Source of the DNA: Microbacterium schleiferi
Lineage (GTDB): Bacteria; Actinomycetota; Actinomycetes; Actinomycetales; Microbacteriaceae
Direction of reading: 5' to 3'
DNA: 64,000 nt
Assembly: GCF_015565955.1 (NCBI RefSeq)
Contig: NZ_CP064760.1
Location: forward strand, 558,001 to 622,000
The translations under genes and the position numbers were made by a program. The notes under the pieces are model-generated. The model saw only the letters and a list, made by a program, of their open reading frames with translations, did no database searches and had not been told where the DNA came from. Positions within the stretch are counted from its first letter, which is position 1. Each line of letters opens with the position of its first letter. Below, one piece after another: positions 1 through 64,000 of this stretch.

Positions 1-55
1 GCGGTAGGGTGGCGGATGCTGCGGCATCCGTCACCGCCGCCGCTGAGGAGTGCGC

Positions 56-535
56 ATGATCGTCGGGATCGGCGTCGACCTGGTCGACATCGAGCGGTTC
101 GAGCGGACGATCGCGCGCACGCCGAAGCTGCTCGCGCGGCTGTTCTCCCCGGCCGAACGGATGCTGAAACCGCGATCCCTGGCGGCCCGCTACGCCGCGA
201 AGGAAGCGCTCATCAAGGCGCTCGGCGGATCCGACGGAGTGCACTGGACCGAGATCGAGGTGACGCCCGAGGCATCCGGTCGCCCGTGGTTCACCCTCAC
301 CGGATCGACTGCCGACGTCGTCGCTGCCCGGGCCATCACGACCCTGCACCTGTCGATGTCGCACGACGCGCACCTCGCGACGGCCTATGTGATCGCCGAG
401 TCCTCTCCGGAACCCGGGGCGCGAACCCACACGGACGGCGCCGAGCCCACAGCATCCGGCGCGGGAAAGGTGTGGGCTGGCGCGGATGATGTGGGTTCGG
501 CGATAGGGGCCGAGCAGGGAGTGCAGGAACGATGA
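56..535 (+). CDS. acpS: holo-[acyl-carrier-protein] synthase with extended C-terminus
   Basis: Transfers the 4'-phosphopantetheine arm of CoA to apo-acyl carrier protein for fatty-acid synthesis. The product has 159 residues. GIGVDLVDIERF near the N-terminus holds the Mg-binding Asp8, and RYAAKEALIKA from residue 45 holds the second ligand Glu. ATG at 56 is chosen over the in-frame GTG at 50 because GAGGAG (45-50) lies 5 bases upstream of it. The family normally ends about where AYVIAE lies (residues 110-115). The remaining ~44 residues are encoded by DNA carrying inverted copies of a dispersed repeat (421-502) and are probably not part of the enzyme fold. The stop overlaps the alr start as ATGA, so the two are translationally coupled. 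Confidence 0.93.
   Translation: MIVGIGVDLVDIERFERTIARTPKLLARLFSPAERMLKPRSLAARYAAKEALIKALGGSDGVHWTEIEVTPEASGRPWFTLTGSTADVVAARAITTLHLSMSHDAHLATAYVIAESSPEPGARTHTDGAEPTASGAGKVWAGADDVGSAIGAEQGVQER
421..502. repeat. inverted-repeat element (family E) inside the 3' end of acpS
   Basis: GAACCCACA at 423-431 and GAGCCCACA at 443-451 face TGTGGGCTGGCG at 471-482 and TGTGGGTTCGGCG at 490-502. A similar 64-bp unit with the same arms lies at 28007-28070. The element is translated here as the non-conserved AcpS tail. Confidence 0.6.
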
Positions 536-1671
536 GCGTCATGCCCGGATCCCGGTTGCCGGAGGGGATGCTGCGGGAGGCATCCGTTGATGTCGCTGCG
601 ATCGCGGCGAACGTGCAGCACCTGCGGCGGATGACGAACTCCGAGGTCATCGCCGTCGTGAAGGCCGACGGCTACGGACACGGCGCGACCCGGTCCGCCG
701 TCGCCGCACTCGCAGGCGGCGCGACACGGATCGGTGTCTCGGACATCACCGAGGCCCTCGCGTTGCGCCGCGCGGGCATCACGGCTCCGGTCCTCGCGTG
801 GCTGCATGCGCCCGGAGCCTCGTTCCGCGAGGCTGCCCACGCCGGCATCGAGCTCGGCATCTCGAGCTTCGACCAGTTGCAGCAGGCCGCCGCCGCGGCA
901 TCCGTCGACAGGCCCGTCGGCGTGCACCTCAAACTCGAAACCGGACTCGCGCGCAACGGCATCGCACCCGCCGACTACGGCGTCGTCTTCGCCGAAGCCG
1001 CACGCCTCGAACGCATCGGCAAACTCCGCGTCATCGGGCTGTTCAGCCACCTCTCCAACACGAGCCCCGACGACGATCGCGCGGCGCTGCGGGTGTTCCT
1101 GGATGCCGCGGGCTCAGCCGCCGCGCTCGGTCTCGCGCCGCCGCTTCGGCACCTCGCCGCCACCCACGCCGCGATCGCCCTGCCCGAGACGCGGCTCGGC
1201 TGCGTACGGGTGGGGATCGGGATCTACGGCCTGTCGCCGTTCGACGACCGCAGCTCCGCGGACCTGGGCCTGCGCCCTGCCATGACGCTGCGCGCGGCGG
1301 TGGCGGCGGTACGTCGCGTGGATGCCGGACACGGCGTCTCGTATGGGTACCAGCACCGCACCGAGCGCGAGAGCACCCTCGCGCTCATCCCGATCGGGTA
1401 CGCCGACGGTGTGCCGCGAAACGCCTCCGGTCGCGGGCCGGTCTGGATCGGCGGCAAGCCCTTCGCCGTCGCCGGCCGCATCGCGATGGACCAGTTCGTC
1501 GTCGACGTCGGCGACCACCCGGTCGCGGTCGGCGACGAGGCAGTGCTGTTCGGCGACCCCACGCTCGGCGTCCCGTCAGCCGATGACTGGGCCCGCGCCG
1601 CCGGCACGATCAACTACGAGATCGTGACCCGCATCGGTCCTCGCGTGCCGCGTCGGCAGGTCTCGTCGTGA
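532..1671 (+). CDS. alr: alanine racemase
   Basis: PLP enzyme interconverting L- and D-alanine, supplying D-Ala for peptidoglycan in the cytosol. The 379-residue length is normal. The PLP lysine is K44 in AVVKADGYGHG. The second catalytic residue, a Tyr, is in GHGVSYGYQHR near residue 270. The substrate-loop sequence IPIGYADGVPR follows, and RIAMDQFVVDVG is also typical. The start overlaps the acpS stop (ATGA) and the stop overlaps the tsaE start (GTGA), so it sits in a tightly coupled operon of cell-wall and tRNA-modification genes. Confidence 0.97.
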   Translation: MSVMPGSRLPEGMLREASVDVAAIAANVQHLRRMTNSEVIAVVKADGYGHGATRSAVAALAGGATRIGVSDITEALALRRAGITAPVLAWLHAPGASFREAAHAGIELGISSFDQLQQAAAAASVDRPVGVHLKLETGLARNGIAPADYGVVFAEAARLERIGKLRVIGLFSHLSNTSPDDDRAALRVFLDAAGSAAALGLAPPLRHLAATHAAIALPETRLGCVRVGIGIYGLSPFDDRSSADLGLRPAMTLRAAVAAVRRVDAGHGVSYGYQHRTERESTLALIPIGYADGVPRNASGRGPVWIGGKPFAVAGRIAMDQFVVDVGDHPVAVGDEAVLFGDPTLGVPSADDWARAAGTINYEIVTRIGPRVPRRQVSS

Positions 1672-2173
1672 GCGGGCTCGACGAACTGATCGGCGAGCGC
1701 GAGGTCACGAGCCCCGCCGATATGCACGCTCTCGGGTGCAGATGGGGAGGATGCTGCGTCCGGGCGATCTCGTCGTGCTCACCGGGGTGCTCGGGGCCGG
1801 CAAGACGACCCTCACCCGCGGGATCGGTGAGGGACTCGGCGTGCGCGGACCCATCCAGAGCCCGACCTTCGTGCTGGCGCGGACGCATCCGTCTCTCGTC
1901 GGTGGTGCGCCGCTCGTGCACGTGGATGCCTACCGACTGGGCTCGCCAGCCGAACTCGACGACCTCGACATCGACTACGACGGATCTGTCGTCGTCGTCG
2001 AGTGGGGGCGCGGAATGGTGGCTGGCCTGCGCGACCACTGGTGGGACGTCGAACTGCAGCAGGAATGGCACGGCACCGGCGTCGATACCGCCTGCGGCAC
2101 CTACGGACCGGCAGCCGCGGAACTCGAAGCCGACGCGCCGCGCGTGGTCAGCATCCGTCGCGAACCGTCCTGA
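1668..2173 (+). CDS. tsaE: tRNA t6A biosynthesis ATPase TsaE (frame interrupted by an apparent 1-base deletion)
   Basis: TsaE is the P-loop ATPase that works with TsaB and TsaD to make N6-threonylcarbamoyladenosine in tRNA. The Walker A motif TGVLGAGKTTLTRG and the motifs QSPTFVLAR, VHVDAYRLG and VVVVEWG are all present. The N-terminal part (DELIGEREVTSPADMHALG) reads from GTG 1668, which overlaps the alr stop, but the rest lies in the next frame. Adding one G to the GGG at 1734-1736 joins them into a normal ~168-residue protein. Taken as printed, only a truncated product from GTG 1736 would be made. I infer a sequence error because the gene is normally essential. Confidence 0.88.
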
Positions 2174-2232
2174 CTTGCGCCGGAGCCGGTGGGGCCCGGG
2201 GTCTGGAACGGTGGTCGGGGCGCGTGAGCTGT

Positions 2233-2304
2233 GCCGAATGCAGGATGGATGCGTGCCTGGGCGGCGTGGCGGCGGGGTGGAGCGTGGATGATCCTGCGTT
2301 CGGT
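2233..2304. repeat. 72-bp palindromic element, family A copy 1
   Basis: Starts GCCGAATGCAGGAT and ends ATCCTGCGTTCGGT, forming terminal inverted repeats of about 14 bp. The 72-bp length is identical to the copies at 2418, 26921, 56769, 60917 and 61116. Confidence 0.85.
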
Positions 2305-2417
2305 CCGGCCGCGACGGGTGGGCGGCGGTGAGGACGCTGGCCGGCGGCGGGTCGCTGGCAGGGGCCGCTGGCCGGGGGCTGGGGCCGCTGGCCGAGGGCT
2401 GGGCGGGTGGTGCCCGG

Positions 2418-2489
2418 GCCGAACGCAGGATGAATCGGGTGCCAGCACCGCCGAACGTGCCTGCACTGGCGGCTGAGCCTGCAATCGGC
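2418..2489. repeat. 72-bp palindromic element, family A copy 2
   Basis: Starts GCCGAACGCAGGATGAA and ends CCTGCAATCGGC. It lies 185 bp from copy 1; three such pairs, spaced about 185-243 bp, occur in the window. Confidence 0.85.
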
Positions 2490-2521
2490 ACACGGCAGGT
2501 GTTCCCGGGCCCCGCCGCGGA

Positions 2522-2527
2522 TACCCT
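2522..2527 (+). promoter_or_regulatory. -10 box of a leaderless tsaB promoter
   Basis: TACCCT followed by exactly 6 bases and then the GTG start of tsaB. The same TANNNT-N6-start layout recurs at many genes here. Confidence 0.55.
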
Positions 2528-2533
2528 GGGAAG

Positions 2534-3229
2534 GTGATTCTCGGCATCGACACGTCGCTTGGCACCGCGGCTGCGGTCGTCGAGACCGACGGCGTGGTGC
2601 TCGCCGAAGCGTCGAGCGCGAATCCGCTCGGTCACGCCGAAGTCATCGGTGACCTGCTGCAGACCGTGCTCGGCACGGCGCGCACCGACGCCCCCCTCGG
2701 TCACGCCGGCGCCGGTACGCCGGGAGCGCCCGCGGAGATCACTGCGGTTGCCGCGGGCATGGGTCCTGGGCCGTTCACCGGACTGCGCGTCGGCATCGCT
2801 GCCGCCCGAACCTTCGCGCTGGGGCGCGGCATCCCCGTGGTCCCGGTGGTCAGCCACGATGCTGCAGCGCTCGGCATCCTGCTCGACGAGGCGCTCGCCG
2901 GTGAGACGGATGCCGATCCGGAGCGGTTTGCCATCGTCACGGATGCCCGCCGCCGCGAGTTCGCCTACACGGTGTACGAGGGGATGGATGACGACGGCCT
3001 GCCGATCCGTGTCGCTGAACCCGCGCTAAGCCCCCGCGATGACATCGATGCGGTGCTGACCGAGCTCGACGCCCGTCGGCACGACACGACTGCCATCTCG
3101 GCGGCCATGGTGGCGCTGGTCGCGGCGCGGGCAGTGGCGGCGGGGCGTGAGGTCGGTCCGCGGGACGCGCTGTACCTGCGCTCGCCGGATGTGACTCTCT
3201 CGGCCGGGCCGAAGAAGGTGGGAACATGA
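2534..3229 (+). CDS. tsaB: tRNA t6A biosynthesis protein TsaB
   Basis: Non-catalytic partner that dimerises with TsaD and is needed for tRNA t6A37 formation. The 231-residue protein opens with ILGIDTSLGTAAAVVE, the ASKHA-fold phosphate-1-like motif, and has the TsaB signature AAGMGPGPFTGLRVGIAAARTF near residues 75-95. The C-terminal half is divergent, as usual. The GTG start has no clear ribosome site but sits 6 bases after a -10-like TACCCT, suggesting leaderless initiation. The stop overlaps the rimI start (ATGA). Confidence 0.94.
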   Translation: MILGIDTSLGTAAAVVETDGVVLAEASSANPLGHAEVIGDLLQTVLGTARTDAPLGHAGAGTPGAPAEITAVAAGMGPGPFTGLRVGIAAARTFALGRGIPVVPVVSHDAAALGILLDEALAGETDADPERFAIVTDARRREFAYTVYEGMDDDGLPIRVAEPALSPRDDIDAVLTELDARRHDTTAISAAMVALVAARAVAAGREVGPRDALYLRSPDVTLSAGPKKVGT

Positions 3230-3779
3230 GCATCCGCCTCGCGACCGCCGACGACCTCGCCGCGATCATGGCGATCGAGCGGGCGTCGTTTCCGACCGAC
3301 GCGTGGTCAGAGACGATGATGGCCGCCGAGCTTGCGTCGCCCCACGGTTCGTACGTCGTCGTCGAGGAGGCGGGGCGCATCGTCGGATACGGCGGAGTGC
3401 GCGCGGTGCGCGGGGCGGCGGATGCCGACATCCAGACCATCGCGCTCGAGACGGCCGCCCGAGGAACGGGCCGGGGACGGATACTGCTCGCCGCGCTTCT
3501 CGAGCACGCCCGCGAGGCCGGGGCAAGGACCATGTTCCTCGAGGTCCGCGACGACAACGCGGTCGCCCGAAACCTGTACCAGCGCGAAGGCTTCCTCGAG
3601 ACCGGCCGGCGCCCGCGCTATTACCAGCCCGACGACGTCGACGCGATCATCATGCAGCTCGACCTTGTCGGATGGGATGCCGCGCGGCGCGAGGTCGGCG
3701 GCGACGCGGCGCTCGCGGCGGAACAACCCTCGGGCGGGACGCGAGGAACTGCCGTGGCATCGGGGGAGTGTGCACATGA
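3226..3779 (+). CDS. rimI: ribosomal protein S18-alanine N-acetyltransferase RimI (tail frame uncertain)
   Basis: GNAT-fold N-acetyltransferase classically assigned to the N-terminal Ala of ribosomal protein S18. The core runs from [21 protein letters not shown] to VDAIIMQL (about residues 2-145), with the acetyl-CoA loop [10 protein letters not shown] and the motif [13 protein letters not shown]. As printed the frame does not stop until 4161, deep inside tsaD. Adding one base in the tail (for example to CCC at 3727-3729) gives a 184-residue protein whose TGA at 3777-3779 overlaps the tsaD ATG. That fits the rest of the operon, so I end it there. The exact position of the lost base is unclear. 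Confidence 0.88.
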
Positions 3780-4879
3780 GCGCCGCCCGCGAACCCCTCG
3801 TCCTCGGGATCGAGACCAGCTGCGACGAGACCGGCATCGGCATCGTGCGCGGCCGCACGCTGCTGTCGAACACGATCGCCTCGAGCATGGACGAACACGC
3901 CCGCTACGGCGGGGTCGTGCCCGAGGTCGCCGCCCGCGCGCACCTCGAAGCGTTGCAGCCAACGATCGAGGCCGCGCTCGCCGAGGCGCAGGTCGAGCTC
4001 GCGGATATCGACGCCGTCGCCGTCACGTCGGGCCCCGGGCTCGCGGGTGCGCTCATGGTCGGCGTCGGCGCCGCGAAGGCGCTCGCGGTCGCGCTCGACA
4101 AACCGCTCTATGCCGTCAACCACCTCGTCGGCCACATCGCCGCCGACCTTCTCGACGCTGACGCGCCGCCCCTGGAGTACCCGACGATCGCGCTACTGGT
4201 CTCGGGCGGTCACACATCCCTCCTGCTCGTCCGCGACCTCACGGGCGACGTCGACCTCCTCGGCGAGACCGTGGATGACGCCGCCGGAGAGGCCTTCGAC
4301 AAGATCGCTCGCATCCTGGGCCTGCCCTATCCGGGAGGTCCCGAGATCGACCGCGCCGCGGCATCCGGATCGGACGGACTGGGCGGGACCCGCGCCGGCG
4401 ACCCGAACGCGATCCGCTTTCCGCGCGGCCTCTCCCGCGCCAGCGACATGGCCGAGCACCGCTACGACTTCTCGTTCTCGGGGCTCAAGACGGCCGTCGC
4501 GCGCTGGGTCGAGCAGCAGGATGCCGCGGGCAATCCGGTTTCGACCGCGGATGTCGCGGCATCCTTCCGAGAAGCTGTCGTCGACGTCCTCGTGACCAAG
4601 GCGCTCGCGGCGTGCGCGGACTTCGGCGTGCCGCGCCTGCTGCTGGGCGGAGGGGTGATCGCCAACCGGCGGCTGCGCGAGGTCGCGCTCGAGCGTGCTG
4701 CAGCGGCGGGTGTCACGGTTCGCATTCCGCCGCTGTCGCTGTGCACCGATAATGGGGCCATGATCGCGGCCCTCGCCTCGGAACTGATCATGGCCGGGCA
4801 CGGCCCCTCGACGATGGCGTTCGGCGCCGACTCGACGCTGCCGATCACCGACATCCAGGTCGCGGGGGAGGCACAGTGA
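3776..4879 (+). CDS. tsaD: tRNA N6-adenosine threonylcarbamoyltransferase TsaD
   Basis: Catalytic subunit that transfers threonylcarbamoyl from TC-AMP to A37 of ANN-decoding tRNAs. Its 367 residues contain [10 protein letters not shown] at the N-terminus, the metal-binding HxxxH in [20 protein letters not shown], the nucleotide loop [22 protein letters not shown], and [13 protein letters not shown] plus CTDNGAMIA at the C-terminus. The ATG at 3776 overlaps the proposed rimI stop. The stop overlaps the next gene's GTG start. Confidence 0.97.
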
Positions 4880-5244
4880 CTGATCGTGCTCGAGGGTTCT
4901 CGCGCTTTCCCACCGCCCCGGTGGACGTGCCGACGACCCTCAGCGGCCCCGACCCGTCGCCGGACCGCCCCGGCTGGGAACCGGATGCCGGACCCGTCGA
5001 AACCGCAAGCTTCGACCGCGGGTTCGCAGGCTGGGCGCTCGGCTTCGGGATCGTGGGCCTGGCCGTCTCGCTGTTCGTCGGATGGGGCTTTGTCATCGGC
5101 GTCGTCGCGATCGTGTCGGGCATCATGGCGCTGCGGCATCCGCGAGACAGCCGCCGCGTCGCGGTCTGGGCGATCGTGCTCGGCGCGGTGTCGATCCTCT
5201 ACAGCGCGGGCTGGCTCCTCTACGCCTGGACCGTTCTGACCTGA
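4876..5244 (+). CDS. DUF4190-type small membrane protein
   Basis: A 122-residue protein with a Pro-rich cytoplasmic N-terminus and two hydrophobic segments ([33 protein letters not shown] and [22 protein letters not shown]) around a short basic loop, the DUF4190 layout. The function is unknown. The GTG start overlaps the tsaD stop (GTGA), so it is the last gene of the acpS-alr-tsa operon. Confidence 0.78.
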
Positions 5245-5323
5245 CCCGTCGCCGGTTGCCGCGCCGGCGCTTTCGGGCGACGGATGCGGGGATCGGCGGG
5301 GCTGTACGGGAACGCGGTGCGCG

Positions 5324-6517
5324 TCAGGGAGCGGGCGGAACGCGGTCGGCGAGGATCGCGACGCGGGTGCCGGCGATCCTGGTCATGATGAGGGTCGCGG
5401 ACTCGTCGCCCTTCAGCTTGAGAGTCTGACGGAGCGCCGCGGGGTCGACATCCACGCCGCGCTTCTTGATCTCGAGGATGCCGATACCGCGCTCGCGCAG
5501 GGCCCGCGCGAGCTTCTTCGTGTCGGAAGGGAGCACCTCGCGCACGCGGAAGCTCTGCACGAACGGGCTCGTGACGGGCTTGTCGCCGGTGAGATACGCG
5601 ATCTTCTCCGACAGCATCCCCGCGTGCAGCGACCGGGCGACCTGCCCGATGAGCCGGGCACGGATGACGGCGCCGTCGGGCTCGTGGATGAACTGCCCGA
5701 GCGCGCGCACCGGTTCGTCCTCGCTGTCGGCGGGTGCGGTGAGCTCGGCCGCGTGTTGCCCGCGCAGCACGAGCGCCGATCGCGTCACCCCCTCGCGGGC
5801 GAGTGGACCAGACCATAGCACCAGCTCGATCGTGGATCCGTCGGCGCTGACCCACTGCGCCTCGCATCCGTCGGGGATCCGATCGCGGTCGAGTCCCGGA
5901 CCGAGCTTCACACCGCCCGGCATCCGCCCGATGAGCTCGAACACCCACTCCAGAGACGGCGACCAGTCGTCGGTGCGCGCACGGCCCGTTTCGCCCGTCT
6001 CGCGTCGTGCCGGGTCCAGCCAGACGGCGTCAACCCCGCTCAGGTCCTGATCCTCCGCGAGGCCGTGGCGCACCGTGACGGACGCGCCGAACGGGGCGAG
6101 GTTGACGGTCGCGAGTGCCGCCGTGACCTCGTCGGCATCGACAGCGTCGACACGGATGCCGAGACTGGCAAGAGCCAGCGCATCTCCGCCGATTCCGCAT
6201 CCGAGGTCGGCGACGTGCTCGAGTCCGGCGCGACGGAACCGCCCCGCGTGGTGGGCGGCAACGGGAAGACGCGTCGCCTGCTCCAGGCCGGCGCGGGTGA
6301 ACAGCATCCGTGACGCGAACTCACCGAACTTCGCCCTCGCCCGTTCACGCAGCCGCGCTTGGGTCACGACCGCCGACACGAGGTCGGGGGAGTGGCCGGC
6401 GCTGCGCAGTCGCGAGACGGTGCGCCCGACCTCATCGCTGGAGGAGATGGGGCCGAGGCTGTTCAGAAGGTCGAGCCCCGCCGGCGTCAGCAGCGCCCGC
6501 ACCTCGGCGATGTCCAT
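5324..6517 (-). CDS. class I SAM-dependent methyltransferase with THUMP-like C-terminal domain
   Basis: The 397-residue product has a Rossmann methyltransferase core with the SAM motif VADLGCGIGGDALALA near residue 105, acidic motif II (VDAVDADEV) and a catalytic-type WLDPARR motif. The C-terminal ~100 residues (from about ARLIGQVARSL to LADRVPPAP) resemble the THUMP-like domain found in these actinobacterial proteins, suggesting an RNA substrate. The substrate cannot be told from the sequence. It converges on the DUF4190 gene across 79 bp. Confidence 0.82.
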   Translation of the reverse strand: MDIAEVRALLTPAGLDLLNSLGPISSSDEVGRTVSRLRSAGHSPDLVSAVVTQARLRERARAKFGEFASRMLFTRAGLEQATRLPVAAHHAGRFRRAGLEHVADLGCGIGGDALALASLGIRVDAVDADEVTAALATVNLAPFGASVTVRHGLAEDQDLSGVDAVWLDPARRETGETGRARTDDWSPSLEWVFELIGRMPGGVKLGPGLDRDRIPDGCEAQWVSADGSTIELVLWSGPLAREGVTRSALVLRGQHAAELTAPADSEDEPVRALGQFIHEPDGAVIRARLIGQVARSLHAGMLSEKIAYLTGDKPVTSPFVQSFRVREVLPSDTKKLARALRERGIGILEIKKRGVDVDPAALRQTLKLKGDESATLIMTRIAGTRVAILADRVPPAP

Positions 6518-6541
6518 CCATCCACCCTAGGCGCGGGCGCT

Positions 6542-6622
6542 GCTAACTCCTCAAACCCGCCCGCGGAGTGAGGCCCGCGGGCGGGTTTTGCGGTCCTGAT
6601 GCCCGACTCTTGAGGAGTTACC
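6542..6622. repeat. 81-bp inverted-repeat element, family C copy 1
   Basis: GCTAACTCCTCAA at 6542-6554 is inverted as TTGAGGAGTTACC at 6610-6622. A second element of exactly 81 bp with the same ends lies at 14540-14620. The interior of this copy holds a strong GC hairpin (6553-6588). Confidence 0.75.
6553..6588 (-). terminator. symmetrical GC-rich hairpin, likely terminator of the esterase gene
   Basis: AAACCCGCCCGCGG pairs with CCGCGGGCGGGTTT over a short loop, with T/A runs on both sides, so it can act on either strand. The minus-strand esterase ends 62 bp upstream of it. Confidence 0.65.
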
Positions 6623-6650
6623 GACGCGCGAGAGCGTCAGCGGGTCCGCG

Positions 6651-7997
6651 TCAGCCGCAGCTGCTCACGAGATCCCACGAGGATGCCGAGAGGCGCTGCA
6701 GGCTGGTCACGGTGGCATCGCCGAGGCCGAGGTAGTCCTGCGTGCCGATCGCGTAATACGGGTTGTAGGGGTTCACGCCGTAGGACGTGGCCCGGCCCGC
6801 TGCCTTGTGGGTCGCGTTCGTGGCGGTGACACAGTCGCTCGGCGTGGGCGTCGGCGTTCCCGTTGGGGTGGGCGTCGGCGACGGTGTTCCGGTCGGTGTC
6901 GGGGTGGGCGTCGGTGTCGGCTCACCCGACCGGTCGGCGCGGCGGTTGTTGTCGAAGAAGAACTCCGTCACATACGCCGGGTAGTCGATGCTGTTCGCGC
7001 TGATGTACGACCCACCCGATCCCGCGCCGGCCGGCCAGTTGTGGCCAAGGCCCGTGTTCTGGATGACGGAGACGCGAGGCCCGTCGGCATCCGAGTACAG
7101 CGTTCCCGAGCCGGACGTGTTGGTTCCGGCAAGGCCCGAGAGGCCGAACGTCGAGGTCTGGTCAGCATCGTAGATGTCGGCCATGATCTGCCCGTTGAGC
7201 GTGTTGTACCCGGGCGCAACAGTGGAGTCGTTGCTGCCGTAGACGACCGAGGTCAGCTGCGTGTCGAAGGCTCCGGATGCTGCGCCGGCAAAGCTCGTGC
7301 ACGTCGATACGCCCTGGTTCTTGGAGACGGCGACCGAGGAGATCTGCCCCGAGGTCGTGCCCACTGTCGGTCCGGCGTTGATGCCGATCCCGGCGAAGAC
7401 GTCGGGCGCGAGGCATCCCATGACCATCGTCTGACCGCCGCCCGACGATAGCCCCGAGACGTAGACCTGATCCGCATCGATCCCCAGGCTGCCGCGCGCC
7501 GTGAGCGTCGAGGCCAGCGACAGGAGGTTGTCGTCGTGACGGGCCGGCGCCGTGCGCGAGTGATTCGCGTCGTAGTAGTCCCAGCAGCCGAGGATCACCC
7601 CGCCGTTCGGGGCATCCGGCAGCGCGACGATCATGCCGTACTCGTCTGCCGTCTGCGCCCAGTTGCCCGCCGACTGCAGATCGGACGCCTTCTGTACGCA
7701 TCCGTGGAGCGAGATCATCAGCGCGCGGCCGGCGGGCAGCGCGGCCTCCGTCGTCGGCGTGTAGAGCCGCACCGACATCCCGGCGATCGTCTCGGTCGTC
7801 CACGTTCCGGTGCCACCGGTCGAGCCGCCCGAGCCGCCGCCGGAGCCGCCTCCGCCGTTGGTGCAGCCGGGGAGCGTCTCGAATCCCGGGGGACAGGTGA
7901 TCGCCTGGGCGGCGGGTGCGACAGCGGTGAGACCCGCCACCGCCAAACCTGCCGCCAGGAGCGCGCCCAGAGCGCGATTTCGGACACGAGAGAGCAT
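6651..7997 (-). CDS. secreted PHB-depolymerase family esterase
   Basis: The 448-residue exported protein begins with a Sec signal peptide (basic MLSRVRNR, hydrophobic stretch, cleavage after AAQA) and a Gly/Ser linker. An alpha/beta-hydrolase core of the PHB-depolymerase/feruloyl-esterase type follows. Seen are the oxyanion-region SLHGCVQ, the nucleophile box GLSSGGG, a Cys pair pattern usual for extracellular enzymes, and a C-terminal His in GLGHNWP. A Thr-Pro-rich linker (about residues 365-395) leads to a ~55-residue C-terminal module that may bind substrate. The true substrate (polyester or an acylated polysaccharide) is not determinable. Confidence 0.85.
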   Translation of the reverse strand: MLSRVRNRALGALLAAGLAVAGLTAVAPAAQAITCPPGFETLPGCTNGGGGSGGGSGGSTGGTGTWTTETIAGMSVRLYTPTTEAALPAGRALMISLHGCVQKASDLQSAGNWAQTADEYGMIVALPDAPNGGVILGCWDYYDANHSRTAPARHDDNLLSLASTLTARGSLGIDADQVYVSGLSSGGGQTMVMGCLAPDVFAGIGINAGPTVGTTSGQISSVAVSKNQGVSTCTSFAGAASGAFDTQLTSVVYGSNDSTVAPGYNTLNGQIMADIYDADQTSTFGLSGLAGTNTSGSGTLYSDADGPRVSVIQNTGLGHNWPAGAGSGGSYISANSIDYPAYVTEFFFDNNRRADRSGEPTPTPTPTPTGTPSPTPTPTGTPTPTPSDCVTATNATHKAAGRATSYGVNPYNPYYAIGTQDYLGLGDATVTSLQRLSASSWDLVSSCG

Positions 7998-8217
7998 GCG
8001 TCATCCCTTCGTCACTGCCCCGGCCATTGCCCCGGGCGCCATCGCACGGTCGTCCCGGTCGGAGCACGGGCATCCCTCTCCAGTGAGTGGATGCCGAGGT
8101 GCGTCATCGCACGCGACTCACGGTAACTGAAAGATGATTCATATACCAGGTTAAGTCGGAGGACATGGCACGACTCTCATCTCGCGGGGGCGTTGTCGCC
8201 CCACGATCCGAATCTGA

Positions 8218-8244
8218 TTGGCACTCGCGTTGCATGAGTGCCAA
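8218..8244 (+). promoter_or_regulatory. CIRCE element 1 (HrcA operator)
   Basis: TTGGCACTC, 9-base spacer, GAGTGCCAA. A perfect inverted repeat matching the CIRCE consensus with A-to-G and T-to-C changes that keep the pairing. Confidence 0.92.
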
Positions 8245-8262
8245 TGCTTCAATACACTTGCG

Positions 8263-8289
8263 TTAGCACTCTCGGTGTGAGGTTGCTAA
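8263..8289 (+). promoter_or_regulatory. CIRCE element 2 (HrcA operator), one half degenerate
   Basis: TTAGCACTC, 9-base spacer, GGTTGCTAA. The left arm is the exact CIRCE consensus; the right arm differs from GAGTGCTAA at two adjacent or nearby bases. It lies 37 bp before the groES start. Confidence 0.85.
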
Positions 8290-8325
8290 CGAGTCTTGGA
8301 TCTCAAGGAAAGCAGAGGTAGACCC

Positions 8326-8622
8326 GTGTCGGTTTCCATCAAGCCGCTCGAGGACCGCATCGTCATCAAGCAGGTCGAGGCCGAGCAGACCACCTCGAGT
8401 GGTCTCGTCATCCCCGACACCGCGAAGGAGAAGCCCCAGGAGGGCGAAGTCGTCGCGGTCGGCCCCGGCCGCATCGATGACAACGGCAACCGCGTTCCGC
8501 TCGACGTCGCCGTCGGTGACCGCGTCATCTACAGCAAGTACGGCGGGACCGAAGTGAAGTTCGGCGCCGAGGAGTACATTGTGCTCTCGGCTCGCGACGT
8601 GCTGGCGGTCGTCGTCCGCTGA
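8326..8622 (+). CDS. groES: co-chaperonin GroES
   Basis: The 98-residue heptameric lid of the chaperonin. [12 protein letters not shown] at the N-terminus, the mobile loop [27 protein letters not shown], and [30 protein letters not shown] are diagnostic. GTG 8326 gives the normal length; the open frame extends further upstream but only into the CIRCE leader. There is no groEL downstream, as is common where groEL lies elsewhere in actinobacteria. Two CIRCE elements imply HrcA heat-shock control. A strong terminator follows. Confidence 0.98.
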
Positions 8623-8636
8623 GTCGACAACTCTTC

Positions 8637-8676
8637 GACGGGGCTCGGATGCTGCGGCATCCGGGCCCCGTCTTTT
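8637..8676 (+). terminator. intrinsic terminator of groES
   Basis: GACGGGGCTCGGATGC pairs with GCATCCGGGCCCCGTC across a 4-base loop (8637-8672), followed by TTTT. Confidence 0.92.
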
Positions 8677-8717
8677 CGTGCGTGCGGCCGCTGGCGCCGC
8701 GGGTCCGTGCCTGGTCC

Positions 8718-8723
8718 TAGGCT
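8718..8723 (+). promoter_or_regulatory. -10 box of a leaderless rarD promoter
   Basis: TAGGCT, 6 bases, then the GTG start at 8730. No Shine-Dalgarno sequence fits in that gap. Confidence 0.6.
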
Positions 8724-8729
8724 GAACGG

Positions 8730-9773
8730 GTGACGCGCGAATCTGCTCCGGGGGATGGGAGCTCAGCGCCCTCGACGGGCGATGTCCCGGCATCCGGCGC
8801 GGCAGAGATCGCGGGAGCGGATGCCGCGCAGCTCGCCCAGGAAGCACCGGCGGATGCCGCGCGCGAGCGACTCGTCGGCGGCATCTTCGCGTTCTCGGCC
8901 TATTTCCTCTGGGGCTTCCTGCCGCTGTATTTCATCCTGCTCGCCCCGATCAGCGGCTGGGAGCTGGTCGGATGGCGCATCCTGCTCTCGCTCGTCTTCT
9001 GCATCTTCCTGCTCACCGTCATGCGGGCGTGGCGGCCGTTTCTCGCCATCGTGCGCCAACCGCGGCTGCTCGGCTGGACCGCCCTGGCGGGGGCGGTCAT
9101 CTACGTCAACTGGCAGGTCTTCATCCTCGCCACCCTCTCGGGCCATGTCATCGAGACAAGCCTCGGGTACTTCATCAATCCGATCGCGACGGTGCTTCTT
9201 GGCGTCCTCGTGCTGCGCGAGCGACTTCGCCTGACGCAATGGGTTGCCATCGCGATCGCCGGTGTCGCCGTCATCGTCACGATCGTCGGCTACGGCACGG
9301 TGCCGTGGGTAGCTCTCACCCTCGCGGCATCCTTCAGCATCTACGGCCTGATCAAGAAGCGCATCGGCCCGTCGGTGGATGCCGTCAGCGGCCTCACCCT
9401 CGAGTCGGCCTGGCTCACGCCCCTTGCGATCGTGCTGCTGGTGGTCACGTCGCTCACGAGTGGTCTCACTGTCGGTGCCTACGGTGTGTGGCACGCCGTG
9501 CTGGTGAGCCTCGCGGGGGCCGCGACAGCCGTCCCGCTGCTGCTGTTCGCCGCCGGAGCGCGACGGGTGCCCCTGACCGTCGTCGGGCTGCTGCAGTTCA
9601 TTGCGCCGATCATGCAGTTCATCACGGGCGCATGGATCCTCGGTGAACCGATGCCGCCCGAGCGCTGGGTCGGGTTCGCGCTGGTCTGGGTCGCGCTCGC
9701 CGTCCTCACCGTCGACTCGCTCGTCTTCGCGCGCCGCTCGCGCGGAGTCAGTGACGTCGCCGAATACAGCTGA
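8730..9773 (+). CDS. rarD: EamA-family transporter RarD
   Basis: The 347-residue inner-membrane protein has about ten hydrophobic segments in two EamA repeats. Characteristic RarD stretches are FLWGFLPLYF, ELVGWRILLSLVF, NWQVFILA, ETSLGYFINPIATVLLGVL, FSIYGLIKK and GLLQFIAPIMQF. The first ~50 residues are an Ala-rich cytoplasmic extension. E. coli RarD was named for chloramphenicol sensitivity and its substrate is unknown. It is transcribed alone and converges on the copper operon. Confidence 0.9.
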   Translation: MTRESAPGDGSSAPSTGDVPASGAAEIAGADAAQLAQEAPADAARERLVGGIFAFSAYFLWGFLPLYFILLAPISGWELVGWRILLSLVFCIFLLTVMRAWRPFLAIVRQPRLLGWTALAGAVIYVNWQVFILATLSGHVIETSLGYFINPIATVLLGVLVLRERLRLTQWVAIAIAGVAVIVTIVGYGTVPWVALTLAASFSIYGLIKKRIGPSVDAVSGLTLESAWLTPLAIVLLVVTSLTSGLTVGAYGVWHAVLVSLAGAATAVPLLLFAAGARRVPLTVVGLLQFIAPIMQFITGAWILGEPMPPERWVGFALVWVALAVLTVDSLVFARRSRGVSDVAEYS

Positions 9774-9850
9774 CCCCGCTGCCACGGCCGACTGCTTCGC
9801 AGCCGTTCCGTGCGCTGCGGCGCCGCTCGCGCGCCCTCACCACCGTTCCG

Positions 9851-9899
9851 CTGTCACAAACTGCCGCATCCGTCGCCGGTGAGCGACAGTCTGTGACAG
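9851..9899. repeat. 17-bp-arm hairpin between convergent rarD and csoR
   Basis: CTGTCACAAACTGCCGC (9851-9867) is inverted as GCGACAGTCTGTGACAG (9883-9899), two mismatches. No T run follows. It may act as a bidirectional terminator or be another dispersed hairpin. Confidence 0.6.
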
Positions 9900-9942
9900 T
9901 CGAAGGGCCCGAAGCGGTGCCCCGGCAGCGCGTCGGCGGGTG

Positions 9943-10299
9943 TCAGCGCACGAAGCGGGCGATGGCGGCGGAGGCCTCGCGGATCTTCTCCTCGGCCTGC
10001 TCGTCGCCCTGGCGCGCGGCATCCACGACACAGTGGCGCAGGTGATCTTCGAGAAGGCCGAGGGCGACCGACTCCAGCGCAGCCGTCGTGGCACTGATCT
10101 GCGTGAGGATGTCGATGCAGTACTTCTCGTCCTCGACCATCGAACGGATGCCGCGCGCCTGCCCCTCGATGCGCTTGAGACGGTTCAGATACCGCTGCTT
10201 GTCGCCGATGTACCCGTGGTGCGCCGCCGGGTCGTGAGCACTGTGGTCGGCATCCGTCGCCTCACCCTCGTGCGCGGTCGTCTCGAGAGTGTCGCTCAT
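9943..10299 (-). CDS. csoR: copper-sensing repressor CsoR
   Basis: All-helical DNA-binding Cu(I) sensor of 118 residues. The CsoR core starts at [19 protein letters not shown] and has the C-H-C copper triad: Cys in EKYCIDIL, then His and Cys in DHLRHCVV. The N-terminal ~30 residues are His/Asp-rich. Its start overlaps the copA stop (ATGA), making it the last gene of copZ-copA-csoR. A palindrome matching CsoR sites lies in front of copZ (12909-12927), so autoregulation with Cu-dependent derepression is expected. Confidence 0.93.
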
Positions 10300-12673
10300 C
10301 GCGGGCTCCGTTCGTTCGTGCTTCTGCGTGACCCGACGACAGCCGGGTCGATGCTCTGAAAGCGGCGTAGTCGCAGGCTGTTACCGACGACGAAGACGCT
10401 GGATGCCGCCATCGCCGCCCCAGCGATCATGGGGTTCAGCAGCCCGAGCGCCGCGAGCGGGATCGCCGCGACGTTGTACGCGAACGCCCAGAAGAGGTTC
10501 CCACGGATCGTGCGCAGCGTCGCCCGCGACAGTCGGATCGCGTCCACCGCGCCCAGCAGATCCCCGCGAACGAGCGTGAGGTCCGAGGCCTCGATGGCGG
10601 CGTCCGTGCCCGTGCCCATCGCGATTCCGAGGTCGGCCTGCGCGAGCGCTGCGGCGTCATTGACACCATCGCCCACCATCGCCACGACCCGGCCGCGGGC
10701 CTGAAGTTGCTCGATCTGGGCAGACTTCTCGGCGGGCAGGACGCCCGCGATCACCTCACGGATGCCGACTTCATCGCCCACGCGCCGCGCCACCGCCTCG
10801 TGGTCGCCGGTGAGAAGAATCGGCTCCAGTCCGAGCGTGCGAAGCCGGGACACGGCATCCGCGCTGGATGCCTTCACCGAATCCGCGACGGTCAGGACTC
10901 CGCGAGCCTGCCCATCCCACGCCACGACGACCGCGGTCATCCCGTTTTCGCCGGCGCGCTCGACGGCTGCCGTGATCTCGGCATCCTGGCGCACCGACCA
11001 GTCGGCGAGCAGCCCGAGAGACCCGACCACCACGGCGCGACCGGCGACCCCCGTCGCGCCTCGCCCCGCAACCGACGAGAACGACTCGACCGCGGGAAGC
11101 CGATTCGCGGCCGTTGCATCGTCGGCCGCGACGGCGGAATCCGTGCCGTCCTCGGTACGCCGAGCTGCCGCCGCGATCGCCTGCGCGATGGGGTGCTCGG
11201 ATGCCGACTCCACCGCGCCCGCCAGGCGCAGCACCTCGGCAGCATCCTCGCCCGGCGACGGGGCGACGTCCACGAGGGTCATCTGTCCCTCGGTGACGGT
11301 GCCGGTCTTGTCGAGCACGACAGTGTCGACGCGCCTCGTCGACTCCAGGATCTGTGGTCCTTTGATGAGGATGCCCAGCTGCGCGCCCCGACCGCTGCCG
11401 ACCAGGAGCGCCGTCGGTGTTGCCAGCCCGAGAGCGCATGGGCAGGCGATGATCAGCACCGCGATCGCCGCGGTCAGCGCCATCGCCGTGCCGGCGCCGA
11501 TCACCAGCCACGTGACCAGGGTGCCGGCCGCGATGACGATGACGATCGGGACGAACACGCCAGCTACCCGGTCGGCGAGCCGCTGCACCTCGGCCTTGCC
11601 CGCCTGGGCCTGCTCGACCAGACGCGCCATCTGCGCCAGCTGGGTCTGCTCGCCCACGCGGGTGGCGCGCACGACGAGGCGGCCGCCGACGTTGACTGTC
11701 GCGCCGATGACTGCGTCACCCTCGCGGACTTCGACCGGCACCGACTCTCCCGTGATCGTCGAGGTGTCGACCGCTGACGTTCCCGACACGACGACCCCGT
11801 CGGTTGCGATCCGCTCGCCGGGGCGCACCACGAACTCGTCGCCGACCCGCAGCTGGGACACGGGGACGCGCAGCTCGGTGCCATCGCGCAGCAGCGCGGC
11901 ATCCTTGGCGCCGACCTCGAGCAGCGAGCGAACTGCCTGGCTCGCCCGCCGCTTCGCGCGCACCTCGAGGTAGCGCCCGAGCAGCAGGAACGTCGTGACC
12001 CCGGCCGCGACCTCCAGGTAGATCGTGTTCCCGGCCTCGCCCGGCTGTGCGATCCACGTGAAGCCGTGGGTCATGCCCGGCATGCCCGCTCCGCCGAGGA
12101 ACAGTGCGTACAGCGACCAGAGGTAGGCCGCCGAGACTCCCATCGATACGAGAGTGTCCATCGTCACGGCGCCATGACGAAGGTTGATCGCTGTCGCTCG
12201 GTGGAACGGCCACGCCGCCCACACCACGACGGGTGATGCCAGCGCCAGCGATGCCCACTGCCAGGAGGTGAACTGCAGCGCGGGGATCATCGCGAGCAGG
12301 ATCACGGGAACCGAGAGCACCGCGGCACCGATGAGTCGCTGCCGCAACGATGCCAGTTCGGGATCAGCGGCCGTCGACGGGTCGGCGGGCTCCGCGGCCG
12401 GCGGCGCGGGCACGGTAGCCGTGTACCCGGTGCGTTCGACCTCGGCGATCAGGGCCGCCGCGTCGGTGCCGCTTCCGCCCGTCGTCTCTGCCGTGGCGTC
12501 GTCATCGATGCGGACGACGGCCTTCTCCGTGGCGTAGTTGACGGATGCCGACACTCCCGGCATCCGGTTCAGGCGCTTCTCGATGCGCGCGGCGCAGGAG
12601 GCGCACGTCATCCCGCCGATCTGGAGCTCGATCGGCGCAGGGTGGCTTCCCCGAGCGGTGCGGCTGTGGTCAC
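10296..12673 (-). CDS. copA: copper-exporting P1B-type ATPase CopA (5' frame interrupted by an apparent 1-base deletion)
   Basis: Exports Cu(I) across the membrane. One N-terminal heavy-metal domain ([15 protein letters not shown]), about eight membrane segments, the TGES phosphatase loop ([11 protein letters not shown]), the CPC metal site ([13 protein letters not shown]), the phosphorylated Asp in [11 protein letters not shown] and the hinge [14 protein letters not shown] are all visible. As printed the frame begins in unrelated sequence upstream. Adding one C to CCCC at 12649-12652 connects it to a GTG at 12673 that overlaps the copZ stop (GTGA) and gives 792 residues. The stop overlaps csoR. 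Confidence 0.94.
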
Positions 12674-12876
12674 CGTCGCGCGGCCTGATAGCCGGCCTCG
12701 TCGACGGCGCTGAACACGGCATCGTCGTCGAGGTTCTCGGCAGTGACGGTCAGCAGGCCCGTCGACGCGCTGACCTCGATGGCAGAGACACCGGGGATGC
12801 GGGAGACCTCATCGCGCACGGCGTGCTCGCAGTGACCGCAGGTCATTCCGGTGACGAGGTACTCGTGGTGTGCCAT
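12670..12876 (-). CDS. copZ: copper chaperone CopZ (heavy-metal-associated domain)
   Basis: A single 68-residue HMA domain, [19 protein letters not shown], carrying Cu(I) to CopA and CsoR. Its ATG is preceded by GGAGGAG on the minus strand at good spacing. First gene of copZ-copA-csoR. Confidence 0.93.
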
Positions 12877-12908
12877 GGCGGTTCTCCTCCGTGTGCGTGA
12901 GCCGAATC

Positions 12909-12927
12909 TATACCCCCAAGGGGTATA
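12909..12927 (-). promoter_or_regulatory. CsoR operator of the copper operon
   Basis: TATACCCCC AA GGGGTATA, an almost perfect palindrome with the poly-C/poly-G core typical of CsoR sites, 32 bp before the copZ start. Confidence 0.85.
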
Positions 12928-13116
12928 CGCCTCAACGATACGCCCACGCGCGCTCTTCCGCACCGCCGGTCACGACGGATCCGGGCGCCAGGTAACGATT
13001 CGACAGCGTTACACATCGTTAACGCACCGCAACACACGCGAGACCAGTCCACGGATAGGTTATTGGCACTATGCGGGCTCTTGACGGACCCGCATCCATC
13101 CACAGCAAGGAGCATC

Positions 13117-14385
13117 ATGGGCGTCTTCACACCATCCCGCGCAGGCTCGATCCTCGGCGGTATCGCCGTCGTCGGTGTCAGCGCGGTCTTCCTGGCGGGC
13201 TGCGCCGGCGACTCCGGTGGCGGGAGCGGTACCACTGACCCGTCCGAGTCCCTCGACCTCAAGATCGGCACTGCGCTGCCTGTCACGGGCAACCTGGCCT
13301 TCCTCGGCCCGCCGGAAATCGCGGGTACCGAGTACGCCGCTTCGGAGGTCAACGCGGCAAACGCCGGCGTGACCATCGAGATGATCCAGGGTGACTCGGG
13401 CGACACCGACAACAAGGCCTACGAGACCGAGATCCCGCGTCTTCTCAACGAGGGAGTCTCCGCGATCATCGGTGCTGCCTCGTCGGGTACCTCCCTGCAG
13501 TTCATCGACCAGGTCGTCGGCGCCGGTGTCATCCAGTTCTCGCCCGCCAACACGTCGGCGGCGTTCACGACCTACGACGACAACGGTCTGTACTTCCGCA
13601 CCGCCCCTTCCGACACCCTGCAGGGTGAAGTGCTCGGCAACCTGATCGCCGAGTCGGGCGCGCAGACCCTGGGCATGATCGTCCTCAACGACTCGTACGG
13701 CACCGGCCTGGCGGGCTTCGTGAAGGATGCGTTCGAAGCTGCGGGTGGCACGGTCGTTGCCGAGCCCACCTACAACACGGGTGACACGAACTTCTCGGCT
13801 CAGATCTCGGAGGTCGTCGCCGCCAACCCCGACGCGATCGCCCTGATCACGTTCGAAGAGGTCAAGACGATGCTCCCCGAGCTGTTCGCCGCAGGCGTGC
13901 CCGCCGACAAGCTGTACTTCGTCGACGGCAACCTCGCCAACTTCGGCAGCAACGGCATCGACGTGGGCGGTTCGCTCGAGGGCGCCAAGGGAACTCTCCC
14001 CGGCCTGTCGATCGACGCGATCACGGACTTCACCTCCTCGCTCCAGACCTTCTGGACCGACGAGGGCAACGACGAGCTGACGGAGTTCAGCTACGCCGCA
14101 GAGTCCTACGACGCGGTCGTCCTGCTCGCCCTGGCATCCCTGGCCGCCGGCTCGACCGACGGCGCGGCGATTGCCGACAAGCTGCAGGAAGTCTCGGGCG
14201 GTTCCGGTGACGGCACCACCTGCACCTCGTTCGCCGAGTGCGCCGAGATCATCAACAGCGGTGGCGTCGCCGACTACGACGGTATCTCGGGCAAGATCAC
14301 GTTCGATGACGTGGGCGACCCGACCGACGCGTCGATCGGCATCTACCAGTACACGGCCGACAACGACTACGTCGCGTACCAGTAA
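13117..14385 (+). CDS. livK: branched-chain amino acid type ABC transporter substrate-binding lipoprotein
   Basis: The 422-residue lipoprotein has a signal peptide ending in the lipobox VFLAGC (Cys at about residue 29). A type-I periplasmic-binding fold follows: LKIGTALPVTGNLAFLGPPE, the ligand hinge AIIGAASSGTS, and GMIVLNDSYGTG. It is assigned to the LivK/HAAT family, delivering hydrophobic amino acids or related solutes to LivHM. AAGGAG lies just upstream of ATG 13117. The permease and ATPase genes are downstream on the opposite strand, separated by an IS element. Substrate specificity is not predictable. Confidence 0.9.
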   Translation: MGVFTPSRAGSILGGIAVVGVSAVFLAGCAGDSGGGSGTTDPSESLDLKIGTALPVTGNLAFLGPPEIAGTEYAASEVNAANAGVTIEMIQGDSGDTDNKAYETEIPRLLNEGVSAIIGAASSGTSLQFIDQVVGAGVIQFSPANTSAAFTTYDDNGLYFRTAPSDTLQGEVLGNLIAESGAQTLGMIVLNDSYGTGLAGFVKDAFEAAGGTVVAEPTYNTGDTNFSAQISEVVAANPDAIALITFEEVKTMLPELFAAGVPADKLYFVDGNLANFGSNGIDVGGSLEGAKGTLPGLSIDAITDFTSSLQTFWTDEGNDELTEFSYAAESYDAVVLLALASLAAGSTDGAAIADKLQEVSGGSGDGTTCTSFAECAEIINSGGVADYDGISGKITFDDVGDPTDASIGIYQYTADNDYVAYQ

Positions 14386-14400
14386 GCCTCACGGCTAGCG

Positions 14401-14434
14401 AGCGGGGCTCCGACCTTCGGGTCGGGGCCCCGCT
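14401..14434 (+). terminator. hairpin terminator after livK
   Basis: AGCGGGGCTCCGACC, TTCG tetraloop, GGTCGGGGCCCCGCT. Very stable, with no T run, 15 bp after the livK stop. Confidence 0.75.
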
Positions 14435-14456
14435 CCCGCGTGGTGCAGCATCCCAC

Positions 14457-14539
14457 CCCGCCCGCGACCATCCGTCCCGCCCGCGACATCCGTCCCGCCT
14501 GTGGCATCCGTCCCGCCCGCGAGATCCGCCCTGCCTGTG
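14457..14539. repeat. tandem repeat of an ~18-bp unit
   Basis: Four and a half copies of CCCGCCCGCGACATCCGT and variants (the alternate form carries CTGTGG in place of CCGCGA). Confidence 0.8.
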
Positions 14540-14620
14540 GCTAACTCAGCAAAGCTGGGTCAGCCGGAGCAGTCGGGCAGGCGAGCGGAGCCGAAATCGG
14601 GTCGATTGTGAGGAGTTAGC
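14540..14620. repeat. 81-bp inverted-repeat element, family C copy 2
   Basis: GCTAACTC at the left end and TGAGGAGTTAGC at the right end. Same length and ends as 6542-6622; the interiors are much less alike. Confidence 0.75.
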
Positions 14621-14691
14621 GGCACCCTCGCGACGGCGAGTGTGCGTTGCTGGGCCGCGACTGTGGTGTCGCATCCGTCCCGGAAGCCGTA

Positions 14692-14752
14692 CGCGAGGGT
14701 CGCAACACGCCGCAGCGATCAACGTCTGCACGGCATGTTGCGACCCCTCGCG
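14692..14752. repeat. long hairpin (family G)
   Basis: CGCGAGGGTCGCAACACGCCG at 14692-14712 is inverted at 14731-14752 with one bulge and one mismatch, around an 18-base loop. A related GTCGCAAC arm occurs at 41597-41680. Confidence 0.75.
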
Positions 14753-14772
14753 TGAGGCGTCGGGCCTGCAGG

Positions 14773-16452
14773 CCTTAGCCTTGATCCACCGATGAGCCGT
14801 GGGGTTGAGCGGGCGCGGTGACGCAGAAATGCCCCTCTGATCAGGAAGAATAGTGATTGTCTAGACCGCTGTTCGACCGATCCGAGAGGCATCTCGTAGG
14901 TGCAATTCAAGCATGCTCCCGCTGCTGTGTCAGCGATGTTCGATGATCCGAATCTCGTGTCGGCCGCGGGTCTGGTCCCGATGCTCCGCCTCGCCCGTTC
15001 CGTGGGCCTCGACGAGCTCGCGCAGTCGAGGTTGAGCGTCCCGACGGACAGGGGCGCGAACGCCGGGTCGAAGGTGATGGCGCTGGTGGCGGGGATGCTC
15101 GCCGGTGCGGACTCGATCGACGACATGAACCTGCTCCGTCACGGCGGGATGGGGCGATTGTTCGATCGGACGTATGCGCCGTCGACGTTGGGCTCGTTCC
15201 TGCGCGAGTTCCGTTTCGGGCATGTCCGCCAGCTCGATGCCGTCGCTTCCCGGACTCTGGTGAACCTCGCCTCGGCCGCACCGCTGCTGCAGGTTCGGGG
15301 CGGTGAGCGGGTGATGGTGGATCTGGACGACACGATCGTCGAGGTCCACGGATACAAGAAGCAGGGCGCCTCGTTCGGGTACTCCGGCGTCCGCGGACTC
15401 AACGCACTCCTTGCGACGGCGTCGACGACCTCGTCAGCACCGGTGATCCTGGGTCAGCGGCTCCGGCAGGGGAAGACCGGCTCCCCGAAAGGCGCCGCCA
15501 GGATCGTCGGTGACGTCCTCGCAACCCTCCGCCGCATGAACATCGGGAGCAGTGTCCGGCCGCTGCTGCGGGCCGACTCCGCGTTCTATGGGCACGGCAC
15601 CGTTGGCACCGCGATCAAGTCCGGCGCGGACGTATCTGTCACGGTCCGGATGGACCCTGCGGTGAAGACAGCGATCTCGTCGATCCCCGAGGACGGGTGG
15701 GAGACGATCGAGTATCCGAACGCGATCCGTGACGAGGCCACCGGGCGGTGGATCTCGAAAGCCGAAGTCGCCGAAGTGCCCTTCGTCGCGTTCCGCTCCC
15801 GGAAGATCGCCGAACGGGTCGAAGGACGTCTCGTGGTGCGGCGCATCCCGGACCTGAACCCGAACAAGGTGGAGCAGCCGACCTTGTTCGACGTCTACCG
15901 GCACCACGCGTTCTTCACCACCACCGACAAGCAGACGATGGGCACCGTCGCGGCGGACAAGACCCACCGTGCCCACGCGATCATCGAACAGGTCCACGCC
16001 GATCTGAAGGGCGGACCGCTCGCTCACCTTCCGTCCGGGGTGTTCACCGCGAACAGCGCCTGGCTCGTGCTCGCGGTGATCGCGTTCAACCTCACCCGCA
16101 CCGCCGGACTCATCTCCGACCGCGCCGGGCGGCTCGCCAGAGCGACAACCGCGACGATCCGCCGCACCCTCATCACTGTCCCGGCACGCCTCGCACGATC
16201 CGCCCGGCGCATCACCATGCACCTGCCCGCGGCCTGGCCCTGGCAGGCCGCGTTCGATCGCCTGTTCACGGCCACCCACGCCCCACCACACGTCAGCACG
16301 AACTGACCACCGCCGCGACGACGGCCCGACCGAGAACACAGTGGACGACCGGGATGCGACGCCCGGAACACAACCCTGCCCGCGGCCGGTCAAAGCCGCA
16401 TCCATCAAGTCGAGCCCCTCGCCCAAGGCTCATCGGTGGATCGAGGCTTAGG
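14773..16452 (+). mobile_element. IS1380-family insertion sequence
   Basis: Complete element of about 1.68 kb. The left end reads CCTTAGCCTTGATCCACCGA (14773-14792). The complement of the right end reads CCTAAGCCTCGATCCACCGA (16452 leftwards), giving terminal inverted repeats of roughly 26 bp that differ at a few bases. One transposase gene fills it. I could not find a clear target duplication beside these ends. The right end contains the TAA stop codon of livF (16448-16450), so insertion occurred at the very end of that gene. Confidence 0.9.
14900..16306 (+). CDS. IS1380-family transposase
   Basis: DDE transposase of 468 residues. The family pattern is intact: VMVDLDDTIVEVHGYKK with the first catalytic Asp, LLRADSAFYG with the second Asp, and a C-terminal Glu in HAIIEQVHADLKGGPLAHLPSG, followed by a basic Thr/Arg-rich tail. 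No frameshift or internal stop, so it may be active. GTG start at 14900 within the element. The IS separates livK from livFGMH. Confidence 0.94.
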   Translation: MQFKHAPAAVSAMFDDPNLVSAAGLVPMLRLARSVGLDELAQSRLSVPTDRGANAGSKVMALVAGMLAGADSIDDMNLLRHGGMGRLFDRTYAPSTLGSFLREFRFGHVRQLDAVASRTLVNLASAAPLLQVRGGERVMVDLDDTIVEVHGYKKQGASFGYSGVRGLNALLATASTTSSAPVILGQRLRQGKTGSPKGAARIVGDVLATLRRMNIGSSVRPLLRADSAFYGHGTVGTAIKSGADVSVTVRMDPAVKTAISSIPEDGWETIEYPNAIRDEATGRWISKAEVAEVPFVAFRSRKIAERVEGRLVVRRIPDLNPNKVEQPTLFDVYRHHAFFTTTDKQTMGTVAADKTHRAHAIIEQVHADLKGGPLAHLPSGVFTANSAWLVLAVIAFNLTRTAGLISDRAGRLARATTATIRRTLITVPARLARSARRITMHLPAAWPWQAAFDRLFTATHAPPHVSTN

Positions 16453-17212
16453 CGCCGAGGGTGCCGAGGTAGAGGCCGATGACCTTCGGGTCGTTCAGCA
16501 GTTCGCGGCCGGTGCCGGTGTAGGCATCCTTGCCCTGGTCCAGCACGTAGCCACGATCGCAGATCTGCAGGCAGCGACGGGCGTTCTGCTCGACCATGAT
16601 CGTGGTCACGCCCGCCTTGTTGATCTCCGAGACCCGGAGGAACGCGTCATCCTGCCGGGCGGGCGACAGGCCAGCCGACGGTTCGTCGAGCAGGATGACA
16701 GCCGGGTCCATCATGAGTGCGCGGCTCATCGCCACCATCTGCCGTTCGCCACCCGACAGCGAGCCCGCCCGCTGGTTCAGTCGCTTGCCGAGCTCGGTGA
16801 AGATGCCGGTGACGAAATCCAGACGCTCGGTGTAGAGCTTGGGGCGCTGGAACAGCCCCATCTGCAGGTTCTCCGCGATCGTGAGGCTCGGGAAGACGTT
16901 GTTGTTCTGCGGCACGAACCCGACGCCCTTGGCGACGAGCTTGTTGGCCCGCAGGCCCGTGATCTTCTCACCGTTGAGCGAGATGTCGCCCTGTCGCACC
17001 TTGACCTGACCGAAGATCGCCTTCAGCAGCGTGGACTTGCCGGCACCGTTGGGGCCGATGATGCCGATCAGTTCGCCATCCCAGGCGGTCAGGGTCGCGC
17101 CGTTGAGGATGTTGACCCCGGGCAGATACCCCGCGTGGACCTCGTCGACCAGGACGACCGGCGTTCCCTCGCGGACGGGGGGACGCTCGTCGGTGGCGGC
17201 TGCATCGGTCAT
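16448..17212 (-). CDS. livF: branched-chain amino acid ABC transporter ATP-binding protein LivF
   Basis: The 254-residue ATPase has Walker A (GPNGAGKSTLLK), the signature LSGGERQMVAMSRALM and Walker B (AVILLDEPSAGLSP). ATG 17212 overlaps the proposed livG stop (ATGA). Its TAA stop lies inside the right inverted repeat of the IS1380 element, so the insertion just spared, or supplied, the end of the protein. It energises LivHM together with LivG. Confidence 0.94.
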   Translation of the reverse strand: MTDAAATDERPPVREGTPVVLVDEVHAGYLPGVNILNGATLTAWDGELIGIIGPNGAGKSTLLKAIFGQVKVRQGDISLNGEKITGLRANKLVAKGVGFVPQNNNVFPSLTIAENLQMGLFQRPKLYTERLDFVTGIFTELGKRLNQRAGSLSGGERQMVAMSRALMMDPAVILLDEPSAGLSPARQDDAFLRVSEINKAGVTTIMVEQNARRCLQICDRGYVLDQGKDAYTGTGRELLNDPKVIGLYLGTLGA

Positions 17213-18260
17213 GACTTCTCCGTCCCGGTGCCCGCGCCCGGTTCCTGCGTCTTTTCGGGGCGGCATCCGACTGCTGGTGGTGCGACTTCTCGTGTGACTT
17301 CTCGATGGCCTCGTCGAACTCCTGCGCTTCGCGCTGCAACTCGATGGCCGCGGTGTTGAGCTCGCCGGGGACGCGCCCGGTGACAACGCCCAGGTCGACA
17401 TCCTGATGCGACCCGAGATAGGCATCGATCACCGCAGGGTTCTGCATGACGGTATCGGGTGGGCCCTCGGCGACGATCTTGCCCTCGGCCATCACGACGA
17501 CCCAGTCGGCGATGTGACGGACCATGTGCATGTCGTGCTCGACGAACAGCACCGTCATCCCCTCGTCCTTGAGGTCAAGGATGTGATCCAGCAGTGACTG
17601 CGTGAGGGCCGGGTTCACACCGGCCATCGGCTCATCGAGCATGACGAACTGCGGCGAGCTCATGAGGGCACGGGCCATCTCGAGGAGCTTTCGCTGCCCG
17701 CCCGACAGGCTCGCGGCGAAGTCGGTCTCTTTCGTATCGAGCTTGAACTTCTTCAACAGCACGCGCGCGCGCTCTTCGATCTCGACATCCTGCTTACGCC
17801 ACAGGAACGGGAACAGCGATGAGAAGAAGCTCTCGCCGCGCTGACCCGTTGCGCCGAGCTTCATGTTCTCGAGCACCGTCAGCAGGCCCAGAGCCTTCGT
17901 CAGCTGGAAGGTGCGCACCGCGCCCATTCGCGACACCTTGAACGCCGGGACTCCCGCGAGCGCCGTCCCGTCGAAGGTCCACGATCCCTCATCCGGCTTG
18001 TCGAATCCGGTCAGCAGGTTGAAGAACGTCGTCTTGCCGGCGCCGTTGGGGCCGATGAGCGCGGTGATGGCGTTCCGGGGGATCTCGAGGTGCTCGACAT
18101 CCACGGCGGTGAGCCCGCCGAATGTGCGCTTGACGCCGTCGGCGATGATGATCGGGTCGACCTTCGCGACGCCGGGCCGGATCTCGACATCGGCGTCGCC
18201 GACAACATGGAGTCCGGTTGTCTTGGGGCGCGCTTCCGGCGCCAGCGGCTCATCGGACAA
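17209..18260 (-). CDS. livG: branched-chain amino acid ABC transporter ATP-binding protein LivG (3' frame interrupted by an apparent 1-base deletion)
   Basis: An ATPase with Walker A (GPNGAGKTTFFN), signature LSGGQRKLLEMARALM and Walker B (FVMLDEPMAGVNP), plus the LivG-type helical insert. It has a ~30-residue N-terminal extension and a long acidic C-terminal tail after AYLG. As printed the frame runs on across livF into Arg-rich nonsense. Adding one base to the GGGG at 17257-17260 turns the tail into a Glu/Thr/Gly-rich end that stops at 17209-17211, overlapping the livF ATG. Restored length is 350 residues. Confidence 0.93.
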
Positions 18261-19230
18261 AGCTCAACTCCTTCTTGTTCCCGAGGATCCCCTGCGGGCG
18301 GAAGATGATCAGCAGCATGAGCGCGACCCCGATGAGGACGAACACCGACTGCTGCGCCTGCTCGCGAGACAGGAAGGGCAAGAGCCCGGCATCCACCAGG
18401 GCGGGCAACAGGTTCGACAGGAACGCGCGCACGACCCAGAACAGCACGGCGCCGAGCACCGGACCGAAGATCGTTGCGGCACCGCCGAGCAGCAGGGCCG
18501 TCCAGATGAAGAACGTCTGCGACGTCACATAGACGTTGGGGTTCACGTTCGTCCCCATCGCCGTGACGATGCCGCCGGCCGCGATGATCACACCGCCGAT
18601 CACGAGGGCCTGCATCTTGAACGAGAACACGTTCTTACCCAGCGACCGCACGGCATCCTCGTCTTCACGGATGCCCTTGATGACGCGGCCCCAGGGGCTG
18701 CGCATCAGCGACCAGGTGAAGAGGACAGCCACCGCGGTCAGGGCCACGCCGATGATGATTACCCACCACTGGTCGCTCGTGTAGATCCACGGACCGAAGC
18801 CGTAGGTGCCCTCCGGCAGCGGGTTCGCAGCCCGGAACTCGGCTTGGAAGCCGAACAGTCCGTCAGCCGACCCCGTGACGTCCTTATAGGCGGTCGAGAG
18901 GAAGAGCAGCCGCACGACCTCGGCGGCGGCGATCGTCACGATCGCGAGGTAGTCGCCGCGAAGCCGCAGCGTCGGGATGCCGAGAATCAACGCGAAGACG
19001 GCGGCGAGAACGAATCCGACGAGCGCGGCTGCCCACCACGGCAGCCCGAACGTCAGGATCGAGATCGCGAAGCCGTAGGCGCCGACCGCCATAAAACCGG
19101 CGACACCCATGTTCAGCAGGCCCGCGAACCCGAAGTGGATCGACAGGCCGATCGCCGCGAGCGCGAAGCCGAGGGTCGTGGGGCTGAGAATCTGGCTCAG
19201 CGTGTTGTTCAGAATCTGACCGAAGTCCAT
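18250..19230 (-). CDS. livM: branched-chain amino acid ABC transporter permease LivM
   Basis: The 326-residue integral membrane protein has the LivM signatures LSIHFGFAGLLNMGVAGFMAVGAY, the coupling-loop segment WGRVIKGIREDEDAVRSLGKNVFSFK, and the C-terminal LIIFRPQGILG. Eight or more hydrophobic segments. It overlaps livG by 11 bp and follows livH by 13 bp. Confidence 0.95.
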   Translation of the reverse strand: MDFGQILNNTLSQILSPTTLGFALAAIGLSIHFGFAGLLNMGVAGFMAVGAYGFAISILTFGLPWWAAALVGFVLAAVFALILGIPTLRLRGDYLAIVTIAAAEVVRLLFLSTAYKDVTGSADGLFGFQAEFRAANPLPEGTYGFGPWIYTSDQWWVIIIGVALTAVAVLFTWSLMRSPWGRVIKGIREDEDAVRSLGKNVFSFKMQALVIGGVIIAAGGIVTAMGTNVNPNVYVTSQTFFIWTALLLGGAATIFGPVLGAVLFWVVRAFLSNLLPALVDAGLLPFLSREQAQQSVFVLIGVALMLLIIFRPQGILGNKKELSFVR

Positions 19231-19243
19231 CGTCGTACCCCCT

Positions 19244-20562
19244 TCAGCCCACTCGCTCTTTTCGACCGAGGATGCCCTGCGGTCGGAAGAGGAGAATCAG
19301 GATCAGCACGACCAGCGCGCCCACGTACTTGAGATCGTCGGGGACCCCGAACAGGCTCGTTGTCTCGACGAGGATGCCGACGATGAGTGAGCCCACGAGC
19401 GCCCCGAGCGCGGTGCCGAGACCGCCGAGGACCACGGCGGCAAACAGCAGCAGCAGGATGCTGGTTCCCATGTCCCACTTGATGCCGGGGCGGAAGTAGG
19501 CCCAGAGGACTCCGGACAGGCCAGCGAGGGCTGCCGCGAGGATCCACACGATCCGCACGATCGCGTCGACGTCGATTCCGGATGCCGCCGCAAGCGACGG
19601 GTTGTCGGAGACCGCGCGGGTTGCGCGCCCGATCCGGCTGCGGGTGAGCCACAGCGCGAAGATGATGATCACGACGACCGAGATCAGCATGCTGACGAGG
19701 TCCATCCAGGTCAGCACGATCGAGCCGGGCAGCGGGATGACGCCCGACAGCGGATTCGGCAGCTGCAGCGTGCCGCCGCCGACGAACATCTGGAAGACGT
19801 AGCGGAGGGCCAGCGAGAGTCCGATCGACACGATCATCAGCTGCACGACGCCGAGGCCTTTTCGGCGCAGGGGGCGCCAGAGCCCGGCATCCATCGCGTA
19901 CCCGAACGCTCCCGAGACGATCACCGCCAACGGGACGGCGATCAGCAGCGGCAGACTCAACCCCACGGCGAACAGCAGTGCTATCAGCGCACCGAAAGTC
20001 ACCATCTCACCGTGCGCGAAGTTCGAGATCCCCGTCGTCCCATAGACCAGCGAGAGGCCGATCGCGGCGAGGGCGAGCATCAGACCGAAGTTGACGCCGT
20101 TGACCAGACGCTCCACGAGCTGGTCGAAGAAGCTCGTCGTGTTGCGTTCGCCTTCGCCGATGAAGAAGTTCGTCGTCACGCGCCCCCGGGGCCGACCGTG
20201 ACCTCGCGGACATTGGGAGAGGTGTCTTCGCCGGTCTCGTCGATCACGGCGATCCCCTCGGGGAGGGTGTCTTCGTTGAGCGTCACGGTGTAGTCAGCGT
20301 TGCGCTCGGGCACCCCGACCGACCACTGCCCACCGGCATCCGTTTCGACCGCCTGTTCGCCACCGGGGCCGTCCACGATCAGCTCAACACCCTCGAGCGG
20401 TTCACCCTCGAGCTGCACGTTGCCGCTGATGCGGTAGGGATCATCGTCGGCGGCGTGGGCCGCGGTTGGCAGGGCGAGGAGGCCGAGGACGGTCAGCGAC
20501 AACGCGAGAAACGCGCCGAGGCGATTCCGCGTCGTCCTGGCTGGGGCATTCGGATGTGGCAC
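19244..20562 (-). CDS. livH: LivH-type permease fused to an N-terminal exported carboxypeptidase-regulatory-like domain (frame interrupted by an apparent 1-base deletion)
   Basis: The C-terminal ~290 residues are a LivH permease: LAAIGLSLVYGTTGISNFAHGEMVTFGA, GFGYAMDAGLWRPLRRKGLG and LLFRPQGILGRKE are typical. Upstream, in the next frame, is a ~128-residue segment with a signal peptide (cleavage near AAHA) and a beta-sandwich-like domain (RISGNVQLEGEPLEGVELIVDG and TDAGGQWSVGVPE). Adding one base to the CCCCC/GGGG run at 20183-20191 joins them as VGPGGRVTTNFFIGEGERN without a stop, a 439-residue protein with an extracellular N-terminal domain. Such a fusion would explain the extra residues before the first permease helix. 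Confidence 0.85.
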
Positions 20563-20770
20563 TCAGACCTCCCGGACGGCAACGGCCGAGGAAGTCGCTT
20601 CGACCGTGATAGACGACCGTACGAGCGTATTGTGTCCACGGTGTTTCCGGGGATATTCGACTGAGAACGATCCCAATCCGTTGTGAATCCGGTTGCCGGG
20701 CGCTACCGGGAATGCGCGCGGTCGCGCGAACGTAGAATTCTCTATAAGGCCCGCCGTCCCCAGGAGAAGC

Positions 20771-22272
<1,502 letters not shown>

Positions 22273-22515
22273 CGCGCGTTTGGGCTGCCCCGGTCCGGGG
22301 CGGCGCTCGCGGCATCCGTCTCGCGCGAGGTTCGCAGAATCGCGCGAGGTTCGCAGGATTCTGGCGTCATTCTGCGCAGTACGTGCAGTTGTGCGAGGTT
22401 GGCGAGCCCGTGTCAGGGTGCCGGCGCCTCCTCCCCAGTGTGACGTGGGGATTCGGTTCGAACAGACAGGATGCCGACGCCTGCCATGCCCGCGGCGCGG
22501 CAGGAAACTGCTGGG
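22273..22515. other. 243-bp intergenic region with family B repeat
   Basis: Contains two direct 19-20-bp copies of TCGCGCGAGGTTCGCAG (22321-22359) and then a partly inverted TTCTGCGCAG segment. No gene seen. Confidence 0.6.
22321..22405. repeat. family B hairpin/direct repeat, copy 1
   Basis: CGCGCGAGGTTCGCAG repeated twice in tandem, followed by GATTCTGGCGTCATTCTGCG. Shares the core GCGNAGNTTCGCAGGAT with 23468 and 24041. Confidence 0.65.
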
Positions 22516-23361
22516 ATGGAGCTCGTCGAGTGGCTGGCGCAGCGGGAGGGTATCGCGCATCGCGCCGACATCTTGCGCGCCGGCTACAGGGTCGCTGAGA
22601 TGCGCCGTTTCGTGCGCGACAGGCGGGCACGTGTCATCCGTCGTGCGTGGGTGACGCTCCCGGATGCCGCGCCCGATCTCGTCCTCGCCGCCAGTGCGGG
22701 CGGGCGGATCTCGTGCCTCTCCCTTGCGAGGCGGAGGGGGTGGTGGATGCCGCCGGACCTCGACCCGCATCCTCATCTGCATCTGATTCCGGGCTCCGGG
22801 TCGGCGCGCTTGCCCGCCGGATGGCGTGGTCGCGTGCACTGGACGACACCTCTCGCGCCGCAGGAACGCGGGCTCACCGCGACGGTCGAGGACGCCCTGC
22901 TTCACATCTCCGGATGCGCGCCCCACGACGCGGCACTTGCGCTGTGGGAGTCGGCGATTCGCGTCGAGGGCTTTGCTCCCGAGGCGGTGAGGCGCGTCGG
23001 GTGGACCTCGCGGGCCGCCCGTGAGCTGGCAGATGAGGTGGTCGGGCTCTCCGACTCTGGGCTCGAGACTCTCGTCGTTCTGCCACTGCGCCGCTGGGGT
23101 GTGCCGGTCGTGCAACAGGCAAGGGTCGGCGGCAGGTTCGTCGACCTCCTCGTCGGCGAACGGCTCGTGCTGCAGATCGACGGTTTCGCGCACCACGCCT
23201 CGAGCGCCCAGCGCACCAAAGACATCGCCCACGACGCGGAGCTCACGCTTCGCGGCTATACGGTGCTGCGCCTGAGCTACGCCCAGATCGTCTACGACTG
23301 GCCCGCGGTCGAGCGCCGCATCCGCAGCGCCCTCGCCGCTCGCCTGCACCTCGCCTCCTGA
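22516..23361 (+). CDS. DUF559-type (Vsr-like) nuclease-fold protein with AbiEi-like N-terminus
   Basis: The 281-residue protein has an N-terminal winged-helix-like segment (ELVEWLAQREGIAHRADILR), as in AbiEi-like proteins. The C-terminal DUF559 domain resembles very-short-patch-repair endonucleases: GRFVDLLVGERLVLQIDGFAHH, RTKDIAHDAELTLRGYTVLRLSYAQIV. The D..D...E/Q.DG pattern suggests a PD-(D/E)XK fold. These proteins are common orphans in Microbacteriaceae and their role is unknown. ATG 22516 is chosen by domain extent; further in-frame starts lie upstream. It sits between hairpin repeats. Confidence 0.75.
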   Translation: MELVEWLAQREGIAHRADILRAGYRVAEMRRFVRDRRARVIRRAWVTLPDAAPDLVLAASAGGRISCLSLARRRGWWMPPDLDPHPHLHLIPGSGSARLPAGWRGRVHWTTPLAPQERGLTATVEDALLHISGCAPHDAALALWESAIRVEGFAPEAVRRVGWTSRAARELADEVVGLSDSGLETLVVLPLRRWGVPVVQQARVGGRFVDLLVGERLVLQIDGFAHHASSAQRTKDIAHDAELTLRGYTVLRLSYAQIVYDWPAVERRIRSALAARLHLAS

Positions 23362-23467
23362 CGTCCTGCCGCGCCCCTCCCACCCGCGCCCCTCCCGCGC
23401 CGCGCCCGTCCCGCGTGCCGTGCGCATCCTGTCCTGCCGCGCGCCCTCCCGCGCCTCTCAGGCCCTC

Positions 23468-23524
23468 AGAACTGCGCGAAGTTCGCAGGATGCCGGGCCA
23501 ATCGTGCGAACTTCGCGCAATTCT
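23468..23524. repeat. family B hairpin, copy 2 (23-bp arms)
   Basis: The arm 23468-23490 (core GCGCGAAGTTCGCAGGA) is inverted at 23502-23524 with two mismatches around an 11-base loop. Confidence 0.85.
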
Positions 23525-23565
23525 GCGGAGTTCAGGGCAGGGCAAGGGCAACGGCAGGTCAGGCC

Positions 23566-23603
23566 AGGGCAGGGCAGGGCAGGGCAGGGCAGGGCAGGGC
23601 AGG
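23566..23603. repeat. 5-bp tandem repeat (AGGGC)n
   Basis: About eight copies of AGGGC in a row, continuing as degenerate AAGGGCC units to about 23650. Confidence 0.85.
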
Positions 23604-23698
23604 CCAAGGTCAAGGGCAGGGCCAGGGGCAAGGGCCAAGGGCCAAGGGCGCGGGCGGGGCTGACCGCGGCGGGGGTACCCGGCCCGGAGCGCCGGGCG

Positions 23699-23704
23699 TA
23701 TGGT
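23699..23704 (+). promoter_or_regulatory. -10 box of a leaderless DUF2277 promoter
   Basis: TATGGT, 7 bases, then the ATG at 23712. Confidence 0.5.
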
Positions 23705-23711
23705 CGGGGGC

Positions 23712-23990
23712 ATGTGCCGGAACATCCACACGCTCCACAACTTTGAGCCGGCCGCGACTTCTGATGAGGTTCATGCGGCAGCGCTGCAGTACGTGCGCAA
23801 GATCGCCGGGACGACCAAGCCGTCCAAGGCGAATCAGGATGCCTTCGATCGCGCGGTCCACGAGATCGCCCACGCGACACAGCACCTGCTCGACGACCTC
23901 GTCGCCGTCACTCCACCCAAGAACCGTGAGGAAGAGGCGGCGAAGGCTCGCGCGCGGGCCATCGCGTCGGGCCGGTACTCGGTCGCGTAA
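23712..23990 (+). CDS. DUF2277 family protein
   Basis: A 92-residue cytosolic protein matching the DUF2277 pattern: MCRNIHTLHNFEP at the N-terminus, then a helical region with ALQYVRKIAGTTKPS and HEIAHATQHLLDDL. The conserved N-terminal Cys-Arg-Asn-Ile is intact. The function is unknown; some relatives are annotated as DNA-repair associated without strong evidence. Stand-alone gene with a leaderless-type start. Confidence 0.85.
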   Translation: MCRNIHTLHNFEPAATSDEVHAAALQYVRKIAGTTKPSKANQDAFDRAVHEIAHATQHLLDDLVAVTPPKNREEEAAKARARAIASGRYSVA

Positions 23991-24040
23991 GGCAGCTCGC
24001 GGCATCCGTTTGCCGGCGGGTTCGTCGTCCCGGGGTGTGC

Positions 24041-24116
24041 AAGGTCCGCAGTGTTGCGCGAAGTCCGCAGGATTCTGGCCCCGGGATGCGGAGTTCGTGC
24101 GATTCTGCGGAGTTCG
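24041..24116. repeat. family B repeat, copy 3
   Basis: GCGCGAAGTCCGCAGGATTCTGG at 24057-24079 with partly matching GGAGTTCGTGCGATTCTGCGG around it. It is the third copy within 1.8 kb. Confidence 0.65.
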
Positions 24117-24153
24117 TCGGGCGCCCGACGGTCCGGGGCAGCTGGGGCGCGGC

Positions 24154-24159
24154 TAGCGT
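24154..24159 (+). promoter_or_regulatory. -10 box of a leaderless thiF/moeB promoter
   Basis: TAGCGT, 6 bases, then ATG 24166. This would drive the thiF-moeA-moaC-mobA-moaD operon. Confidence 0.55.
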
Positions 24160-24165
24160 AGGGGC

Positions 24166-24960
24166 ATGTCACTTCCTCCTCTCGTCGAGCCCGTCGATGC
24201 GTTGACGGACGCCGAACGCGATCGCACCGCACGTCACCGGAAGCTGTTCGCCATCGGCGACCTTGGCCAGCGGCGCCTCGCGGCAGCGCGCGTTGCCGTC
24301 GTGGGTGCCGGAGGCCTTGGATCATCCGTCATCCTGGGCCTTGCGGCGGCCGGTGTGGGAACCATCGGGATCATCGATGACGACGTCGTGGACCTCAGCA
24401 ATCTCCACCGACAGATCATCCATTCCATTGACACCGTCGGTGACCCCAAGACCGAGAGTGCCGCGACCCGGGCACGCGGTCTCGCGCCCGGCGTGCGCAT
24501 CATCGAGCATCCGGTGCGCCTGACCGCCGCCAATGCCCGGGAGATCCTCGCGGGCTACGACCTGGTGCTCGACGGGTCCGACACGTTCGAGACCCGCGAC
24601 GTCGTGGATGCTGCAGCGGCCGAACTTCGACTGCCGGTGGTCTGGGGGAGCGTCCTGGAGTTCTGGTCGCAGGTCACGGTCTTCTGGTCGGCGCCGCCGG
24701 CCGGCAACGATCCGGTGCGGCTGAGCGACCTGTTCCCCGCCGGCTCGACGGGTCAGGTCTTCACGTGTGAACAGGTCGGGGTGCTGGCATCGGTCTGCAT
24801 GCAGACCGGCTCGCTCATGGCCTCGGAGGCGATCAAGCTCATCGTCGGCGAGGGTCGCCCCCTCCTCGGGCGGATCGCCGTCATTGACGCCCTCGCCGGG
24901 ACGATGCGAGAGCTCGAGGTCCGTTCGGCCGCCAGTACTCACATGCCGATGCCCGCATGA
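24166..24960 (+). CDS. ThiF/MoeB/HesA-family E1-like adenylyltransferase
   Basis: Adenylates the C-terminal Gly-Gly of a small sulfur carrier, here most likely the MoaD encoded downstream. The 264-residue protein has the nucleotide loop VVGAGGLGSSVILGLAAAGVG, the Arg/Asn set DLSNLHRQIIHS, and GSDTFETRDVVDAA. The usual zinc Cys clusters of MoeB are poorly kept: the equivalent of CLFPEPP reads DLFPAG and no terminal CxxC is present, so it may lack zinc. No rhodanese domain. The stop overlaps moeA (ATGA). Confidence 0.85.
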   Translation: MSLPPLVEPVDALTDAERDRTARHRKLFAIGDLGQRRLAAARVAVVGAGGLGSSVILGLAAAGVGTIGIIDDDVVDLSNLHRQIIHSIDTVGDPKTESAATRARGLAPGVRIIEHPVRLTAANAREILAGYDLVLDGSDTFETRDVVDAAAAELRLPVVWGSVLEFWSQVTVFWSAPPAGNDPVRLSDLFPAGSTGQVFTCEQVGVLASVCMQTGSLMASEAIKLIVGEGRPLLGRIAVIDALAGTMRELEVRSAASTHMPMPA

Positions 24961-26177
24961 GTTTCACACGCACGGTCGCCGAGCACCGCGACGCGATTCT
25001 CGCCTCGACCACCGTCCTGCCGCCCGTTCGCGTTCCCATCACTGACGTCTTGGGCCGAACGACCGCGGAACCCGTCGTCGCGACCCTCGAGATCCCGGCG
25101 TTCGAGAACTCCGCAATGGATGGGTACGCCGTCCGGTCGGATGACGGCGCCGGTCCGCGCACCGTCGTCGCCGACATCCCGGCCGGGGTCTTTCCCGACG
25201 CCGTGATCGGTGCCGGTAAGGCGGCGCGGATCATGACAGGAGCACCGCTGCCCGCTGGCGCTGATGCGATCGTGCCGCACGAGCAGACCCGTGAGTCATT
25301 CCGTGACGTGGCGCCGGGATCCGTCGTGCACCTCGATGCGGAACCCGTAGCGGGTGCCCACATTCGCCGCCGGGGCGATGACGTCTCGGTCGGCGATGTC
25401 GTCGTCGCGTCAGCGGAGCGCCTCGGGCCGTTGCAGCGGTCAGCGGCGGCCGCGGCGGGAGCGGCATCCGTTCTCGTGCACCCGGCCCCGCGTGTTGTCG
25501 TCATCGCGAGCGGCGACGAACTGGTCGCGCCGGGTGAGCCTGTCGGCCCGGGGCAGATTCCCGAGTCGAACGGTCTGCTCCTGGACGGGCTTGTTCAGGG
25601 TGCTGACGCTCTCGTGACCGAGCTGCTGCGCGTCGGCGACGACCCGGCAACCCTGCGGCGGGTGCTCGCCCGCATCGACGCTGACGCCCCTGACGCGATC
25701 GTGCTGACGGGCGGGGCCAGCGTCGGCGCCTACGAGGTGGTGCGCGAGGTGCTCGAGCCCACTGGCGTCCAGTTCCTCACCGTCGCGATGCAGCCGGGCA
25801 AACCGCAGGGGCATGGCGCTGTGGGCGGCATCCCGGTGTTCTGCCTGCCCGGCAACCCCGTCAGCGTCGCCGTGTCGTTCGAGGCGTTCGTGCGCCCCGC
25901 GCTGCTGCGGATGCAGGGGCGTCGCGACCTGCTGCGCCCGGTCGTGCGCCTGCGGGTGTCAGACGGATGGCGCACCCCGCCCGCCCGCGAGCAATTCATG
26001 CCCGTCGCGATCGATCGATCTGACCCGGCGGCATGGACAGTGCGCCCCGCGACTGCAGGGGGATCCGGCTCCCACCGCGCCGGCGCGCTCGCGCTCGCTG
26101 AGGCATGGGCGGTGATCCCGGCATCCGTCGACGAGGTCGCCGCGGGTGACGTGGTCGATGTCATGCTGGTGCCATGA
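24957..26177 (+). CDS. moeA: molybdopterin molybdenumtransferase MoeA
   Basis: Inserts molybdate into adenylated molybdopterin. Domain order is that of MoeA: IPAFENSAMDGYAVRSDD, ARIMTGAPLPAGADAIVPHE, then the MogA-like domain VVVIASGDELVAPGEPVGPGQIPESN with VLTGGASVGAYEVVREVL and the Mo-binding loop VFCLPGNPVSVAVSFE. Length is 406 residues. ATGA overlaps on both sides tie it to thiF/moeB and moaC. Confidence 0.95.
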   Translation: MSFTRTVAEHRDAILASTTVLPPVRVPITDVLGRTTAEPVVATLEIPAFENSAMDGYAVRSDDGAGPRTVVADIPAGVFPDAVIGAGKAARIMTGAPLPAGADAIVPHEQTRESFRDVAPGSVVHLDAEPVAGAHIRRRGDDVSVGDVVVASAERLGPLQRSAAAAAGAASVLVHPAPRVVVIASGDELVAPGEPVGPGQIPESNGLLLDGLVQGADALVTELLRVGDDPATLRRVLARIDADAPDAIVLTGGASVGAYEVVREVLEPTGVQFLTVAMQPGKPQGHGAVGGIPVFCLPGNPVSVAVSFEAFVRPALLRMQGRRDLLRPVVRLRVSDGWRTPPAREQFMPVAIDRSDPAAWTVRPATAGGSGSHRAGALALAEAWAVIPASVDEVAAGDVVDVMLVP

Positions 26178-26662
26178 GCTTCACGCACCTCGACGACTCT
26201 GGAAACGCCCGCATGGTGGATGTCACGGGCAAGCAGCCGACGGTGCGGGCGGCATCCGCGCGAGCGTTCGTGACGATGGCATCCGACACCGTCGCGGCGC
26301 TACGCGATGGCTCCGTACCGAAGGGCGACGTGCTCGCTGTCGCGCGGATCGCCGGCATCCAGGCCGCCAAGCGCACCCCCGAACTGCTGCCGCTCGCGCA
26401 TGTCATCGGCGTGCACGGCGTCGTCGTGGACCTCGAGATTGAGGACGACGGGGTCCAGATCACCGCGACCGTGCGCACCGCCGACCGCACCGGGGTCGAG
26501 ATGGAGGCGCTGACCGCCGTGACCGTCGCGGCCCTGTCGATCGTCGACATGGTCAAGGGCATCGACCGCACCGTGACGATCGCGCAGGCGTGCATCACCG
26601 CCAAGGAGGGCGGGCGATCGGGATCATGGACGCGCGAGGTTGAGGATGCCGTCGGCAGCTGA
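26174..26662 (+). CDS. moaC: cyclic pyranopterin monophosphate synthase MoaC
   Basis: Converts the MoaA product to cyclic pyranopterin monophosphate, step 1 of molybdenum cofactor synthesis. The 162-residue length is normal. HLDDSGNARMVDVTGK, LPLAHVIGVHG (usually PLCHP) and the active-site motif GVEMEALTAVTVAALSIVDMVKG are visible. The Cys-His of the PLCHP loop is replaced by LAH, a mild deviation. Overlaps moeA and mobA. Confidence 0.94.
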   Translation: MSFTHLDDSGNARMVDVTGKQPTVRAASARAFVTMASDTVAALRDGSVPKGDVLAVARIAGIQAAKRTPELLPLAHVIGVHGVVVDLEIEDDGVQITATVRTADRTGVEMEALTAVTVAALSIVDMVKGIDRTVTIAQACITAKEGGRSGSWTREVEDAVGS

Positions 26663-27713
26663 ATCGGCCGGTGCCGGACCGATTGCAGGACCAACGGGGT
26701 CGGGAACCGGTTCCCGACCGCGGATCGGCGCGATCATCCTGTCGGGGGGACGCGCGCGACGCATGGGCGGGGTCGACAAGACCTCCCTGGGCCTTGCTGG
26801 TGCGACCCTGCTCAGCCGCACTGTCGCAGCCGCGCGCGTCGCGTGCGACGGCACGGTCGTGATCGTCGGCGCCCCACCCGAGGAGGGCCAGGGGACCGGC
26901 GCGCAGATCACCGAAGCCGGACCGATTGCAGGATCAACGCGGCTTGGAGCGGCCCGGGCGGGTGTGGATACGCCATCCATCCTGCGTTCGGCACCGTCGA
27001 GTGCGTCGGGGGTCGTCGTGATGCGCGAGGAACCGCCGGGAGGCGGACCGGTCGCGGCGATCGTCGCGGCGATCGGCCGCGTGGATGCCGACGAGGTCCT
27101 GCTACTGGCCGGTGACCTCGCGGAGGGCGATCGTGCCGTCGCGGCTCTTCTCGCGGGGCGCCCCGATGACGCTGCGGGAGCGGACGGCGTCGTGCTCGTG
27201 GATGAGGCCGGCCGGCGCCAGTGGCTCTGCGCCCGGATGCGGACGCAGGCGCTCGCCGACGCAGCCGCGCGCCTGACAGAGCCGAGGGGCGCGCGGATGA
27301 GCGACCTGTTCGCCGACCTGCGATGTCATGATCTGCCGGATGTCACCGGGGTGACGGCCGATGTCGACACGTGGCAGGATCTGTCCCGTGCCCGGTCTCG
27401 AGAGTCAGGAGCCCGCATGAACGACCGCACCCTTCCGCCTGAGGCGCTCGATGAGTGGGCCTCGGTGCTGCGCGACCGCTTCGGGTTGGATGCCGAACAG
27501 GTGCCGATCGCGCTCGTTCTCGATCTCGCGAGGGATGTCGCGCATGACGTCGCGCGCCCCGCAGCGCCGCTGAGCGCCTTCATCGCCGGACTCGTTGCCG
27601 GCCGTGCCGGCGGAAGCGCGGAGGACACGGCGGCGACGGTCGCCGAGGTCGTCGCGTTGGCGCGCGCTTGGGCCGAGGGCCGTGCTCCCCGGAGCGGCGG
27701 TGGCGGAGTCTGA
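26646..27713 (+). CDS. mobA: MobA-like molybdenum cofactor guanylyltransferase fused to a DUF6457 domain
   Basis: The N-terminal part (to about residue 250) is a nucleotidyltransferase with the GTP loop IILSGGRARRMGGVDKTSL and GGPVAAIVAAIG, attaching GMP to molybdopterin. The last ~95 residues (from MNDRTLPPEALDEW) form an all-helical DUF6457 domain that is often a separate gene. A possible own start at 27418 with AGGA upstream suggests either a true fusion or internal initiation. Two stretches translate the family A element (around 26678 and 26921-26992). The second inserts about 30 residues of low-complexity sequence in the enzyme core. Stop overlaps moaD (TGATG). Confidence 0.85.
   Translation: MPSAAESAGAGPIAGPTGSGTGSRPRIGAIILSGGRARRMGGVDKTSLGLAGATLLSRTVAAARVACDGTVVIVGAPPEEGQGTGAQITEAGPIAGSTRLGAARAGVDTPSILRSAPSSASGVVVMREEPPGGGPVAAIVAAIGRVDADEVLLLAGDLAEGDRAVAALLAGRPDDAAGADGVVLVDEAGRRQWLCARMRTQALADAAARLTEPRGARMSDLFADLRCHDLPDVTGVTADVDTWQDLSRARSRESGARMNDRTLPPEALDEWASVLRDRFGLDAEQVPIALVLDLARDVAHDVARPAAPLSAFIAGLVAGRAGGSAEDTAATVAEVVALARAWAEGRAPRSGGGGV
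26678..26749. repeat. family A element, degenerate copy inside mobA
   Basis: Left end ACCGATTGCAGGACCAAC matches the 72-bp element. The right end is only partly recognisable (ATCATCCTG before GTCGGGG). A 20-bp perfect palindrome (26699-26718) lies within it. Confidence 0.55.
26921..26992. repeat. 72-bp palindromic element, family A, inside mobA coding sequence
   Basis: ACCGATTGCAGGATCAAC to ATCCTGCGTTCGGC, exactly 72 bp (24 codons), read in frame in mobA. Confidence 0.85.
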
Positions 27714-27946
27714 TGGCGACGGTTCGCTATTTCGCCGGCGCGGCCGACGCGGCCGGTGCCGAAGAGGAACTCCGCACGGAGGGGACGCTCGACGCCCTGC
27801 GCGCCGCCGTCGTCGCCGACCACGAGCGGCTCGGGTTCGTGCTCCCGCGGTGCGCGGTGCTCGTCAACGGAGAGCGCACGGATGCCGATATGCCGCTTTC
27901 GGCATCCGATGTCGTCGACATCCTGCCGCCCTTCGCTGGCGGATGA
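27713..27946 (+). CDS. moaD: molybdopterin synthase sulfur-carrier subunit MoaD
   Basis: A 77-residue ubiquitin-fold protein ending in PPFAGG, whose C-terminal glycine is thiocarboxylated and donates sulfur in molybdopterin synthase with MoaE (29270-29737). VRYFAGAADAAG at the N-terminus and VLVNGERTDADMPLSASDVVDIL are typical. The start overlaps the mobA stop. Confidence 0.94.
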   Translation: MATVRYFAGAADAAGAEEELRTEGTLDALRAAVVADHERLGFVLPRCAVLVNGERTDADMPLSASDVVDILPPFAGG

Positions 27947-28006
27947 GTCGCGCTCGACATCCCGCGCCCCATCCGATCTTGTCGGTCCGCCCGGCGCGAC
28001 TGCTCC

Positions 28007-28070
28007 GCCGAACCCACAGGTCTTGCGCCGACCCCGCGCGTATCTGCGCCTGGAAGGTGTGGGTTCAGCG
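28007..28070. repeat. family E inverted-repeat element between moaD and moaA
   Basis: GCCGAACCCACAG at 28007-28019 is inverted as TGTGGGTTCAGCG at 28058-28070. A further TGTGTGGGTGCGC follows. Same arms as in acpS (421-502). It lies between convergent genes. Confidence 0.7.
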
Positions 28071-28154
28071 AGGAATGTGTGGGTGCGCGCAAACTAGGCA
28101 GGGGGCGCGAGGCAGGGGGCGCAGGGCAGGGTGCCGGGAGTGTGGGTGCCGGCG

Positions 28155-29273
28155 TCAGCCGCCGATGGCGCTCATGGGGCGCTGGGGCTGCAGAAATCCT
28201 GGGTCGTCGATGCCGTGGCCGGCGCGCTTGCCGGCGATCGAGCGACGCAGGAGCTCGGCGATCGCGTCGTCGTCAGCCGGCGTGTGACCGTCGGTGCCGC
28301 GGAGCAGGGGGAGCAGGTCGGATTCCTCGCGGGCGAAGAGGCAGTTGCGCACCTGTCCGTCGGCGGTGAGTCGCACCCGGTCGCAGGCGCCGCAGAACGG
28401 CGCGGATACCGAAGCGATGAGTCCGACCGTCGTCGGTCCGCCGTCCACGAGGTAATCCTGCGAGGGTGACGAGCCGCGCTCACCGACCGGCGTCAGCGTG
28501 AAGCGCTGCGTGAGCTTGTCGAGAATCTCTCCCGCATCGACCATCTCGGAGCGCGACCAGGTGTGCCCGGCATCCAGCGGCATCTGCTCGATGAACCGCA
28601 TCTGCGCGCCGTTGTCGACCGCGAATTGCACGAGGTCGACGATCTCGTCGTCGTTGACCCCGCGCATCGGCACGGCGTTGAGCTTGAGTGGCGAGAACCC
28701 GGCGCGGCGAGCGGCACGGATGCCGGAGAGGACGTCATCCAGGCGATCGCGGCGTGTCAGCTCGGCGAAGCGGTCGCGCCGCAGCGTGTCGATCGAGACG
28801 TTCACTCGCGCAAGACCCGCCTCACGCAGGGGGTCGGCGAGCTCGGGAAGCTTGAGCCCGTTGGTCGTCATCGATACCTCGAGCGGGCCCGCGACGCCCT
28901 CGATCTCGGCGACGCGACGGACGACATCCACGATGTCGCGACGCAGGAGCGGCTCGCCGCCGGTTAGCCGCACCTCGACGATCCCGAGGGTTGCGAGCAC
29001 GCCCGCGACTCGCACGATCTCGTCGGTTGTCAGGATGCTGCTCTTGGCGAGCCACTCGACGCCCTGCTCGGGCATGCAGTAGGTGCAGCGCAGCGAGCAT
29101 CGGTCGGTGAGCGAGATCCGCAGGTCCCGGTGCACGCGCCCGAACCTGTCGACGAGTTGCCCGCGCGAGCCTGGTGCCGCGTCGTCGCCGGGCGCTGAAT
29201 CGGCCCCGACGGGTGCCGCGGCGCCGGCAGGGCGCGCGAGCGTCGTCGGCAGCGGAAGGTGGACGACGCTCAT
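28155..29273 (-). CDS. moaA: GTP 3',8-cyclase MoaA
   Basis: Radical-SAM enzyme starting molybdenum cofactor synthesis from GTP. The N-terminal 4Fe-4S motif reads DRCSLRCTYCMPEQG, followed by RLTGGEPLLRRDIVDVV. The C-terminal cluster is SAPFCGACDRVRLTADGQVRNCLF, and it ends in Gly-Gly (SAIGG), as MoaA requires. Length is 372 residues from ATG 29273, which overlaps the moaE stop. Order on this strand: fdh-mog-moaE-moaA. Confidence 0.97.
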   Translation of the reverse strand: MSVVHLPLPTTLARPAGAAAPVGADSAPGDDAAPGSRGQLVDRFGRVHRDLRISLTDRCSLRCTYCMPEQGVEWLAKSSILTTDEIVRVAGVLATLGIVEVRLTGGEPLLRRDIVDVVRRVAEIEGVAGPLEVSMTTNGLKLPELADPLREAGLARVNVSIDTLRRDRFAELTRRDRLDDVLSGIRAARRAGFSPLKLNAVPMRGVNDDEIVDLVQFAVDNGAQMRFIEQMPLDAGHTWSRSEMVDAGEILDKLTQRFTLTPVGERGSSPSQDYLVDGGPTTVGLIASVSAPFCGACDRVRLTADGQVRNCLFAREESDLLPLLRGTDGHTPADDDAIAELLRRSIAGKRAGHGIDDPGFLQPQRPMSAIGG

Positions 29274-29737
29274 GCGTCCAATCCCACCCAGCTCGCGGTG
29301 CCGTCGTGCTCGTGCTGACGCTTCCAGATCGGCAGATCGGTCTTGATGCGCTCGATAAGCGCGCGGCACACCTCGAACGCGGGCGCGCGGTGAGCGCTGG
29401 AGACGGCGACGACGACGGCGAGATCACCGACGTCGAGCTTTCCGATCCGGTGCGTCACGGCGATGGCGCAGTCGGCATCCGTCTCGTCGAGACACGAGGC
29501 AGCGATGTCGCCGAGAATGCGCTCCGCGTCGGGATGCGCCGAATACTCGAGCAGCGTGACAGCACCGCGCGCGCCCGGATCGTGGTCGCGGACCGTGCCC
29601 ACGAAGGTGGCGATGCCCCCCGCGGTCGGGCCCGATACTGCCGCGATGTGGGCCGCCAGGTCGAGAGGGGCGTCGCTGATTCGCGCGATCCGCACGGCGT
29701 TCGCCCGGACACCGGATATAGCTACGGACTCCGACAT
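29270..29737 (-). CDS. moaE: molybdopterin synthase catalytic subunit MoaE
   Basis: The 155-residue large subunit of molybdopterin synthase. GIATFVGTVRDHDPG, LEYSAHPDAERIL, VTHRIGKLDVGDLAVVVAVSSAHRAPAFE and the active-site Lys region DLPIWKRQ are present. Overlaps both mog (stop/start at 29737) and moaA (ATGA). Confidence 0.96.
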   Translation of the reverse strand: MSESVAISGVRANAVRIARISDAPLDLAAHIAAVSGPTAGGIATFVGTVRDHDPGARGAVTLLEYSAHPDAERILGDIAASCLDETDADCAIAVTHRIGKLDVGDLAVVVAVSSAHRAPAFEVCRALIERIKTDLPIWKRQHEHDGTASWVGLDA

Positions 29738-30276
29738 CAGTGGTCACCGCCCGCGAGCTGGTCGAGGACATGAGGCAGCAGGGGCAGCAGCGTGTCGAGG
29801 CCCTCCGCGGCGCCGCGCGTCGATCCGGGGAGGTTGGCGATCACCGCGCCAGGTCCGTCGACGACACCGACGATGCCGCGAGAGAGTGCAGCCATCGGCG
29901 TGGATGCCGCCCCCTCGCGTCGCAGCAGCTCGGCAAGCCCCGGCACCTCCCGGTCGATCACGGTCCGCGTCGCTTCGGGGCTGCGGTCGCGCGGCCCTAC
30001 TCCTGTGCCGCCGGTCGTCACGACCAGGCGCGCACCGGTGTCGATCGCGCGACGGATGCCGTCAGCGACCGATCCTTCGCCGTCAGGCACCACGATGGCC
30101 GCGTCGCAGGCGTAGCCGGCCTCGACGAGACGGCTGATCAGGGCCGGACCCGTGGCGTCGGGGCGCTCGCCGGATGCCGCCCGGTCGGATGCCGTCACCA
30201 CGGCAGCACGCACCGGGCCGTTCGTGGCGCGGCCTTCCGTGGGGGCCGGCGCAGCAGCATCCGTGCCCGCTGTCAC
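29737..30276 (-). CDS. mog: molybdopterin adenylyltransferase (MogA/MoaB family)
   Basis: Adenylates molybdopterin before Mo insertion by MoeA. The 179-residue protein has AAVVTASDRAASGERPDATG, the TTGGTGVGPRDRSPEAT loop with the Mo-cofactor Asp/Thr residues, and GAVIANLPGSTRGAAEGLDTLLPLLPH. The N-terminal ~20 residues are a non-conserved Ala-rich lead. Overlaps the upstream oxidoreductase stop (ATGA). Confidence 0.93.
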   Translation of the reverse strand: MTAGTDAAAPAPTEGRATNGPVRAAVVTASDRAASGERPDATGPALISRLVEAGYACDAAIVVPDGEGSVADGIRRAIDTGARLVVTTGGTGVGPRDRSPEATRTVIDREVPGLAELLRREGAASTPMAALSRGIVGVVDGPGAVIANLPGSTRGAAEGLDTLLPLLPHVLDQLAGGDH

Positions 30277-32635
30277 GAGGTCGGCCGCCCCGTCGCCGTG
30301 TCAGCCCGCTGCTCCGCATCCCGCCGTTCGAGACGGATGACGACGGACTTCGAGGTCGGCGTCCCCGATCCGTCCGCGGTCGAATCCAGGGGCACGAGGA
30401 CGTTCGTCTCGGGGTAGTACGCCGCCGCGTTGCCGACGGGGGTGTCGTAGTGCACGACGCGGAACTCCTCCGCGCGCCGTTCGGTTCCGTCGGTCCACAC
30501 CGATACGAGGTCGACGATCTCGCCGTCGGTGACCCCGGCAGCGCCGGCATCCGTCGCGTTGACGAGCACGACGCGGCGCCCGTCACGGATGCCGCGGTAC
30601 CGGTCGTCCTTGCCGTAGATCGTGGTGTTGTACTGGTCGTGGCTGCGCAGGGTCTGCAACAGCAGGTGACCGGCGGGGATCTTCGGGTACTCGAGGCCGT
30701 TCGCCGTGAAGATCGCGCGGCCCGTGACGGTCGTGAATCGGCGCTCGTCGCGCGGACCGTTGGGCAGGAAGAACGTGCGTCCCTTCGCGATGCGGGCCTC
30801 GTAGTCCTCGAACCCGGGAATGACGGCTTCGATGTGCGCTCGCGCCGCCGCGTAGTCGGCCTCGATGGCCTTCCAGTCCGCCTGCGGGGCGTTCGGGAGT
30901 GCGTTCGGCCCGGCGAACAGTCGCTCGGCGATCCGCGTGACGATCGCCACCTCCGACAGCATGTCGTCGGCCGGGGGCTTCAGCCGGCCGCGGGATGCGT
31001 GGACGGCGCCCATCGAGTCCTCGACAGTGACGCGCTGGTCGATTCCGCCGCGGTGGTCGCGGTCGGTGCGCCCGAGGGTCGGCAGGATGACCGCTCGCGT
31101 CCCCGTCACGAGGTGCGACCGGTTGAGCTTGGTCGAGACCTCGACGGTGAGGCGGAGGTTTCGCATCGCCGCTTCGGTGACCGCTGTGTCGGGGGTGGCG
31201 GAGACGAAGTTGCCGCCCATGCCCATGAAGAAGCGGGCCTTGCCGTCCCGCATCGCCCGGATCGCCTCGACGGTGTCGTACCCGTGCTTGCGGGGAGCCG
31301 TGAAGCCGAACTCGGCATCGAGGGCCGCGAGGAACGGCTCGGGCATCTTCTCGTAGATCCCCATGGTGCGGTCACCCTGCACGTTCGAGTGTCCGCGCAC
31401 GGGGCAGACGCCCGCGCCGGTGCGGCCGACGTTGCCCTGCAGCAGCAGGAGGTTGACGACATCTCGCAGCGTCGCGACCGAGTGCTTGTGCTGGGTCAGG
31501 CCCATCGCCCAGCACACGATCGTCGCGGGCGATGCGATCACGAGGTCGCCGATCTCCCGCATCCGTGCCTCGGTGAGCCCCGTCGCGGTCTCGAACTCGC
31601 TCCAGGATGCCGCCTGAATGAGGTCGGCATACGCCGCGAAGTCGCTCGTGTGCTGCGTGAGGAAGTCCGCATCCAGGATGCCGGGCTCGCCTGCCTCGAG
31701 ACGACGTTCGTGCTGCTCGAGCAGGTGCTTGGCCAGCGCCTGGAACAGGGCCTGGTCGCCGCCCATCCGGATCTGTACGAACTCGTCGGCGATCGCGGTG
31801 CCGTCACCGATCACGCCGCGCGGGATCTGCGGGTTCTTGAACCGCATGAGCCCCGCCTCCGGCAGGGGTTCACCGCGACGATCGTCGCGCCCTTCATCTT
31901 CGCCTTCTCGAGGGCGCTGAGCATGCGGGGGTGGTTGGTGCCCGGGTTCTGTCCCGCCACGATGATGAGGCTCGCGTCGTGGACGTCTTCGATCGACACC
32001 GTGCCCTTGCCGATACCGAGCGTCTGGGACAGTGCGACGCCGCTGGACTCGTGGCACATGTTCGAGCAGTCGGGGAGGTTGTTCGTGCCCAGACCCCGCA
32101 CGAGCAACTGGTAGAGGAACGCTGCCTCGTTCGAGGTGCGACCGGACGTGTAGAAGATCGCCTCGTCGGGGCTGTCGAGTCCGCGCAGCTCGTCGGCGAT
32201 CAGGTCGAGGGCTTCATCCCAGCTGGCCGGGCGGTAGTGGGTGGCCCCCTCGTCGAGGATCATCGGTTCGACAAGGCGTCCCTGCTGGCCGAGCCAGTAG
32301 TCATCGTGTTCCAGAAGGTCGGCGATCGAGTGCTTCGCGAAAAACTCCGGCGTGACGCGCCGGACCGTCGCCTCTTCGGCCACGGCCTTCGCGCCGTTCT
32401 CGCAGAATTCGGCGATGTGGCGCTTGTCCTCTTCGGGCCACGCGCATCCTGGGCAGTCGAACCCGTCCTTCTGGTTCACGCGCAGCAGCGCTCGGGCGCT
32501 GCGCACGAGACCCATCTGCTCGATCGACATCTCGAGAGCGTGCATCACGGCGGGCACGCCGACCGCTTCGGTCGCGGGCGCCGAGACACGGAGTTTCGAC
32601 TCGTCGATATCTGCGGTGGGGGCGGACTTGGCCAT
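30273..32635 (-). CDS. FdhF/YdeP-family molybdopterin oxidoreductase (frame interrupted by an apparent 1-base deletion)
   Basis: Formate-dehydrogenase-like molybdoenzyme of 787 residues once restored. It has a CPGCAWPEE segment near the N-terminus, AIFYTSGRTSNEAAFLYQLL, CSNMCHESSGVALSQTLGIGKGTV, GQNPGTNHPRML, GNVGRTGAGVCPVRGHSNVQGDRTMG, and a C-terminal cofactor-binding barrel with SHDQYNTTIYG. As printed it breaks after GATIVAVNP. Adding one base to GGGG at 31865-31868 continues it as LPEAGLMRFKNPQ. The family has no proven substrate in actinobacteria. It is coupled to mog and next to fdhD, needed for sulfuration of such enzymes. Confidence 0.9.
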
Positions 32636-32807
32636 GGTGGATTCTCCGGGTGGACTCTCCGGCGGGAGCGGCTGATCCTCTCCACGCCGCCGGTCGACGT
32701 CGACCTGTTCTCCCGAGACTAACGCCGATTCCTGCATCCGGCCCCGCCCCAGCCGGGTCGCGCCCCGCGAGGTCGGGGCACAATGGAGCGAGAGCGAAGG
32801 GGCCAAG

Positions 32808-33686
32808 ATGGCGACAGGAATGGCGCGGCATCGCGTGACCCGCGTGCGGTGGGGCGATGGCGCGGTTGCGGCAACAACGTCGACGCGTGAGGATGTCGTG
32901 GCCCGCGAAGAGCCGCTGGAGATCCGGATCGACGGAACGTCGTGGTCGGTGACGATGCGTACGCCCGGCGACGACTTCGATCTCGTGGCCGGGTTCCTGG
33001 TCTCCGAAGGGGTGATCGCCGCCCGCGACGAACTCGCCTCGCTGCGCTACTGCGCCGGGTTCGACGAGTTCGGCCGGCGGGAAGAGAACACGTACAACGT
33101 CATCGACGCGATCCTCGGCCCCGGCGCTGTGCCGCCCTCGGACGCCCACGCCCGTCACTCGACCACCACGTCTGCCTGCGGTATCTGCGGCACGACCTCC
33201 ATCGAGGCGGTCAGCAAGCAGTCGAGGTTCGATGTCGCCGGTGACGGCATCCGGGTCGACGCCGACGTCCTCGCAGGCCTGCCCGACGTGCTGCGCAAGA
33301 GCCAGGCCCTCTTCGATCGCACCGGAGGCGTCCACGCTGCCGGGCTGTTCACCGCCGAGGGCGAACTGCTGTGCCTGCGGGAGGACGTGGGGCGCCACAA
33401 CGCCGTCGACAAGATCGTCGGCTGGGCCGTCCGCGAAGACCGCCTGCCGCTGTCGGGAACCGTGCTGCAGGTCTCGGGTCGCGCCTCGTTCGAGCTCGTC
33501 CAGAAGGCGCGACTGGCCGGCATCCCGATCCTCGCGGCCGTCAGCGCTCCGTCGTCGCTCGCGGTCGACCTGGCCGCGGCATCCGGGATGACCCTCGTCG
33601 GCTTCAGTCGGGGCCAGAGCCTAGCGATCTACACGGGCGCCGACCGGATCGAGGTCGGCCGCGGCGCTCCCGTCGAGGTCGGGTGA
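32808..33686 (+). CDS. fdhD: formate dehydrogenase accessory sulfurtransferase FdhD
   Basis: Transfers sulfur from a cysteine desulfurase to the molybdenum cofactor of formate-dehydrogenase-type enzymes. The 292-residue protein carries the sulfur-transfer CxxC motif (SACGICGTTS), AGFLVSEGVI, REDVGRHNAVDKIVGWA and SGRASFELVQKA. Divergent from the FdhF-like gene, its probable client. Its last 66 bp overlap the 3' end of the convergent efflux-pump gene. Confidence 0.96.
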   Translation: MATGMARHRVTRVRWGDGAVAATTSTREDVVAREEPLEIRIDGTSWSVTMRTPGDDFDLVAGFLVSEGVIAARDELASLRYCAGFDEFGRREENTYNVIDAILGPGAVPPSDAHARHSTTTSACGICGTTSIEAVSKQSRFDVAGDGIRVDADVLAGLPDVLRKSQALFDRTGGVHAAGLFTAEGELLCLREDVGRHNAVDKIVGWAVREDRLPLSGTVLQVSGRASFELVQKARLAGIPILAAVSAPSSLAVDLAAASGMTLVGFSRGQSLAIYTGADRIEVGRGAPVEVG

Positions 33687-35114
33687 CACGGATGCCGGTG
33701 TCCCGCGCCCGGCGGGAAGCCAAAGTGCGGTGACAGCGGTGGCCACGAGCACGAGCCCGCCCACCAGGATCGCCGGCCGGGCCGCCTCGACGTAGAGGTC
33801 GGGGACCAGTTCGCCGCCCGCGCCGAGGAAGATCGCCGTGATCACAGCGGTTCCCAGGGCCAGACCGATCTCGCGCACCGTGGCGTTGACTCCCGAGGCC
33901 TTGGCGTGATCGACGATGCCGAGGGTGGCCAGCAGAGCGGTTGCCGACGGGGCGAAGATCAGGCCCATGCCGACGCCGGCGATGATGAACGACGGCACCA
34001 TGCTCGCGTAGGAGGTGTCGAGATCCATGATCGCGGCGATCCACAGCAGCGCGATCGCCTCCAGCACGAGCCCCGTGACCATGAGGACGCGGGTGCCCAC
34101 GCGCGGCGCGATGAAGCCCGCGAGAGGAGCGACGATCATCGGAGCGAGGGTCCACGGTGTCGTGCGCACGGCAGCTTCCCAGGGGGTCGCGCCGAGCACG
34201 ACCTGCATGTACTGGATGAGCAGGAAGATCGCGCCGAAGGTCCCGAAGCTGAATCCGAACCCGGCGACGTTCGTCACGGTGAAGCTGCGGTCGCGGAAGA
34301 GGCGCAGCGGGATCAGCGGCGCGGCAGTGCGGGTTTGCCAGAGGACGAAGAGGGCCAGCAGTGCGCCGCCCGCAATGAGTTCGAGGATGATCCCCGCCGA
34401 TCCCCAGCCGTCGTCGTTGGCGCGGACGATCGCGTGGACGAACAGGATGACGCTCGGGGCGATGAGGAGGCCGCCGACGATGTCGATGGGCAAGCGTGCG
34501 CCGCGGTCATTGCGCAGAGCCCACAGCGCGAAGGGGATGGCGAGGATGGCGATGGGAACGTTGAGCCAGAAGATGCTCTGCCAGTTCCAGCCCTCCATGA
34601 TCGCCCCACCAACCAGGGGGCCGACGGCGACGCCGAGGCCGGAGACGCCGCCCCAGATGCCGATCGCCAGCGGGCGCCGCGCGGGTGCGACCCCGGCGGA
34701 CAGGAGCGCGAGGGAGAGGGGCATGATGCCCGCTGCGCCGAGGCCTTGCACCGCGCGCGCGGCGATGAGCTGCGACGGGTCGGTGCTGAGGGCGGCGAAC
34801 ACCGAGCCGAGGCCGAAGACCGCGATCCCGATCGCGAAGACCGTGCGGCGGCCGAAGCGGTCGCCCAGGGCCGAGGCGAGCAGGATCGTCCCGGCGAACA
34901 CGAGCGTGTAGGCGTTGACGAACCACTGGAGCTGTTCGACGCTCGCGCCGAGGTCGCGGTGCAGCACCGGGAGGGCGTTGGTCATCACGAGGTTGTCGAG
35001 CGTCGCCATGAACATCGGGACGGATGCCGCGGCAACCACAACCCCGAAGGCCCGGTTCTTCGGGGCGCGGCGTAGGCCGCCGGCGGGGGAAACGGACGGG
35101 GCGACGGCGGACAT
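33621..35114 (-). CDS. DHA2-family MFS drug efflux transporter (EmrB/QacA type)
   Basis: The 497-residue protein has about 14 membrane segments. The DHA2 motifs are visible: ATLDNLVMTNALPVLHRDLGAS in helix 1, LGDRFGRRTVF (motif A) and GIWGGVSGLGVAVGPLVGGAIME (motif C, antiporter signature). Probably exports a toxic compound by proton antiport. It is divergent from a TetR gene, with two shared palindromic operators in between. The C-terminal ~25 residues overlap fdhD in antisense. Confidence 0.92.
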   Translation of the reverse strand: MSAVAPSVSPAGGLRRAPKNRAFGVVVAAASVPMFMATLDNLVMTNALPVLHRDLGASVEQLQWFVNAYTLVFAGTILLASALGDRFGRRTVFAIGIAVFGLGSVFAALSTDPSQLIAARAVQGLGAAGIMPLSLALLSAGVAPARRPLAIGIWGGVSGLGVAVGPLVGGAIMEGWNWQSIFWLNVPIAILAIPFALWALRNDRGARLPIDIVGGLLIAPSVILFVHAIVRANDDGWGSAGIILELIAGGALLALFVLWQTRTAAPLIPLRLFRDRSFTVTNVAGFGFSFGTFGAIFLLIQYMQVVLGATPWEAAVRTTPWTLAPMIVAPLAGFIAPRVGTRVLMVTGLVLEAIALLWIAAIMDLDTSYASMVPSFIIAGVGMGLIFAPSATALLATLGIVDHAKASGVNATVREIGLALGTAVITAIFLGAGGELVPDLYVEAARPAILVGGLVLVATAVTALWLPAGRGTPASVSPDLDGSAAADLDPVGARVDR

Positions 35115-35135
35115 GGCGCACCTGCTCTCGCGGTT

Positions 35136-35151
35136 GTAATCGGATGATTAC
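35136..35151. promoter_or_regulatory. TetR-type operator 1
   Basis: GTAATC GGAT GATTAC, a perfect palindrome between the divergent MFS and TetR genes. Confidence 0.85.
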
Positions 35152-35161
35152 TTAGACTGTA

Positions 35162-35177
35162 GTAATCGACTGATAAC
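35162..35177. promoter_or_regulatory. TetR-type operator 2
   Basis: GTAATC GACT GATAAC, the same arms with one change, ending one base before the tetR ATG. Its centre is 26 bp from operator 1. Confidence 0.8.
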
Positions 35178-35797
35178 ATGTCAAGCATGAGTGAGGGCGC
35201 GAAACAGCGGAGGATGAGCTCCGACGAACGGCGCACCGAGATTCTGCGCGCTGCCCACGCCGTTTTCGGCGCCCGGGGCTACGAGGGAGCGACCACCGAC
35301 GAGGTCGCTCGGGCGGCAGGGGTCAGTCAGCCCTACGTGGTGCGCCTGTTCGGGACGAAGGAATCACTCTTCCTCGCGGTCCTCCATGACGCACTCGACC
35401 AACTCATGACCGGGTTTCGCGCCACGCTCGCGGCGCCGGAGCACGAGGAACCCGTCGAACAGCGCATGGGCGCGGTCTACCTCGAGCTGCTGAAGGTCCG
35501 GGGGCTCCATCAGACGCTGTCGTACGCGTTTCTTCTCGGGGGCATCCGGTCATCGGGCCCGCGGCCCGGGACGGGTTCCTGCAGGTCTGGCGATTCCTTC
35601 GGGATGAGGCCGGGTTCGAGGCGGATCAGGCTCAAGAGTTTCTCGCGCAGGGCATGCTCATCAACACCATGATCGGACTGCGCCTGGTCGACGACATCGA
35701 CGGTGACCGGGCTGCCCGAGAGATCTTCGACACCTGTTTCCCCACGGAGTTGAGTGCCGTACGCCTCGTGGCGCCACACGGTGATGAGCCCTGGTGA
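35178..35797 (+). CDS. TetR-family repressor of the divergent efflux pump (frame interrupted by an apparent 1-base deletion)
   Basis: The N-terminal helix-turn-helix is intact: RRTEILRAAHAVFGARGYEGATTDEVARAAGVSQPYVVRLFGTKESLFLAVL. The frame breaks after TLSYAFLLG. Adding one G to GGGGG at 35538-35542 continues it as HPVIGPAARDGFLQVWRFL to FPTELSAVRLVAPHGDEPW, total 206 residues, a normal TetR length with a helical ligand domain. Two GTAATC-N4-GATTAC palindromes sit between it and the MFS gene, so drug-induced derepression and autoregulation are inferred. Confidence 0.88.
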
Positions 35798-35866
35798 TGA
35801 GTACAGCTGACGAGTACCGCCCGTGACGGTACCGACGGCTCGCGTGGCATCGTCGCACCCCACCGG

Positions 35867-35872
35867 TAGGCT
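35867..35872 (+). promoter_or_regulatory. -10 box of a leaderless guaB3 promoter
   Basis: TAGGCT, 6 bases, then GTG 35879. Confidence 0.55.
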
Positions 35873-35878
35873 GGGCCC

Positions 35879-37003
35879 GTGACCATGGAGATCGAGATCG
35901 GCCGCGCTAAGCGCGCTCGCCGCGCGTACTCGTTCGACGACATCGCCGTCGTTCCGTCGCGCCGCACCCGCAACCCCGAGGATGTCTCGACGGCCTGGTC
36001 GATCGACGCGTTCCAGTTCGGCATCCCGGTCCTCGGTGCTCCGATGGATTCCGTCGTGAGCCCTCAGACCGCGATCATGCTCGGCCAGCTCGGCGGGCTC
36101 GGCGTGCTCGACCTCGAGGGGCTGTGGACCCGGTACGACGACCCCGAGCCGCTCCTGGCCGAGATCGCCTCCCTCGATGAGGCGACAGCCACGTGCCGGA
36201 TGCAGGAGCTCTACTCCGAGCCGATCAAGCCCGAGCTCGTCCGTGAGCGTCTGCAGCAGATTCGCGACGCCGGTGTCACGGTGGCCGGGTCCCTGACGCC
36301 CCAGCGCACCCAGCAGTTGTACGAAACCGTCGTCGCTGCCGGGGTGGATCTGTTCGTCATCCGCGGCACCACCGTCTCGGCAGAGCACGTCTCGAGCGTC
36401 GACGAACCGCTGAACCTCAAGAAGTTCATCTACGACCTCGACGTGCCCGTCATCGTCGGTGGGGCAGCGACCTACACGGCAGCCCTTCACCTCATGCGCA
36501 CGGGCGCGGCGGGCGTTCTCGTCGGCTTCGGCGGCGGGGCGGCGTCAACCACGCGCGGTGTGCTCGGCATCCACGCCCCGATGGCCACGGCCGTCGCCGA
36601 CGTCGCCGGTGCGCGCCGCGACTACCTCGACGAGTCGGGCGGCCGCTATGTCCACGTGATCGCCGACGGTGGCGTCGGAACCTCCGGCGACATCGTCAAG
36701 GCGCTCGCAATGGGAGCCGATGCCGTCATGCTCGGCGTCTCTCTGGCGCGGGCGACTGACGCTCCGGGGCGCGGCTACCACTGGGGGCCCGAAGCTCACC
36801 ATCCGAAGCTCCCGCGCGGGCGCCGGGTGAAGGTCGACCAGGTGACGAACCTCGAGTCCGTGCTCTACGGGCCGGCGCCGGTCGCTGACGGCACCGCGAA
36901 CCTCATCGGGGCACTGAAGAAGTCGATGGCCACGACCGGGTACTCCGATCTCAAGGAGTTCCAGCGCGTCGAGGTGGTCGTCGCGCCGTACACGGGCGGA
37001 TGA
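35879..37003 (+). CDS. guaB3: GuaB3-family IMP dehydrogenase-like protein
   Basis: The 374-residue TIM-barrel protein of the IMPDH/GMP reductase superfamily lacks the CBS pair. YSFDDIAVVPSRRTRNPEDVS, LGAPMDSVVSPQTAI, HVIADGGVGTSGDIVKALAMGADAVMLG and GYSDLKEFQRVEV are typical of the actinobacterial GuaB3 group. Where GuaB has GSICTT this protein reads GGAASTT, so the catalytic Cys position appears to be Ser. The true guaB is at 20771. It starts an operon with the SURF1 gene (ATGA overlap). Confidence 0.88.
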   Translation: MTMEIEIGRAKRARRAYSFDDIAVVPSRRTRNPEDVSTAWSIDAFQFGIPVLGAPMDSVVSPQTAIMLGQLGGLGVLDLEGLWTRYDDPEPLLAEIASLDEATATCRMQELYSEPIKPELVRERLQQIRDAGVTVAGSLTPQRTQQLYETVVAAGVDLFVIRGTTVSAEHVSSVDEPLNLKKFIYDLDVPVIVGGAATYTAALHLMRTGAAGVLVGFGGGAASTTRGVLGIHAPMATAVADVAGARRDYLDESGGRYVHVIADGGVGTSGDIVKALAMGADAVMLGVSLARATDAPGRGYHWGPEAHHPKLPRGRRVKVDQVTNLESVLYGPAPVADGTANLIGALKKSMATTGYSDLKEFQRVEVVVAPYTGG

Positions 37004-37842
37004 CAGACCAAACCGACTTTCCCCCAACCCTGCGGGAGGTCATGCTCCGACCCCGTTGGATCGGGGTTCTGCTGCTCGCGCTCGTTGTTGCTGGCGTGTT
37101 CGCGTGGCTCGGCCAGTGGCAGCTCGCCCGGGCGATCGACACCGATCCGCTTCCGCCGGGTGTCACCGAACAGGTCCGCCCCCTTGCGGAAGTCGCCGGA
37201 GCGGGCGAGTACCTTCCCGAGCCGCTCGTCGGCCAGCGCGTCGAGGTAGCCGGCACGTGGGTGCCGGGCGACTTCCTGATCGTTTCCTCCCGCTTCAACG
37301 ACGACGTCGAGGGGTATTGGGTCACCGGTCAGCTGCGGCTTGCCGACGCGGCGGCCCCGACATCCGTCGCCGTCGCCGCTGGCTGGGCTCCGACGCTGAC
37401 GGATGCCGAATCCGCTGCCCTCGCCCTGGAGGAAGCCGCTGCGGCGGGAGATGAGGTCACCGTCGTCGGCCGGCTGATTTCCGACGAGGGCCCGGTGCCG
37501 CCGCCGCGCGGGGAGCCCCCCTTCACGATGACGCGGATGTCGCCGGCGGCCCTGCTCGCCCAGTGGCATGACACCGCGGGCCTGGACGTCTACCGCAGTT
37601 ACATCGCCGCGCAGTCGGCGCCGGCGGGTCTCGTCGATATCGCCTCGCCGGCGCCGGATGCCGGTTCCACCGTGAACTGGCTCAACATCTTCTACGCCGC
37701 CGAGTGGGTGGTCTTCGCCGGCTTCGCCTTCTACTTCTGGTACCGCCTCGCCAAGGACGCGTGGGAGAAAGAGGTCGAAGAGTTCGAGGATGCCGTCGCT
37801 GCCGCATCCGTGGCGGGAAGCGCGCCCGCGGCCGGCGACTAG
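37000..37842 (+). CDS. SURF1-family cytochrome oxidase biogenesis protein
   Basis: The 280-residue membrane protein has the SURF1 layout: an N-terminal helix (RWIGVLLLALVVAGVFAWLGQWQLARA, with the family LGxWQ..R pattern), a large extracytoplasmic domain (PLVGQRVEVAGTW, GYWVTGQLRLAD, VAAGWAP) and a C-terminal helix (AEWVVFAGFAFYFWYRLAKD). SURF1 helps insert heme a into cytochrome c oxidase. Start overlaps guaB3. Confidence 0.9.
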   Translation: MTDQTDFPPTLREVMLRPRWIGVLLLALVVAGVFAWLGQWQLARAIDTDPLPPGVTEQVRPLAEVAGAGEYLPEPLVGQRVEVAGTWVPGDFLIVSSRFNDDVEGYWVTGQLRLADAAAPTSVAVAAGWAPTLTDAESAALALEEAAAAGDEVTVVGRLISDEGPVPPPRGEPPFTMTRMSPAALLAQWHDTAGLDVYRSYIAAQSAPAGLVDIASPAPDAGSTVNWLNIFYAAEWVVFAGFAFYFWYRLAKDAWEKEVEEFEDAVAAASVAGSAPAAGD

Positions 37843-37845
37843 AAT
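37840..37845 (+). promoter_or_regulatory. -10 box of a leaderless DUF3817 promoter
   Basis: TAGAAT, sharing its first three bases with the SURF1 stop codon, then 6 bases to ATG 37852. Confidence 0.6.
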
Positions 37846-37851
37846 GGGGCC

Positions 37852-38388
37852 ATGCCCCGCGAGCCGAAACCGTCGTCTTTTCCGGCCATTCGCGGAGCTC
37901 TGACCTTCTACCAGGTCGCCTCGATCATCACGGGCGTGATGCTGCTGCTGTTGCTCGCGGAGATGATCCTCAAGTATTCGCCGCTGCACACTGAGCTGTT
38001 CGCCGGCGGATCGGGTGGATTCCTCTGGTTCGCTCCGGTCCTCGTCGGTCCGGGATGCGAGTGGTATTCGCTGTTCGTCCCCGGAGGTCTGGGCTGCGAC
38101 CTCGAATCGGCAGGCGACGGCGTCAACGTATCGCTGTCGATCCTCGTCGGTCACGGCTGGTTCTACGTCGTCTACCTGTTCGCGTGCTTCCGTGTGTGGA
38201 GCCTCATGCGGTGGCGTTTCCCCCGCTTCATCACCCTCGCGCTCGGCGGCATCGTGCCCTTCCTCTCCTTCTTCATGGAGGCGCGCGTCGCCCGTGAGGT
38301 CAAGGGGTATCTTGCCTCGCGTGAGACCGAGAGCCACGATCTCGCCGACCACTCAACGCTGCCCCGTCAGAACCCGACCGCATCCTAA
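37852..38388 (+). CDS. DUF3817 integral membrane protein
   Basis: A 178-residue protein with three or four membrane helices: ALTFYQVASIITGVMLLLLLAEMI, VNVSLSILVGHGWFYVVYLFACFRVW and FITLALGGIVPFLSFFMEARVA. The last matches the DUF3817 C-terminal pattern. Function unknown; it is regularly found beside guaA/guaB3 in actinobacteria. The Cys pair in GPGCEWY and GGLGCDL could form a disulfide. Confidence 0.86.
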   Translation: MPREPKPSSFPAIRGALTFYQVASIITGVMLLLLLAEMILKYSPLHTELFAGGSGGFLWFAPVLVGPGCEWYSLFVPGGLGCDLESAGDGVNVSLSILVGHGWFYVVYLFACFRVWSLMRWRFPRFITLALGGIVPFLSFFMEARVAREVKGYLASRETESHDLADHSTLPRQNPTAS

Positions 38389-38442
38389 GAACGCTCCCGA
38401 CCCACGCTCCTGACCCCCGTAGGCACCGACCGAAAGCACCCG

Positions 38443-40026
38443 GTGACAGAACAGACCGAAACCTCGCAGCGACCCGTCCTCGTCGTCGACTTCGGCGCGC
38501 AGTATGCCCAGCTCATCGCCCGCCGCGTGCGCGAAGCAGGCGTGTACAGCGAGCTGGTTCCGCACACCGCGAGCGCCGCCGAGATTGCGGCGAAGAATCC
38601 GATCGGCATCATCCTCTCGGGCGGCCCCTCGTCGGTGTACGAGCCCGGTGCGCCGACGCTCGATCCTGGCGTGTTCGATCTGAACGTGCCGACGCTGGGC
38701 ATCTGTTACGGCTTCCAGGTGATGGCGCAGGCGCTCGGCGGCGTCGTCGCGAACACCGGTCTGCGCGAGTACGGGGCGACGGATGCCAGCATCATTCGCG
38801 ACGAGAGCGTGTTGTTCGACGGTCAGCCCGCCGAGCAGAATGTGTGGATGAGCCACGGCGACCAGGTCTCGGAGGCGCCCGCCGGGTTCGATGTGCTCGC
38901 CCGGACTGGCGCGACCCCGGTCGCCGCGTTCGGCAGCGACGCGCGCCGCATGTACGGTGTGCAGTGGCATCCGGAGGTCAAGCACTCCGACCACGGCCAG
39001 CGGATCATCGAGAACTTCTTGCACAAGGCAGCGGGGCTTGCCGCCGACTGGAACAGCGGGAACGTCATCGCCGAGCAGGTCGAGCGGATTCGCGCGCAGG
39101 TCGGTTCGGGTCGGGTGCTCTCGGCCCTGTCGGGCGGAGTCGATTCTGCCGTCTCGACAGCCCTCGTCCACAAGGCCGTCGGTGATCAGCTGATCGCGGT
39201 GTTCGTCGACCACGGACTGCTGCGCAAGGGCGAGCGCGAGCAGGTCGAGCAGGACTACGTCGCCTCGACCGGGGTGCGCCTCGTGACCGTCGACGCGCGC
39301 CACACCTTCCTTGAGGCGCTTGCCGGGGTGAGCGACCCGGAGGAGAAGCGCAAGATCATCGGCCGCGAGTTCATCCGCGCGTTCGAGCGGGTGCAGCGTG
39401 AACTCGTCGATGAGGCCAAGGCCGACGGTGAGCCCATCCGGTTCCTCGTGCAGGGGACCCTCTACCCGGATGTCGTCGAGTCGGGCGGCGGCGCGGGAAC
39501 GGCGAACATCAAGAGCCACCACAACGTGGGCGGGCTTCCCGAAGACCTGCAGTTCGAGCTCGTCGAGCCGCTGCGCACCCTCTTCAAGGATGAGGTGCGT
39601 GCGATCGGCCGTGAACTCGGTCTTCCCGAGGTCATCGTGGGCCGCCAGCCCTTTCCGGGGCCGGGCCTCGGCATCCGCATCGTGGGTGAGGTTACCGCTG
39701 ACCGACTCGAGATTCTGCGTGATGCCGACGCCATCGCCCGCGAAGAGCTGACGAAGGCGGGCCTGGATGCCGAGATCTGGCAGTGCCCCGTCGTCCTCCT
39801 CGCCGACGTCAGATCGGTCGGCGTTCAGGGCGACGGGCGCACGTATGGGCATCCGATCGTGCTGCGCCCCGTCTCGAGCGAGGACGCGATGACCGCGGAC
39901 TGGACGCGGCTGCCCTACGACGTGCTCTCGCGTATCTCGAACCGCATCACGAACGAGGTGCGTGAGGTCAACCGTGTCGTGCTCGACGTCACCTCCAAGC
40001 CCCCGGGGACTATCGAGTGGGAGTGA
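38443..40026 (+). CDS. guaA: GMP synthase (glutamine-hydrolysing)
   Basis: Amidates XMP to GMP. The N-terminal class-I glutamine amidotransferase has the nucleophile Cys88 in LGICYGFQ and VQWHPEVKH. The ATP-pyrophosphatase has the P-loop [19 protein letters not shown] near residue 228. The C-terminal dimerisation domain ends in KPPGTIEWE, the standard GuaA end. GTG 38443 start, 527 residues. Its last codons are the first unit of a 71-bp tandem repeat. Confidence 0.97.
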
Positions 40027-40168
40027 CGCGGAGCGGCGCTCACACTCGTATGGGCACTGTGTGGCACTCGACCCCGGGGACGATCGAGTGGGAGTGAAGC
40101 GAAGCGGTGCTCACACTCGTATGAGCGCAGCGTGGCACTCGACCGCGGGAGCGGGCGAGTGGGAGTAG
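40001..40168. repeat. 71-bp tandem repeat over the guaA 3' end
   Basis: Unit 1 is 40001-40071 (contains the guaA stop), unit 2 is 40072-40142, and a partial third is 40143-40168. Each carries CGAGTGGGAGTGA or a close variant and, when complete, TCACACTCGTATG. The third copy overlaps the start of the glycosyltransferase gene. Confidence 0.9.
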
Positions 40169-41565
40169 ATCCCGACGCGGCGGTCAGGCTGCCGCCGGCG
40201 CGCTATCTCGTTCTCGCGTCGCGGCTCGTGCCCGACCTCGACGGCGGGTTCACGATCTCGGTGCTGCGTCGAGCCCTTGACATGGCCGCCGCGGGCGCCG
40301 ACGTCACGCTCCTGACGGTCGACCCCGGTGAGACCGCCGATCACGACGCCCACCGAGCCGAGTGGGTGCGGCGGGGGCTCCTGGGCAGCGCGGCGGGCCT
40401 GCGCAATCTCTTCGACGATGCCCGGTCCGATCCATCGTGGCTGTACCGCGCCGCCATTCCGGGCCCCGCGCCGGCATCGCCGTGGCCTACGCGGGCGATC
40501 ACCGACGACGGTGGAGCTACCGTGCTCGAGCTCCCGATCGTGAGCGGTAACGCCGCGTGGCATCTGACGGATGCGCCGGTGCGCGTCTACGACGGCGGCG
40601 CGATGATCGGATGGTTGCCCGGTTTCGGGGGGCTCTACCGCGCGTGGCTGAATGCCCTCGGCGCCGAACCCGGGGACGACGCCTCTGACGGGCACAGCGC
40701 TCCGGTCGTCGTGCTGTGCGAGGCACGGCAGATCGGTGAGACGCTGGTCGCCGCAGGTGAACCGGCGCTTGATGCGGGCATCCGCGTGCTGCATACAACG
40801 CACGCCTGCCACGTCCTCTCGCCGTTCCGGTGGGATTCGCCGATGGATGCCGCGTGGGAGCGGTGGTTCGAGGTCGCCGACCGATTCGACGGTGTGCTGT
40901 GGCTGACATCCTCGCAGCGCGACGATGTCGAGCGCCGGTTCGGTGAGAGTCGGCTGCGCTCGTTCGTCGTGCCGCATCCTGCTCCTGCCGTGTCGGCATC
41001 CACGGATCCGGTCGCTGGCCGCATCGTCATCCTGAACTCACTGATTCCCCGCAAACGCGTCGATCACGTGCTGCGCGCGCTTCCCGCGGTGCGAGCCGCG
41101 GTGCCCGCCGCGCACCTGCGCGTGTACGGCGACGGCGCTGCCCTCGGTGAGCTTCGCGCGCTGGCGGCCGAGCTCGGTATCGACGATGCCGTCGCGTGGA
41201 CAGGCCACGTCGCCGATCCGGCGACACAGGCCTGGGCATCCGCCGACGTTCTCGTGCTCGCGAGCACGAACGAAGGTCAACCCCTCGTCGTGCTCGAGGC
41301 GCTCGCAGCGGGGGTTCCCGTCGTTGCGTACGACATGCCGTATGGGCCGCGCGACACCCTCGCGCGCGGTGGCGGGGTGCTTGTTGACGATGGCGATGTG
41401 GACGCTCTGGCTGCCGCGCTCATCGACGTGCTCTCGGATCGGGAGCGTCGCGCCGAGCTCGCCGCCGAGGGGCGAGCTGCCGCCGCCCGCATGGACGCTG
41501 CAGCATCCATGCGGGCCCTGGGGGATGCTGTCCGTGCCGCCCTGGCGTCTCCCGCGCCGCGCTGA
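40159..41565 (+). CDS. GT4-family glycosyltransferase
   Basis: A GT-B fold enzyme of about 468 residues with the GT4 C-terminal pattern: ILNSLIPRKRVDHVLRALP, AWTGHVADPATQAWASADVLVLASTNEGQPLVVLEALAAGVPVVAYD. The donor-contacting Glu-x7-Glu is EGQPLVVLE. The N-terminal half (LVPDLDGGFTISVLRRA) recalls TagE-like poly(glycerol-phosphate) glucosyltransferases, so a cell-wall polymer acceptor is possible. The start is uncertain: GTG 40159 is inside the 71-bp repeat copy, and another GTG is at 40132. Confidence 0.85.
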   Translation: MGVDPDAAVRLPPARYLVLASRLVPDLDGGFTISVLRRALDMAAAGADVTLLTVDPGETADHDAHRAEWVRRGLLGSAAGLRNLFDDARSDPSWLYRAAIPGPAPASPWPTRAITDDGGATVLELPIVSGNAAWHLTDAPVRVYDGGAMIGWLPGFGGLYRAWLNALGAEPGDDASDGHSAPVVVLCEARQIGETLVAAGEPALDAGIRVLHTTHACHVLSPFRWDSPMDAAWERWFEVADRFDGVLWLTSSQRDDVERRFGESRLRSFVVPHPAPAVSASTDPVAGRIVILNSLIPRKRVDHVLRALPAVRAAVPAAHLRVYGDGAALGELRALAAELGIDDAVAWTGHVADPATQAWASADVLVLASTNEGQPLVVLEALAAGVPVVAYDMPYGPRDTLARGGGVLVDDGDVDALAAALIDVLSDRERRAELAAEGRAAAARMDAAASMRALGDAVRAALASPAPR

Positions 41566-41590
41566 CCGCCGCCACTCTCGCCTGCCGAGG

Positions 41591-41710
41591 ACGCGAGTCG
41601 CAACGGCGCATGTGTCGGCCGACACCCCGCGCGTCGATCCGAGGATGCGGCGCGCCGCGACATCCGTGCGCCGTTGCGACGTGCGCTGTTGCGACGGTGG
41701 CCGTTGCGAC
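41591..41710. repeat. family G inverted repeat plus 15-bp tandem repeat
   Basis: GTCGCAACGGCGCA at 41597-41610 is inverted at 41667-41680 (TGCGCCGTTGCGAC). Three adjacent 15-mers (41666-41710) read GTGCGCCGTTGCGAC and two variants. Confidence 0.75.
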
Positions 41711-41735
41711 GATGGCGCCACAGGTCGACGGATGC

Positions 41736-41774
41736 AGAAGGGCCGCCCGACTCCGAGGAGTGGGCGGCCCTTCT
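41736..41774 (-). terminator. terminator of the Bax1-I gene
   Basis: AGAAGGGCCGCCCGACTCC pairs with GAGTGGGCGGCCCTTCT around a 3-base loop, 14 bp after the minus-strand stop. Confidence 0.85.
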
Positions 41775-41787
41775 GGGGATCAGCGCG

Positions 41788-42723
41788 TCAGTTGCTGCCG
41801 CGGAGGATCGCGAGAATGCGCAGGATCTCGATGTAGAGCCACACGACGGTGACCATGATGCCGAAGGCACCGAGCCACGCGTACTGACGCGGGGCGCCGT
41901 TACGCACGCCCTGCTGGATCGAGTCGAAGTCGAGCACGAGCGAGTACGCCGCCATGATGACTACCAGCACGCCGATGACAAGGCCGAGCGGGAGCCAGCC
42001 GAACAGCTGCACGCTGTAGAGGCCGAACGGTCCGCCGCTGTCGGGCCCGTTGAACGCACCGAACATCATCATGATGACGTTCACGAGCGAGAACACCAGG
42101 TAGCCGATCATCGCGACCATGAAGATCTTCGTGGCCTTCTTCGAGGCCCGGACCTTTCCGCTCGCGAACAGGGCGAGGGTGACACCAACCACGGCCAGAG
42201 TTCCGATGGTTGCCTGCAAGACGATGCCGGACCAGATGAACTCGAAGAACGCCGAGATGGAACCGACAAACAGACCCTCGAAGGCCGCGTAGCCCCAGAT
42301 CAGTGCGGGGCGAATCTTCTTACGCGACGTGAAGATCACGACCATCGCGAGCACGAAACCGCCGAGCGCACCGATGAGCCACGGCGCCATCGACGGCATG
42401 CTGGTCGGGTCGGTCGGGTTGACCGTCGCCATCGACCACATCCAGCCGACGACAGCGGTCACCAGCAGGATCGCGAACAGGCCGATCGTCTTGATGACGG
42501 TGTCTTCGACCGTCATCCGCCCGGTCTCGATCGCGCCTGCCGACGGAGCCGCGTAGGCGCCCTCAAGCCGGGCGTTGACGGCGGCGTCCGTCGCGGCAGC
42601 CTGAGCCGATGCGCTCTGCGTCTGCGTTCCGAAGCCGCCCTGGCCGCTCGTCGGGAAAGCACGGCCCGCGCCCTGCTCCTGGAACGCGGGGTTGTTGAAT
42701 GCGGGGTTGTTTCCAGCCGCCAC
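41788..42723 (-). CDS. Bax inhibitor-1/YccA family membrane protein
   Basis: The 311-residue protein has a ~70-residue Asn/Gln/Ala-rich cytoplasmic N-terminus and seven hydrophobic segments. Bax1-I hallmarks are GYAAFEGLFVGSISAFFE, KKATKIFMVAMIGYLVFSLVN and YSLVLDFDSIQQGVRNGAPRQYAWLGAFG. These proteins are thought to act as Ca2+ leak channels or to protect membrane proteins; the role in actinobacteria is unknown. Single-gene unit with its own terminator. Confidence 0.93.
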   Translation of the reverse strand: MAAGNNPAFNNPAFQEQGAGRAFPTSGQGGFGTQTQSASAQAAATDAAVNARLEGAYAAPSAGAIETGRMTVEDTVIKTIGLFAILLVTAVVGWMWSMATVNPTDPTSMPSMAPWLIGALGGFVLAMVVIFTSRKKIRPALIWGYAAFEGLFVGSISAFFEFIWSGIVLQATIGTLAVVGVTLALFASGKVRASKKATKIFMVAMIGYLVFSLVNVIMMMFGAFNGPDSGGPFGLYSVQLFGWLPLGLVIGVLVVIMAAYSLVLDFDSIQQGVRNGAPRQYAWLGAFGIMVTVVWLYIEILRILAILRGSN

Positions 42724-42833
42724 GAGTTCTCACACTCCAAAGTTCGTGAAAAACAGCCGTCTGCTGTTGATCAAGGCTATCGGACGGGCGTGCTCGAATG
42801 ACCCGAGGGCGCTGTGAAGCCGCTATGAACGAG

Positions 42834-42839
42834 TAGCCT
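42834..42839 (+). promoter_or_regulatory. -10 box of a leaderless promoter (phosphodiesterase)
   Basis: TAGCCT, 6 bases, then GTG 42846. Confidence 0.55.
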
Positions 42840-42845
42840 GGCGGC

Positions 42846-43835
42846 GTGACCCGGCCCCTCATCATCGGCCACCGCGGAGCGCCCGGCTACCGTCCCGAAC
42901 ACACGCGGAGCTCGTATGAGCTCGCGATCCAGATGGGCGTGGATGCCGTCGAACCCGACGTCGTGGTCTCGCGCGACGGCGTGCTCGTCATCCGTCACGA
43001 GAACGAGCTGTCCACGACGACGGATGTCGCTGACCGACCGGAGTTCGCGGATCGGCGCACCACGAGGCGGATCGACGGGCTCGAGCACGTCGGGTGGTTC
43101 ACCGAGGACTTCACGTGGGATGAGTTGGCGAGGCTTCGCTGCCGGGAGCGGATCCCGGGCATCCGTCCGGACAGCGCGGCCTTCGATGACGAGGAGCCGC
43201 CGCTGCGGCTGCGGGATCTGCTCGTGCTGCTCGACGAGCATCGCGCTGGCGGGCGCGACGTCATCCCGGTCGTCGAGATCAAGCACGCCACCTATTTCGC
43301 GTCCCAGGGCTGGGACCTCGCTGCCCTCCTCGACGACGAGCTGCGCGCGGCGGGATGGCGGGGGCGCCGCGTGGTGATCGAGTCGTTCGAGCTCACCGTG
43401 CTGCGGCAGCTGCGCGCCCGGGTCGCGCGGGCCGACCTGGTGTTCCTCCTCGAGATGGAGGGCGCTCCGGTGGACCAGGTCGCCGTCCTGGGATCGGACG
43501 CGCGCGGCTACGCCGACTGGCTGAGGCCCGACGGGGTGGAGCTCCTGGCGGCAGAGGTCCACGGGATCAGCCTCGATAAGACCGTCGTCCTCGCTCCCGA
43601 TGCAGACGGTCGTGCCACCGGCCCGGCTGCGGTCGTGGCCCAGGCTCAGGAGCGCGGGCTCGCCGTCTTCGCGTGGACGTGTCGGCCCGAGAACGCGTTC
43701 CTCATTCCGGAGTTTCGGACCGGAGGCCTCGCCGAGTACGGCAACTGGCGGGGCGAGTGGGGGGTGCTGCGCCGCGCCGGACTCGACGGTGTATTCGTCG
43801 ACCACCCCGATCTGGGGGTCGCGTACTTCGCGTGA
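42846..43835 (+). CDS. glycerophosphodiester phosphodiesterase
   Basis: GDPD-fold TIM-barrel enzyme of 329 residues that hydrolyses glycerophosphodiesters to glycerol-3-phosphate and an alcohol. The catalytic His-Arg and His are in IIGHRGAPGYRPEHT, metal ligands in VDAVEPDVVVSRDGVLVIRHE, and the C-terminal W in VFAWTCRPEN plus GLDGVFVDHPDLG. No signal peptide, so it is cytosolic. Confidence 0.93.
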   Translation: MTRPLIIGHRGAPGYRPEHTRSSYELAIQMGVDAVEPDVVVSRDGVLVIRHENELSTTTDVADRPEFADRRTTRRIDGLEHVGWFTEDFTWDELARLRCRERIPGIRPDSAAFDDEEPPLRLRDLLVLLDEHRAGGRDVIPVVEIKHATYFASQGWDLAALLDDELRAAGWRGRRVVIESFELTVLRQLRARVARADLVFLLEMEGAPVDQVAVLGSDARGYADWLRPDGVELLAAEVHGISLDKTVVLAPDADGRATGPAAVVAQAQERGLAVFAWTCRPENAFLIPEFRTGGLAEYGNWRGEWGVLRRAGLDGVFVDHPDLGVAYFA

Positions 43836-43887
43836 TTGCTTGACACCCCGTACCTCACCGGGCACGGTTGAGGCAGGGGTGACCTCA

Positions 43888-45584
43888 ATGGACCAGACAA
43901 CCCGCGGCGGACATGGTCGTCCGGCAGTCATTGACACGCGCAGCCGTGGGCATGAGGCTGCGGGCTCGCCGGTGACGTTGCGGACCCAGCCGTGGACTCA
44001 GCTGGCGTTGCTGGCTGCAGCCGTCGGGGTGGTCGTCGCTGCCCATGCGTTCGGAGCCGACATGTTCACGTCGAGCGCCGTCATCGGACTGGGCATCATC
44101 GTCGGCGGTGCGGTCGTGATCGTGATCCTGGCTCGGATCCGGCCGCGGGAACACACCGCCTGGGTTGCGGTGATCCCGCTCAGCGACTTGGTCGGGATCC
44201 CAATCATTCGCAACGCAGCGGTCGAGCTCGTCGACGGCGTCGGGTTCATGATGGTGTTCCCGTTGGTCTGGCTCGGCGCGGCGTTCCCCCTGCCCGCGAT
44301 CGCGCTGGGGATCGTGCTCGCGGGGGCGATACCGCTGTCCCCGGCGCTCATCGCCGGACGCGCGCCCGGCTCGGCCCCGGAATGGATCGCCTTCGGGTCT
44401 TCTTCGCGTTCGCAGCGCTGATCGCATTGTCGGCCTTCGTCACGTCGCATCAGCTGCGACGCGAGGTGTCGCATCGTCACGCTGCGCTCGCGGCCTCGCG
44501 GGAGGCATCCGAGGCCCGGGAGCGGCTATCCGCGATCTTCCAGGCGGTATCCGAGGCGACAAAGGATGCCGTCATCGTGTTCGACCCGGACGGCCGAGTG
44601 CTCACCGCAAACGGATTAGCCCATCGCCTGGCGCGGCGAGCGGGAGTCGCCCTCGAGGGCTCGTCCTTCTCGCGGGGCCGGTGGGTGTACTCGGCGGATC
44701 GGCGGACGCCGTTGCTGCTGTCCCGCGACGCGATCTCGGATCTTGCGCGCAGACCCGGCGTTCGTGCGCGGATCGCCTGGTTGGGCGAGCGTGACCAGGT
44801 AGCCGTCAGTTACTCCGCGCATCCGATCGCTCACGACGGCGAATCGCTCGGATACGTGCTGATCGCCCACGACGTCACAGATCTCGTCGAGGCGATTGAG
44901 GTGCGGGACCGCTTCCTGGACTCGGTGAGTCACGAACTGCGCACGCCGCTGACAGTTCTCATGGGCGAGACGGAGCTCGCCCAGATGGAGGACGTGTCCG
45001 CGAAGGTCGCCTCACGCCTCGAGCGTGTGGATCAGGCAGCCCAGCGGCTCTTCGCCACCGTGGAGCATCTGCTGTCCGCATACCGCACGGCGGTGCGCGC
45101 GCTTCCGCAGACGACGAGCGTTGCGCTGACCGTCGGGGATGTCGTGGAGCGGGAAGCGGCCCTCGCGCGGGAGCGCGACGTGCGCGTGCGGTTCGCTGAC
45201 CACGGCGTCGGCACCGCGAGCGTGGATGCCCGGAGCCTCAGGGCGATCCTCGACGAACTCCTCCGCAACGCTGTCCTCTATTCGCCGCCCGGTGCCACGG
45301 TGTCGATCGACACGCGGCGCGATCAGGACCGGCCGGTCGTCGAGATCACCGACGGTGGAGCCGGGATGAGCGAGACCGAGCGCCGCCGCGCCTTCGACCG
45401 CTTCTATCGCACCGACTTCGCCCGTGAACACGCCATTCCAGGGGTGGGGCTCGGACTGTCGATCGCGCAGAGCCTCGCGGAGGGAAACGACGTCTCGATC
45501 GAGCTGGAGCCGGCGCCGGAGGGAGGCACCCGTGCGCGCGTGTGTCTGCCACCGGCGCTGCGTCCCGGGGAGGAGGCGGCCTGA
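43888..45584 (+). CDS. membrane sensor histidine kinase 1 of a tandem pair (frame interrupted by an apparent 1-base deletion)
   Basis: The N-terminal ~180 residues have about six hydrophobic segments. A linker helix, a PAS-like sensor (SEATKDAVIVFDPDGRVLTANG), a HisKA domain with the phospho-His in SVSHELRTPLTVLMGE (near residue 348), and a HATPase domain (N box RNAVLYSPPGA, G1 TDGGAGM, G2 GVGLGLSI) follow. The frame breaks after PEWIAFG. Adding one G to GGG at 44395-44397 continues it as VFFAFAALIALSAFVTS, total 565 residues. Closely related to the next gene; no response regulator is adjacent. Confidence 0.88.
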
Positions 45585-45723
45585 CCGATGGCGGGTTCGC
45601 CGGCGCCCCGTCCATGGATCCGGCGTCGAGTCCGGTACTGCGGCGTCACCACACGCGCAGCAGTCCTTGACAGATCCATGCCTGGCCGACAGGGTGAGCC
45701 AGACGGGTCTAAGGGATGATGCA

Positions 45724-47409
45724 GTGGTGAAGCGGGAAGCGGCGATCGGGGATCCGATCGTGCGCCTGCGTCATCAGCCGCACCTGCAGGCGGGGCTCGT
45801 GATTGCCGCATGTGTCGTCCTGCTGGTCGATGGCCTGCGCGGGGGGAACTGGTCGTACTGGTACGCCATCGACGGCCTGGCGGTCCTGGTCGTCGGACTC
45901 GGTGTCATGATCTTCGTCGCCGTCACGCGGCCATCCGGGCCGGGTCGCTGGATCGCCGTCGTTCCCCTGGCCGACGTCATCGGTGTCGCGCTCATCTGGC
46001 CCGGTGTGCAAGGCGTCGTTCCATCGGCGGCGCTGCTGTTCCTGCCGCCACTCATGTGGATCGGGCTCGCTTTCTCCATTCCGATCGCCGCTTTCGGTGT
46101 CGCGCTGACGTTCGTCGCACCCCTCGTCACACTCGCGCAGGAAGGGGGCCTTTCGCTCTCCGACGATGCCCTCCTGAGCGTGCCGGTGTTTCCGCTGGTG
46201 GGTGCGCTCATTGCCGCGTCAGCTCATGTGGTCGGGCGTCTGCTGCGGAGGGAATTCGAGCGGGGCGCCGAGGCGTACGACCGAGTCCTGGTCACCATGC
46301 GAGCACAGCGGGACCAGGCCGAGGTATTCCGATCCGTGCTCGACGCGAGTCCCAACGCGATTGCTGTCATGACGCCGCGAGGCCGCATCCTGCACCGCAA
46401 CGACTCCTTCGATTCACTGGTCGAGCGCGCCGGACTCGAGGCGGCAACCGACTGGTCGGATGGTCCGGCTTCCCACGTCTACGGCGAGGACCGGAGGACT
46501 CGCGTGCTGCTCGACCGGCAGATGCTGGCACGGGTCGCCAGCATCTGCCGGTCGAGCAGCGAGCGGCGCACGATCTGGGTCGGGTCGCCCGGTGACCAGC
46601 GGGCGATGAGCGTCACGGTCAGGCCGATCGCCCGCGGTGACGACACCATCGGTGCGGCGTTCATCGCCGCCGACATCACCAGCCTTGTCGACGCGGTGGA
46701 CGTGCGAGATCGTTTCCTCGACATCGCCGGTCATGAACTGAGGACACCGCTCACGGTCCTGCTGGGCGAACTGGATCTCCTCGACCTCGACGGAGCGCCA
46801 GCCGGGCAACGCGCGCGTCTCACCCGGATCGAGGCTGCAGCAACGAGGCTGCGGAACATTGTCGACAAGGTCATCGCTGCAGGTCGCCAGCAGGTGTCTG
46901 CATCTCGGGAGGTGACCGATGCGTCGTTGATCGTGGCGCAGGCGGTGGCCAACTGGCGGGCTGCCGCCGACGAGCTGCGGGTCGACCTCTCGATCCGGGA
47001 GATGTCCACGTTCCTGGCATACGTCGACTCCTCCCTGTTGCGCCGTGCGCTCGAGGAGGTGCTCTCGAACGCCCTGCGCTTCACGCCACCGGGTGGAGCC
47101 GTCCGCGTGAGCGTAGAGCGCGAGGATGGGCAACCCGTGATCGTCGTGAGCGATACGGGCATCGGGATGACGCCGGGGGAGCAGCGGCGCATCTTCGAGA
47201 AGTTCTATCGCACCGAGAGTGCCCACCGCAGCCAGATCCCCGGCTCGGGATTGGGGCTGCACATCGTTCGTACGATCTGTGACCAGTGCGGGATCGACGT
47301 GTCCGTGCGGTCCGCGCCCGGGCGGGGGACATCCGTGCGACTCGCGCTTCCGTCCGCGAACCGGGCCCCGAAGCCGGCGCCGGATCGCGATGTCCGCCCG
47401 GGTCGCTGA
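45724..47409 (+). CDS. membrane sensor histidine kinase 2 of a tandem pair
   Basis: The 561-residue paralogue of the preceding kinase has the same order: about six hydrophobic segments, a PAS-like region (VLDASPNAIAVMTPRGRILHRND), HisKA (AGHELRTPLTVLLGELDL, His near 337) and HATPase (SNALRFTPPGG, DTGIGM, GSGLGLHI). GTG 45724 follows AAGGGA. Residues around LLDRQMLARVASICRSSS are encoded by a perfect 24-bp inverted repeat (46506-46560). The stop abuts the convergent gene's stop as TGATCA. The signal and partner regulator are unknown. Confidence 0.9.
   Translation: MVKREAAIGDPIVRLRHQPHLQAGLVIAACVVLLVDGLRGGNWSYWYAIDGLAVLVVGLGVMIFVAVTRPSGPGRWIAVVPLADVIGVALIWPGVQGVVPSAALLFLPPLMWIGLAFSIPIAAFGVALTFVAPLVTLAQEGGLSLSDDALLSVPVFPLVGALIAASAHVVGRLLRREFERGAEAYDRVLVTMRAQRDQAEVFRSVLDASPNAIAVMTPRGRILHRNDSFDSLVERAGLEAATDWSDGPASHVYGEDRRTRVLLDRQMLARVASICRSSSERRTIWVGSPGDQRAMSVTVRPIARGDDTIGAAFIAADITSLVDAVDVRDRFLDIAGHELRTPLTVLLGELDLLDLDGAPAGQRARLTRIEAAATRLRNIVDKVIAAGRQQVSASREVTDASLIVAQAVANWRAAADELRVDLSIREMSTFLAYVDSSLLRRALEEVLSNALRFTPPGGAVRVSVEREDGQPVIVVSDTGIGMTPGEQRRIFEKFYRTESAHRSQIPGSGLGLHIVRTICDQCGIDVSVRSAPGRGTSVRLALPSANRAPKPAPDRDVRPGR
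46506..46560. repeat. perfect 24-bp inverted repeat inside histidine kinase 2
   Basis: The arm 46506-46529 is exactly complementary to 46537-46560 with a 7-base loop (ACGGGTC). It lies between the PAS-like region and the HisKA domain in an otherwise normal coding sequence. Confidence 0.97.
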
Positions 47410-47706
47410 TCACGCGTGGGCGACCGAACGCAGCGTCGTGTCCCGCACGAGATCCCTCACGACACGGGGAACATCGTCGAGCGCGATCTCGACGCCGACT
47501 CCGCGCCCTGCGTCGATGACGAGCCACGACTGATCCTCGTCCGCGCGTCGCAGGATGCCGACCTCGAGGTCCACGTCGTCCCCGGCATCCGCTGAGTCCA
47601 CACTGCGGACGCGTGCTCGTATCGCGACGCCCGGGCTGCGGTGATCCTCGTCCGCCGAATGGTTCGTCGCCGCGTGCGCCGTTGCGCACCAGCCGTACTC
47701 GCACAT
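47410..47706 (-). CDS. small DUF6907-like protein
   Basis: A 98-residue protein with YGWCATAHAA followed by a HS-D-DH cluster near the N-terminus, resembling the WCxxxH motif of DUF6907 proteins of actinobacteria. The remainder (VDLEVGILRRADEDQSWLVID, VEIALDDVPRVVRDLV) looks like a small beta-alpha domain. AAGGAG stands 5 bases before the ATG. Its stop codon directly abuts that of the convergent kinase. Function unknown. Confidence 0.7.
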   Translation of the reverse strand: MCEYGWCATAHAATNHSADEDHRSPGVAIRARVRSVDSADAGDDVDLEVGILRRADEDQSWLVIDAGRGVGVEIALDDVPRVVRDLVRDTTLRSVAHA

Positions 47707-47817
47707 GCCGCTCCTTCTCAGGCGGGTCGACGAAGTCCGCCAACGGTGTCGGGGGTGGGCACGGTGCGTTCATGACACCAGGGACCACCGACATCGTTGC
47801 GGGAAGACCCGTGTGCG

Positions 47818-48135
47818 CTAGCGGCCCGGGGCGATCCCCCGGGCATCAGGGGGAAGGATGCTGCGGAGCGGAACGTCCAGCACCTCGGCGAGCGAGACGA
47901 GCGTGCGAAGCCTCGGGTTCGCGGGCGTTCCCGGGTTCGATTCGCCCTTCTCGAGCTTGCGATAGGTGAACGTCGAGATGCCGGCCGCGTGCGCGACACG
48001 CTCCTGAGACAACCCGCGATCGGCGCGGGCGCGGGAAAGCGAGACGCCCAGCGCCTCGACATAGGCGGTCCAAAGATCGTCGTCAGGGGTGGCCACGGAT
48101 ACAGCGTCGCGGACGAGTCGGTGATACATGCACAT
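47818..48135 (-). CDS. XRE-family helix-turn-helix regulator
   Basis: The 105-residue protein has a lambda-repressor-like HTH: LSRARADRGLSQERVAHAAGISTFTYRKLEKGESNPG, then RLRTLVSLAEVLDVPLRSILPP. The ATG at 48135 is chosen because GAGAAGG lies 5 bases upstream. CATGTATAC beside its ribosome site echoes the palindrome at 48391-48404, a plausible self-binding site. It lies 10 bp behind a small membrane-protein gene, likely an operon. Confidence 0.85.
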   Translation of the reverse strand: MCMYHRLVRDAVSVATPDDDLWTAYVEALGVSLSRARADRGLSQERVAHAAGISTFTYRKLEKGESNPGTPANPRLRTLVSLAEVLDVPLRSILPPDARGIAPGR

Positions 48136-48145
48136 GTATACCTTC

Positions 48146-48394
48146 TCATTTGGCGCCACCGTCCGCGCCGTGATCTCGGCATCTGGGTGCGACGACGGTG
48201 CTGCGCTGCGGTTCCGTGGCGGCGCCGGAGGGATGTGCGCGGATGCTGTCGGCGGATACGGCCGAACCGGCAGTCGCCAGCGCCACCCCGACGACGAGCG
48301 CGATCAAGCGCCAGTCGCGACGCGATCGACCACCTCCGCAGGCAGTCCCGATCTCGCCCGTCCGCTGCTCCGACCCCGAATTCTCGAAGAGCAT
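48146..48394 (-). CDS. small hypothetical membrane protein upstream of the XRE gene
   Basis: The 82-residue open frame has one hydrophobic segment (RLIALVVGVALATAGSAVSA) after a polar N-terminus, so a single-pass or exported peptide is possible. The ATG lies within the perfect palindrome 48391-48404 and no ribosome site is obvious. It ends 10 bp before the XRE start. No family recognised; it could be a chance frame in high-GC DNA. Confidence 0.4.
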   Translation of the reverse strand: MLFENSGSEQRTGEIGTACGGGRSRRDWRLIALVVGVALATAGSAVSADSIRAHPSGAATEPQRSTVVAPRCRDHGADGGAK

Positions 48395-48404
48395 GTATAC
48401 ATGC
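48391..48404. promoter_or_regulatory. 14-bp perfect palindrome, candidate XRE operator
   Basis: GCATGTATACATGC. The half sequence CATGTATAC recurs at 48133-48141 next to the XRE start codon. AT-rich words like this are rare in the surrounding high-GC DNA. Confidence 0.6.
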
Positions 48405-48473
48405 TACACGACCGCGGTGACATCATCCGGCGGGTCCCCGGTCCGCGCGCCTGCAGCCCGCTGGCCGCTCCCG

Positions 48474-48479
48474 TAGGGT
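48474..48479 (+). promoter_or_regulatory. -10 box of a leaderless ABC-exporter promoter
   Basis: TAGGGT, 6 bases, then ATG 48486. Confidence 0.6.
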
Positions 48480-48485
48480 GGGCAC

Positions 48486-49412
48486 ATGGATGCCGCCATC
48501 GTCGTGACCGGACTGCGACGCTCGTTCGGTCGGGTCGAGGCGGTTCGCGACGTGTCGCTCTACGCCCGACCCGGCGCGGTGACGGGTCTGGTCGGCCCGA
48601 ACGGCTCCGGCAAGACGACGCTGTTCCTCATGCTCGCCTCGCTCTTGGCCCCGGACGCCGGAACGATCCGCATCGGTGACATCGATCCCGTCGAGCAGCC
48701 GCACGCGGCGCGGGCAATCCTCGGCTGGATGCCCGATGCCCTGGGGACCTGGGGGGCGCTGTCTGCGCGCGAGACGCTCATCGTCACCGGCAGGCTGCAC
48801 AATCTGTCCAAGGATGCCGCGCGTGCCCGGGCCGACGAGCTTCTCGAACTCGTGGAACTGACCTCCCTCGCCAAGGCTCCCGCCCGCGTGCTCTCGCGCG
48901 GCCAGAAGCAGCGACTCGGGCTTGCTCGCGCGCTCGTGCACGACCCGCGCGTGCTCCTTCTCGATGAGCCGGCATCCGGGCTCGACCCCGCAGCCCGCGT
49001 CGAGCTTCGCCACCTCCTGCGCCGCTTCGCCGCTGAGGGGCGCACGGTGCTCGTCTCCAGCCACGTCCTGGCCGAACTCGAAGAGGTCATCGACGACGCG
49101 GTCTTCCTCGTCGCGGGCAGCTCGGTCGACTCGGGGACGGCGATCGCTGCGCGGCGCACCCGCGACTGGCGAATCCGACTGCTCGGACAGCCGCCGGATT
49201 CCGCGGCATCCGTGGCCGCGGCTCTCGAGTGGCCGGCCGACGCCGTGCGCGTCGACCGCGCGGATGTCATCATCGCGCTCGCGACGGATGACGACGCGGC
49301 AGGGGCCCTCCGCCGGCTCGTCGAACGCGGCGTGCCGGTCAGCGAGTTCGCGCCCGCCGTCGGTGACCTGGAACAGACGTTCCTCGACCTGCGCGGAGGT
49401 GAGCGCTCGTGA
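48486..49412 (+). CDS. ABC transporter ATP-binding protein
   Basis: The 308-residue ATPase of the CcmA/drug-exporter type has Walker A (GPNGSGKTTLF), Q-loop region, signature LSRGQKQRLGLARAL (Arg replaces the usual second Gly), Walker B (VLLLDEPASGLDP) and the switch His (LVSSHVLAELEEV). A ~85-residue C-terminal domain follows. GTGA overlap with the permease gene. Substrate unknown. Confidence 0.93.
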   Translation: MDAAIVVTGLRRSFGRVEAVRDVSLYARPGAVTGLVGPNGSGKTTLFLMLASLLAPDAGTIRIGDIDPVEQPHAARAILGWMPDALGTWGALSARETLIVTGRLHNLSKDAARARADELLELVELTSLAKAPARVLSRGQKQRLGLARALVHDPRVLLLDEPASGLDPAARVELRHLLRRFAAEGRTVLVSSHVLAELEEVIDDAVFLVAGSSVDSGTAIAARRTRDWRIRLLGQPPDSAASVAAALEWPADAVRVDRADVIIALATDDDAAGALRRLVERGVPVSEFAPAVGDLEQTFLDLRGGERS

Positions 49413-50449
49413 GCGGAGCCCGACTCGGGACCCTCATCCGTCTCGATCTGACCCAACGGGTGCGCAGCGTCGCCTGGTATGTGATGCTCGGCGTCTTCGC
49501 GGCGATTCTCGTCGTCGTGACGGCCCTCTCGCTCTTGGCCTTCTCGTACACGGGAGCAGCGGGTGCCGGCCTCTATTCGGTGGTCGTCTTCGTCGTGCTG
49601 CTGCTGGCCGTCCTCGTCTCGCCGACCCTGTCGGGCAACGCCATCAACGGCGACCGGGATGCCGCGAACCTCGCGCCGGTTCAAGTGACCCTTGCGACGA
49701 CCGCCGAGATCGTGCTCGCGAAGTTCCTGGCCGCGTGGCTCACGGGTCTCTCCTTCGCCGTGATCGCGGTGCCGTTCATGCTCGTCGCAGCCTTCAGCGG
49801 CGGGGTGGACCCGCTCGTCGTGCTCGTGTCGCTCGTCGTGCTGATCGTCGAGCTCGCGATCATCGCCGCGATCGGCGTGGGTCTGAGCGGCATTCTCGCC
49901 CGTCCGCTGTTTTCGGTTGCGGCTACGTATCTGGTCGTCGCGGCCCTCGTCGTCGGGACACCCATCGCGTTTGGGCTCGGTGGCGCAGCGATTCGCACCG
50001 AGGTCACCCAGTCGTCGCGCTCCTACGTCTACGACGATTCGGGTATGACATCGAACCCGCCCGAGTGCGGTCCCTGGGACACGTTCACCTACGAGGTACC
50101 GAGGTTTGACGCTGTCTGGTGGATTCTGTCGGCGAACCCGTTTGTCATCCTCGCCGACGCGACCCCGGCGCGCTTCGACTCGAGCGGCTATCCCGAGGAT
50201 CTGTTCGGCAACTTCGCCTACCTCGTTCGGAACGCCCAGATCCCACCAGAAGACAGCGTGACCTGGGACGACTGCACGCAGACGGTCCGCTTCACCGAGA
50301 CGCCCGAGGACATCTACAACCAGACCACCCCCAGCTGGTTCGTCGGACTTGCCGTGCAGATCCTGCTCGCCGGCGGGCTGCTGTGGTGGGGCGGATCCCG
50401 CACGCGGACGCCCTCGCGCACGCTGCCGCCGGGAACGCGCATCGCATGA
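49409..50449 (+). CDS. ABC transporter permease
   Basis: The 346-residue membrane protein has about six hydrophobic segments plus a large polar loop between residues ~200 and 310 that contains two Cys (NPPECGPWDTF and TWDDCTQT), probably outside and disulfide-bonded. The segment ALSGNAINGDRD-like (SPTLSGNAINGDRDAANLAPVQ) is typical of ABC-2 permeases after helix 2. Partner of the upstream ATPase; the next gene, 24 bp on, may be functionally linked. Confidence 0.88.
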   Translation: MSGARLGTLIRLDLTQRVRSVAWYVMLGVFAAILVVVTALSLLAFSYTGAAGAGLYSVVVFVVLLLAVLVSPTLSGNAINGDRDAANLAPVQVTLATTAEIVLAKFLAAWLTGLSFAVIAVPFMLVAAFSGGVDPLVVLVSLVVLIVELAIIAAIGVGLSGILARPLFSVAATYLVVAALVVGTPIAFGLGGAAIRTEVTQSSRSYVYDDSGMTSNPPECGPWDTFTYEVPRFDAVWWILSANPFVILADATPARFDSSGYPEDLFGNFAYLVRNAQIPPEDSVTWDDCTQTVRFTETPEDIYNQTTPSWFVGLAVQILLAGGLLWWGGSRTRTPSRTLPPGTRIA

Positions 50450-50461
50450 GTCAACTCGCAG

Positions 50462-50467
50462 TAGCGT
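50462..50467 (+). promoter_or_regulatory. -10 box of a leaderless promoter
   Basis: TAGCGT, 6 bases, then ATG 50474 of the 999-residue protein. Confidence 0.6.
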
Positions 50468-50473
50468 GAGGGG

Positions 50474-53473
50474 ATGAGTTCGGCGGTGCGGCGCAGCATC
50501 CTCGCCGTTATCACGGCGACGGTCTTGCTTGCCGTGGGCGCTGGCGTCGCCGTGGTCGTGACCGATGCTCTCGGCATCCGCACCGAACCCGCCGCGCAGA
50601 TGCAGCCGCAGCCGCCGGAGGTCGCCCCGGCGACCGACGTCGCCCCGCCCCCGCGGTTCACGACTGTCGACGCGCCGAGCGGACCTCGCTACGACGCTGC
50701 GCTGGACGAGCTGCTGGATGCCGTCGCCGATGCTTCGCGGAGAGGCTCTGACGCGTCCCTCACGATCGAGGTGGGGAACGATCCGGACGACGAGACCTAT
50801 CGCCTCGAGGGCGATGCGGGTGAGCTGACGATCGTCGCGGCGGGGGAGTCGGGCGCGGTCCGCGGCATCTACGACATCGCTGCCCGTATCCGAGCCGGGG
50901 AGCCCGCGGTCGTCGACCTCGGCGTCGAGGTGGCCTCGCGCCTCCCGTTCCGGATGGTCGACCTCGGCGCTGTCGGCGTCGTGCCGGATGCCGAAGCCTG
51001 GGCTGCCGGCACCGACTACTCACACGCATCCCGGGCCTTCGAGAACGTCATCGTGCCGGACGCGCCGTACATTGACGAGGGCGCTCTCGCGGAGGCGTAC
51101 GGAGAGTTCGACGCGTTCCTTCGCCATGTGCTTGCCGATGGATACACCGCCGTCGCCTTTCCCGGGTTCGTCGAGTACGTGACCTTCGACGCGGTGGACG
51201 GTGTCTACGCTCCGGACGATGATCATGCAGCACGAGCGCGTGCGCTCCGGGAGGCGTTCACGCCGTTCTGGGACCGCGCAGACGAGCTCGGCATGGACGT
51301 CTTCCTGCGCACCGACATGCTTGCGCTCACCAGCCCGCTCGAGCAGTATCTCGTGGGCCGGTTCGGGTCGCTCGACACCGCCAACCCGGAGCTGTGGGAC
51401 GTGTACACGAGCGGACTCGATGAGCTGTACGCTGCCGCGCCGGCCGTGGACGGCATCCTGCTTCGCATCGGTGAGGCAGGCGAGGTCTACGACGTCGATG
51501 GTTGGGACGTGTCCTCGAAGCTCGCGGTGACCGAGGCGTCTGACGTTCACGCGATGCTCGAGGCGTTCACCGCGCAGGCCGAGGCTTCCGATCGCGAGGT
51601 GATCTTCCGGTCGTGGAGCGTCGGGGTCGGCGCTGTCGGCGACATGCACACGAACGTGCAGTCCTACGACGAGGTGCTCGCCGGGATCGACTCGCCGGCG
51701 CTGATCGTTTCGACCAAGTACACCCTCGGCGACTTCTACAGTTGGCTGCCTCTCAACGACACCCTCGCGCAGGGGGACCAGCGCCGGATCATCGAGTTTC
51801 AGAGCCGGCGCGAGTTCGAGAACTTCGGAGCGTTCCCGAACGACCTCGGGCCCGAGTACCAGTACGCGCTGCAGACGCTGCTCGCCGAGAACCCCCAGAT
51901 CGAAGGCGTCTGGGTGTGGACCCAGGATGGCGGCCCGTGGCGTGCGGGCCCCATGACGCTGTACCTGAAGACCGGATTCTGGCAGCTGTATGAGCTGAAC
52001 ACCCAGCTCGCGGGGGCGTTGGCGCGGGATCCGGATGCCGATGTCGCCGCGATCACCGCGGGGTGGGCTCGGGAGTGGTTCAGCGATGACCCGGCGACCG
52101 TGTCGGCGATCACCGAGGCGATGGCACTCTCGCGCGAAGCGGTCACGCAGGGCCTCTACATCGAACCGTTCGCCGAGCAACGGGTGTTCGCGATCGGTCT
52201 CGAGCCGCCACCCATGATGTGGATCTTCGAGTGGGACATCCTCACCGGCGACTCTGCCGTGCTCGATGTCATCTATGAGGTTTCCCGCGACCAGATCGAT
52301 GACGCGATCGCCGGGGGAGAGCGGGCCGCGGCTGCTGTCGATGAGATGCAGGCGCTCGTCGAGGCCACGGATGCAGCCACCTGGCGTGACCCCGCGATGC
52401 GGGAGGCGTTCGTCGGAACCCTTGCGTATGAAGCTGACGTGTTGCACCTGCTCTCGACGTACCGGGCGATGATCCTGCATCAGGCGCAGTGGCACGACAC
52501 GGGCTCTGCCGACGCGTACGCCGCGTGGCAGAGCGACCGGGACGCGTTCGTCGCGCTCGCCGCCGAGCACACGGCGACCTACACCGGCGATGTCAACTAC
52601 CCCGCGTACAACCTGACCGCTGCGCAGTTGGGTGTCGAGCGCGCGGACCGCGACCTGGCGATGGCGTGGCTTGCCCGCATCCTTCTCGTTCTCGCGGTCA
52701 CGTGGGTGGTGATCGGGATGCTGTCGGCGCGGACCCGCCTGGTGCGCCGACCTGGTGCGGCGGCGGCGCGGGCGGCATGGCTTGCGGCGACGCGACCCTG
52801 GCGGGCGCGGGAATCGACGCTCGGGATGCTGCCCCTGGACCGCTGGCTGTTGATCATCGTCCCGGGCGGCCTGCTCGTGGCAACGCGCGCCGTGCAGACT
52901 TCGTTCTTGTCGTGGACCCACCTTGCCGTGGTGTTCGGGGCCTGGCTGGTCTTCCTGCTCGTCGTGCGCGCGTTCGTGCGCGAGCGCTCGCCGTGGCCGG
53001 TCATCGCTGCGGTCGGTGGCGTTCTTGTGCTGCGCAGCATCCTCACGCTCTTCGCGCTCTCGTTCACGGGTCCGGGCGGATACTGGTTCATTTTCTGGAC
53101 CGATCCGCTTCGCCGCTCGATCTACATCACGATTGCGTTCGCCCTGTTCGTGTGGCTGTTCGTTGCGGCGGGGTGGGCGCTGTCGAGCCAGTTCGGTGCG
53201 CGCCGGGCTACCGGAATCGTGCTCGCCGGCATCGGCGCCGGGCTCGCGATCCCGGCTGTGGTCGTCGGGCTCGTCGGGCTTGAATCGGCGCTGACGCTCT
53301 GGAACGACGAGATGGGACTGCTGCCCTGGGGTCTCGCGCGAATTCTGGGCATCACGACGTACCTCGATATCCCACCCGAGACACCCTGGTTCGCGGCGGG
53401 AGTCGGCGCGGTCGTGGGGCTCATCGGCGTGTTCCTCGCTGTGACCTGGCGGCGCGATGAGGTCTCGTCGTGA
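50474..53473 (+). CDS. large glycosidase-like exported protein with C-terminal membrane domain
   Basis: Begins with a signal-anchor (VRRSILAVITATVLLAVGAGVAVVV) and a Pro-rich linker. Residues ~70-155 resemble the N-terminal domain of alpha-glucuronidase/GH20-type enzymes (ELTIVAAGESGAVRGIYDIAARIRAG). Residues ~165-530 look like a TIM barrel (FRMVDLGAVG, FPGFVEYVTF, LLRIGEAGEVYDVDGW, EGVWVWTQDGGPW-like end). A helical region then leads to about six to seven membrane helices (from about residue 730 to 995). I infer an outward-facing carbohydrate-active or carbohydrate-sensing domain anchored by a polytopic domain. The family is not recognised with certainty and catalytic acids are not assigned. 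Confidence 0.7.
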   Translation: MSSAVRRSILAVITATVLLAVGAGVAVVVTDALGIRTEPAAQMQPQPPEVAPATDVAPPPRFTTVDAPSGPRYDAALDELLDAVADASRRGSDASLTIEVGNDPDDETYRLEGDAGELTIVAAGESGAVRGIYDIAARIRAGEPAVVDLGVEVASRLPFRMVDLGAVGVVPDAEAWAAGTDYSHASRAFENVIVPDAPYIDEGALAEAYGEFDAFLRHVLADGYTAVAFPGFVEYVTFDAVDGVYAPDDDHAARARALREAFTPFWDRADELGMDVFLRTDMLALTSPLEQYLVGRFGSLDTANPELWDVYTSGLDELYAAAPAVDGILLRIGEAGEVYDVDGWDVSSKLAVTEASDVHAMLEAFTAQAEASDREVIFRSWSVGVGAVGDMHTNVQSYDEVLAGIDSPALIVSTKYTLGDFYSWLPLNDTLAQGDQRRIIEFQSRREFENFGAFPNDLGPEYQYALQTLLAENPQIEGVWVWTQDGGPWRAGPMTLYLKTGFWQLYELNTQLAGALARDPDADVAAITAGWAREWFSDDPATVSAITEAMALSREAVTQGLYIEPFAEQRVFAIGLEPPPMMWIFEWDILTGDSAVLDVIYEVSRDQIDDAIAGGERAAAAVDEMQALVEATDAATWRDPAMREAFVGTLAYEADVLHLLSTYRAMILHQAQWHDTGSADAYAAWQSDRDAFVALAAEHTATYTGDVNYPAYNLTAAQLGVERADRDLAMAWLARILLVLAVTWVVIGMLSARTRLVRRPGAAAARAAWLAATRPWRARESTLGMLPLDRWLLIIVPGGLLVATRAVQTSFLSWTHLAVVFGAWLVFLLVVRAFVRERSPWPVIAAVGGVLVLRSILTLFALSFTGPGGYWFIFWTDPLRRSIYITIAFALFVWLFVAAGWALSSQFGARRATGIVLAGIGAGLAIPAVVVGLVGLESALTLWNDEMGLLPWGLARILGITTYLDIPPETPWFAAGVGAVVGLIGVFLAVTWRRDEVSS

Positions 53474-53619
53474 CGATCTAGCCTCGGAGTGATTCGCGGG
53501 CACCATCCGCTGCCGTTGCAACCGCGCCATCATCGAGCAGTGCCGCCCAGACGCTCAGTTGGCTCAGATCGGCATTCGGCGGCGTACGCAAGGGTGTTCC
53601 GCGGCACCGCGACCCGGCA

Positions 53620-53625
53620 TACGGT
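53620..53625 (+). promoter_or_regulatory. -10 box of a leaderless YetF promoter
   Basis: TACGGT, 6 bases, then ATG 53632. Confidence 0.55.
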
Positions 53626-53631
53626 CGCGTC

Positions 53632-54147
53632 ATGTGGTTCGACAGCTGGTCAGATATCGTCCGGGTTCTTCTCGTCGGGATCGCGTCCTACGCGTTCCTC
53701 ATCGTCTCGATCCGGGTGTCGGGCAAACGCACCCTCGCGCAACTCAACGCCTTCGACTTCATCGTCACTGTCGCGCTCGGCTCGACGCTGGCGACGATCC
53801 TGCTGACCTCGGATGTTGCGTTCGTCGAGGGAATCGTCGCTCTTTCCCTGCTCCTCTTGCTGCAGGCGGTTGTCGCGTTCGCCGCGGCGGTCTCGCGCCG
53901 CATCCGCAAGCTCACGACATCCGCGCCCACGCTGGTGTTGTGGGACGGGCAGATGGATGAGGCTGCCTTGCTCCGTCAACGGATCGCCCGTGCCGATGTC
54001 GAACAGGCGATTCGGCAGAGCGGTACCGGTGACCTCGGTACCGTCGCCGCGGTCGTGCTCGAGAGCAACGGGAAGCTCAGCGTCATCTCGCGCGAGCATC
54101 TCGGAGATGCATCCGCGCTCGGTGCACTTCGTCCGTCCCTGACGTAA
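53632..54147 (+). CDS. YetF/DUF421-family membrane protein
   Basis: The 171-residue protein has three N-terminal helices (IVRVLLVGIASYAFLIVSIRVSGKRTLAQLNAFDFIVTVALGSTLATI and following) and a C-terminal alpha/beta domain (LVLWDGQMDEAALLRQRIARADVEQAIRQSG, AAVVLESNGKLSVI). SGKRTLAQLNAFDFIVTVALGS is the DUF421 signature. Function unknown. Confidence 0.92.
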   Translation: MWFDSWSDIVRVLLVGIASYAFLIVSIRVSGKRTLAQLNAFDFIVTVALGSTLATILLTSDVAFVEGIVALSLLLLLQAVVAFAAAVSRRIRKLTTSAPTLVLWDGQMDEAALLRQRIARADVEQAIRQSGTGDLGTVAAVVLESNGKLSVISREHLGDASALGALRPSLT

Positions 54148-54199
54148 CCCCCGAGCGTGCGACGATGGAGCGACTGACGTTCGATCGAAGCGGGGGCTC

Positions 54200-54967
54200 A
54201 TGAACGACGGACGAGGAATCCATCGAGGGATGCTGATCGGTGCGCTTGTGGCGGCATCCGTTGTGCTTGCGGGCTGCGCGGGGCAGGCGATGGGTGCGCC
54301 CGCGTCCACGGCCACCCCGACCGTCTCGGCAACATCGTCACCCGACGGCGTTTCCGGAACCGGGCCGACGGGCTTCCCTGGCGTCGACTTCCCCCTTGAG
54401 GCAGGTGCCCGCTCTGTCTCGGTCGAGTTCGCGTGCAGCAGCGGCGCCTACTCCGTCGAGCTCTCGGATTCGATGATGCTCGGGCAGGCGCCGGTGTCGG
54501 GGGAGTGCGCCGCCGGCACGGCGACGCTCACGTGGCCGATCACCGAGCGAACCACCGAGACGCTGAGTGTCACCGTTGCCGAGGGCGTGGACTGGACAGC
54601 CGTGCCGACCTTCTCCGACGAGAGCTTCGCCACGGATGCCACCATCGCAGCGGACTGCGAGCAGTTCGGGCCCATCTACAGCGCGTTCATGAACGCAGAC
54701 CAGGGGTACACGTTCTACGGCGAACTGGATGCCGACCACTGGGCCGCGCGCGTCGACGAGGCGTCGGCCGAGCTCGGATCCCTTGCGGGCTCTGCTCAGT
54801 CGGAGCTTCGCGAGAGCTTCGAACGGCTCGTCCCTCTTGTCTCCGCTCGCGCCGACCAGGTCGGACAGGTCATGCACCCCGACCTCGACGGGCCACTGTC
54901 CGCAATCAACGCTGCCTGCAACGCGAACCAGACACCGCTCATCGTGCAGGGCGAGTTCGGCGGCTAG
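54200..54967 (+). CDS. putative lipoprotein
   Basis: The 255-residue protein has a signal peptide ending in the lipobox VVLAGC and a Thr/Ser/Pro-rich linker. Beyond that are a beta-rich domain (VSVEFACSSGAYSVELSDS) and a helical C-terminal domain (DADHWAARVDEASAELGSLAG). No family recognised. Start at ATG 54200; another ATG 30 bp in gives a shorter leader. Confidence 0.75.
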   Translation: MNDGRGIHRGMLIGALVAASVVLAGCAGQAMGAPASTATPTVSATSSPDGVSGTGPTGFPGVDFPLEAGARSVSVEFACSSGAYSVELSDSMMLGQAPVSGECAAGTATLTWPITERTTETLSVTVAEGVDWTAVPTFSDESFATDATIAADCEQFGPIYSAFMNADQGYTFYGELDADHWAARVDEASAELGSLAGSAQSELRESFERLVPLVSARADQVGQVMHPDLDGPLSAINAACNANQTPLIVQGEFGG

Positions 54968-54993
54968 GCGGCTCGACCCCCAGTGCGTTCTCG

Positions 54994-55066
54994 ACGCGAC
55001 GGCGGGAGTCGAACCCGCTGCGCAACCGGGTATGAACCGGTGCCCGGAACCATCCGGTTCGCCGCG
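54994..55066 (-). tRNA. tRNA-like sequence with CAT anticodon (possible tRNA-Met or pseudo-tRNA)
   Basis: Read on the minus strand: 7-bp acceptor CGCGGCG/CGTCGCG (one G-T pair), D-arm CCGG-ATGGTT-CCGG, anticodon stem ACCGG/CCGGT with loop TTCATAC (anticodon CAT), and a perfect T-arm GCGGG-TTCGACT-CCCGC. Total 73 nt, no encoded CCA. The T-arm and cloverleaf are convincing, but positions 8-9 are AA and the D-loop is unusually short. It could be an aberrant or degenerate tRNA. Confidence 0.5.
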
Positions 55067-55126
55067 ATAGGACCCAACGCTAGCTCCGACTCCTGACGCG
55101 CACCTGGCGTGTTTCTGACCGTGACG

Positions 55127-55738
55127 TCACATGTCGTCATCCGTCAGCCCGGTCGCGAGCAGATGCTGATGGGCGAGCCGGCGGATTGCGAGGATCGCTG
55201 GTTCGTACATCGCAGTGCCGAGCACGGCGTAGGACACCTGTTCGCTCTCGTTCAGATCGGCGAGCGGCGCCAATTCTGCTGCCGCAATCTGTGCCAAAGG
55301 TGCGGCGTAGCGCGTCGCGGTCTCGGCATCCCAGGCGAGTCCCGCCGCCTCGATGCCGCGGATGGCTGCCTCCAACTGCGCAACGGCGGCGAAGCGCTCG
55401 TCGTACGTGAGTCCCAGCATCTCGATCGTCTCGCGGGCGCGCTCGGTGCTGGCTTCTTCGGCGTACGGCGGCAGGGCGCTGACGGCCTTCCCGAGGGTCG
55501 CGTACGGCGAGTCCTCGGGCGCGTCGACGAGTGCCAGGATCTCCTTCACGCGTGCGAGGGGCAGGGCGCGCACATCGCTGAGCGCCTGAATCAGGCGCAG
55601 GCGCGCGAGGTGCTGTTCGTCGTACTCCGCGCGGGTCGCCGACGTCGTCGCGCCGCGGGGAAGCATCCCTTCGCGGATGTAGAACTTGATCGAGGCGACG
55701 GGGATGCCGCTCTGCTCGGAGAGTTCAGAGATGCGCAC
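55127..55738 (-). CDS. MerR-family transcriptional regulator
   Basis: The 203-residue regulator has the N-terminal MerR winged helix (MRISELSEQSGIPVASIKFYIREGMLP) and ARLRLIQALSDVRALPLARVKEILAL. The helical C-terminal effector domain has no Cys pairs, so it does not look like a metal sensor. GTG start with AAGGAG 5 bases upstream. It is divergent from a small membrane-protein gene, and two inverted repeats lie between them. Confidence 0.9.
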   Translation of the reverse strand: MRISELSEQSGIPVASIKFYIREGMLPRGATTSATRAEYDEQHLARLRLIQALSDVRALPLARVKEILALVDAPEDSPYATLGKAVSALPPYAEEASTERARETIEMLGLTYDERFAAVAQLEAAIRGIEAAGLAWDAETATRYAAPLAQIAAAELAPLADLNESEQVSYAVLGTAMYEPAILAIRRLAHQHLLATGLTDDDM

Positions 55739-55752
55739 GCTGCTCCTTGCTT

Positions 55753-55769
55753 AGATAGTTTCACTATCT
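55753..55769. promoter_or_regulatory. candidate MerR operator 1
   Basis: AGATAGT TTC ACTATCT, a perfect 7-bp inverted repeat with a 3-base spacer, between the MerR gene and the divergent membrane-protein gene. Confidence 0.8.
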
Positions 55770-55775
55770 TATATT

Positions 55776-55792
55776 GGGTAGCGCCACTATCC
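55776..55792. promoter_or_regulatory. candidate MerR operator 2
   Basis: GGGTAG CGCCA CTATCC, the same GATAGT/ACTATC theme with one mismatch, 23 bp centre-to-centre from operator 1. Confidence 0.65.
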
Positions 55793-55832
55793 AATGCGCG
55801 CCGTCGGCGCGGAGAGTCGAGACGGAGCATCC

Positions 55833-56249
55833 ATGTCCCCGATCATGTCGATCGTTGTCGGCGCCACCCTGCTGACGGTCATCACCATCGCCTACGGCGG
55901 CACGTTCGTCTTGCGTGCGACGACCGGCGGCTACTCCTTCAACCCGCTGCAGAAGACGTTCTTTCGTGCCGGTCACGCCCACGCCGGCGTGCTCGTCATC
56001 CTCGGGATCGTCTGCGCCTTCGCGCAGGCCTCTGCGGGCGTGACGGGAGGCTGGGAATGGGCGGCCGTCGGCGTGCTCGCGTCGGCGATTCTCGTGCCCG
56101 CCGGGTTCTTTCTGTCGGTGATCGGTCGCGATCCGCAGAAGCCGGGCCGGGCGATGGCGCTGCTGTGGGCCGGGGTCGTGGTGCTCGCGTTCTCGCTCGC
56201 GGTGGTCGGAGCATCCGTCATCGCGGCGGGGATCTCGGCGCTCGGCTGA
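55833..56249 (+). CDS. four-helix membrane protein under MerR control
   Basis: The 138-residue protein has four hydrophobic segments (VVGATLLTVITIAYGGTFVL; HAGVLVILGIVCAFAQASAG; AAVGVLASAILVPAGFFLSVIG; GVVVLAFSLAVVGASVIAAG). The FFRAGHAHAGVLVILG stretch with conserved His residues occurs in a family of small actinobacterial membrane proteins of unknown function. The divergent MerR gene and shared operators suggest inducible expression. Confidence 0.8.
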   Translation: MSPIMSIVVGATLLTVITIAYGGTFVLRATTGGYSFNPLQKTFFRAGHAHAGVLVILGIVCAFAQASAGVTGGWEWAAVGVLASAILVPAGFFLSVIGRDPQKPGRAMALLWAGVVVLAFSLAVVGASVIAAGISALG

Positions 56250-56259
56250 GCTCCCGGGA

Positions 56260-56685
56260 TCAGCGAGCGACGGAGTCGGCTGCCCGGTCGAACTGGCCGC
56301 CGCGGCGCTTTTCGACGATCTCTTTGCCCAGTGGCATGAGCGAGACCGGAACGAGCTTGAAGTTCGCGATCCCGAGCGGGATGCCGATGATCGTGAGGCA
56401 CAGCGCCAACCCCGACAGAATGTGCCCGATCGCCAGCCACCAGCCGGCGAGGATGACCCACACGACGTTGCCGAGGAACGAGAAGACCCCGGAACGCGGA
56501 TGGTCGACGACCTCGCGACCGAACGGCCACAGGGTGTAGATGCCGATGCGGAACGAGGCGATGCCCCAGGGGATCGTCACGATCAGGACACACAGGATGA
56601 CGCCCGCGAACATATAGCCGAGGAACAGCCAGAACCCCGACAGGACGAGCCAGATGATGTTCAGGAGGGTTCGCATGAAGTCCAT
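56260..56685 (-). CDS. yccF: YccF domain-containing membrane protein
   Basis: The 141-residue protein has two repeated hydrophobic YccF units: NIIWLVLSGFWLFLGYMFAGVILCVLIVTIPWGIASFRIG and NVVWVILAGWWLAIGHILSGLALCLTIIGIPLGIANFKL, each ending in a I(P)xGIAxF motif. Function unknown. ATG 56685 is chosen, with AGGAG 11 bases upstream; the second Met is 9 bases further. Confidence 0.92.
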   Translation of the reverse strand: MDFMRTLLNIIWLVLSGFWLFLGYMFAGVILCVLIVTIPWGIASFRIGIYTLWPFGREVVDHPRSGVFSFLGNVVWVILAGWWLAIGHILSGLALCLTIIGIPLGIANFKLVPVSLMPLGKEIVEKRRGGQFDRAADSVAR

Positions 56686-56768
56686 TGTGGGCGTAACTCC
56701 TGTGCACGAGGTGGGATTCGGGAGAAGCACCTGGCTGGGTGCGGAGTGAACCGAGGCAGTTCTGCCGG

Positions 56769-56840
56769 GCCGATTGCAGGATCAGATGTGGTTCGGCGTC
56801 ATCTGAACTGCCCCGATCCGGCATTCATCCTGCAATCGGC
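56769..56840. repeat. 72-bp palindromic element, family A, near yccF
   Basis: GCCGATTGCAGGATCAGATG to TTCATCCTGCAATCGGC, exactly 72 bp, between yccF and the next minus-strand gene. Confidence 0.9.
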
Positions 56841-56855
56841 ACGGCATCGCGGGGA

Positions 56856-57368
56856 TCAGTCGGCGGTGCGGCGGCGCTGGGTGCGCCGCAGCAGTCCCGC
56901 CGCACCCGCAACCAGCAGGACGATGCCAAGACCCAGGATGAGGATGGCTATGCCGGTCGCGGCATCCACAGTGAACGCACGCTCTACGGTGGCGGTGGGA
57001 CGCGACGGCTCGGACACGAGCCACAACCCCCCGATGGCCACTGCGGCGAAGAACAGCCCCCACACCACGGCGGCCCAGCGGGTCCGCGGTGCCTCGACGC
57101 CCGTCTCCGCAGGGGTCAGCTCGGCAACGCGCACCGGCGCCGGCGGCTCCTGGGTAGCCGGCGCCGGGGTGAGAGGAACGGATGCGGCGTCCGCCGCTGC
57201 GCCCTCGGCGGCCGGCGGTCGAAACAGCGGCGGCGTGTCAGCGGCGACGACCTCGAGGATCATCGTGTCATCGCGCTGGTCAGTGCTTTCGGCGCTGTCG
57301 CGGTCGTCGGCGTCGGTGTTCTCGTTGGGGGACGCGGGGGTGGAGTCGTTCATGGACATCGTGATCAC
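56856..57368 (-). CDS. hypothetical protein with two C-terminal membrane helices
   Basis: The 170-residue protein has an acidic then Pro/Ala-rich N-terminal 100 residues and two helices (RWAAVVWGLFFAAVAIGGLWLVSEP and ATGIAILILGLGIVLLVAGAAGLL) ending in a basic tail. GTG 57368 overlaps the stop of the upstream PspC-domain gene (GTGA), so both are probably translated together. No family recognised. Confidence 0.7.
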   Translation of the reverse strand: MITMSMNDSTPASPNENTDADDRDSAESTDQRDDTMILEVVAADTPPLFRPPAAEGAAADAASVPLTPAPATQEPPAPVRVAELTPAETGVEAPRTRWAAVVWGLFFAAVAIGGLWLVSEPSRPTATVERAFTVDAATGIAILILGLGIVLLVAGAAGLLRRTQRRRTAD

Positions 57369-58932
57369 CTCGAAGTGGAGTCAGGGTGTGCGCCCTCCGG
57401 CGCGGGAGTGGCGGACATGGTGGGGAGCGGCTCCGGCGCCGTGTTTCTGAGCGGATCCCGGTTGTCAAGATTTGTGAAGAAGAGGCGCACCTCGCCGCTG
57501 TCCTGATCGAGGACGACGCGTTGCGTTGTCACGACGGGAATCTGAGGGTAGGCGAGCTGGATCTGCAGCCTGCCGTCGTCGTCGGTGGGCACCTGCTGCG
57601 GACCGACATACTCTTCGGTGCCCTCATCCCAGCGCTCGTACCAGACCTCCGTATCGCCGAGGTTTGCGTCGAGGTCGAGTGCCACGCCGGGCCACACCAC
57701 GATGCTCGTGTAGCCAACCCCTTTCTCGATCCGTATCGGCGGTGGTTCTTCTGTCGGAAGCGGCATCAGTTCGAGGTGGAGGTCCCCCTGTTGTTGTGCA
57801 ATGGGGGCCAGACGGTCAACCGAATTGGCCACGCTGATCCTGAACGTGCTGACGTAGGTCGCGATCGGCGGAATCACGGCTGCCGCCGTCCCTCCCAGCA
57901 GCGTGACCACTGTCGCGAAGGCGAGGAAGCCGCTGCGTCGTCGCAGTAGCCCCGCGACGATCATCGCCACGGCCAGCACGAGCGCCGCGGCGAGCAGGCC
58001 ATACGCGCCAGCGGTCGCTGTGTTCATCGGATTGATCGCGATGTGCCACACTGCCGTCCCCGCACCAGCGACCAGCGCCACTCCGAGCACTGAGACCACG
58101 AATGCGCCACTCGCGCGGGGACGGGAGAGGCGACGGATGCGGCGCGTGTCGTTCGCAGCTGCGGCGAATGCCGCGGCCTCCGCCTCGCGCTCGCGCCGGG
58201 CCTGGTCGCGAGCGATGCGGTCGGCATCCTTCTGGGAGCGTCGCCACGCATCGTTCTGCGCGCGCCATGCGTCGTGGCGTGCTCGCCACTCGGCGATCTC
58301 GGCGTTGCCGGCTCCCCGCTCAGGGGGAGCGGCTCGGCGGGCGGTGTGCTTGGTGCCGCGTCAGCCGCGGTCTCGGCATCCGCGCCCTCCGGAGAGCCCG
58401 GATCTGTCCTCGCTGCCGCCGCCTCTGAGCCGCTCGGGGAGGCCGTTTTGCTTGCACGGGCCACGACGATCACGAGACCGACCACCAGGGCGAGCCCGAC
58501 GATCCAGCCAATGACGCTGAGCGTGCCAGCCTGCCACCACGGTGTCATCCAGCCGGACCATGGCGCGACGGGCACGAACCCGAGCGCCACCAGGATGATG
58601 ATCGCCACCATCGCGGGGTCGGCGCGACCACGCAGCGCCTCGCGAAAGTGGATGCGGCCGCCGATGTCGGGCAGGAGCGCCCACGCGATCGCGTAGACGA
58701 GAAGCATCGGGAAACCGAGCACGGCTGCCACGACGACGACGCCGCGAACGATCGCCGGGTCGATGCGGATGCGTGCCGCGACGCCCGCGCACACGCCGCC
58801 GAGCCAACCGTCGGCGCGGACGACGCCGAGTCCACGGACCCAGGCGAAGAACCGGTCCGAGCCGGTCGGTGCGCCCGGCGGCGCGGGAGGCGGGCCGGGA
58901 TCGGTCGCGGGAGTGTCGGTGGAAGTGCTCAT
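57365..58932 (-). CDS. PspC-domain membrane protein (frame interrupted by an apparent 1-base deletion)
   Basis: The N-terminal ~110 residues contain a PspC domain (DGWLGGVCAGVAARIRIDPAIVRGVVVVAAVLGFPMLLVYAIAWALLP). Further helices, a charged alanine-rich coiled-coil-like stretch (EIAEWRARHDAWRAQNDAWRR) and a C-terminal part with more helices and an exported beta-rich domain (EVWYERWDEGTEEYVGPQQVP) follow. As printed the frame breaks near PPAEPLPL. Adding one G to GGGGG at 58323-58327 joins the halves into 522 residues. It faces a PspC-domain histidine kinase across 114 bp, a common actinobacterial envelope-stress arrangement. Confidence 0.85.
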
Positions 58933-59046
58933 GCTTCGATCGTGGCAATCGGGGGGCCTCGCCGGCCATGGGGTGATCCCCTGAGCGCACCCTGATTCCG
59001 GCATCCGTGGCTCACGATCTCGCGGTGCGGATGATTGGATGGCGGC

Positions 59047-60225
59047 ATGTCCTCGGCCACCGCCCTTCCCGCGCGCCCGCCTCTGCAGCGGCCGCGCGTG
59101 TGCCTCGTGTCGGGCACGTCGGAGGGGCTGTCTGCCCACCTCGGGTGGAGCATTCTCGCGGTGCGGATGCTGTTCATCGCGCTCTGCCTCCTGTGGGGCG
59201 CCGGCATCCTGCTCTACGCATGGATCTGGGTGTTCACCCCGTGGCAGGACGGCGACGAGGCGCCTTCACGACAGGCCCCGGTGGCGTGGGTCCTTGCATC
59301 GCTGTCGGTGGTCGCGGTGATCGCCGCGTGCGTCGCGGCCGCCGTTCTGTCCCGCGGGGGAGTGGTCTACGCGACGAGGCCGGAGTGGTGGGGTGCGGTG
59401 CTCACGGCGATTCTGCTCGCAGTGACGGCGGGCGTCTGGGCCACCCTGGTAGACGCTCCCGACCCGGCGCGGGGTCCGCGTCACGCCCTGTCGGTGCGGA
59501 TCGCGGCATCCGCGGCCCTCGGCACTCTTCTGATCGTGCAGCTCACAACCCTGCAGCAGGGCGGTCTGGTCTCCTTCGCCGGCGCCCTCGTGCTCATCAT
59601 CGGGATCGCGCTGGTGCACTCCTCGCTGCTGGTCGAGCAATGGCGGGCGCTGTCGGGGGAGCGGGTGCGCCGCATCCGCGAAGAGCAGCGCAGCGAGATG
59701 GCCGCGCACCTGCACGACTCGGTGCTGCAGACGCTCGCGCTCATCCAGAACCGCGCGGGTGCCTCGAGCGAGGTCGCCCGCATCGCCCGCGCCCAGGAGC
59801 GGGAGTTGCGCGGCTGGCTCTACGACGGCGATGAGCCCGCCGACAGTGATCTGTCCACCGACCTGCGTGACTACGCGGCGGCGCTCGAGATCGACTACCC
59901 CGTGCGGATCGACGTCGTCGCCGCCGGCGCGTCGACCGAGCGAGCTAGCGGCGAGGTCGCGGCTGCCGCCCGGGAGGCGATCCTCAACGCGGCGCGCCAC
60001 GCAGGGGGTGAGGTCTCGGTGTACATCGAGGGCAGTGCGACATCCGTCGACGTGTTCGTCCGCGACCGCGGGCCGGGCTTCGATCCCGATGCCGTGCCCG
60101 CCGACCGGCTCGGCGTGCGCGAGTCGGTCATCGGACGGATGCGCCGCGCGGGCGGCACGGCGACCCTGCGGCGCGGCGCCGGCGGCGGCACCGAGGTCCA
60201 CCTGCGGCTGGGAGGAACGGCATGA
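59047..60225 (+). CDS. sensor histidine kinase with N-terminal PspC domain
   Basis: The 392-residue kinase has a PspC-like N-terminus (RVCLVSGTSEGLSAHLGWSILAVRMLFIALCLLWGAGILLYAWIWVFTP) and several more helices. A HisKA_3 domain with the phospho-His in AAHLHDSVLQTLALIQ (residue 223) and a HATPase domain (AAREAILNAARHAGG, VRDRGPGFDP) complete it. ATG 59047 is preferred over TTG 59035. Its stop overlaps the response-regulator start (ATGA). The PspC domain likely reports envelope stress. Confidence 0.92.
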   Translation: MSSATALPARPPLQRPRVCLVSGTSEGLSAHLGWSILAVRMLFIALCLLWGAGILLYAWIWVFTPWQDGDEAPSRQAPVAWVLASLSVVAVIAACVAAAVLSRGGVVYATRPEWWGAVLTAILLAVTAGVWATLVDAPDPARGPRHALSVRIAASAALGTLLIVQLTTLQQGGLVSFAGALVLIIGIALVHSSLLVEQWRALSGERVRRIREEQRSEMAAHLHDSVLQTLALIQNRAGASSEVARIARAQERELRGWLYDGDEPADSDLSTDLRDYAAALEIDYPVRIDVVAAGASTERASGEVAAAAREAILNAARHAGGEVSVYIEGSATSVDVFVRDRGPGFDPDAVPADRLGVRESVIGRMRRAGGTATLRRGAGGGTEVHLRLGGTA

Positions 60226-60887
60226 GCGGCATCCGTGTCGTGATCGTCGACGACCACTCGATCTTCCGCTCCGGACTGCGCTCGACCCTCGACGGCGTCG
60301 AGGTCGTGGGGGAGGCCTCGGACGTCGAATCCGCCGTCGCCGTCATCACGGCAGAGCAGCCCGAGGTCGTGTTGCTGGATGTCCACCTTCCCGGCGAGAC
60401 GGGCGAGGTCGCTGCCGCGACCGGCGGCGAAGCCGTCATCCGTCGCGCGGCACCGGCCGCGCCCTCGACCCGGTTCCTGGCGTTGAGCGTGTCGGATGCC
60501 GCCGAAGACGTCGTGCGCGTCATCCGCGCCGGCGCTCGCGGCTACATCACGAAGGGCTCGTCGGTGGCCGAGGTCAGTGCGGCAGTGCGGGCCGTGGCCG
60601 AGGGGGACGCCGTCTTCTCGCCGCGGCTGGCCGGCTTCGTGCTCGACGCGTTCGGTGCGGTCTCGGGCGAGACGGCGGCAGCGAGCGACGAGCTCGACCG
60701 GCTCTCGGCGCGCGAGCAGGAGGTCATGCGGCTCATCGCCCGCGGCTACGCCTACAAGGAGGTCGCGGCGGAGCTGTTCATCTCGATGAAGACGGTCGAG
60801 ACGCACGTCTCGGCGGTGCTGCGCAAGCTCCAGCTCTCGTCGCGGTACGAGCTGACAGCCTGGGCCTCCGCCCGCCGCCTGCTCTGA
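60222..60887 (+). CDS. NarL/LuxR-family response regulator
   Basis: The 221-residue partner of the PspC-domain kinase has an N-terminal receiver (VVIVDDHSIFRSGLRSTL, phospho-Asp near residue 53 in VLLDVHLPG, and the switch Lys in GYITKGSS). The C-terminal LuxR helix-turn-helix reads LSAREQEVMRLIARGYAYKEVAAELFISMKTVETHVSAVLRKL. Probably controls the divergent PspC-domain operon. Confidence 0.95.
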   Translation: MSGIRVVIVDDHSIFRSGLRSTLDGVEVVGEASDVESAVAVITAEQPEVVLLDVHLPGETGEVAAATGGEAVIRRAAPAAPSTRFLALSVSDAAEDVVRVIRAGARGYITKGSSVAEVSAAVRAVAEGDAVFSPRLAGFVLDAFGAVSGETAAASDELDRLSAREQEVMRLIARGYAYKEVAAELFISMKTVETHVSAVLRKLQLSSRYELTAWASARRLL

Positions 60888-60916
60888 GCCGACGGCGCAC
60901 CGCTGGTGCCCGCCGT

Positions 60917-60988
60917 GCCGATCGCAGGACGAATCGTCGATCTTCCGGTGTGGCCGGGGCAGAGAGGTCATCTCATCCTGCAATCGGC
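60917..60988. repeat. 72-bp palindromic element, family A
   Basis: GCCGATCGCAGGACGAAT to CATCCTGCAATCGGC. Its interior (GGTGTGGCCGGGGCAGAG) is clearly similar to that of the copy at 61116, so the whole unit is repeated, not only the ends. Confidence 0.9.
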
Positions 60989-61073
60989 GCGCCCGCGCTG
61001 TGCCGCCCATACCGGAGATGCGCAGGGGCGGGCCGGAGGCGAGCAGGTGCGGCCCCGGGTGATCAAAGTCTCG

Positions 61074-61098
61074 GCTGGGCTGGGCTGGGCTGGGCTGG
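61074..61098. repeat. 5-bp tandem repeat (CTGGG)n
   Basis: About five copies of CTGGG between the two family A elements. Confidence 0.85.
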
Positions 61099-61115
61099 AT
61101 CGGATCGCGGAGCGG

Positions 61116-61187
61116 GCCGATCGCAGGATGAAACGCTGATCCTGCGGTGTGGGCGCGGCAGCGAGGCCATCTCATCCTGCATTCGGC
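61116..61187. repeat. 72-bp palindromic element, family A
   Basis: GCCGATCGCAGGATGAAACG to CTCATCCTGCATTCGGC, 72 bp, 199 bp after the previous copy. Confidence 0.9.
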
Positions 61188-61239
61188 ACGCCGGCAGTCG
61201 AGACAGCGCCGGAGCGCGCCGGACGCGGACATGTGACCG

Positions 61240-61947
61240 TCAGCGGACGAGCCGCTCGCCGGCGCGAACCGGCACGGCCCAGCGGTTGGTCGGGGGCGGG
61301 AAGACACACACGTAACCGTCCGAGAACGCACACGGCGGCAAGTAGGCGCGGTTCAGGTCGACGGTGACCAGTCCGTCGGATGTCGGCGCCGACATCCGTA
61401 GAAACCGGAACCGGTAGCTTTCGTTTCCGCTGGTTGCGTCCGAAAACGCAGCGAAGAGGGAACCATCGTCGAGTGTCTGTACGCACAGCGTCACGTCACC
61501 GTCCGGCAGCGTGAGGTCGAGCTCTCCGTCGAAGTCGCCAGTGCTCTGGTGCCCGTCGACGGCGACGGTGGGAACGTCGCGGTGCGGGGTGCGACGCAGC
61601 CGCGCGACGAGACGCATGCGGTTGTCGACAGGCCAGCGGTCAATGTCGGAGATCCCCCGGTGCGCAGGGGCTGAGGGGTCATACACGCGGACCGCGACCG
61701 CTCCGTCGCGCTCGAACCCCCGAAGCTCGAGATCCCCAGACTCCCAGCGTTCTCCGGGGGCCAGGCTGACGAATCCGTCCCCGACCGATCCCACCGCGCG
61801 GTCGCCCTCGGCGTGCCAGCGTCCGGGGACGCCGTCGAAGGCGCGCGGCGTGGGATCGAGCCAGTGCGTCGCGGCGAGCGTCGCGATCCCGCCCGGTGAC
61901 CATACGGCGGTGTCGCGGCGCGCGCGCCATTCCTCGTCGGTCGTCAT
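61240..61947 (-). CDS. DUF1684 family protein
   Basis: The 235-residue cytosolic beta-rich protein matches the DUF1684 layout: WRARRDTAVWSPGGIATLAATHWLD, then RWPVDNRMRLVARL and the C-terminal motif LNRAYLPPCAFSDGYVCVFPPPTNRW. That last motif is the family's most conserved stretch. Function unknown. AAGGA lies at good spacing before ATG 61947. It is divergent from the lysR gene. Confidence 0.88.
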   Translation of the reverse strand: MTTDEEWRARRDTAVWSPGGIATLAATHWLDPTPRAFDGVPGRWHAEGDRAVGSVGDGFVSLAPGERWESGDLELRGFERDGAVAVRVYDPSAPAHRGISDIDRWPVDNRMRLVARLRRTPHRDVPTVAVDGHQSTGDFDGELDLTLPDGDVTLCVQTLDDGSLFAAFSDATSGNESYRFRFLRMSAPTSDGLVTVDLNRAYLPPCAFSDGYVCVFPPPTNRWAVPVRAGERLVR

Positions 61948-62049
61948 GGCCGTCCTTCCGTTCGGGGGTGGAGTGGATGCCTCACTGTCGGCCGAGCCGG
62001 AACAAACGGCCGTGAAACATATTGTTACACCATCGAAATCTGAGGATAG

Positions 62050-62064
62050 ATAGCATCTCGCTAT
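62050..62064. promoter_or_regulatory. inverted repeat at the lysR start, candidate autoregulatory site
   Basis: ATAGC ATCTC GCTAT overlaps the ATG (62063). The embedded TAGCAT (62051-62056) lies exactly 6 bases before the start codon and may be a leaderless -10 box. Confidence 0.5.
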
Positions 62065-63121
62065 GGATCGAGGAAGCGACATCGACATCGACGCGCTGAC
62101 GCGAGCGCTGGATGTGCACTCGCTTCGGATCCTCGTCGCGATCGATCAGACGGGCTCGATCAGCGCTGCTGCGCGATCCCTGGGCTACTCGCAACCGACG
62201 ATCACGCAGCACGTGCAGCGGCTCGAAGCCCGTCTCGGAGTGGCGCTGGTGGTCCGTACCGCGCGGGCCGCTCGACTGACGCCTACCGGCGCGTTGCTGG
62301 CCCAGCACGCGCCTCGGATCGACGCGAGTCTCACGGCGGCGGCCACCGAGTTGGCCCGGATGCTGGGGCGCCGTGCAGACCTCGTCCGCATCGCCGCCTC
62401 CGTCGACGCGGTGGCAACCGTGGTCGCGCCCACCCTGGGTCGCCTCGCCGCCCAGCAGCCCGACATCGATGCCTCGTTCGTGGAAGCCTCCGACAACGCC
62501 GCGGCACTCGCCCTCGTGCAGGACGGTCGCGCCGACATCGCGGTGACGCTCACCCTTGCCGTCAGCGGCGAACGGCATCCGATCGCCCGGCGCAGCGGAA
62601 TGCGCTCGACGTTCTTGTTCGCCGAAGAGATCATCGCCCTGAGCGCCGCGGAGATCTCCACGGCCGGGGGACGCATCGATCCCGCGCTCCTTGCCGACGA
62701 GATCTGGATTCGTGGCGAGGGTTCACCGGGCGACCTGCTGGTCGAGCGCCTCGAGCGTCCCCGGGCCGGGGATGACATCCAGGTCTCGAACGCCGCGGCT
62801 GCCGTCGCCCTCGCCCGCCACCGCGTCGGGACCACGTTCGTCGCCGAGAGCGCGCTGGCGGGAATCGACCTTCCCGACGGCGTCCGCGTGTGGGGGCTGG
62901 CGCCAGCGGTCACCCGTCGCGCGACGGCAACCGTGCTCGTCGAGGCCGCAACGATCCCCGCCGTCGAGTCGGCGCTCCGCGTCCTCGCCTCCCTTCGCCC
63001 CTCGCCCGCCGACGTCGAGGTCATTCTCGACGCACGGCGACGCAGCGCCAGCCACCGTGCCCGTTTCGGGGCACCCGGCCCGACCCCAACCGCCCGAACC
63101 GCACCCACAGAGGAGAGTCCC
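62063..63121 (+). CDS. LysR-family transcriptional regulator, open in frame into the next gene
   Basis: The N-terminal LysR helix-turn-helix is clear: VHSLRILVAIDQTGSISAAARSLGYSQPTITQHVQRLEARLGVALVVR. The effector domain follows to about residue 312 (VLASLRPSPAD). No stop codon follows: the frame stays open through a Pro/Thr-rich stretch into the binding-protein gene, which begins in the same frame at 63122. I end it at that ATG for convenience. Translation might make a fusion or reinitiate at the strong GAGGAG site. Confidence 0.8.
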
Positions 63122-64000
63122 ATGCCCTTCCCGTCCACCGCCCGCCTCGCCCAAGCGGGCGCCGTCGTCGCCGCGGGGGCGCTTTTGCTCACCGCGTGCA
63201 GCGGCGACCCCGCGCCCTCGGCGAGCACTGCCCTTGCTGACAGCGGCGAGCAGATCGACAGCATCACGGTCGCTCTGCCCGGCTCGCTGTCCAACCTCTA
63301 CGTCGGCCAGGAGTCCGGCATCCTGAACTACTACATCGCCTCGATCGCCCAAGAGGGTCTCGTCGCGATCGACGCTGACGGCGCCATCCAGCCGGCGCTG
63401 GCCGAGTCCTGGTCGCAGCCCGACGATGTCACCTACATCTACGAGCTTCGCGACGACGCCATGTTCCAGGACGGCACCCCGGTCACGGCCGATGATGTCG
63501 TCTTCAGCCTCAACGAGGCCCGCGACGAGACATCCTCGCCGGGACTCGCGTACTACATGACCAACGTCGAGTCGGTCGAAAAGACCGGCGACAGCGAGGT
63601 GACGATCACCCTCACCGAGCCGGATGCCGCCTTTGCGAAGAACATGAGCACCGGTGGCGCTGCCTTCATCACCTCGAAGGCGTTCTGGGAAGCCAACGAC
63701 GGCAACGTCGGCACCGCGTCGTCGCTGCTGCTGGGTACCGGCCCCTACAAGGTCACCGAGTTCGCGCCCGACTCCCACGTCACCTTCGAGCGATCCGATA
63801 CGTGGTGGGGCGAAGAGCCGAAGGTCAAGAACATCACCGTCAACTTCATTCCGGATGAGTCGACGCGGCTGCTGGCTGCGCAGTCCGGCGATATCGACGT
63901 TGCCTTCAACGTGCCGCTCGCGCAGTCCACGCAGTGGGAGAACCTCGACACGATGCGTGTCGACTACGTCAACGACCTGTCGTACGTCGGTCTGTACTTC
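63122..64000 (+). CDS. peptide-type ABC transporter substrate-binding lipoprotein (partial)
   Basis: Family 5 extracellular solute-binding protein (DppA/OppA type), cut by the window end after ~293 residues. Signal peptide with lipobox LLTAC, then SITVALPGSLSNLYVG, LAESWSQPDDVTYIYELRDDAMFQDGTPVTADDVVFSL and LLGTGPYKVTEFAPDSHVTFERSDTWWGEEPKVKNITV, which are typical. AGAGGAG precedes the ATG by a few bases. The LysR gene just upstream is the likely regulator. Permease and ATPase genes are expected beyond the window. Confidence 0.93.
   Translation, partial: MPFPSTARLAQAGAVVAAGALLLTACSGDPAPSASTALADSGEQIDSITVALPGSLSNLYVGQESGILNYYIASIAQEGLVAIDADGAIQPALAESWSQPDDVTYIYELRDDAMFQDGTPVTADDVVFSLNEARDETSSPGLAYYMTNVESVEKTGDSEVTITLTEPDAAFAKNMSTGGAAFITSKAFWEANDGNVGTASSLLLGTGPYKVTEFAPDSHVTFERSDTWWGEEPKVKNITVNFIPDESTRLLAAQSGDIDVAFNVPLAQSTQWENLDTMRVDYVNDLSYVGLYF

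Follow-up and report, generated by a model that had tools for sequence, protein, structure and literature searches.

Paired inverted repeats beside genes for AbiEi-type nucleases in Microbacterium schleiferi: a possible nuclease-partnered repeat family

Introduction

REPINs consist of inverted ends around a spacer and are dispersed through genomes in families, each of which stands beside, and co-evolves with, its own single-copy enzyme gene, the RAYT, according to the sections of PMC3116915 and PMC3733652 available to us. The elements analysed here from Microbacterium schleiferi resemble that arrangement: two conserved inverted ends recur in dispersed copies and each family stands beside an enzyme gene of its own, although that enzyme has no relation to RAYT and an automated test fails at half of the loci. 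They differ from it in that an AbiEi-EDxHD nuclease takes the place of the Y1 transposase, which is absent, in that there is no hairpin-like covariation between the arms, in that lengths cluster by helical turns, and in that no GTAG tag is present at the arms. The elements work most like REPIN/RAYT, yet the test for REPIN/RAYT membership places them outside that group. In contrast to MITEs, their interiors are not shared between copies more than 1 kb apart, and only neighbours are alike.

AbiEi binds two inverted 23-bp repeats cooperatively and bends the DNA, as described in the part of PMC7319586 available to us. Judged from the same part of that source, AbiE operators (AbiEi, Rv2827c) share with the present system a two-domain DNA-binding fold and long inverted half-sites, but lie in one promoter at 3-13 bp from each other, whereas the sites here are 71-94 bp long, scattered, and present to either side of the gene. 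A nuclease domain is also part of the protein here, and the DUF1814 toxin is not its immediate neighbour. EDxHD/Vsr-like homing endonucleases such as I-Bth0305I have the same nuclease fold and the E-D-x-H-D residues; however, no intron or intein was seen here, and the matched sites stand to either side of the gene and at further places in the genome, in contrast to the one empty target of a homing endonuclease. The Pfam family of the nuclease domain is REase_MTES_1575 (PF18741), although its scores in this genome are below the curated cut-off. It is named after a large HEPN-helicase-Vsr protein, for which the available portion of PMC3710099 mentions no repeats. Our searches of open-licence PubMed Central turned up no description of such a pairing of nuclease and repeats, and these nuclease-linked paired repeats may represent a novel type of repeat with a nuclease as partner, with binding and cutting putative.

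Results

The window, meaning the whole 64,000-bp stretch that was analysed, covers positions 558001-622000 of a 3.30 Mb single-contig chromosome. All seven places named in a preliminary description of it are present. Six have both arms and are exactly 72 bp long; the seventh, at 26678, did not stand up as well, because what would be its right arm is poor and lies over in-frame codons of mobA (AIILSGG from 26730, AIILAGG in relatives), and it was left out of later counts. The seven places are as follows.

2233..2304, strand not given: 72-bp element with tsaE and tsaB on its two sides, not present in three close relatives
2418..2489, strand not given: 72-bp element whose position and length are shared by three relatives, interior diverged
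26678..26749, strand not given: doubtful copy with a good left arm, its right arm overlapping mobA codons
26921..26992, strand not given: 72-bp element within the mobA-DUF6457 reading frame
56769..56840, strand not given: 72-bp element, missing in the relative G110
60917..60988, strand not given: 72-bp element where two genes converge, its interior matching that of the 61116 copy at 78%
61116..61187, strand not given: 72-bp element 199 bp from the 60917 copy

With the spacing left free between 67 and 97 bp, the two-arm pattern occurs at 27 places genome-wide and its control at none. This is well above chance expectation, and the earlier picture of a dispersed, fixed-length, two-armed family with a REPIN-like layout is borne out. 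Among the 26 copies read in this genome, 22 are 72 bp long and four are 71 bp. Two inverted arms (CCGAWYGCAGGA) make up each element, with a free interior between them. The 22 clean copies align without gaps, with the half-site CG-K-V-CCGA-W-Y-GCAGGA-T on each side, inverted, and an interior close to background. A genome search with the pattern GCCGANNGCAGGAT gives 12 + 7 matches, and the reversed pattern, used as control, gives none; the 17 whose free positions are W and Y are all members of pairs, and the two unpaired matches have other letters there. At degenerate positions the arms pair in 76.8% of cells against 79.7% when shuffled, with 498 of 500 shuffles reaching at least the observed value. 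Because the arms show no covariation and pair less than shuffled ones, the conserved unit is two copies of a DNA motif rather than a stem or hairpin.

By TsaB protein the nearest named relatives (87-88% identical) are Microbacterium schleiferi FXH-192 and two Microbacterium metagenome genomes. We compared our copies with those of three close relatives, G108-G110, which are draft assemblies, two of them from metagenomes. An element model using sequence only gave 10, 11 and 7 places in the three. For 25 of these 28 (G108:C22:18425 was read separately, and the weak G109:C215 and C79 were excluded) the lengths were 72 bp at 19, 71 bp at four, and 67 and 52 bp at one each; 18 of the 25 coincide with the place of a copy in our genome. 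Ten of our copies lie at orthologous places in the close relatives with arms and length kept. Copy 2418 is present in all three relatives and copy 2233 in none, and the 26921 copy sits at the same place with the mobA frame open in all four genomes, although its insert is missing from MobA of more distant species in an alignment read by eye. Across nine orthologous groups and 28 species pairs, 545 of 560 conserved arm positions are identical (97%), against 171 of 224 degenerate arm positions, 514 of 753 interior positions (68%) and 738 of 1400 positions in ungapped flanks. Element length is equal in 21 of the 28 pairs and off by one in the remainder. The interior thus drifts, whereas arms and length stay fixed where they are, and the repeat has the look of a functional one.

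Beyond these relatives, the element model found the family in 12 of 98 genomes searched (our own included), all of them among the 59 of the genus, and the arm sequence varies between species. When a free-length pattern was run over 366 genomes of the genus, 76 had matches and 23 had at least three; the control never exceeded two. Lengths were analysed from 70 places outside our genome among the matches listed. In genomes with at least two listed places, all 49 places among those matches are 71-72, 81-83 or 93-95 bp long, while 21 single hits have scattered lengths, as chance hits would. This quantisation of length in other species was not part of the preliminary description. In the set found with the model, 39 of 43 places are 71-72, 81-83 or 92-96 bp long, the misfits being 69, 79, 85 and 141. 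The best length period is 11.2 with R 0.91 (0.85 at 10.5), against a null 99.9% bound of 0.47. Such clustering would fit two proteins placed on one face of the helix. The best period exceeds the 10.5 of relaxed DNA, which counts against that reading.

A candidate partner, L306, is encoded outside the window at genome positions 638475-639296. It matches AbiEi_4 and REase_MTES_1575/DUF559, and its gene lies between 72-bp elements, two of them to one side and a single one to the other. Elements also adjoin such nuclease genes in G015 and G037 (both sides, beside trpS) and, on at least one side, in G045, G048 and G050. The predicted structure of L306 (pLDDT 92.9) has AbiEi 6y8q as its best PDB fold match (E 3.3e-4); the catalytic domain of I-Bth0305I, 3r3p, matches with a TM-score of 0.78 by target, and NGO0050, Vsr and Rv2827c are further fold matches. 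A sequence profile of the nuclease likewise finds 3hrl and 3r3p. In an alignment of 27 rows E171, D198 and D224 are invariant and H215 is nearly so, and we take these four residues to fit the EDxHD motif. The two immediate neighbours of L306 match oxidoreductase and TetR families only, with no DUF1814 toxin at either.

It had been predicted beforehand that other such genes would have repeats of their own, and the D2 repeats were named in that prediction. A gene within the window has the D2 family on both sides, as predicted, and arms of the types found at further nuclease loci are scattered nearby.

22325..22400, strand not given: D2-family repeat upstream of the sister nuclease gene, arms GCGARGTTCGCAGRAT, by eye
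22516..23361, plus strand: sister nuclease gene, with an MTES_1575/DUF559 (Vsr-like) C-terminus and an N-terminus that aligns with the AbiEi-like part of the others
23457..23532, strand not given: D2-family repeat downstream of the sister nuclease gene, same arms
24039..24114, strand not given: third D2-family copy, after a small DUF2277 gene
6539..6625, strand not given: scattered L305-type element, arms GCTAACTCCTCA
14537..14623, strand not given: scattered element with L305-type arms
14696..14747, strand not given: scattered L311-type element of 52 bp, arms GGGTCGCAACACGCCG
41595..41682, strand not given: scattered L310-type element, arms GTCGCAACGGCGCA

PADLOC AbiEi profiles match L306 and L305 and do not match the window gene. 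PF18741 has eight matches in the genome at E <= 0.1. One belongs to a long protein of a different type; the other seven are small nuclease genes, and each of them, on inspection, lies between inverted repeats of its own. The arms of several of these other families recur at about 68-75, 81-84 and 94 bp, and flank elements of some are shorter, at 38-60 bp. Orthologues of L304, L305 and L307 in the three relatives (78-88% identical) keep their arm families, a reading made partly by eye.

Control genes were used to gauge how far such flanks are particular to nuclease loci. The two 600-bp flanks have a longest exact common word of at least 14 nt at 16 of 31 nuclease loci and at 28 of 445 other genes; L312-L314 and L309 (all long proteins), L308 and L321 (both with no gene called) and L331 (short flank) were excluded. 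When both flanks had to carry matching inverted arm pairs (13 of 14), 14 of 31 and 17 of 30 nuclease loci qualified, against one of 150 control genes drawn at random from the 445. This test excluded L312-L314 plus the other loci set aside above, and the second set had 650-bp rather than 600-bp flanks and is not independent, since its loci are orthologues of genes in the first. Combined, 31 of 61 nuclease loci pass and 30 fail. In our genome L306, L310 and L311 pass and L304, L305 and L307, accepted by eye, fail; L308 was not included. Among nine weaker homologues in G108-G110, some of them at contig ends, none has a common flank word of 13, and outside the genus a flank word of at least 14 occurs at five of the 12 loci measured, including Leifsonia, Agromyces and Homoserinibacter. 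Arm class and nuclease are inherited together: five classes, which were assigned by eye to 21 of the 27 rows once the tree was known, need five changes on the nuclease tree, where 300 permutations gave a mean of 12.2 and never fewer than 9. The six nucleases with CCGA arms need four changes, and may or may not share one origin.

Discussion

With a probability of roughly 0.7, we propose that the 72-bp elements are the cognate DNA sites of nucleases combining an AbiEi-type winged helix with a Vsr/EDxHD domain, which would keep or slowly spread these sites in the manner of REPIN/RAYT. Each inverted arm would be bound by one nuclease molecule, the two lying on a common face of the helix and perhaps looping the DNA, so that the spacing would come to whole helical turns (about 72, 82 and 94 bp) and the interior would be free. 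Each nuclease paralogue would recognise its own arm sequence, with copies flanking its gene and scattered between genes, and would maintain or slowly spread its sites by cutting and repair, as in REPIN/RAYT or homing. We also think it fairly probable that this is an undescribed partnership of Microbacteriaceae, in which many paralogous AbiEi-EDxHD nucleases each have co-evolving, helically phased two-site elements that flank the gene and colonise intergenic DNA, as a selfish replicator or as a genome-borne restraint.

If these proposals are true, they provide a testable partner for a nuclease domain that occurs in all but one of 59 Microbacterium genomes sampled (2-11 matches per genome, E <= 0.01), and REPIN-like partnerships of enzyme and repeat have also arisen with an enzyme unrelated to transposases. 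They would likewise account for several unrelated-looking palindrome families in one window, and the clustered spacing is a sharp biochemical prediction.

The elements might instead be operators only, with the AbiEi-like part repressing its own gene and the scattered copies forming a regulon or leftover operators, free of mobility and cutting; this we regard as possible, if rather doubtful. Such a role would agree with the AbiEi repeats lying in its own promoter and with the binding of four repeats by Rv2827c, both as given in the available part of PMC7319586, and likely promoters, judged by eye, stand directly downstream of copy 2418 and of the G015/G056 copy. Sites are, however, also found downstream of nuclease genes, and the scattered copies favour gene 3' ends (median distance 31.5 bp in our genome and 22 bp in other species, against 126 at random) and convergent gene pairs (9 of 26 copies in our genome and 15 of 40 in other species, against 17% at random), positions at which one would not expect a promoter. 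Seven of the 40 copies in other species are called inside genes. Nor do the neighbouring genes, clustered across species, have a common function: ABC transporters come first (by eye, in ten genomes, and a common kind of gene) and the nuclease gene is the second cluster, in five genomes.

That the chromosomal sites act as a sink or DNA antitoxin restraining a harmful nuclease, with arms and spacing under selection while the nuclease is present, seems unlikely to us. Conservation of arms and length in place agrees with it, as do the fewer, slightly worse copies where the nuclease is missing: arm mismatches per element are 0.77 in the relatives and 0.19 in our genome (p 0.006), a comparison biased by a consensus derived from our genome. 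The same trend is expected if the nuclease maintains the sites as we propose, and for either account it comes from four genomes and the same biased consensus; toxicity, moreover, is hypothetical. Counting against our main proposal, none of the nuclease matches in G108-G110 at E <= 1e-10, in these draft genomes, is orthologous to L306 or beside a 72-bp site. Since the relatives hold 72-bp sites without an L306 orthologue, the sites either outlive the nuclease or have another keeper. The unshared interiors of distant copies, the empty sites that are not clean and the nuclease loci that fail the automated test also weigh against that proposal.

A classical MITE or REPIN, with the arms as terminal inverted repeats of a transposon copied in trans by a transposase, is improbable, although two conserved inverted ends, dispersal, one copy within mobA, and a presence of copies that differs between species all suit it. 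The Y1 transposase (PF01797) has no match anywhere in the genome, while its positive control gave matches in 5 of 14 known genomes, so a RAYT partner is rejected, as first reported from the window. Among the 26 copies no pair more than 1 kb apart has an interior likeness above the shuffled maximum (mean identity is slightly raised, at 0.421 against 0.396 shuffled), and interior likeness is confined to some neighbours less than 300 bp apart; local duplication is therefore visible and dispersal by copying is not. Two places are empty in G110, where our genome has about 120 and 250 bp extra between flanks 79-91% identical; at the place of copy 56769 G110 has 7 bp where ours has 127. No clean footprint and no clean target-site duplication were seen at them. 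Given this, the unshared distant interiors and the ten copies at orthologous places, the mobility implied by the initial interpretation stays putative.

Two-way transcription terminators with the arms as an RNA stem are very improbable, since despite the enrichment at gene 3' ends the arms pair less than shuffled ones, sequence and spacing are conserved as a terminator would not need, and Rfam at gathering scores has no match at any copy in the window, where its one match is unrelated.

The copies are unevenly distributed along the chromosome, 15 of 26 lying within 552-657 kb. They might be chromosome sites linked to the origin or terminus: while the pattern in the relatives is not clear, 24 of the 26 copies in our genome fall, by coordinates, in the origin-near half of the chromosome, with dnaA at 1.2 kb.

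Variant elements and the tsaE-tsaB gap

By eye, the elements of L284-L286 (genomes G149, G150 and G151) carry in each arm two tandem half-sites about 20 bp apart, then inverted; as judged from this arrangement, they are a compound form of the 72-bp-element architecture. Nine of the 11 elements of 92-96 bp (those at L235, L239-L241, L245, L246, L248, L263 and L264) have in common a central motif near GGAATYMCGCGG, with at most two mismatches, which may be a third binding site. The tsaE-tsaB gap holds copy 2233 in the source genome; at about 9700-9885 of L121, a M. schleiferi locus read from the close relative G108, it instead contains an inverted repeat of another kind, picked out by eye (CCCACGTGTGCGGC...).

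Other features of the window

Features of the window
14469-14540, 18-bp tandem repeat
14780-14897, minus strand, Ms_IGR-7 (Rfam match)
14936-16306, DDE transposase gene (PF13701)
20771-21556, guaB, first of two overlapping frames (PF00478)
21514-22272, guaB, second of two overlapping frames (PF00478)
40001-40142, 71-bp direct tandem repeat, 2 copies

The DDE transposase gene lies within a stretch (14772-16453) that resembles others at genome 727.7 kb and in the relative G109, and is enclosed by 32-nt inverted repeats, 91% complementary. Ms_IGR-7 overlaps one end of this stretch, and the sRNA call may therefore be an IS end.

The gene for IMP dehydrogenase, guaB (20771-22272), is read as two overlapping frames, both matching PF00478. 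This split is a frameshift or sequencing error in a gene expected to be essential. The two 71-bp repeat units are 89% alike.
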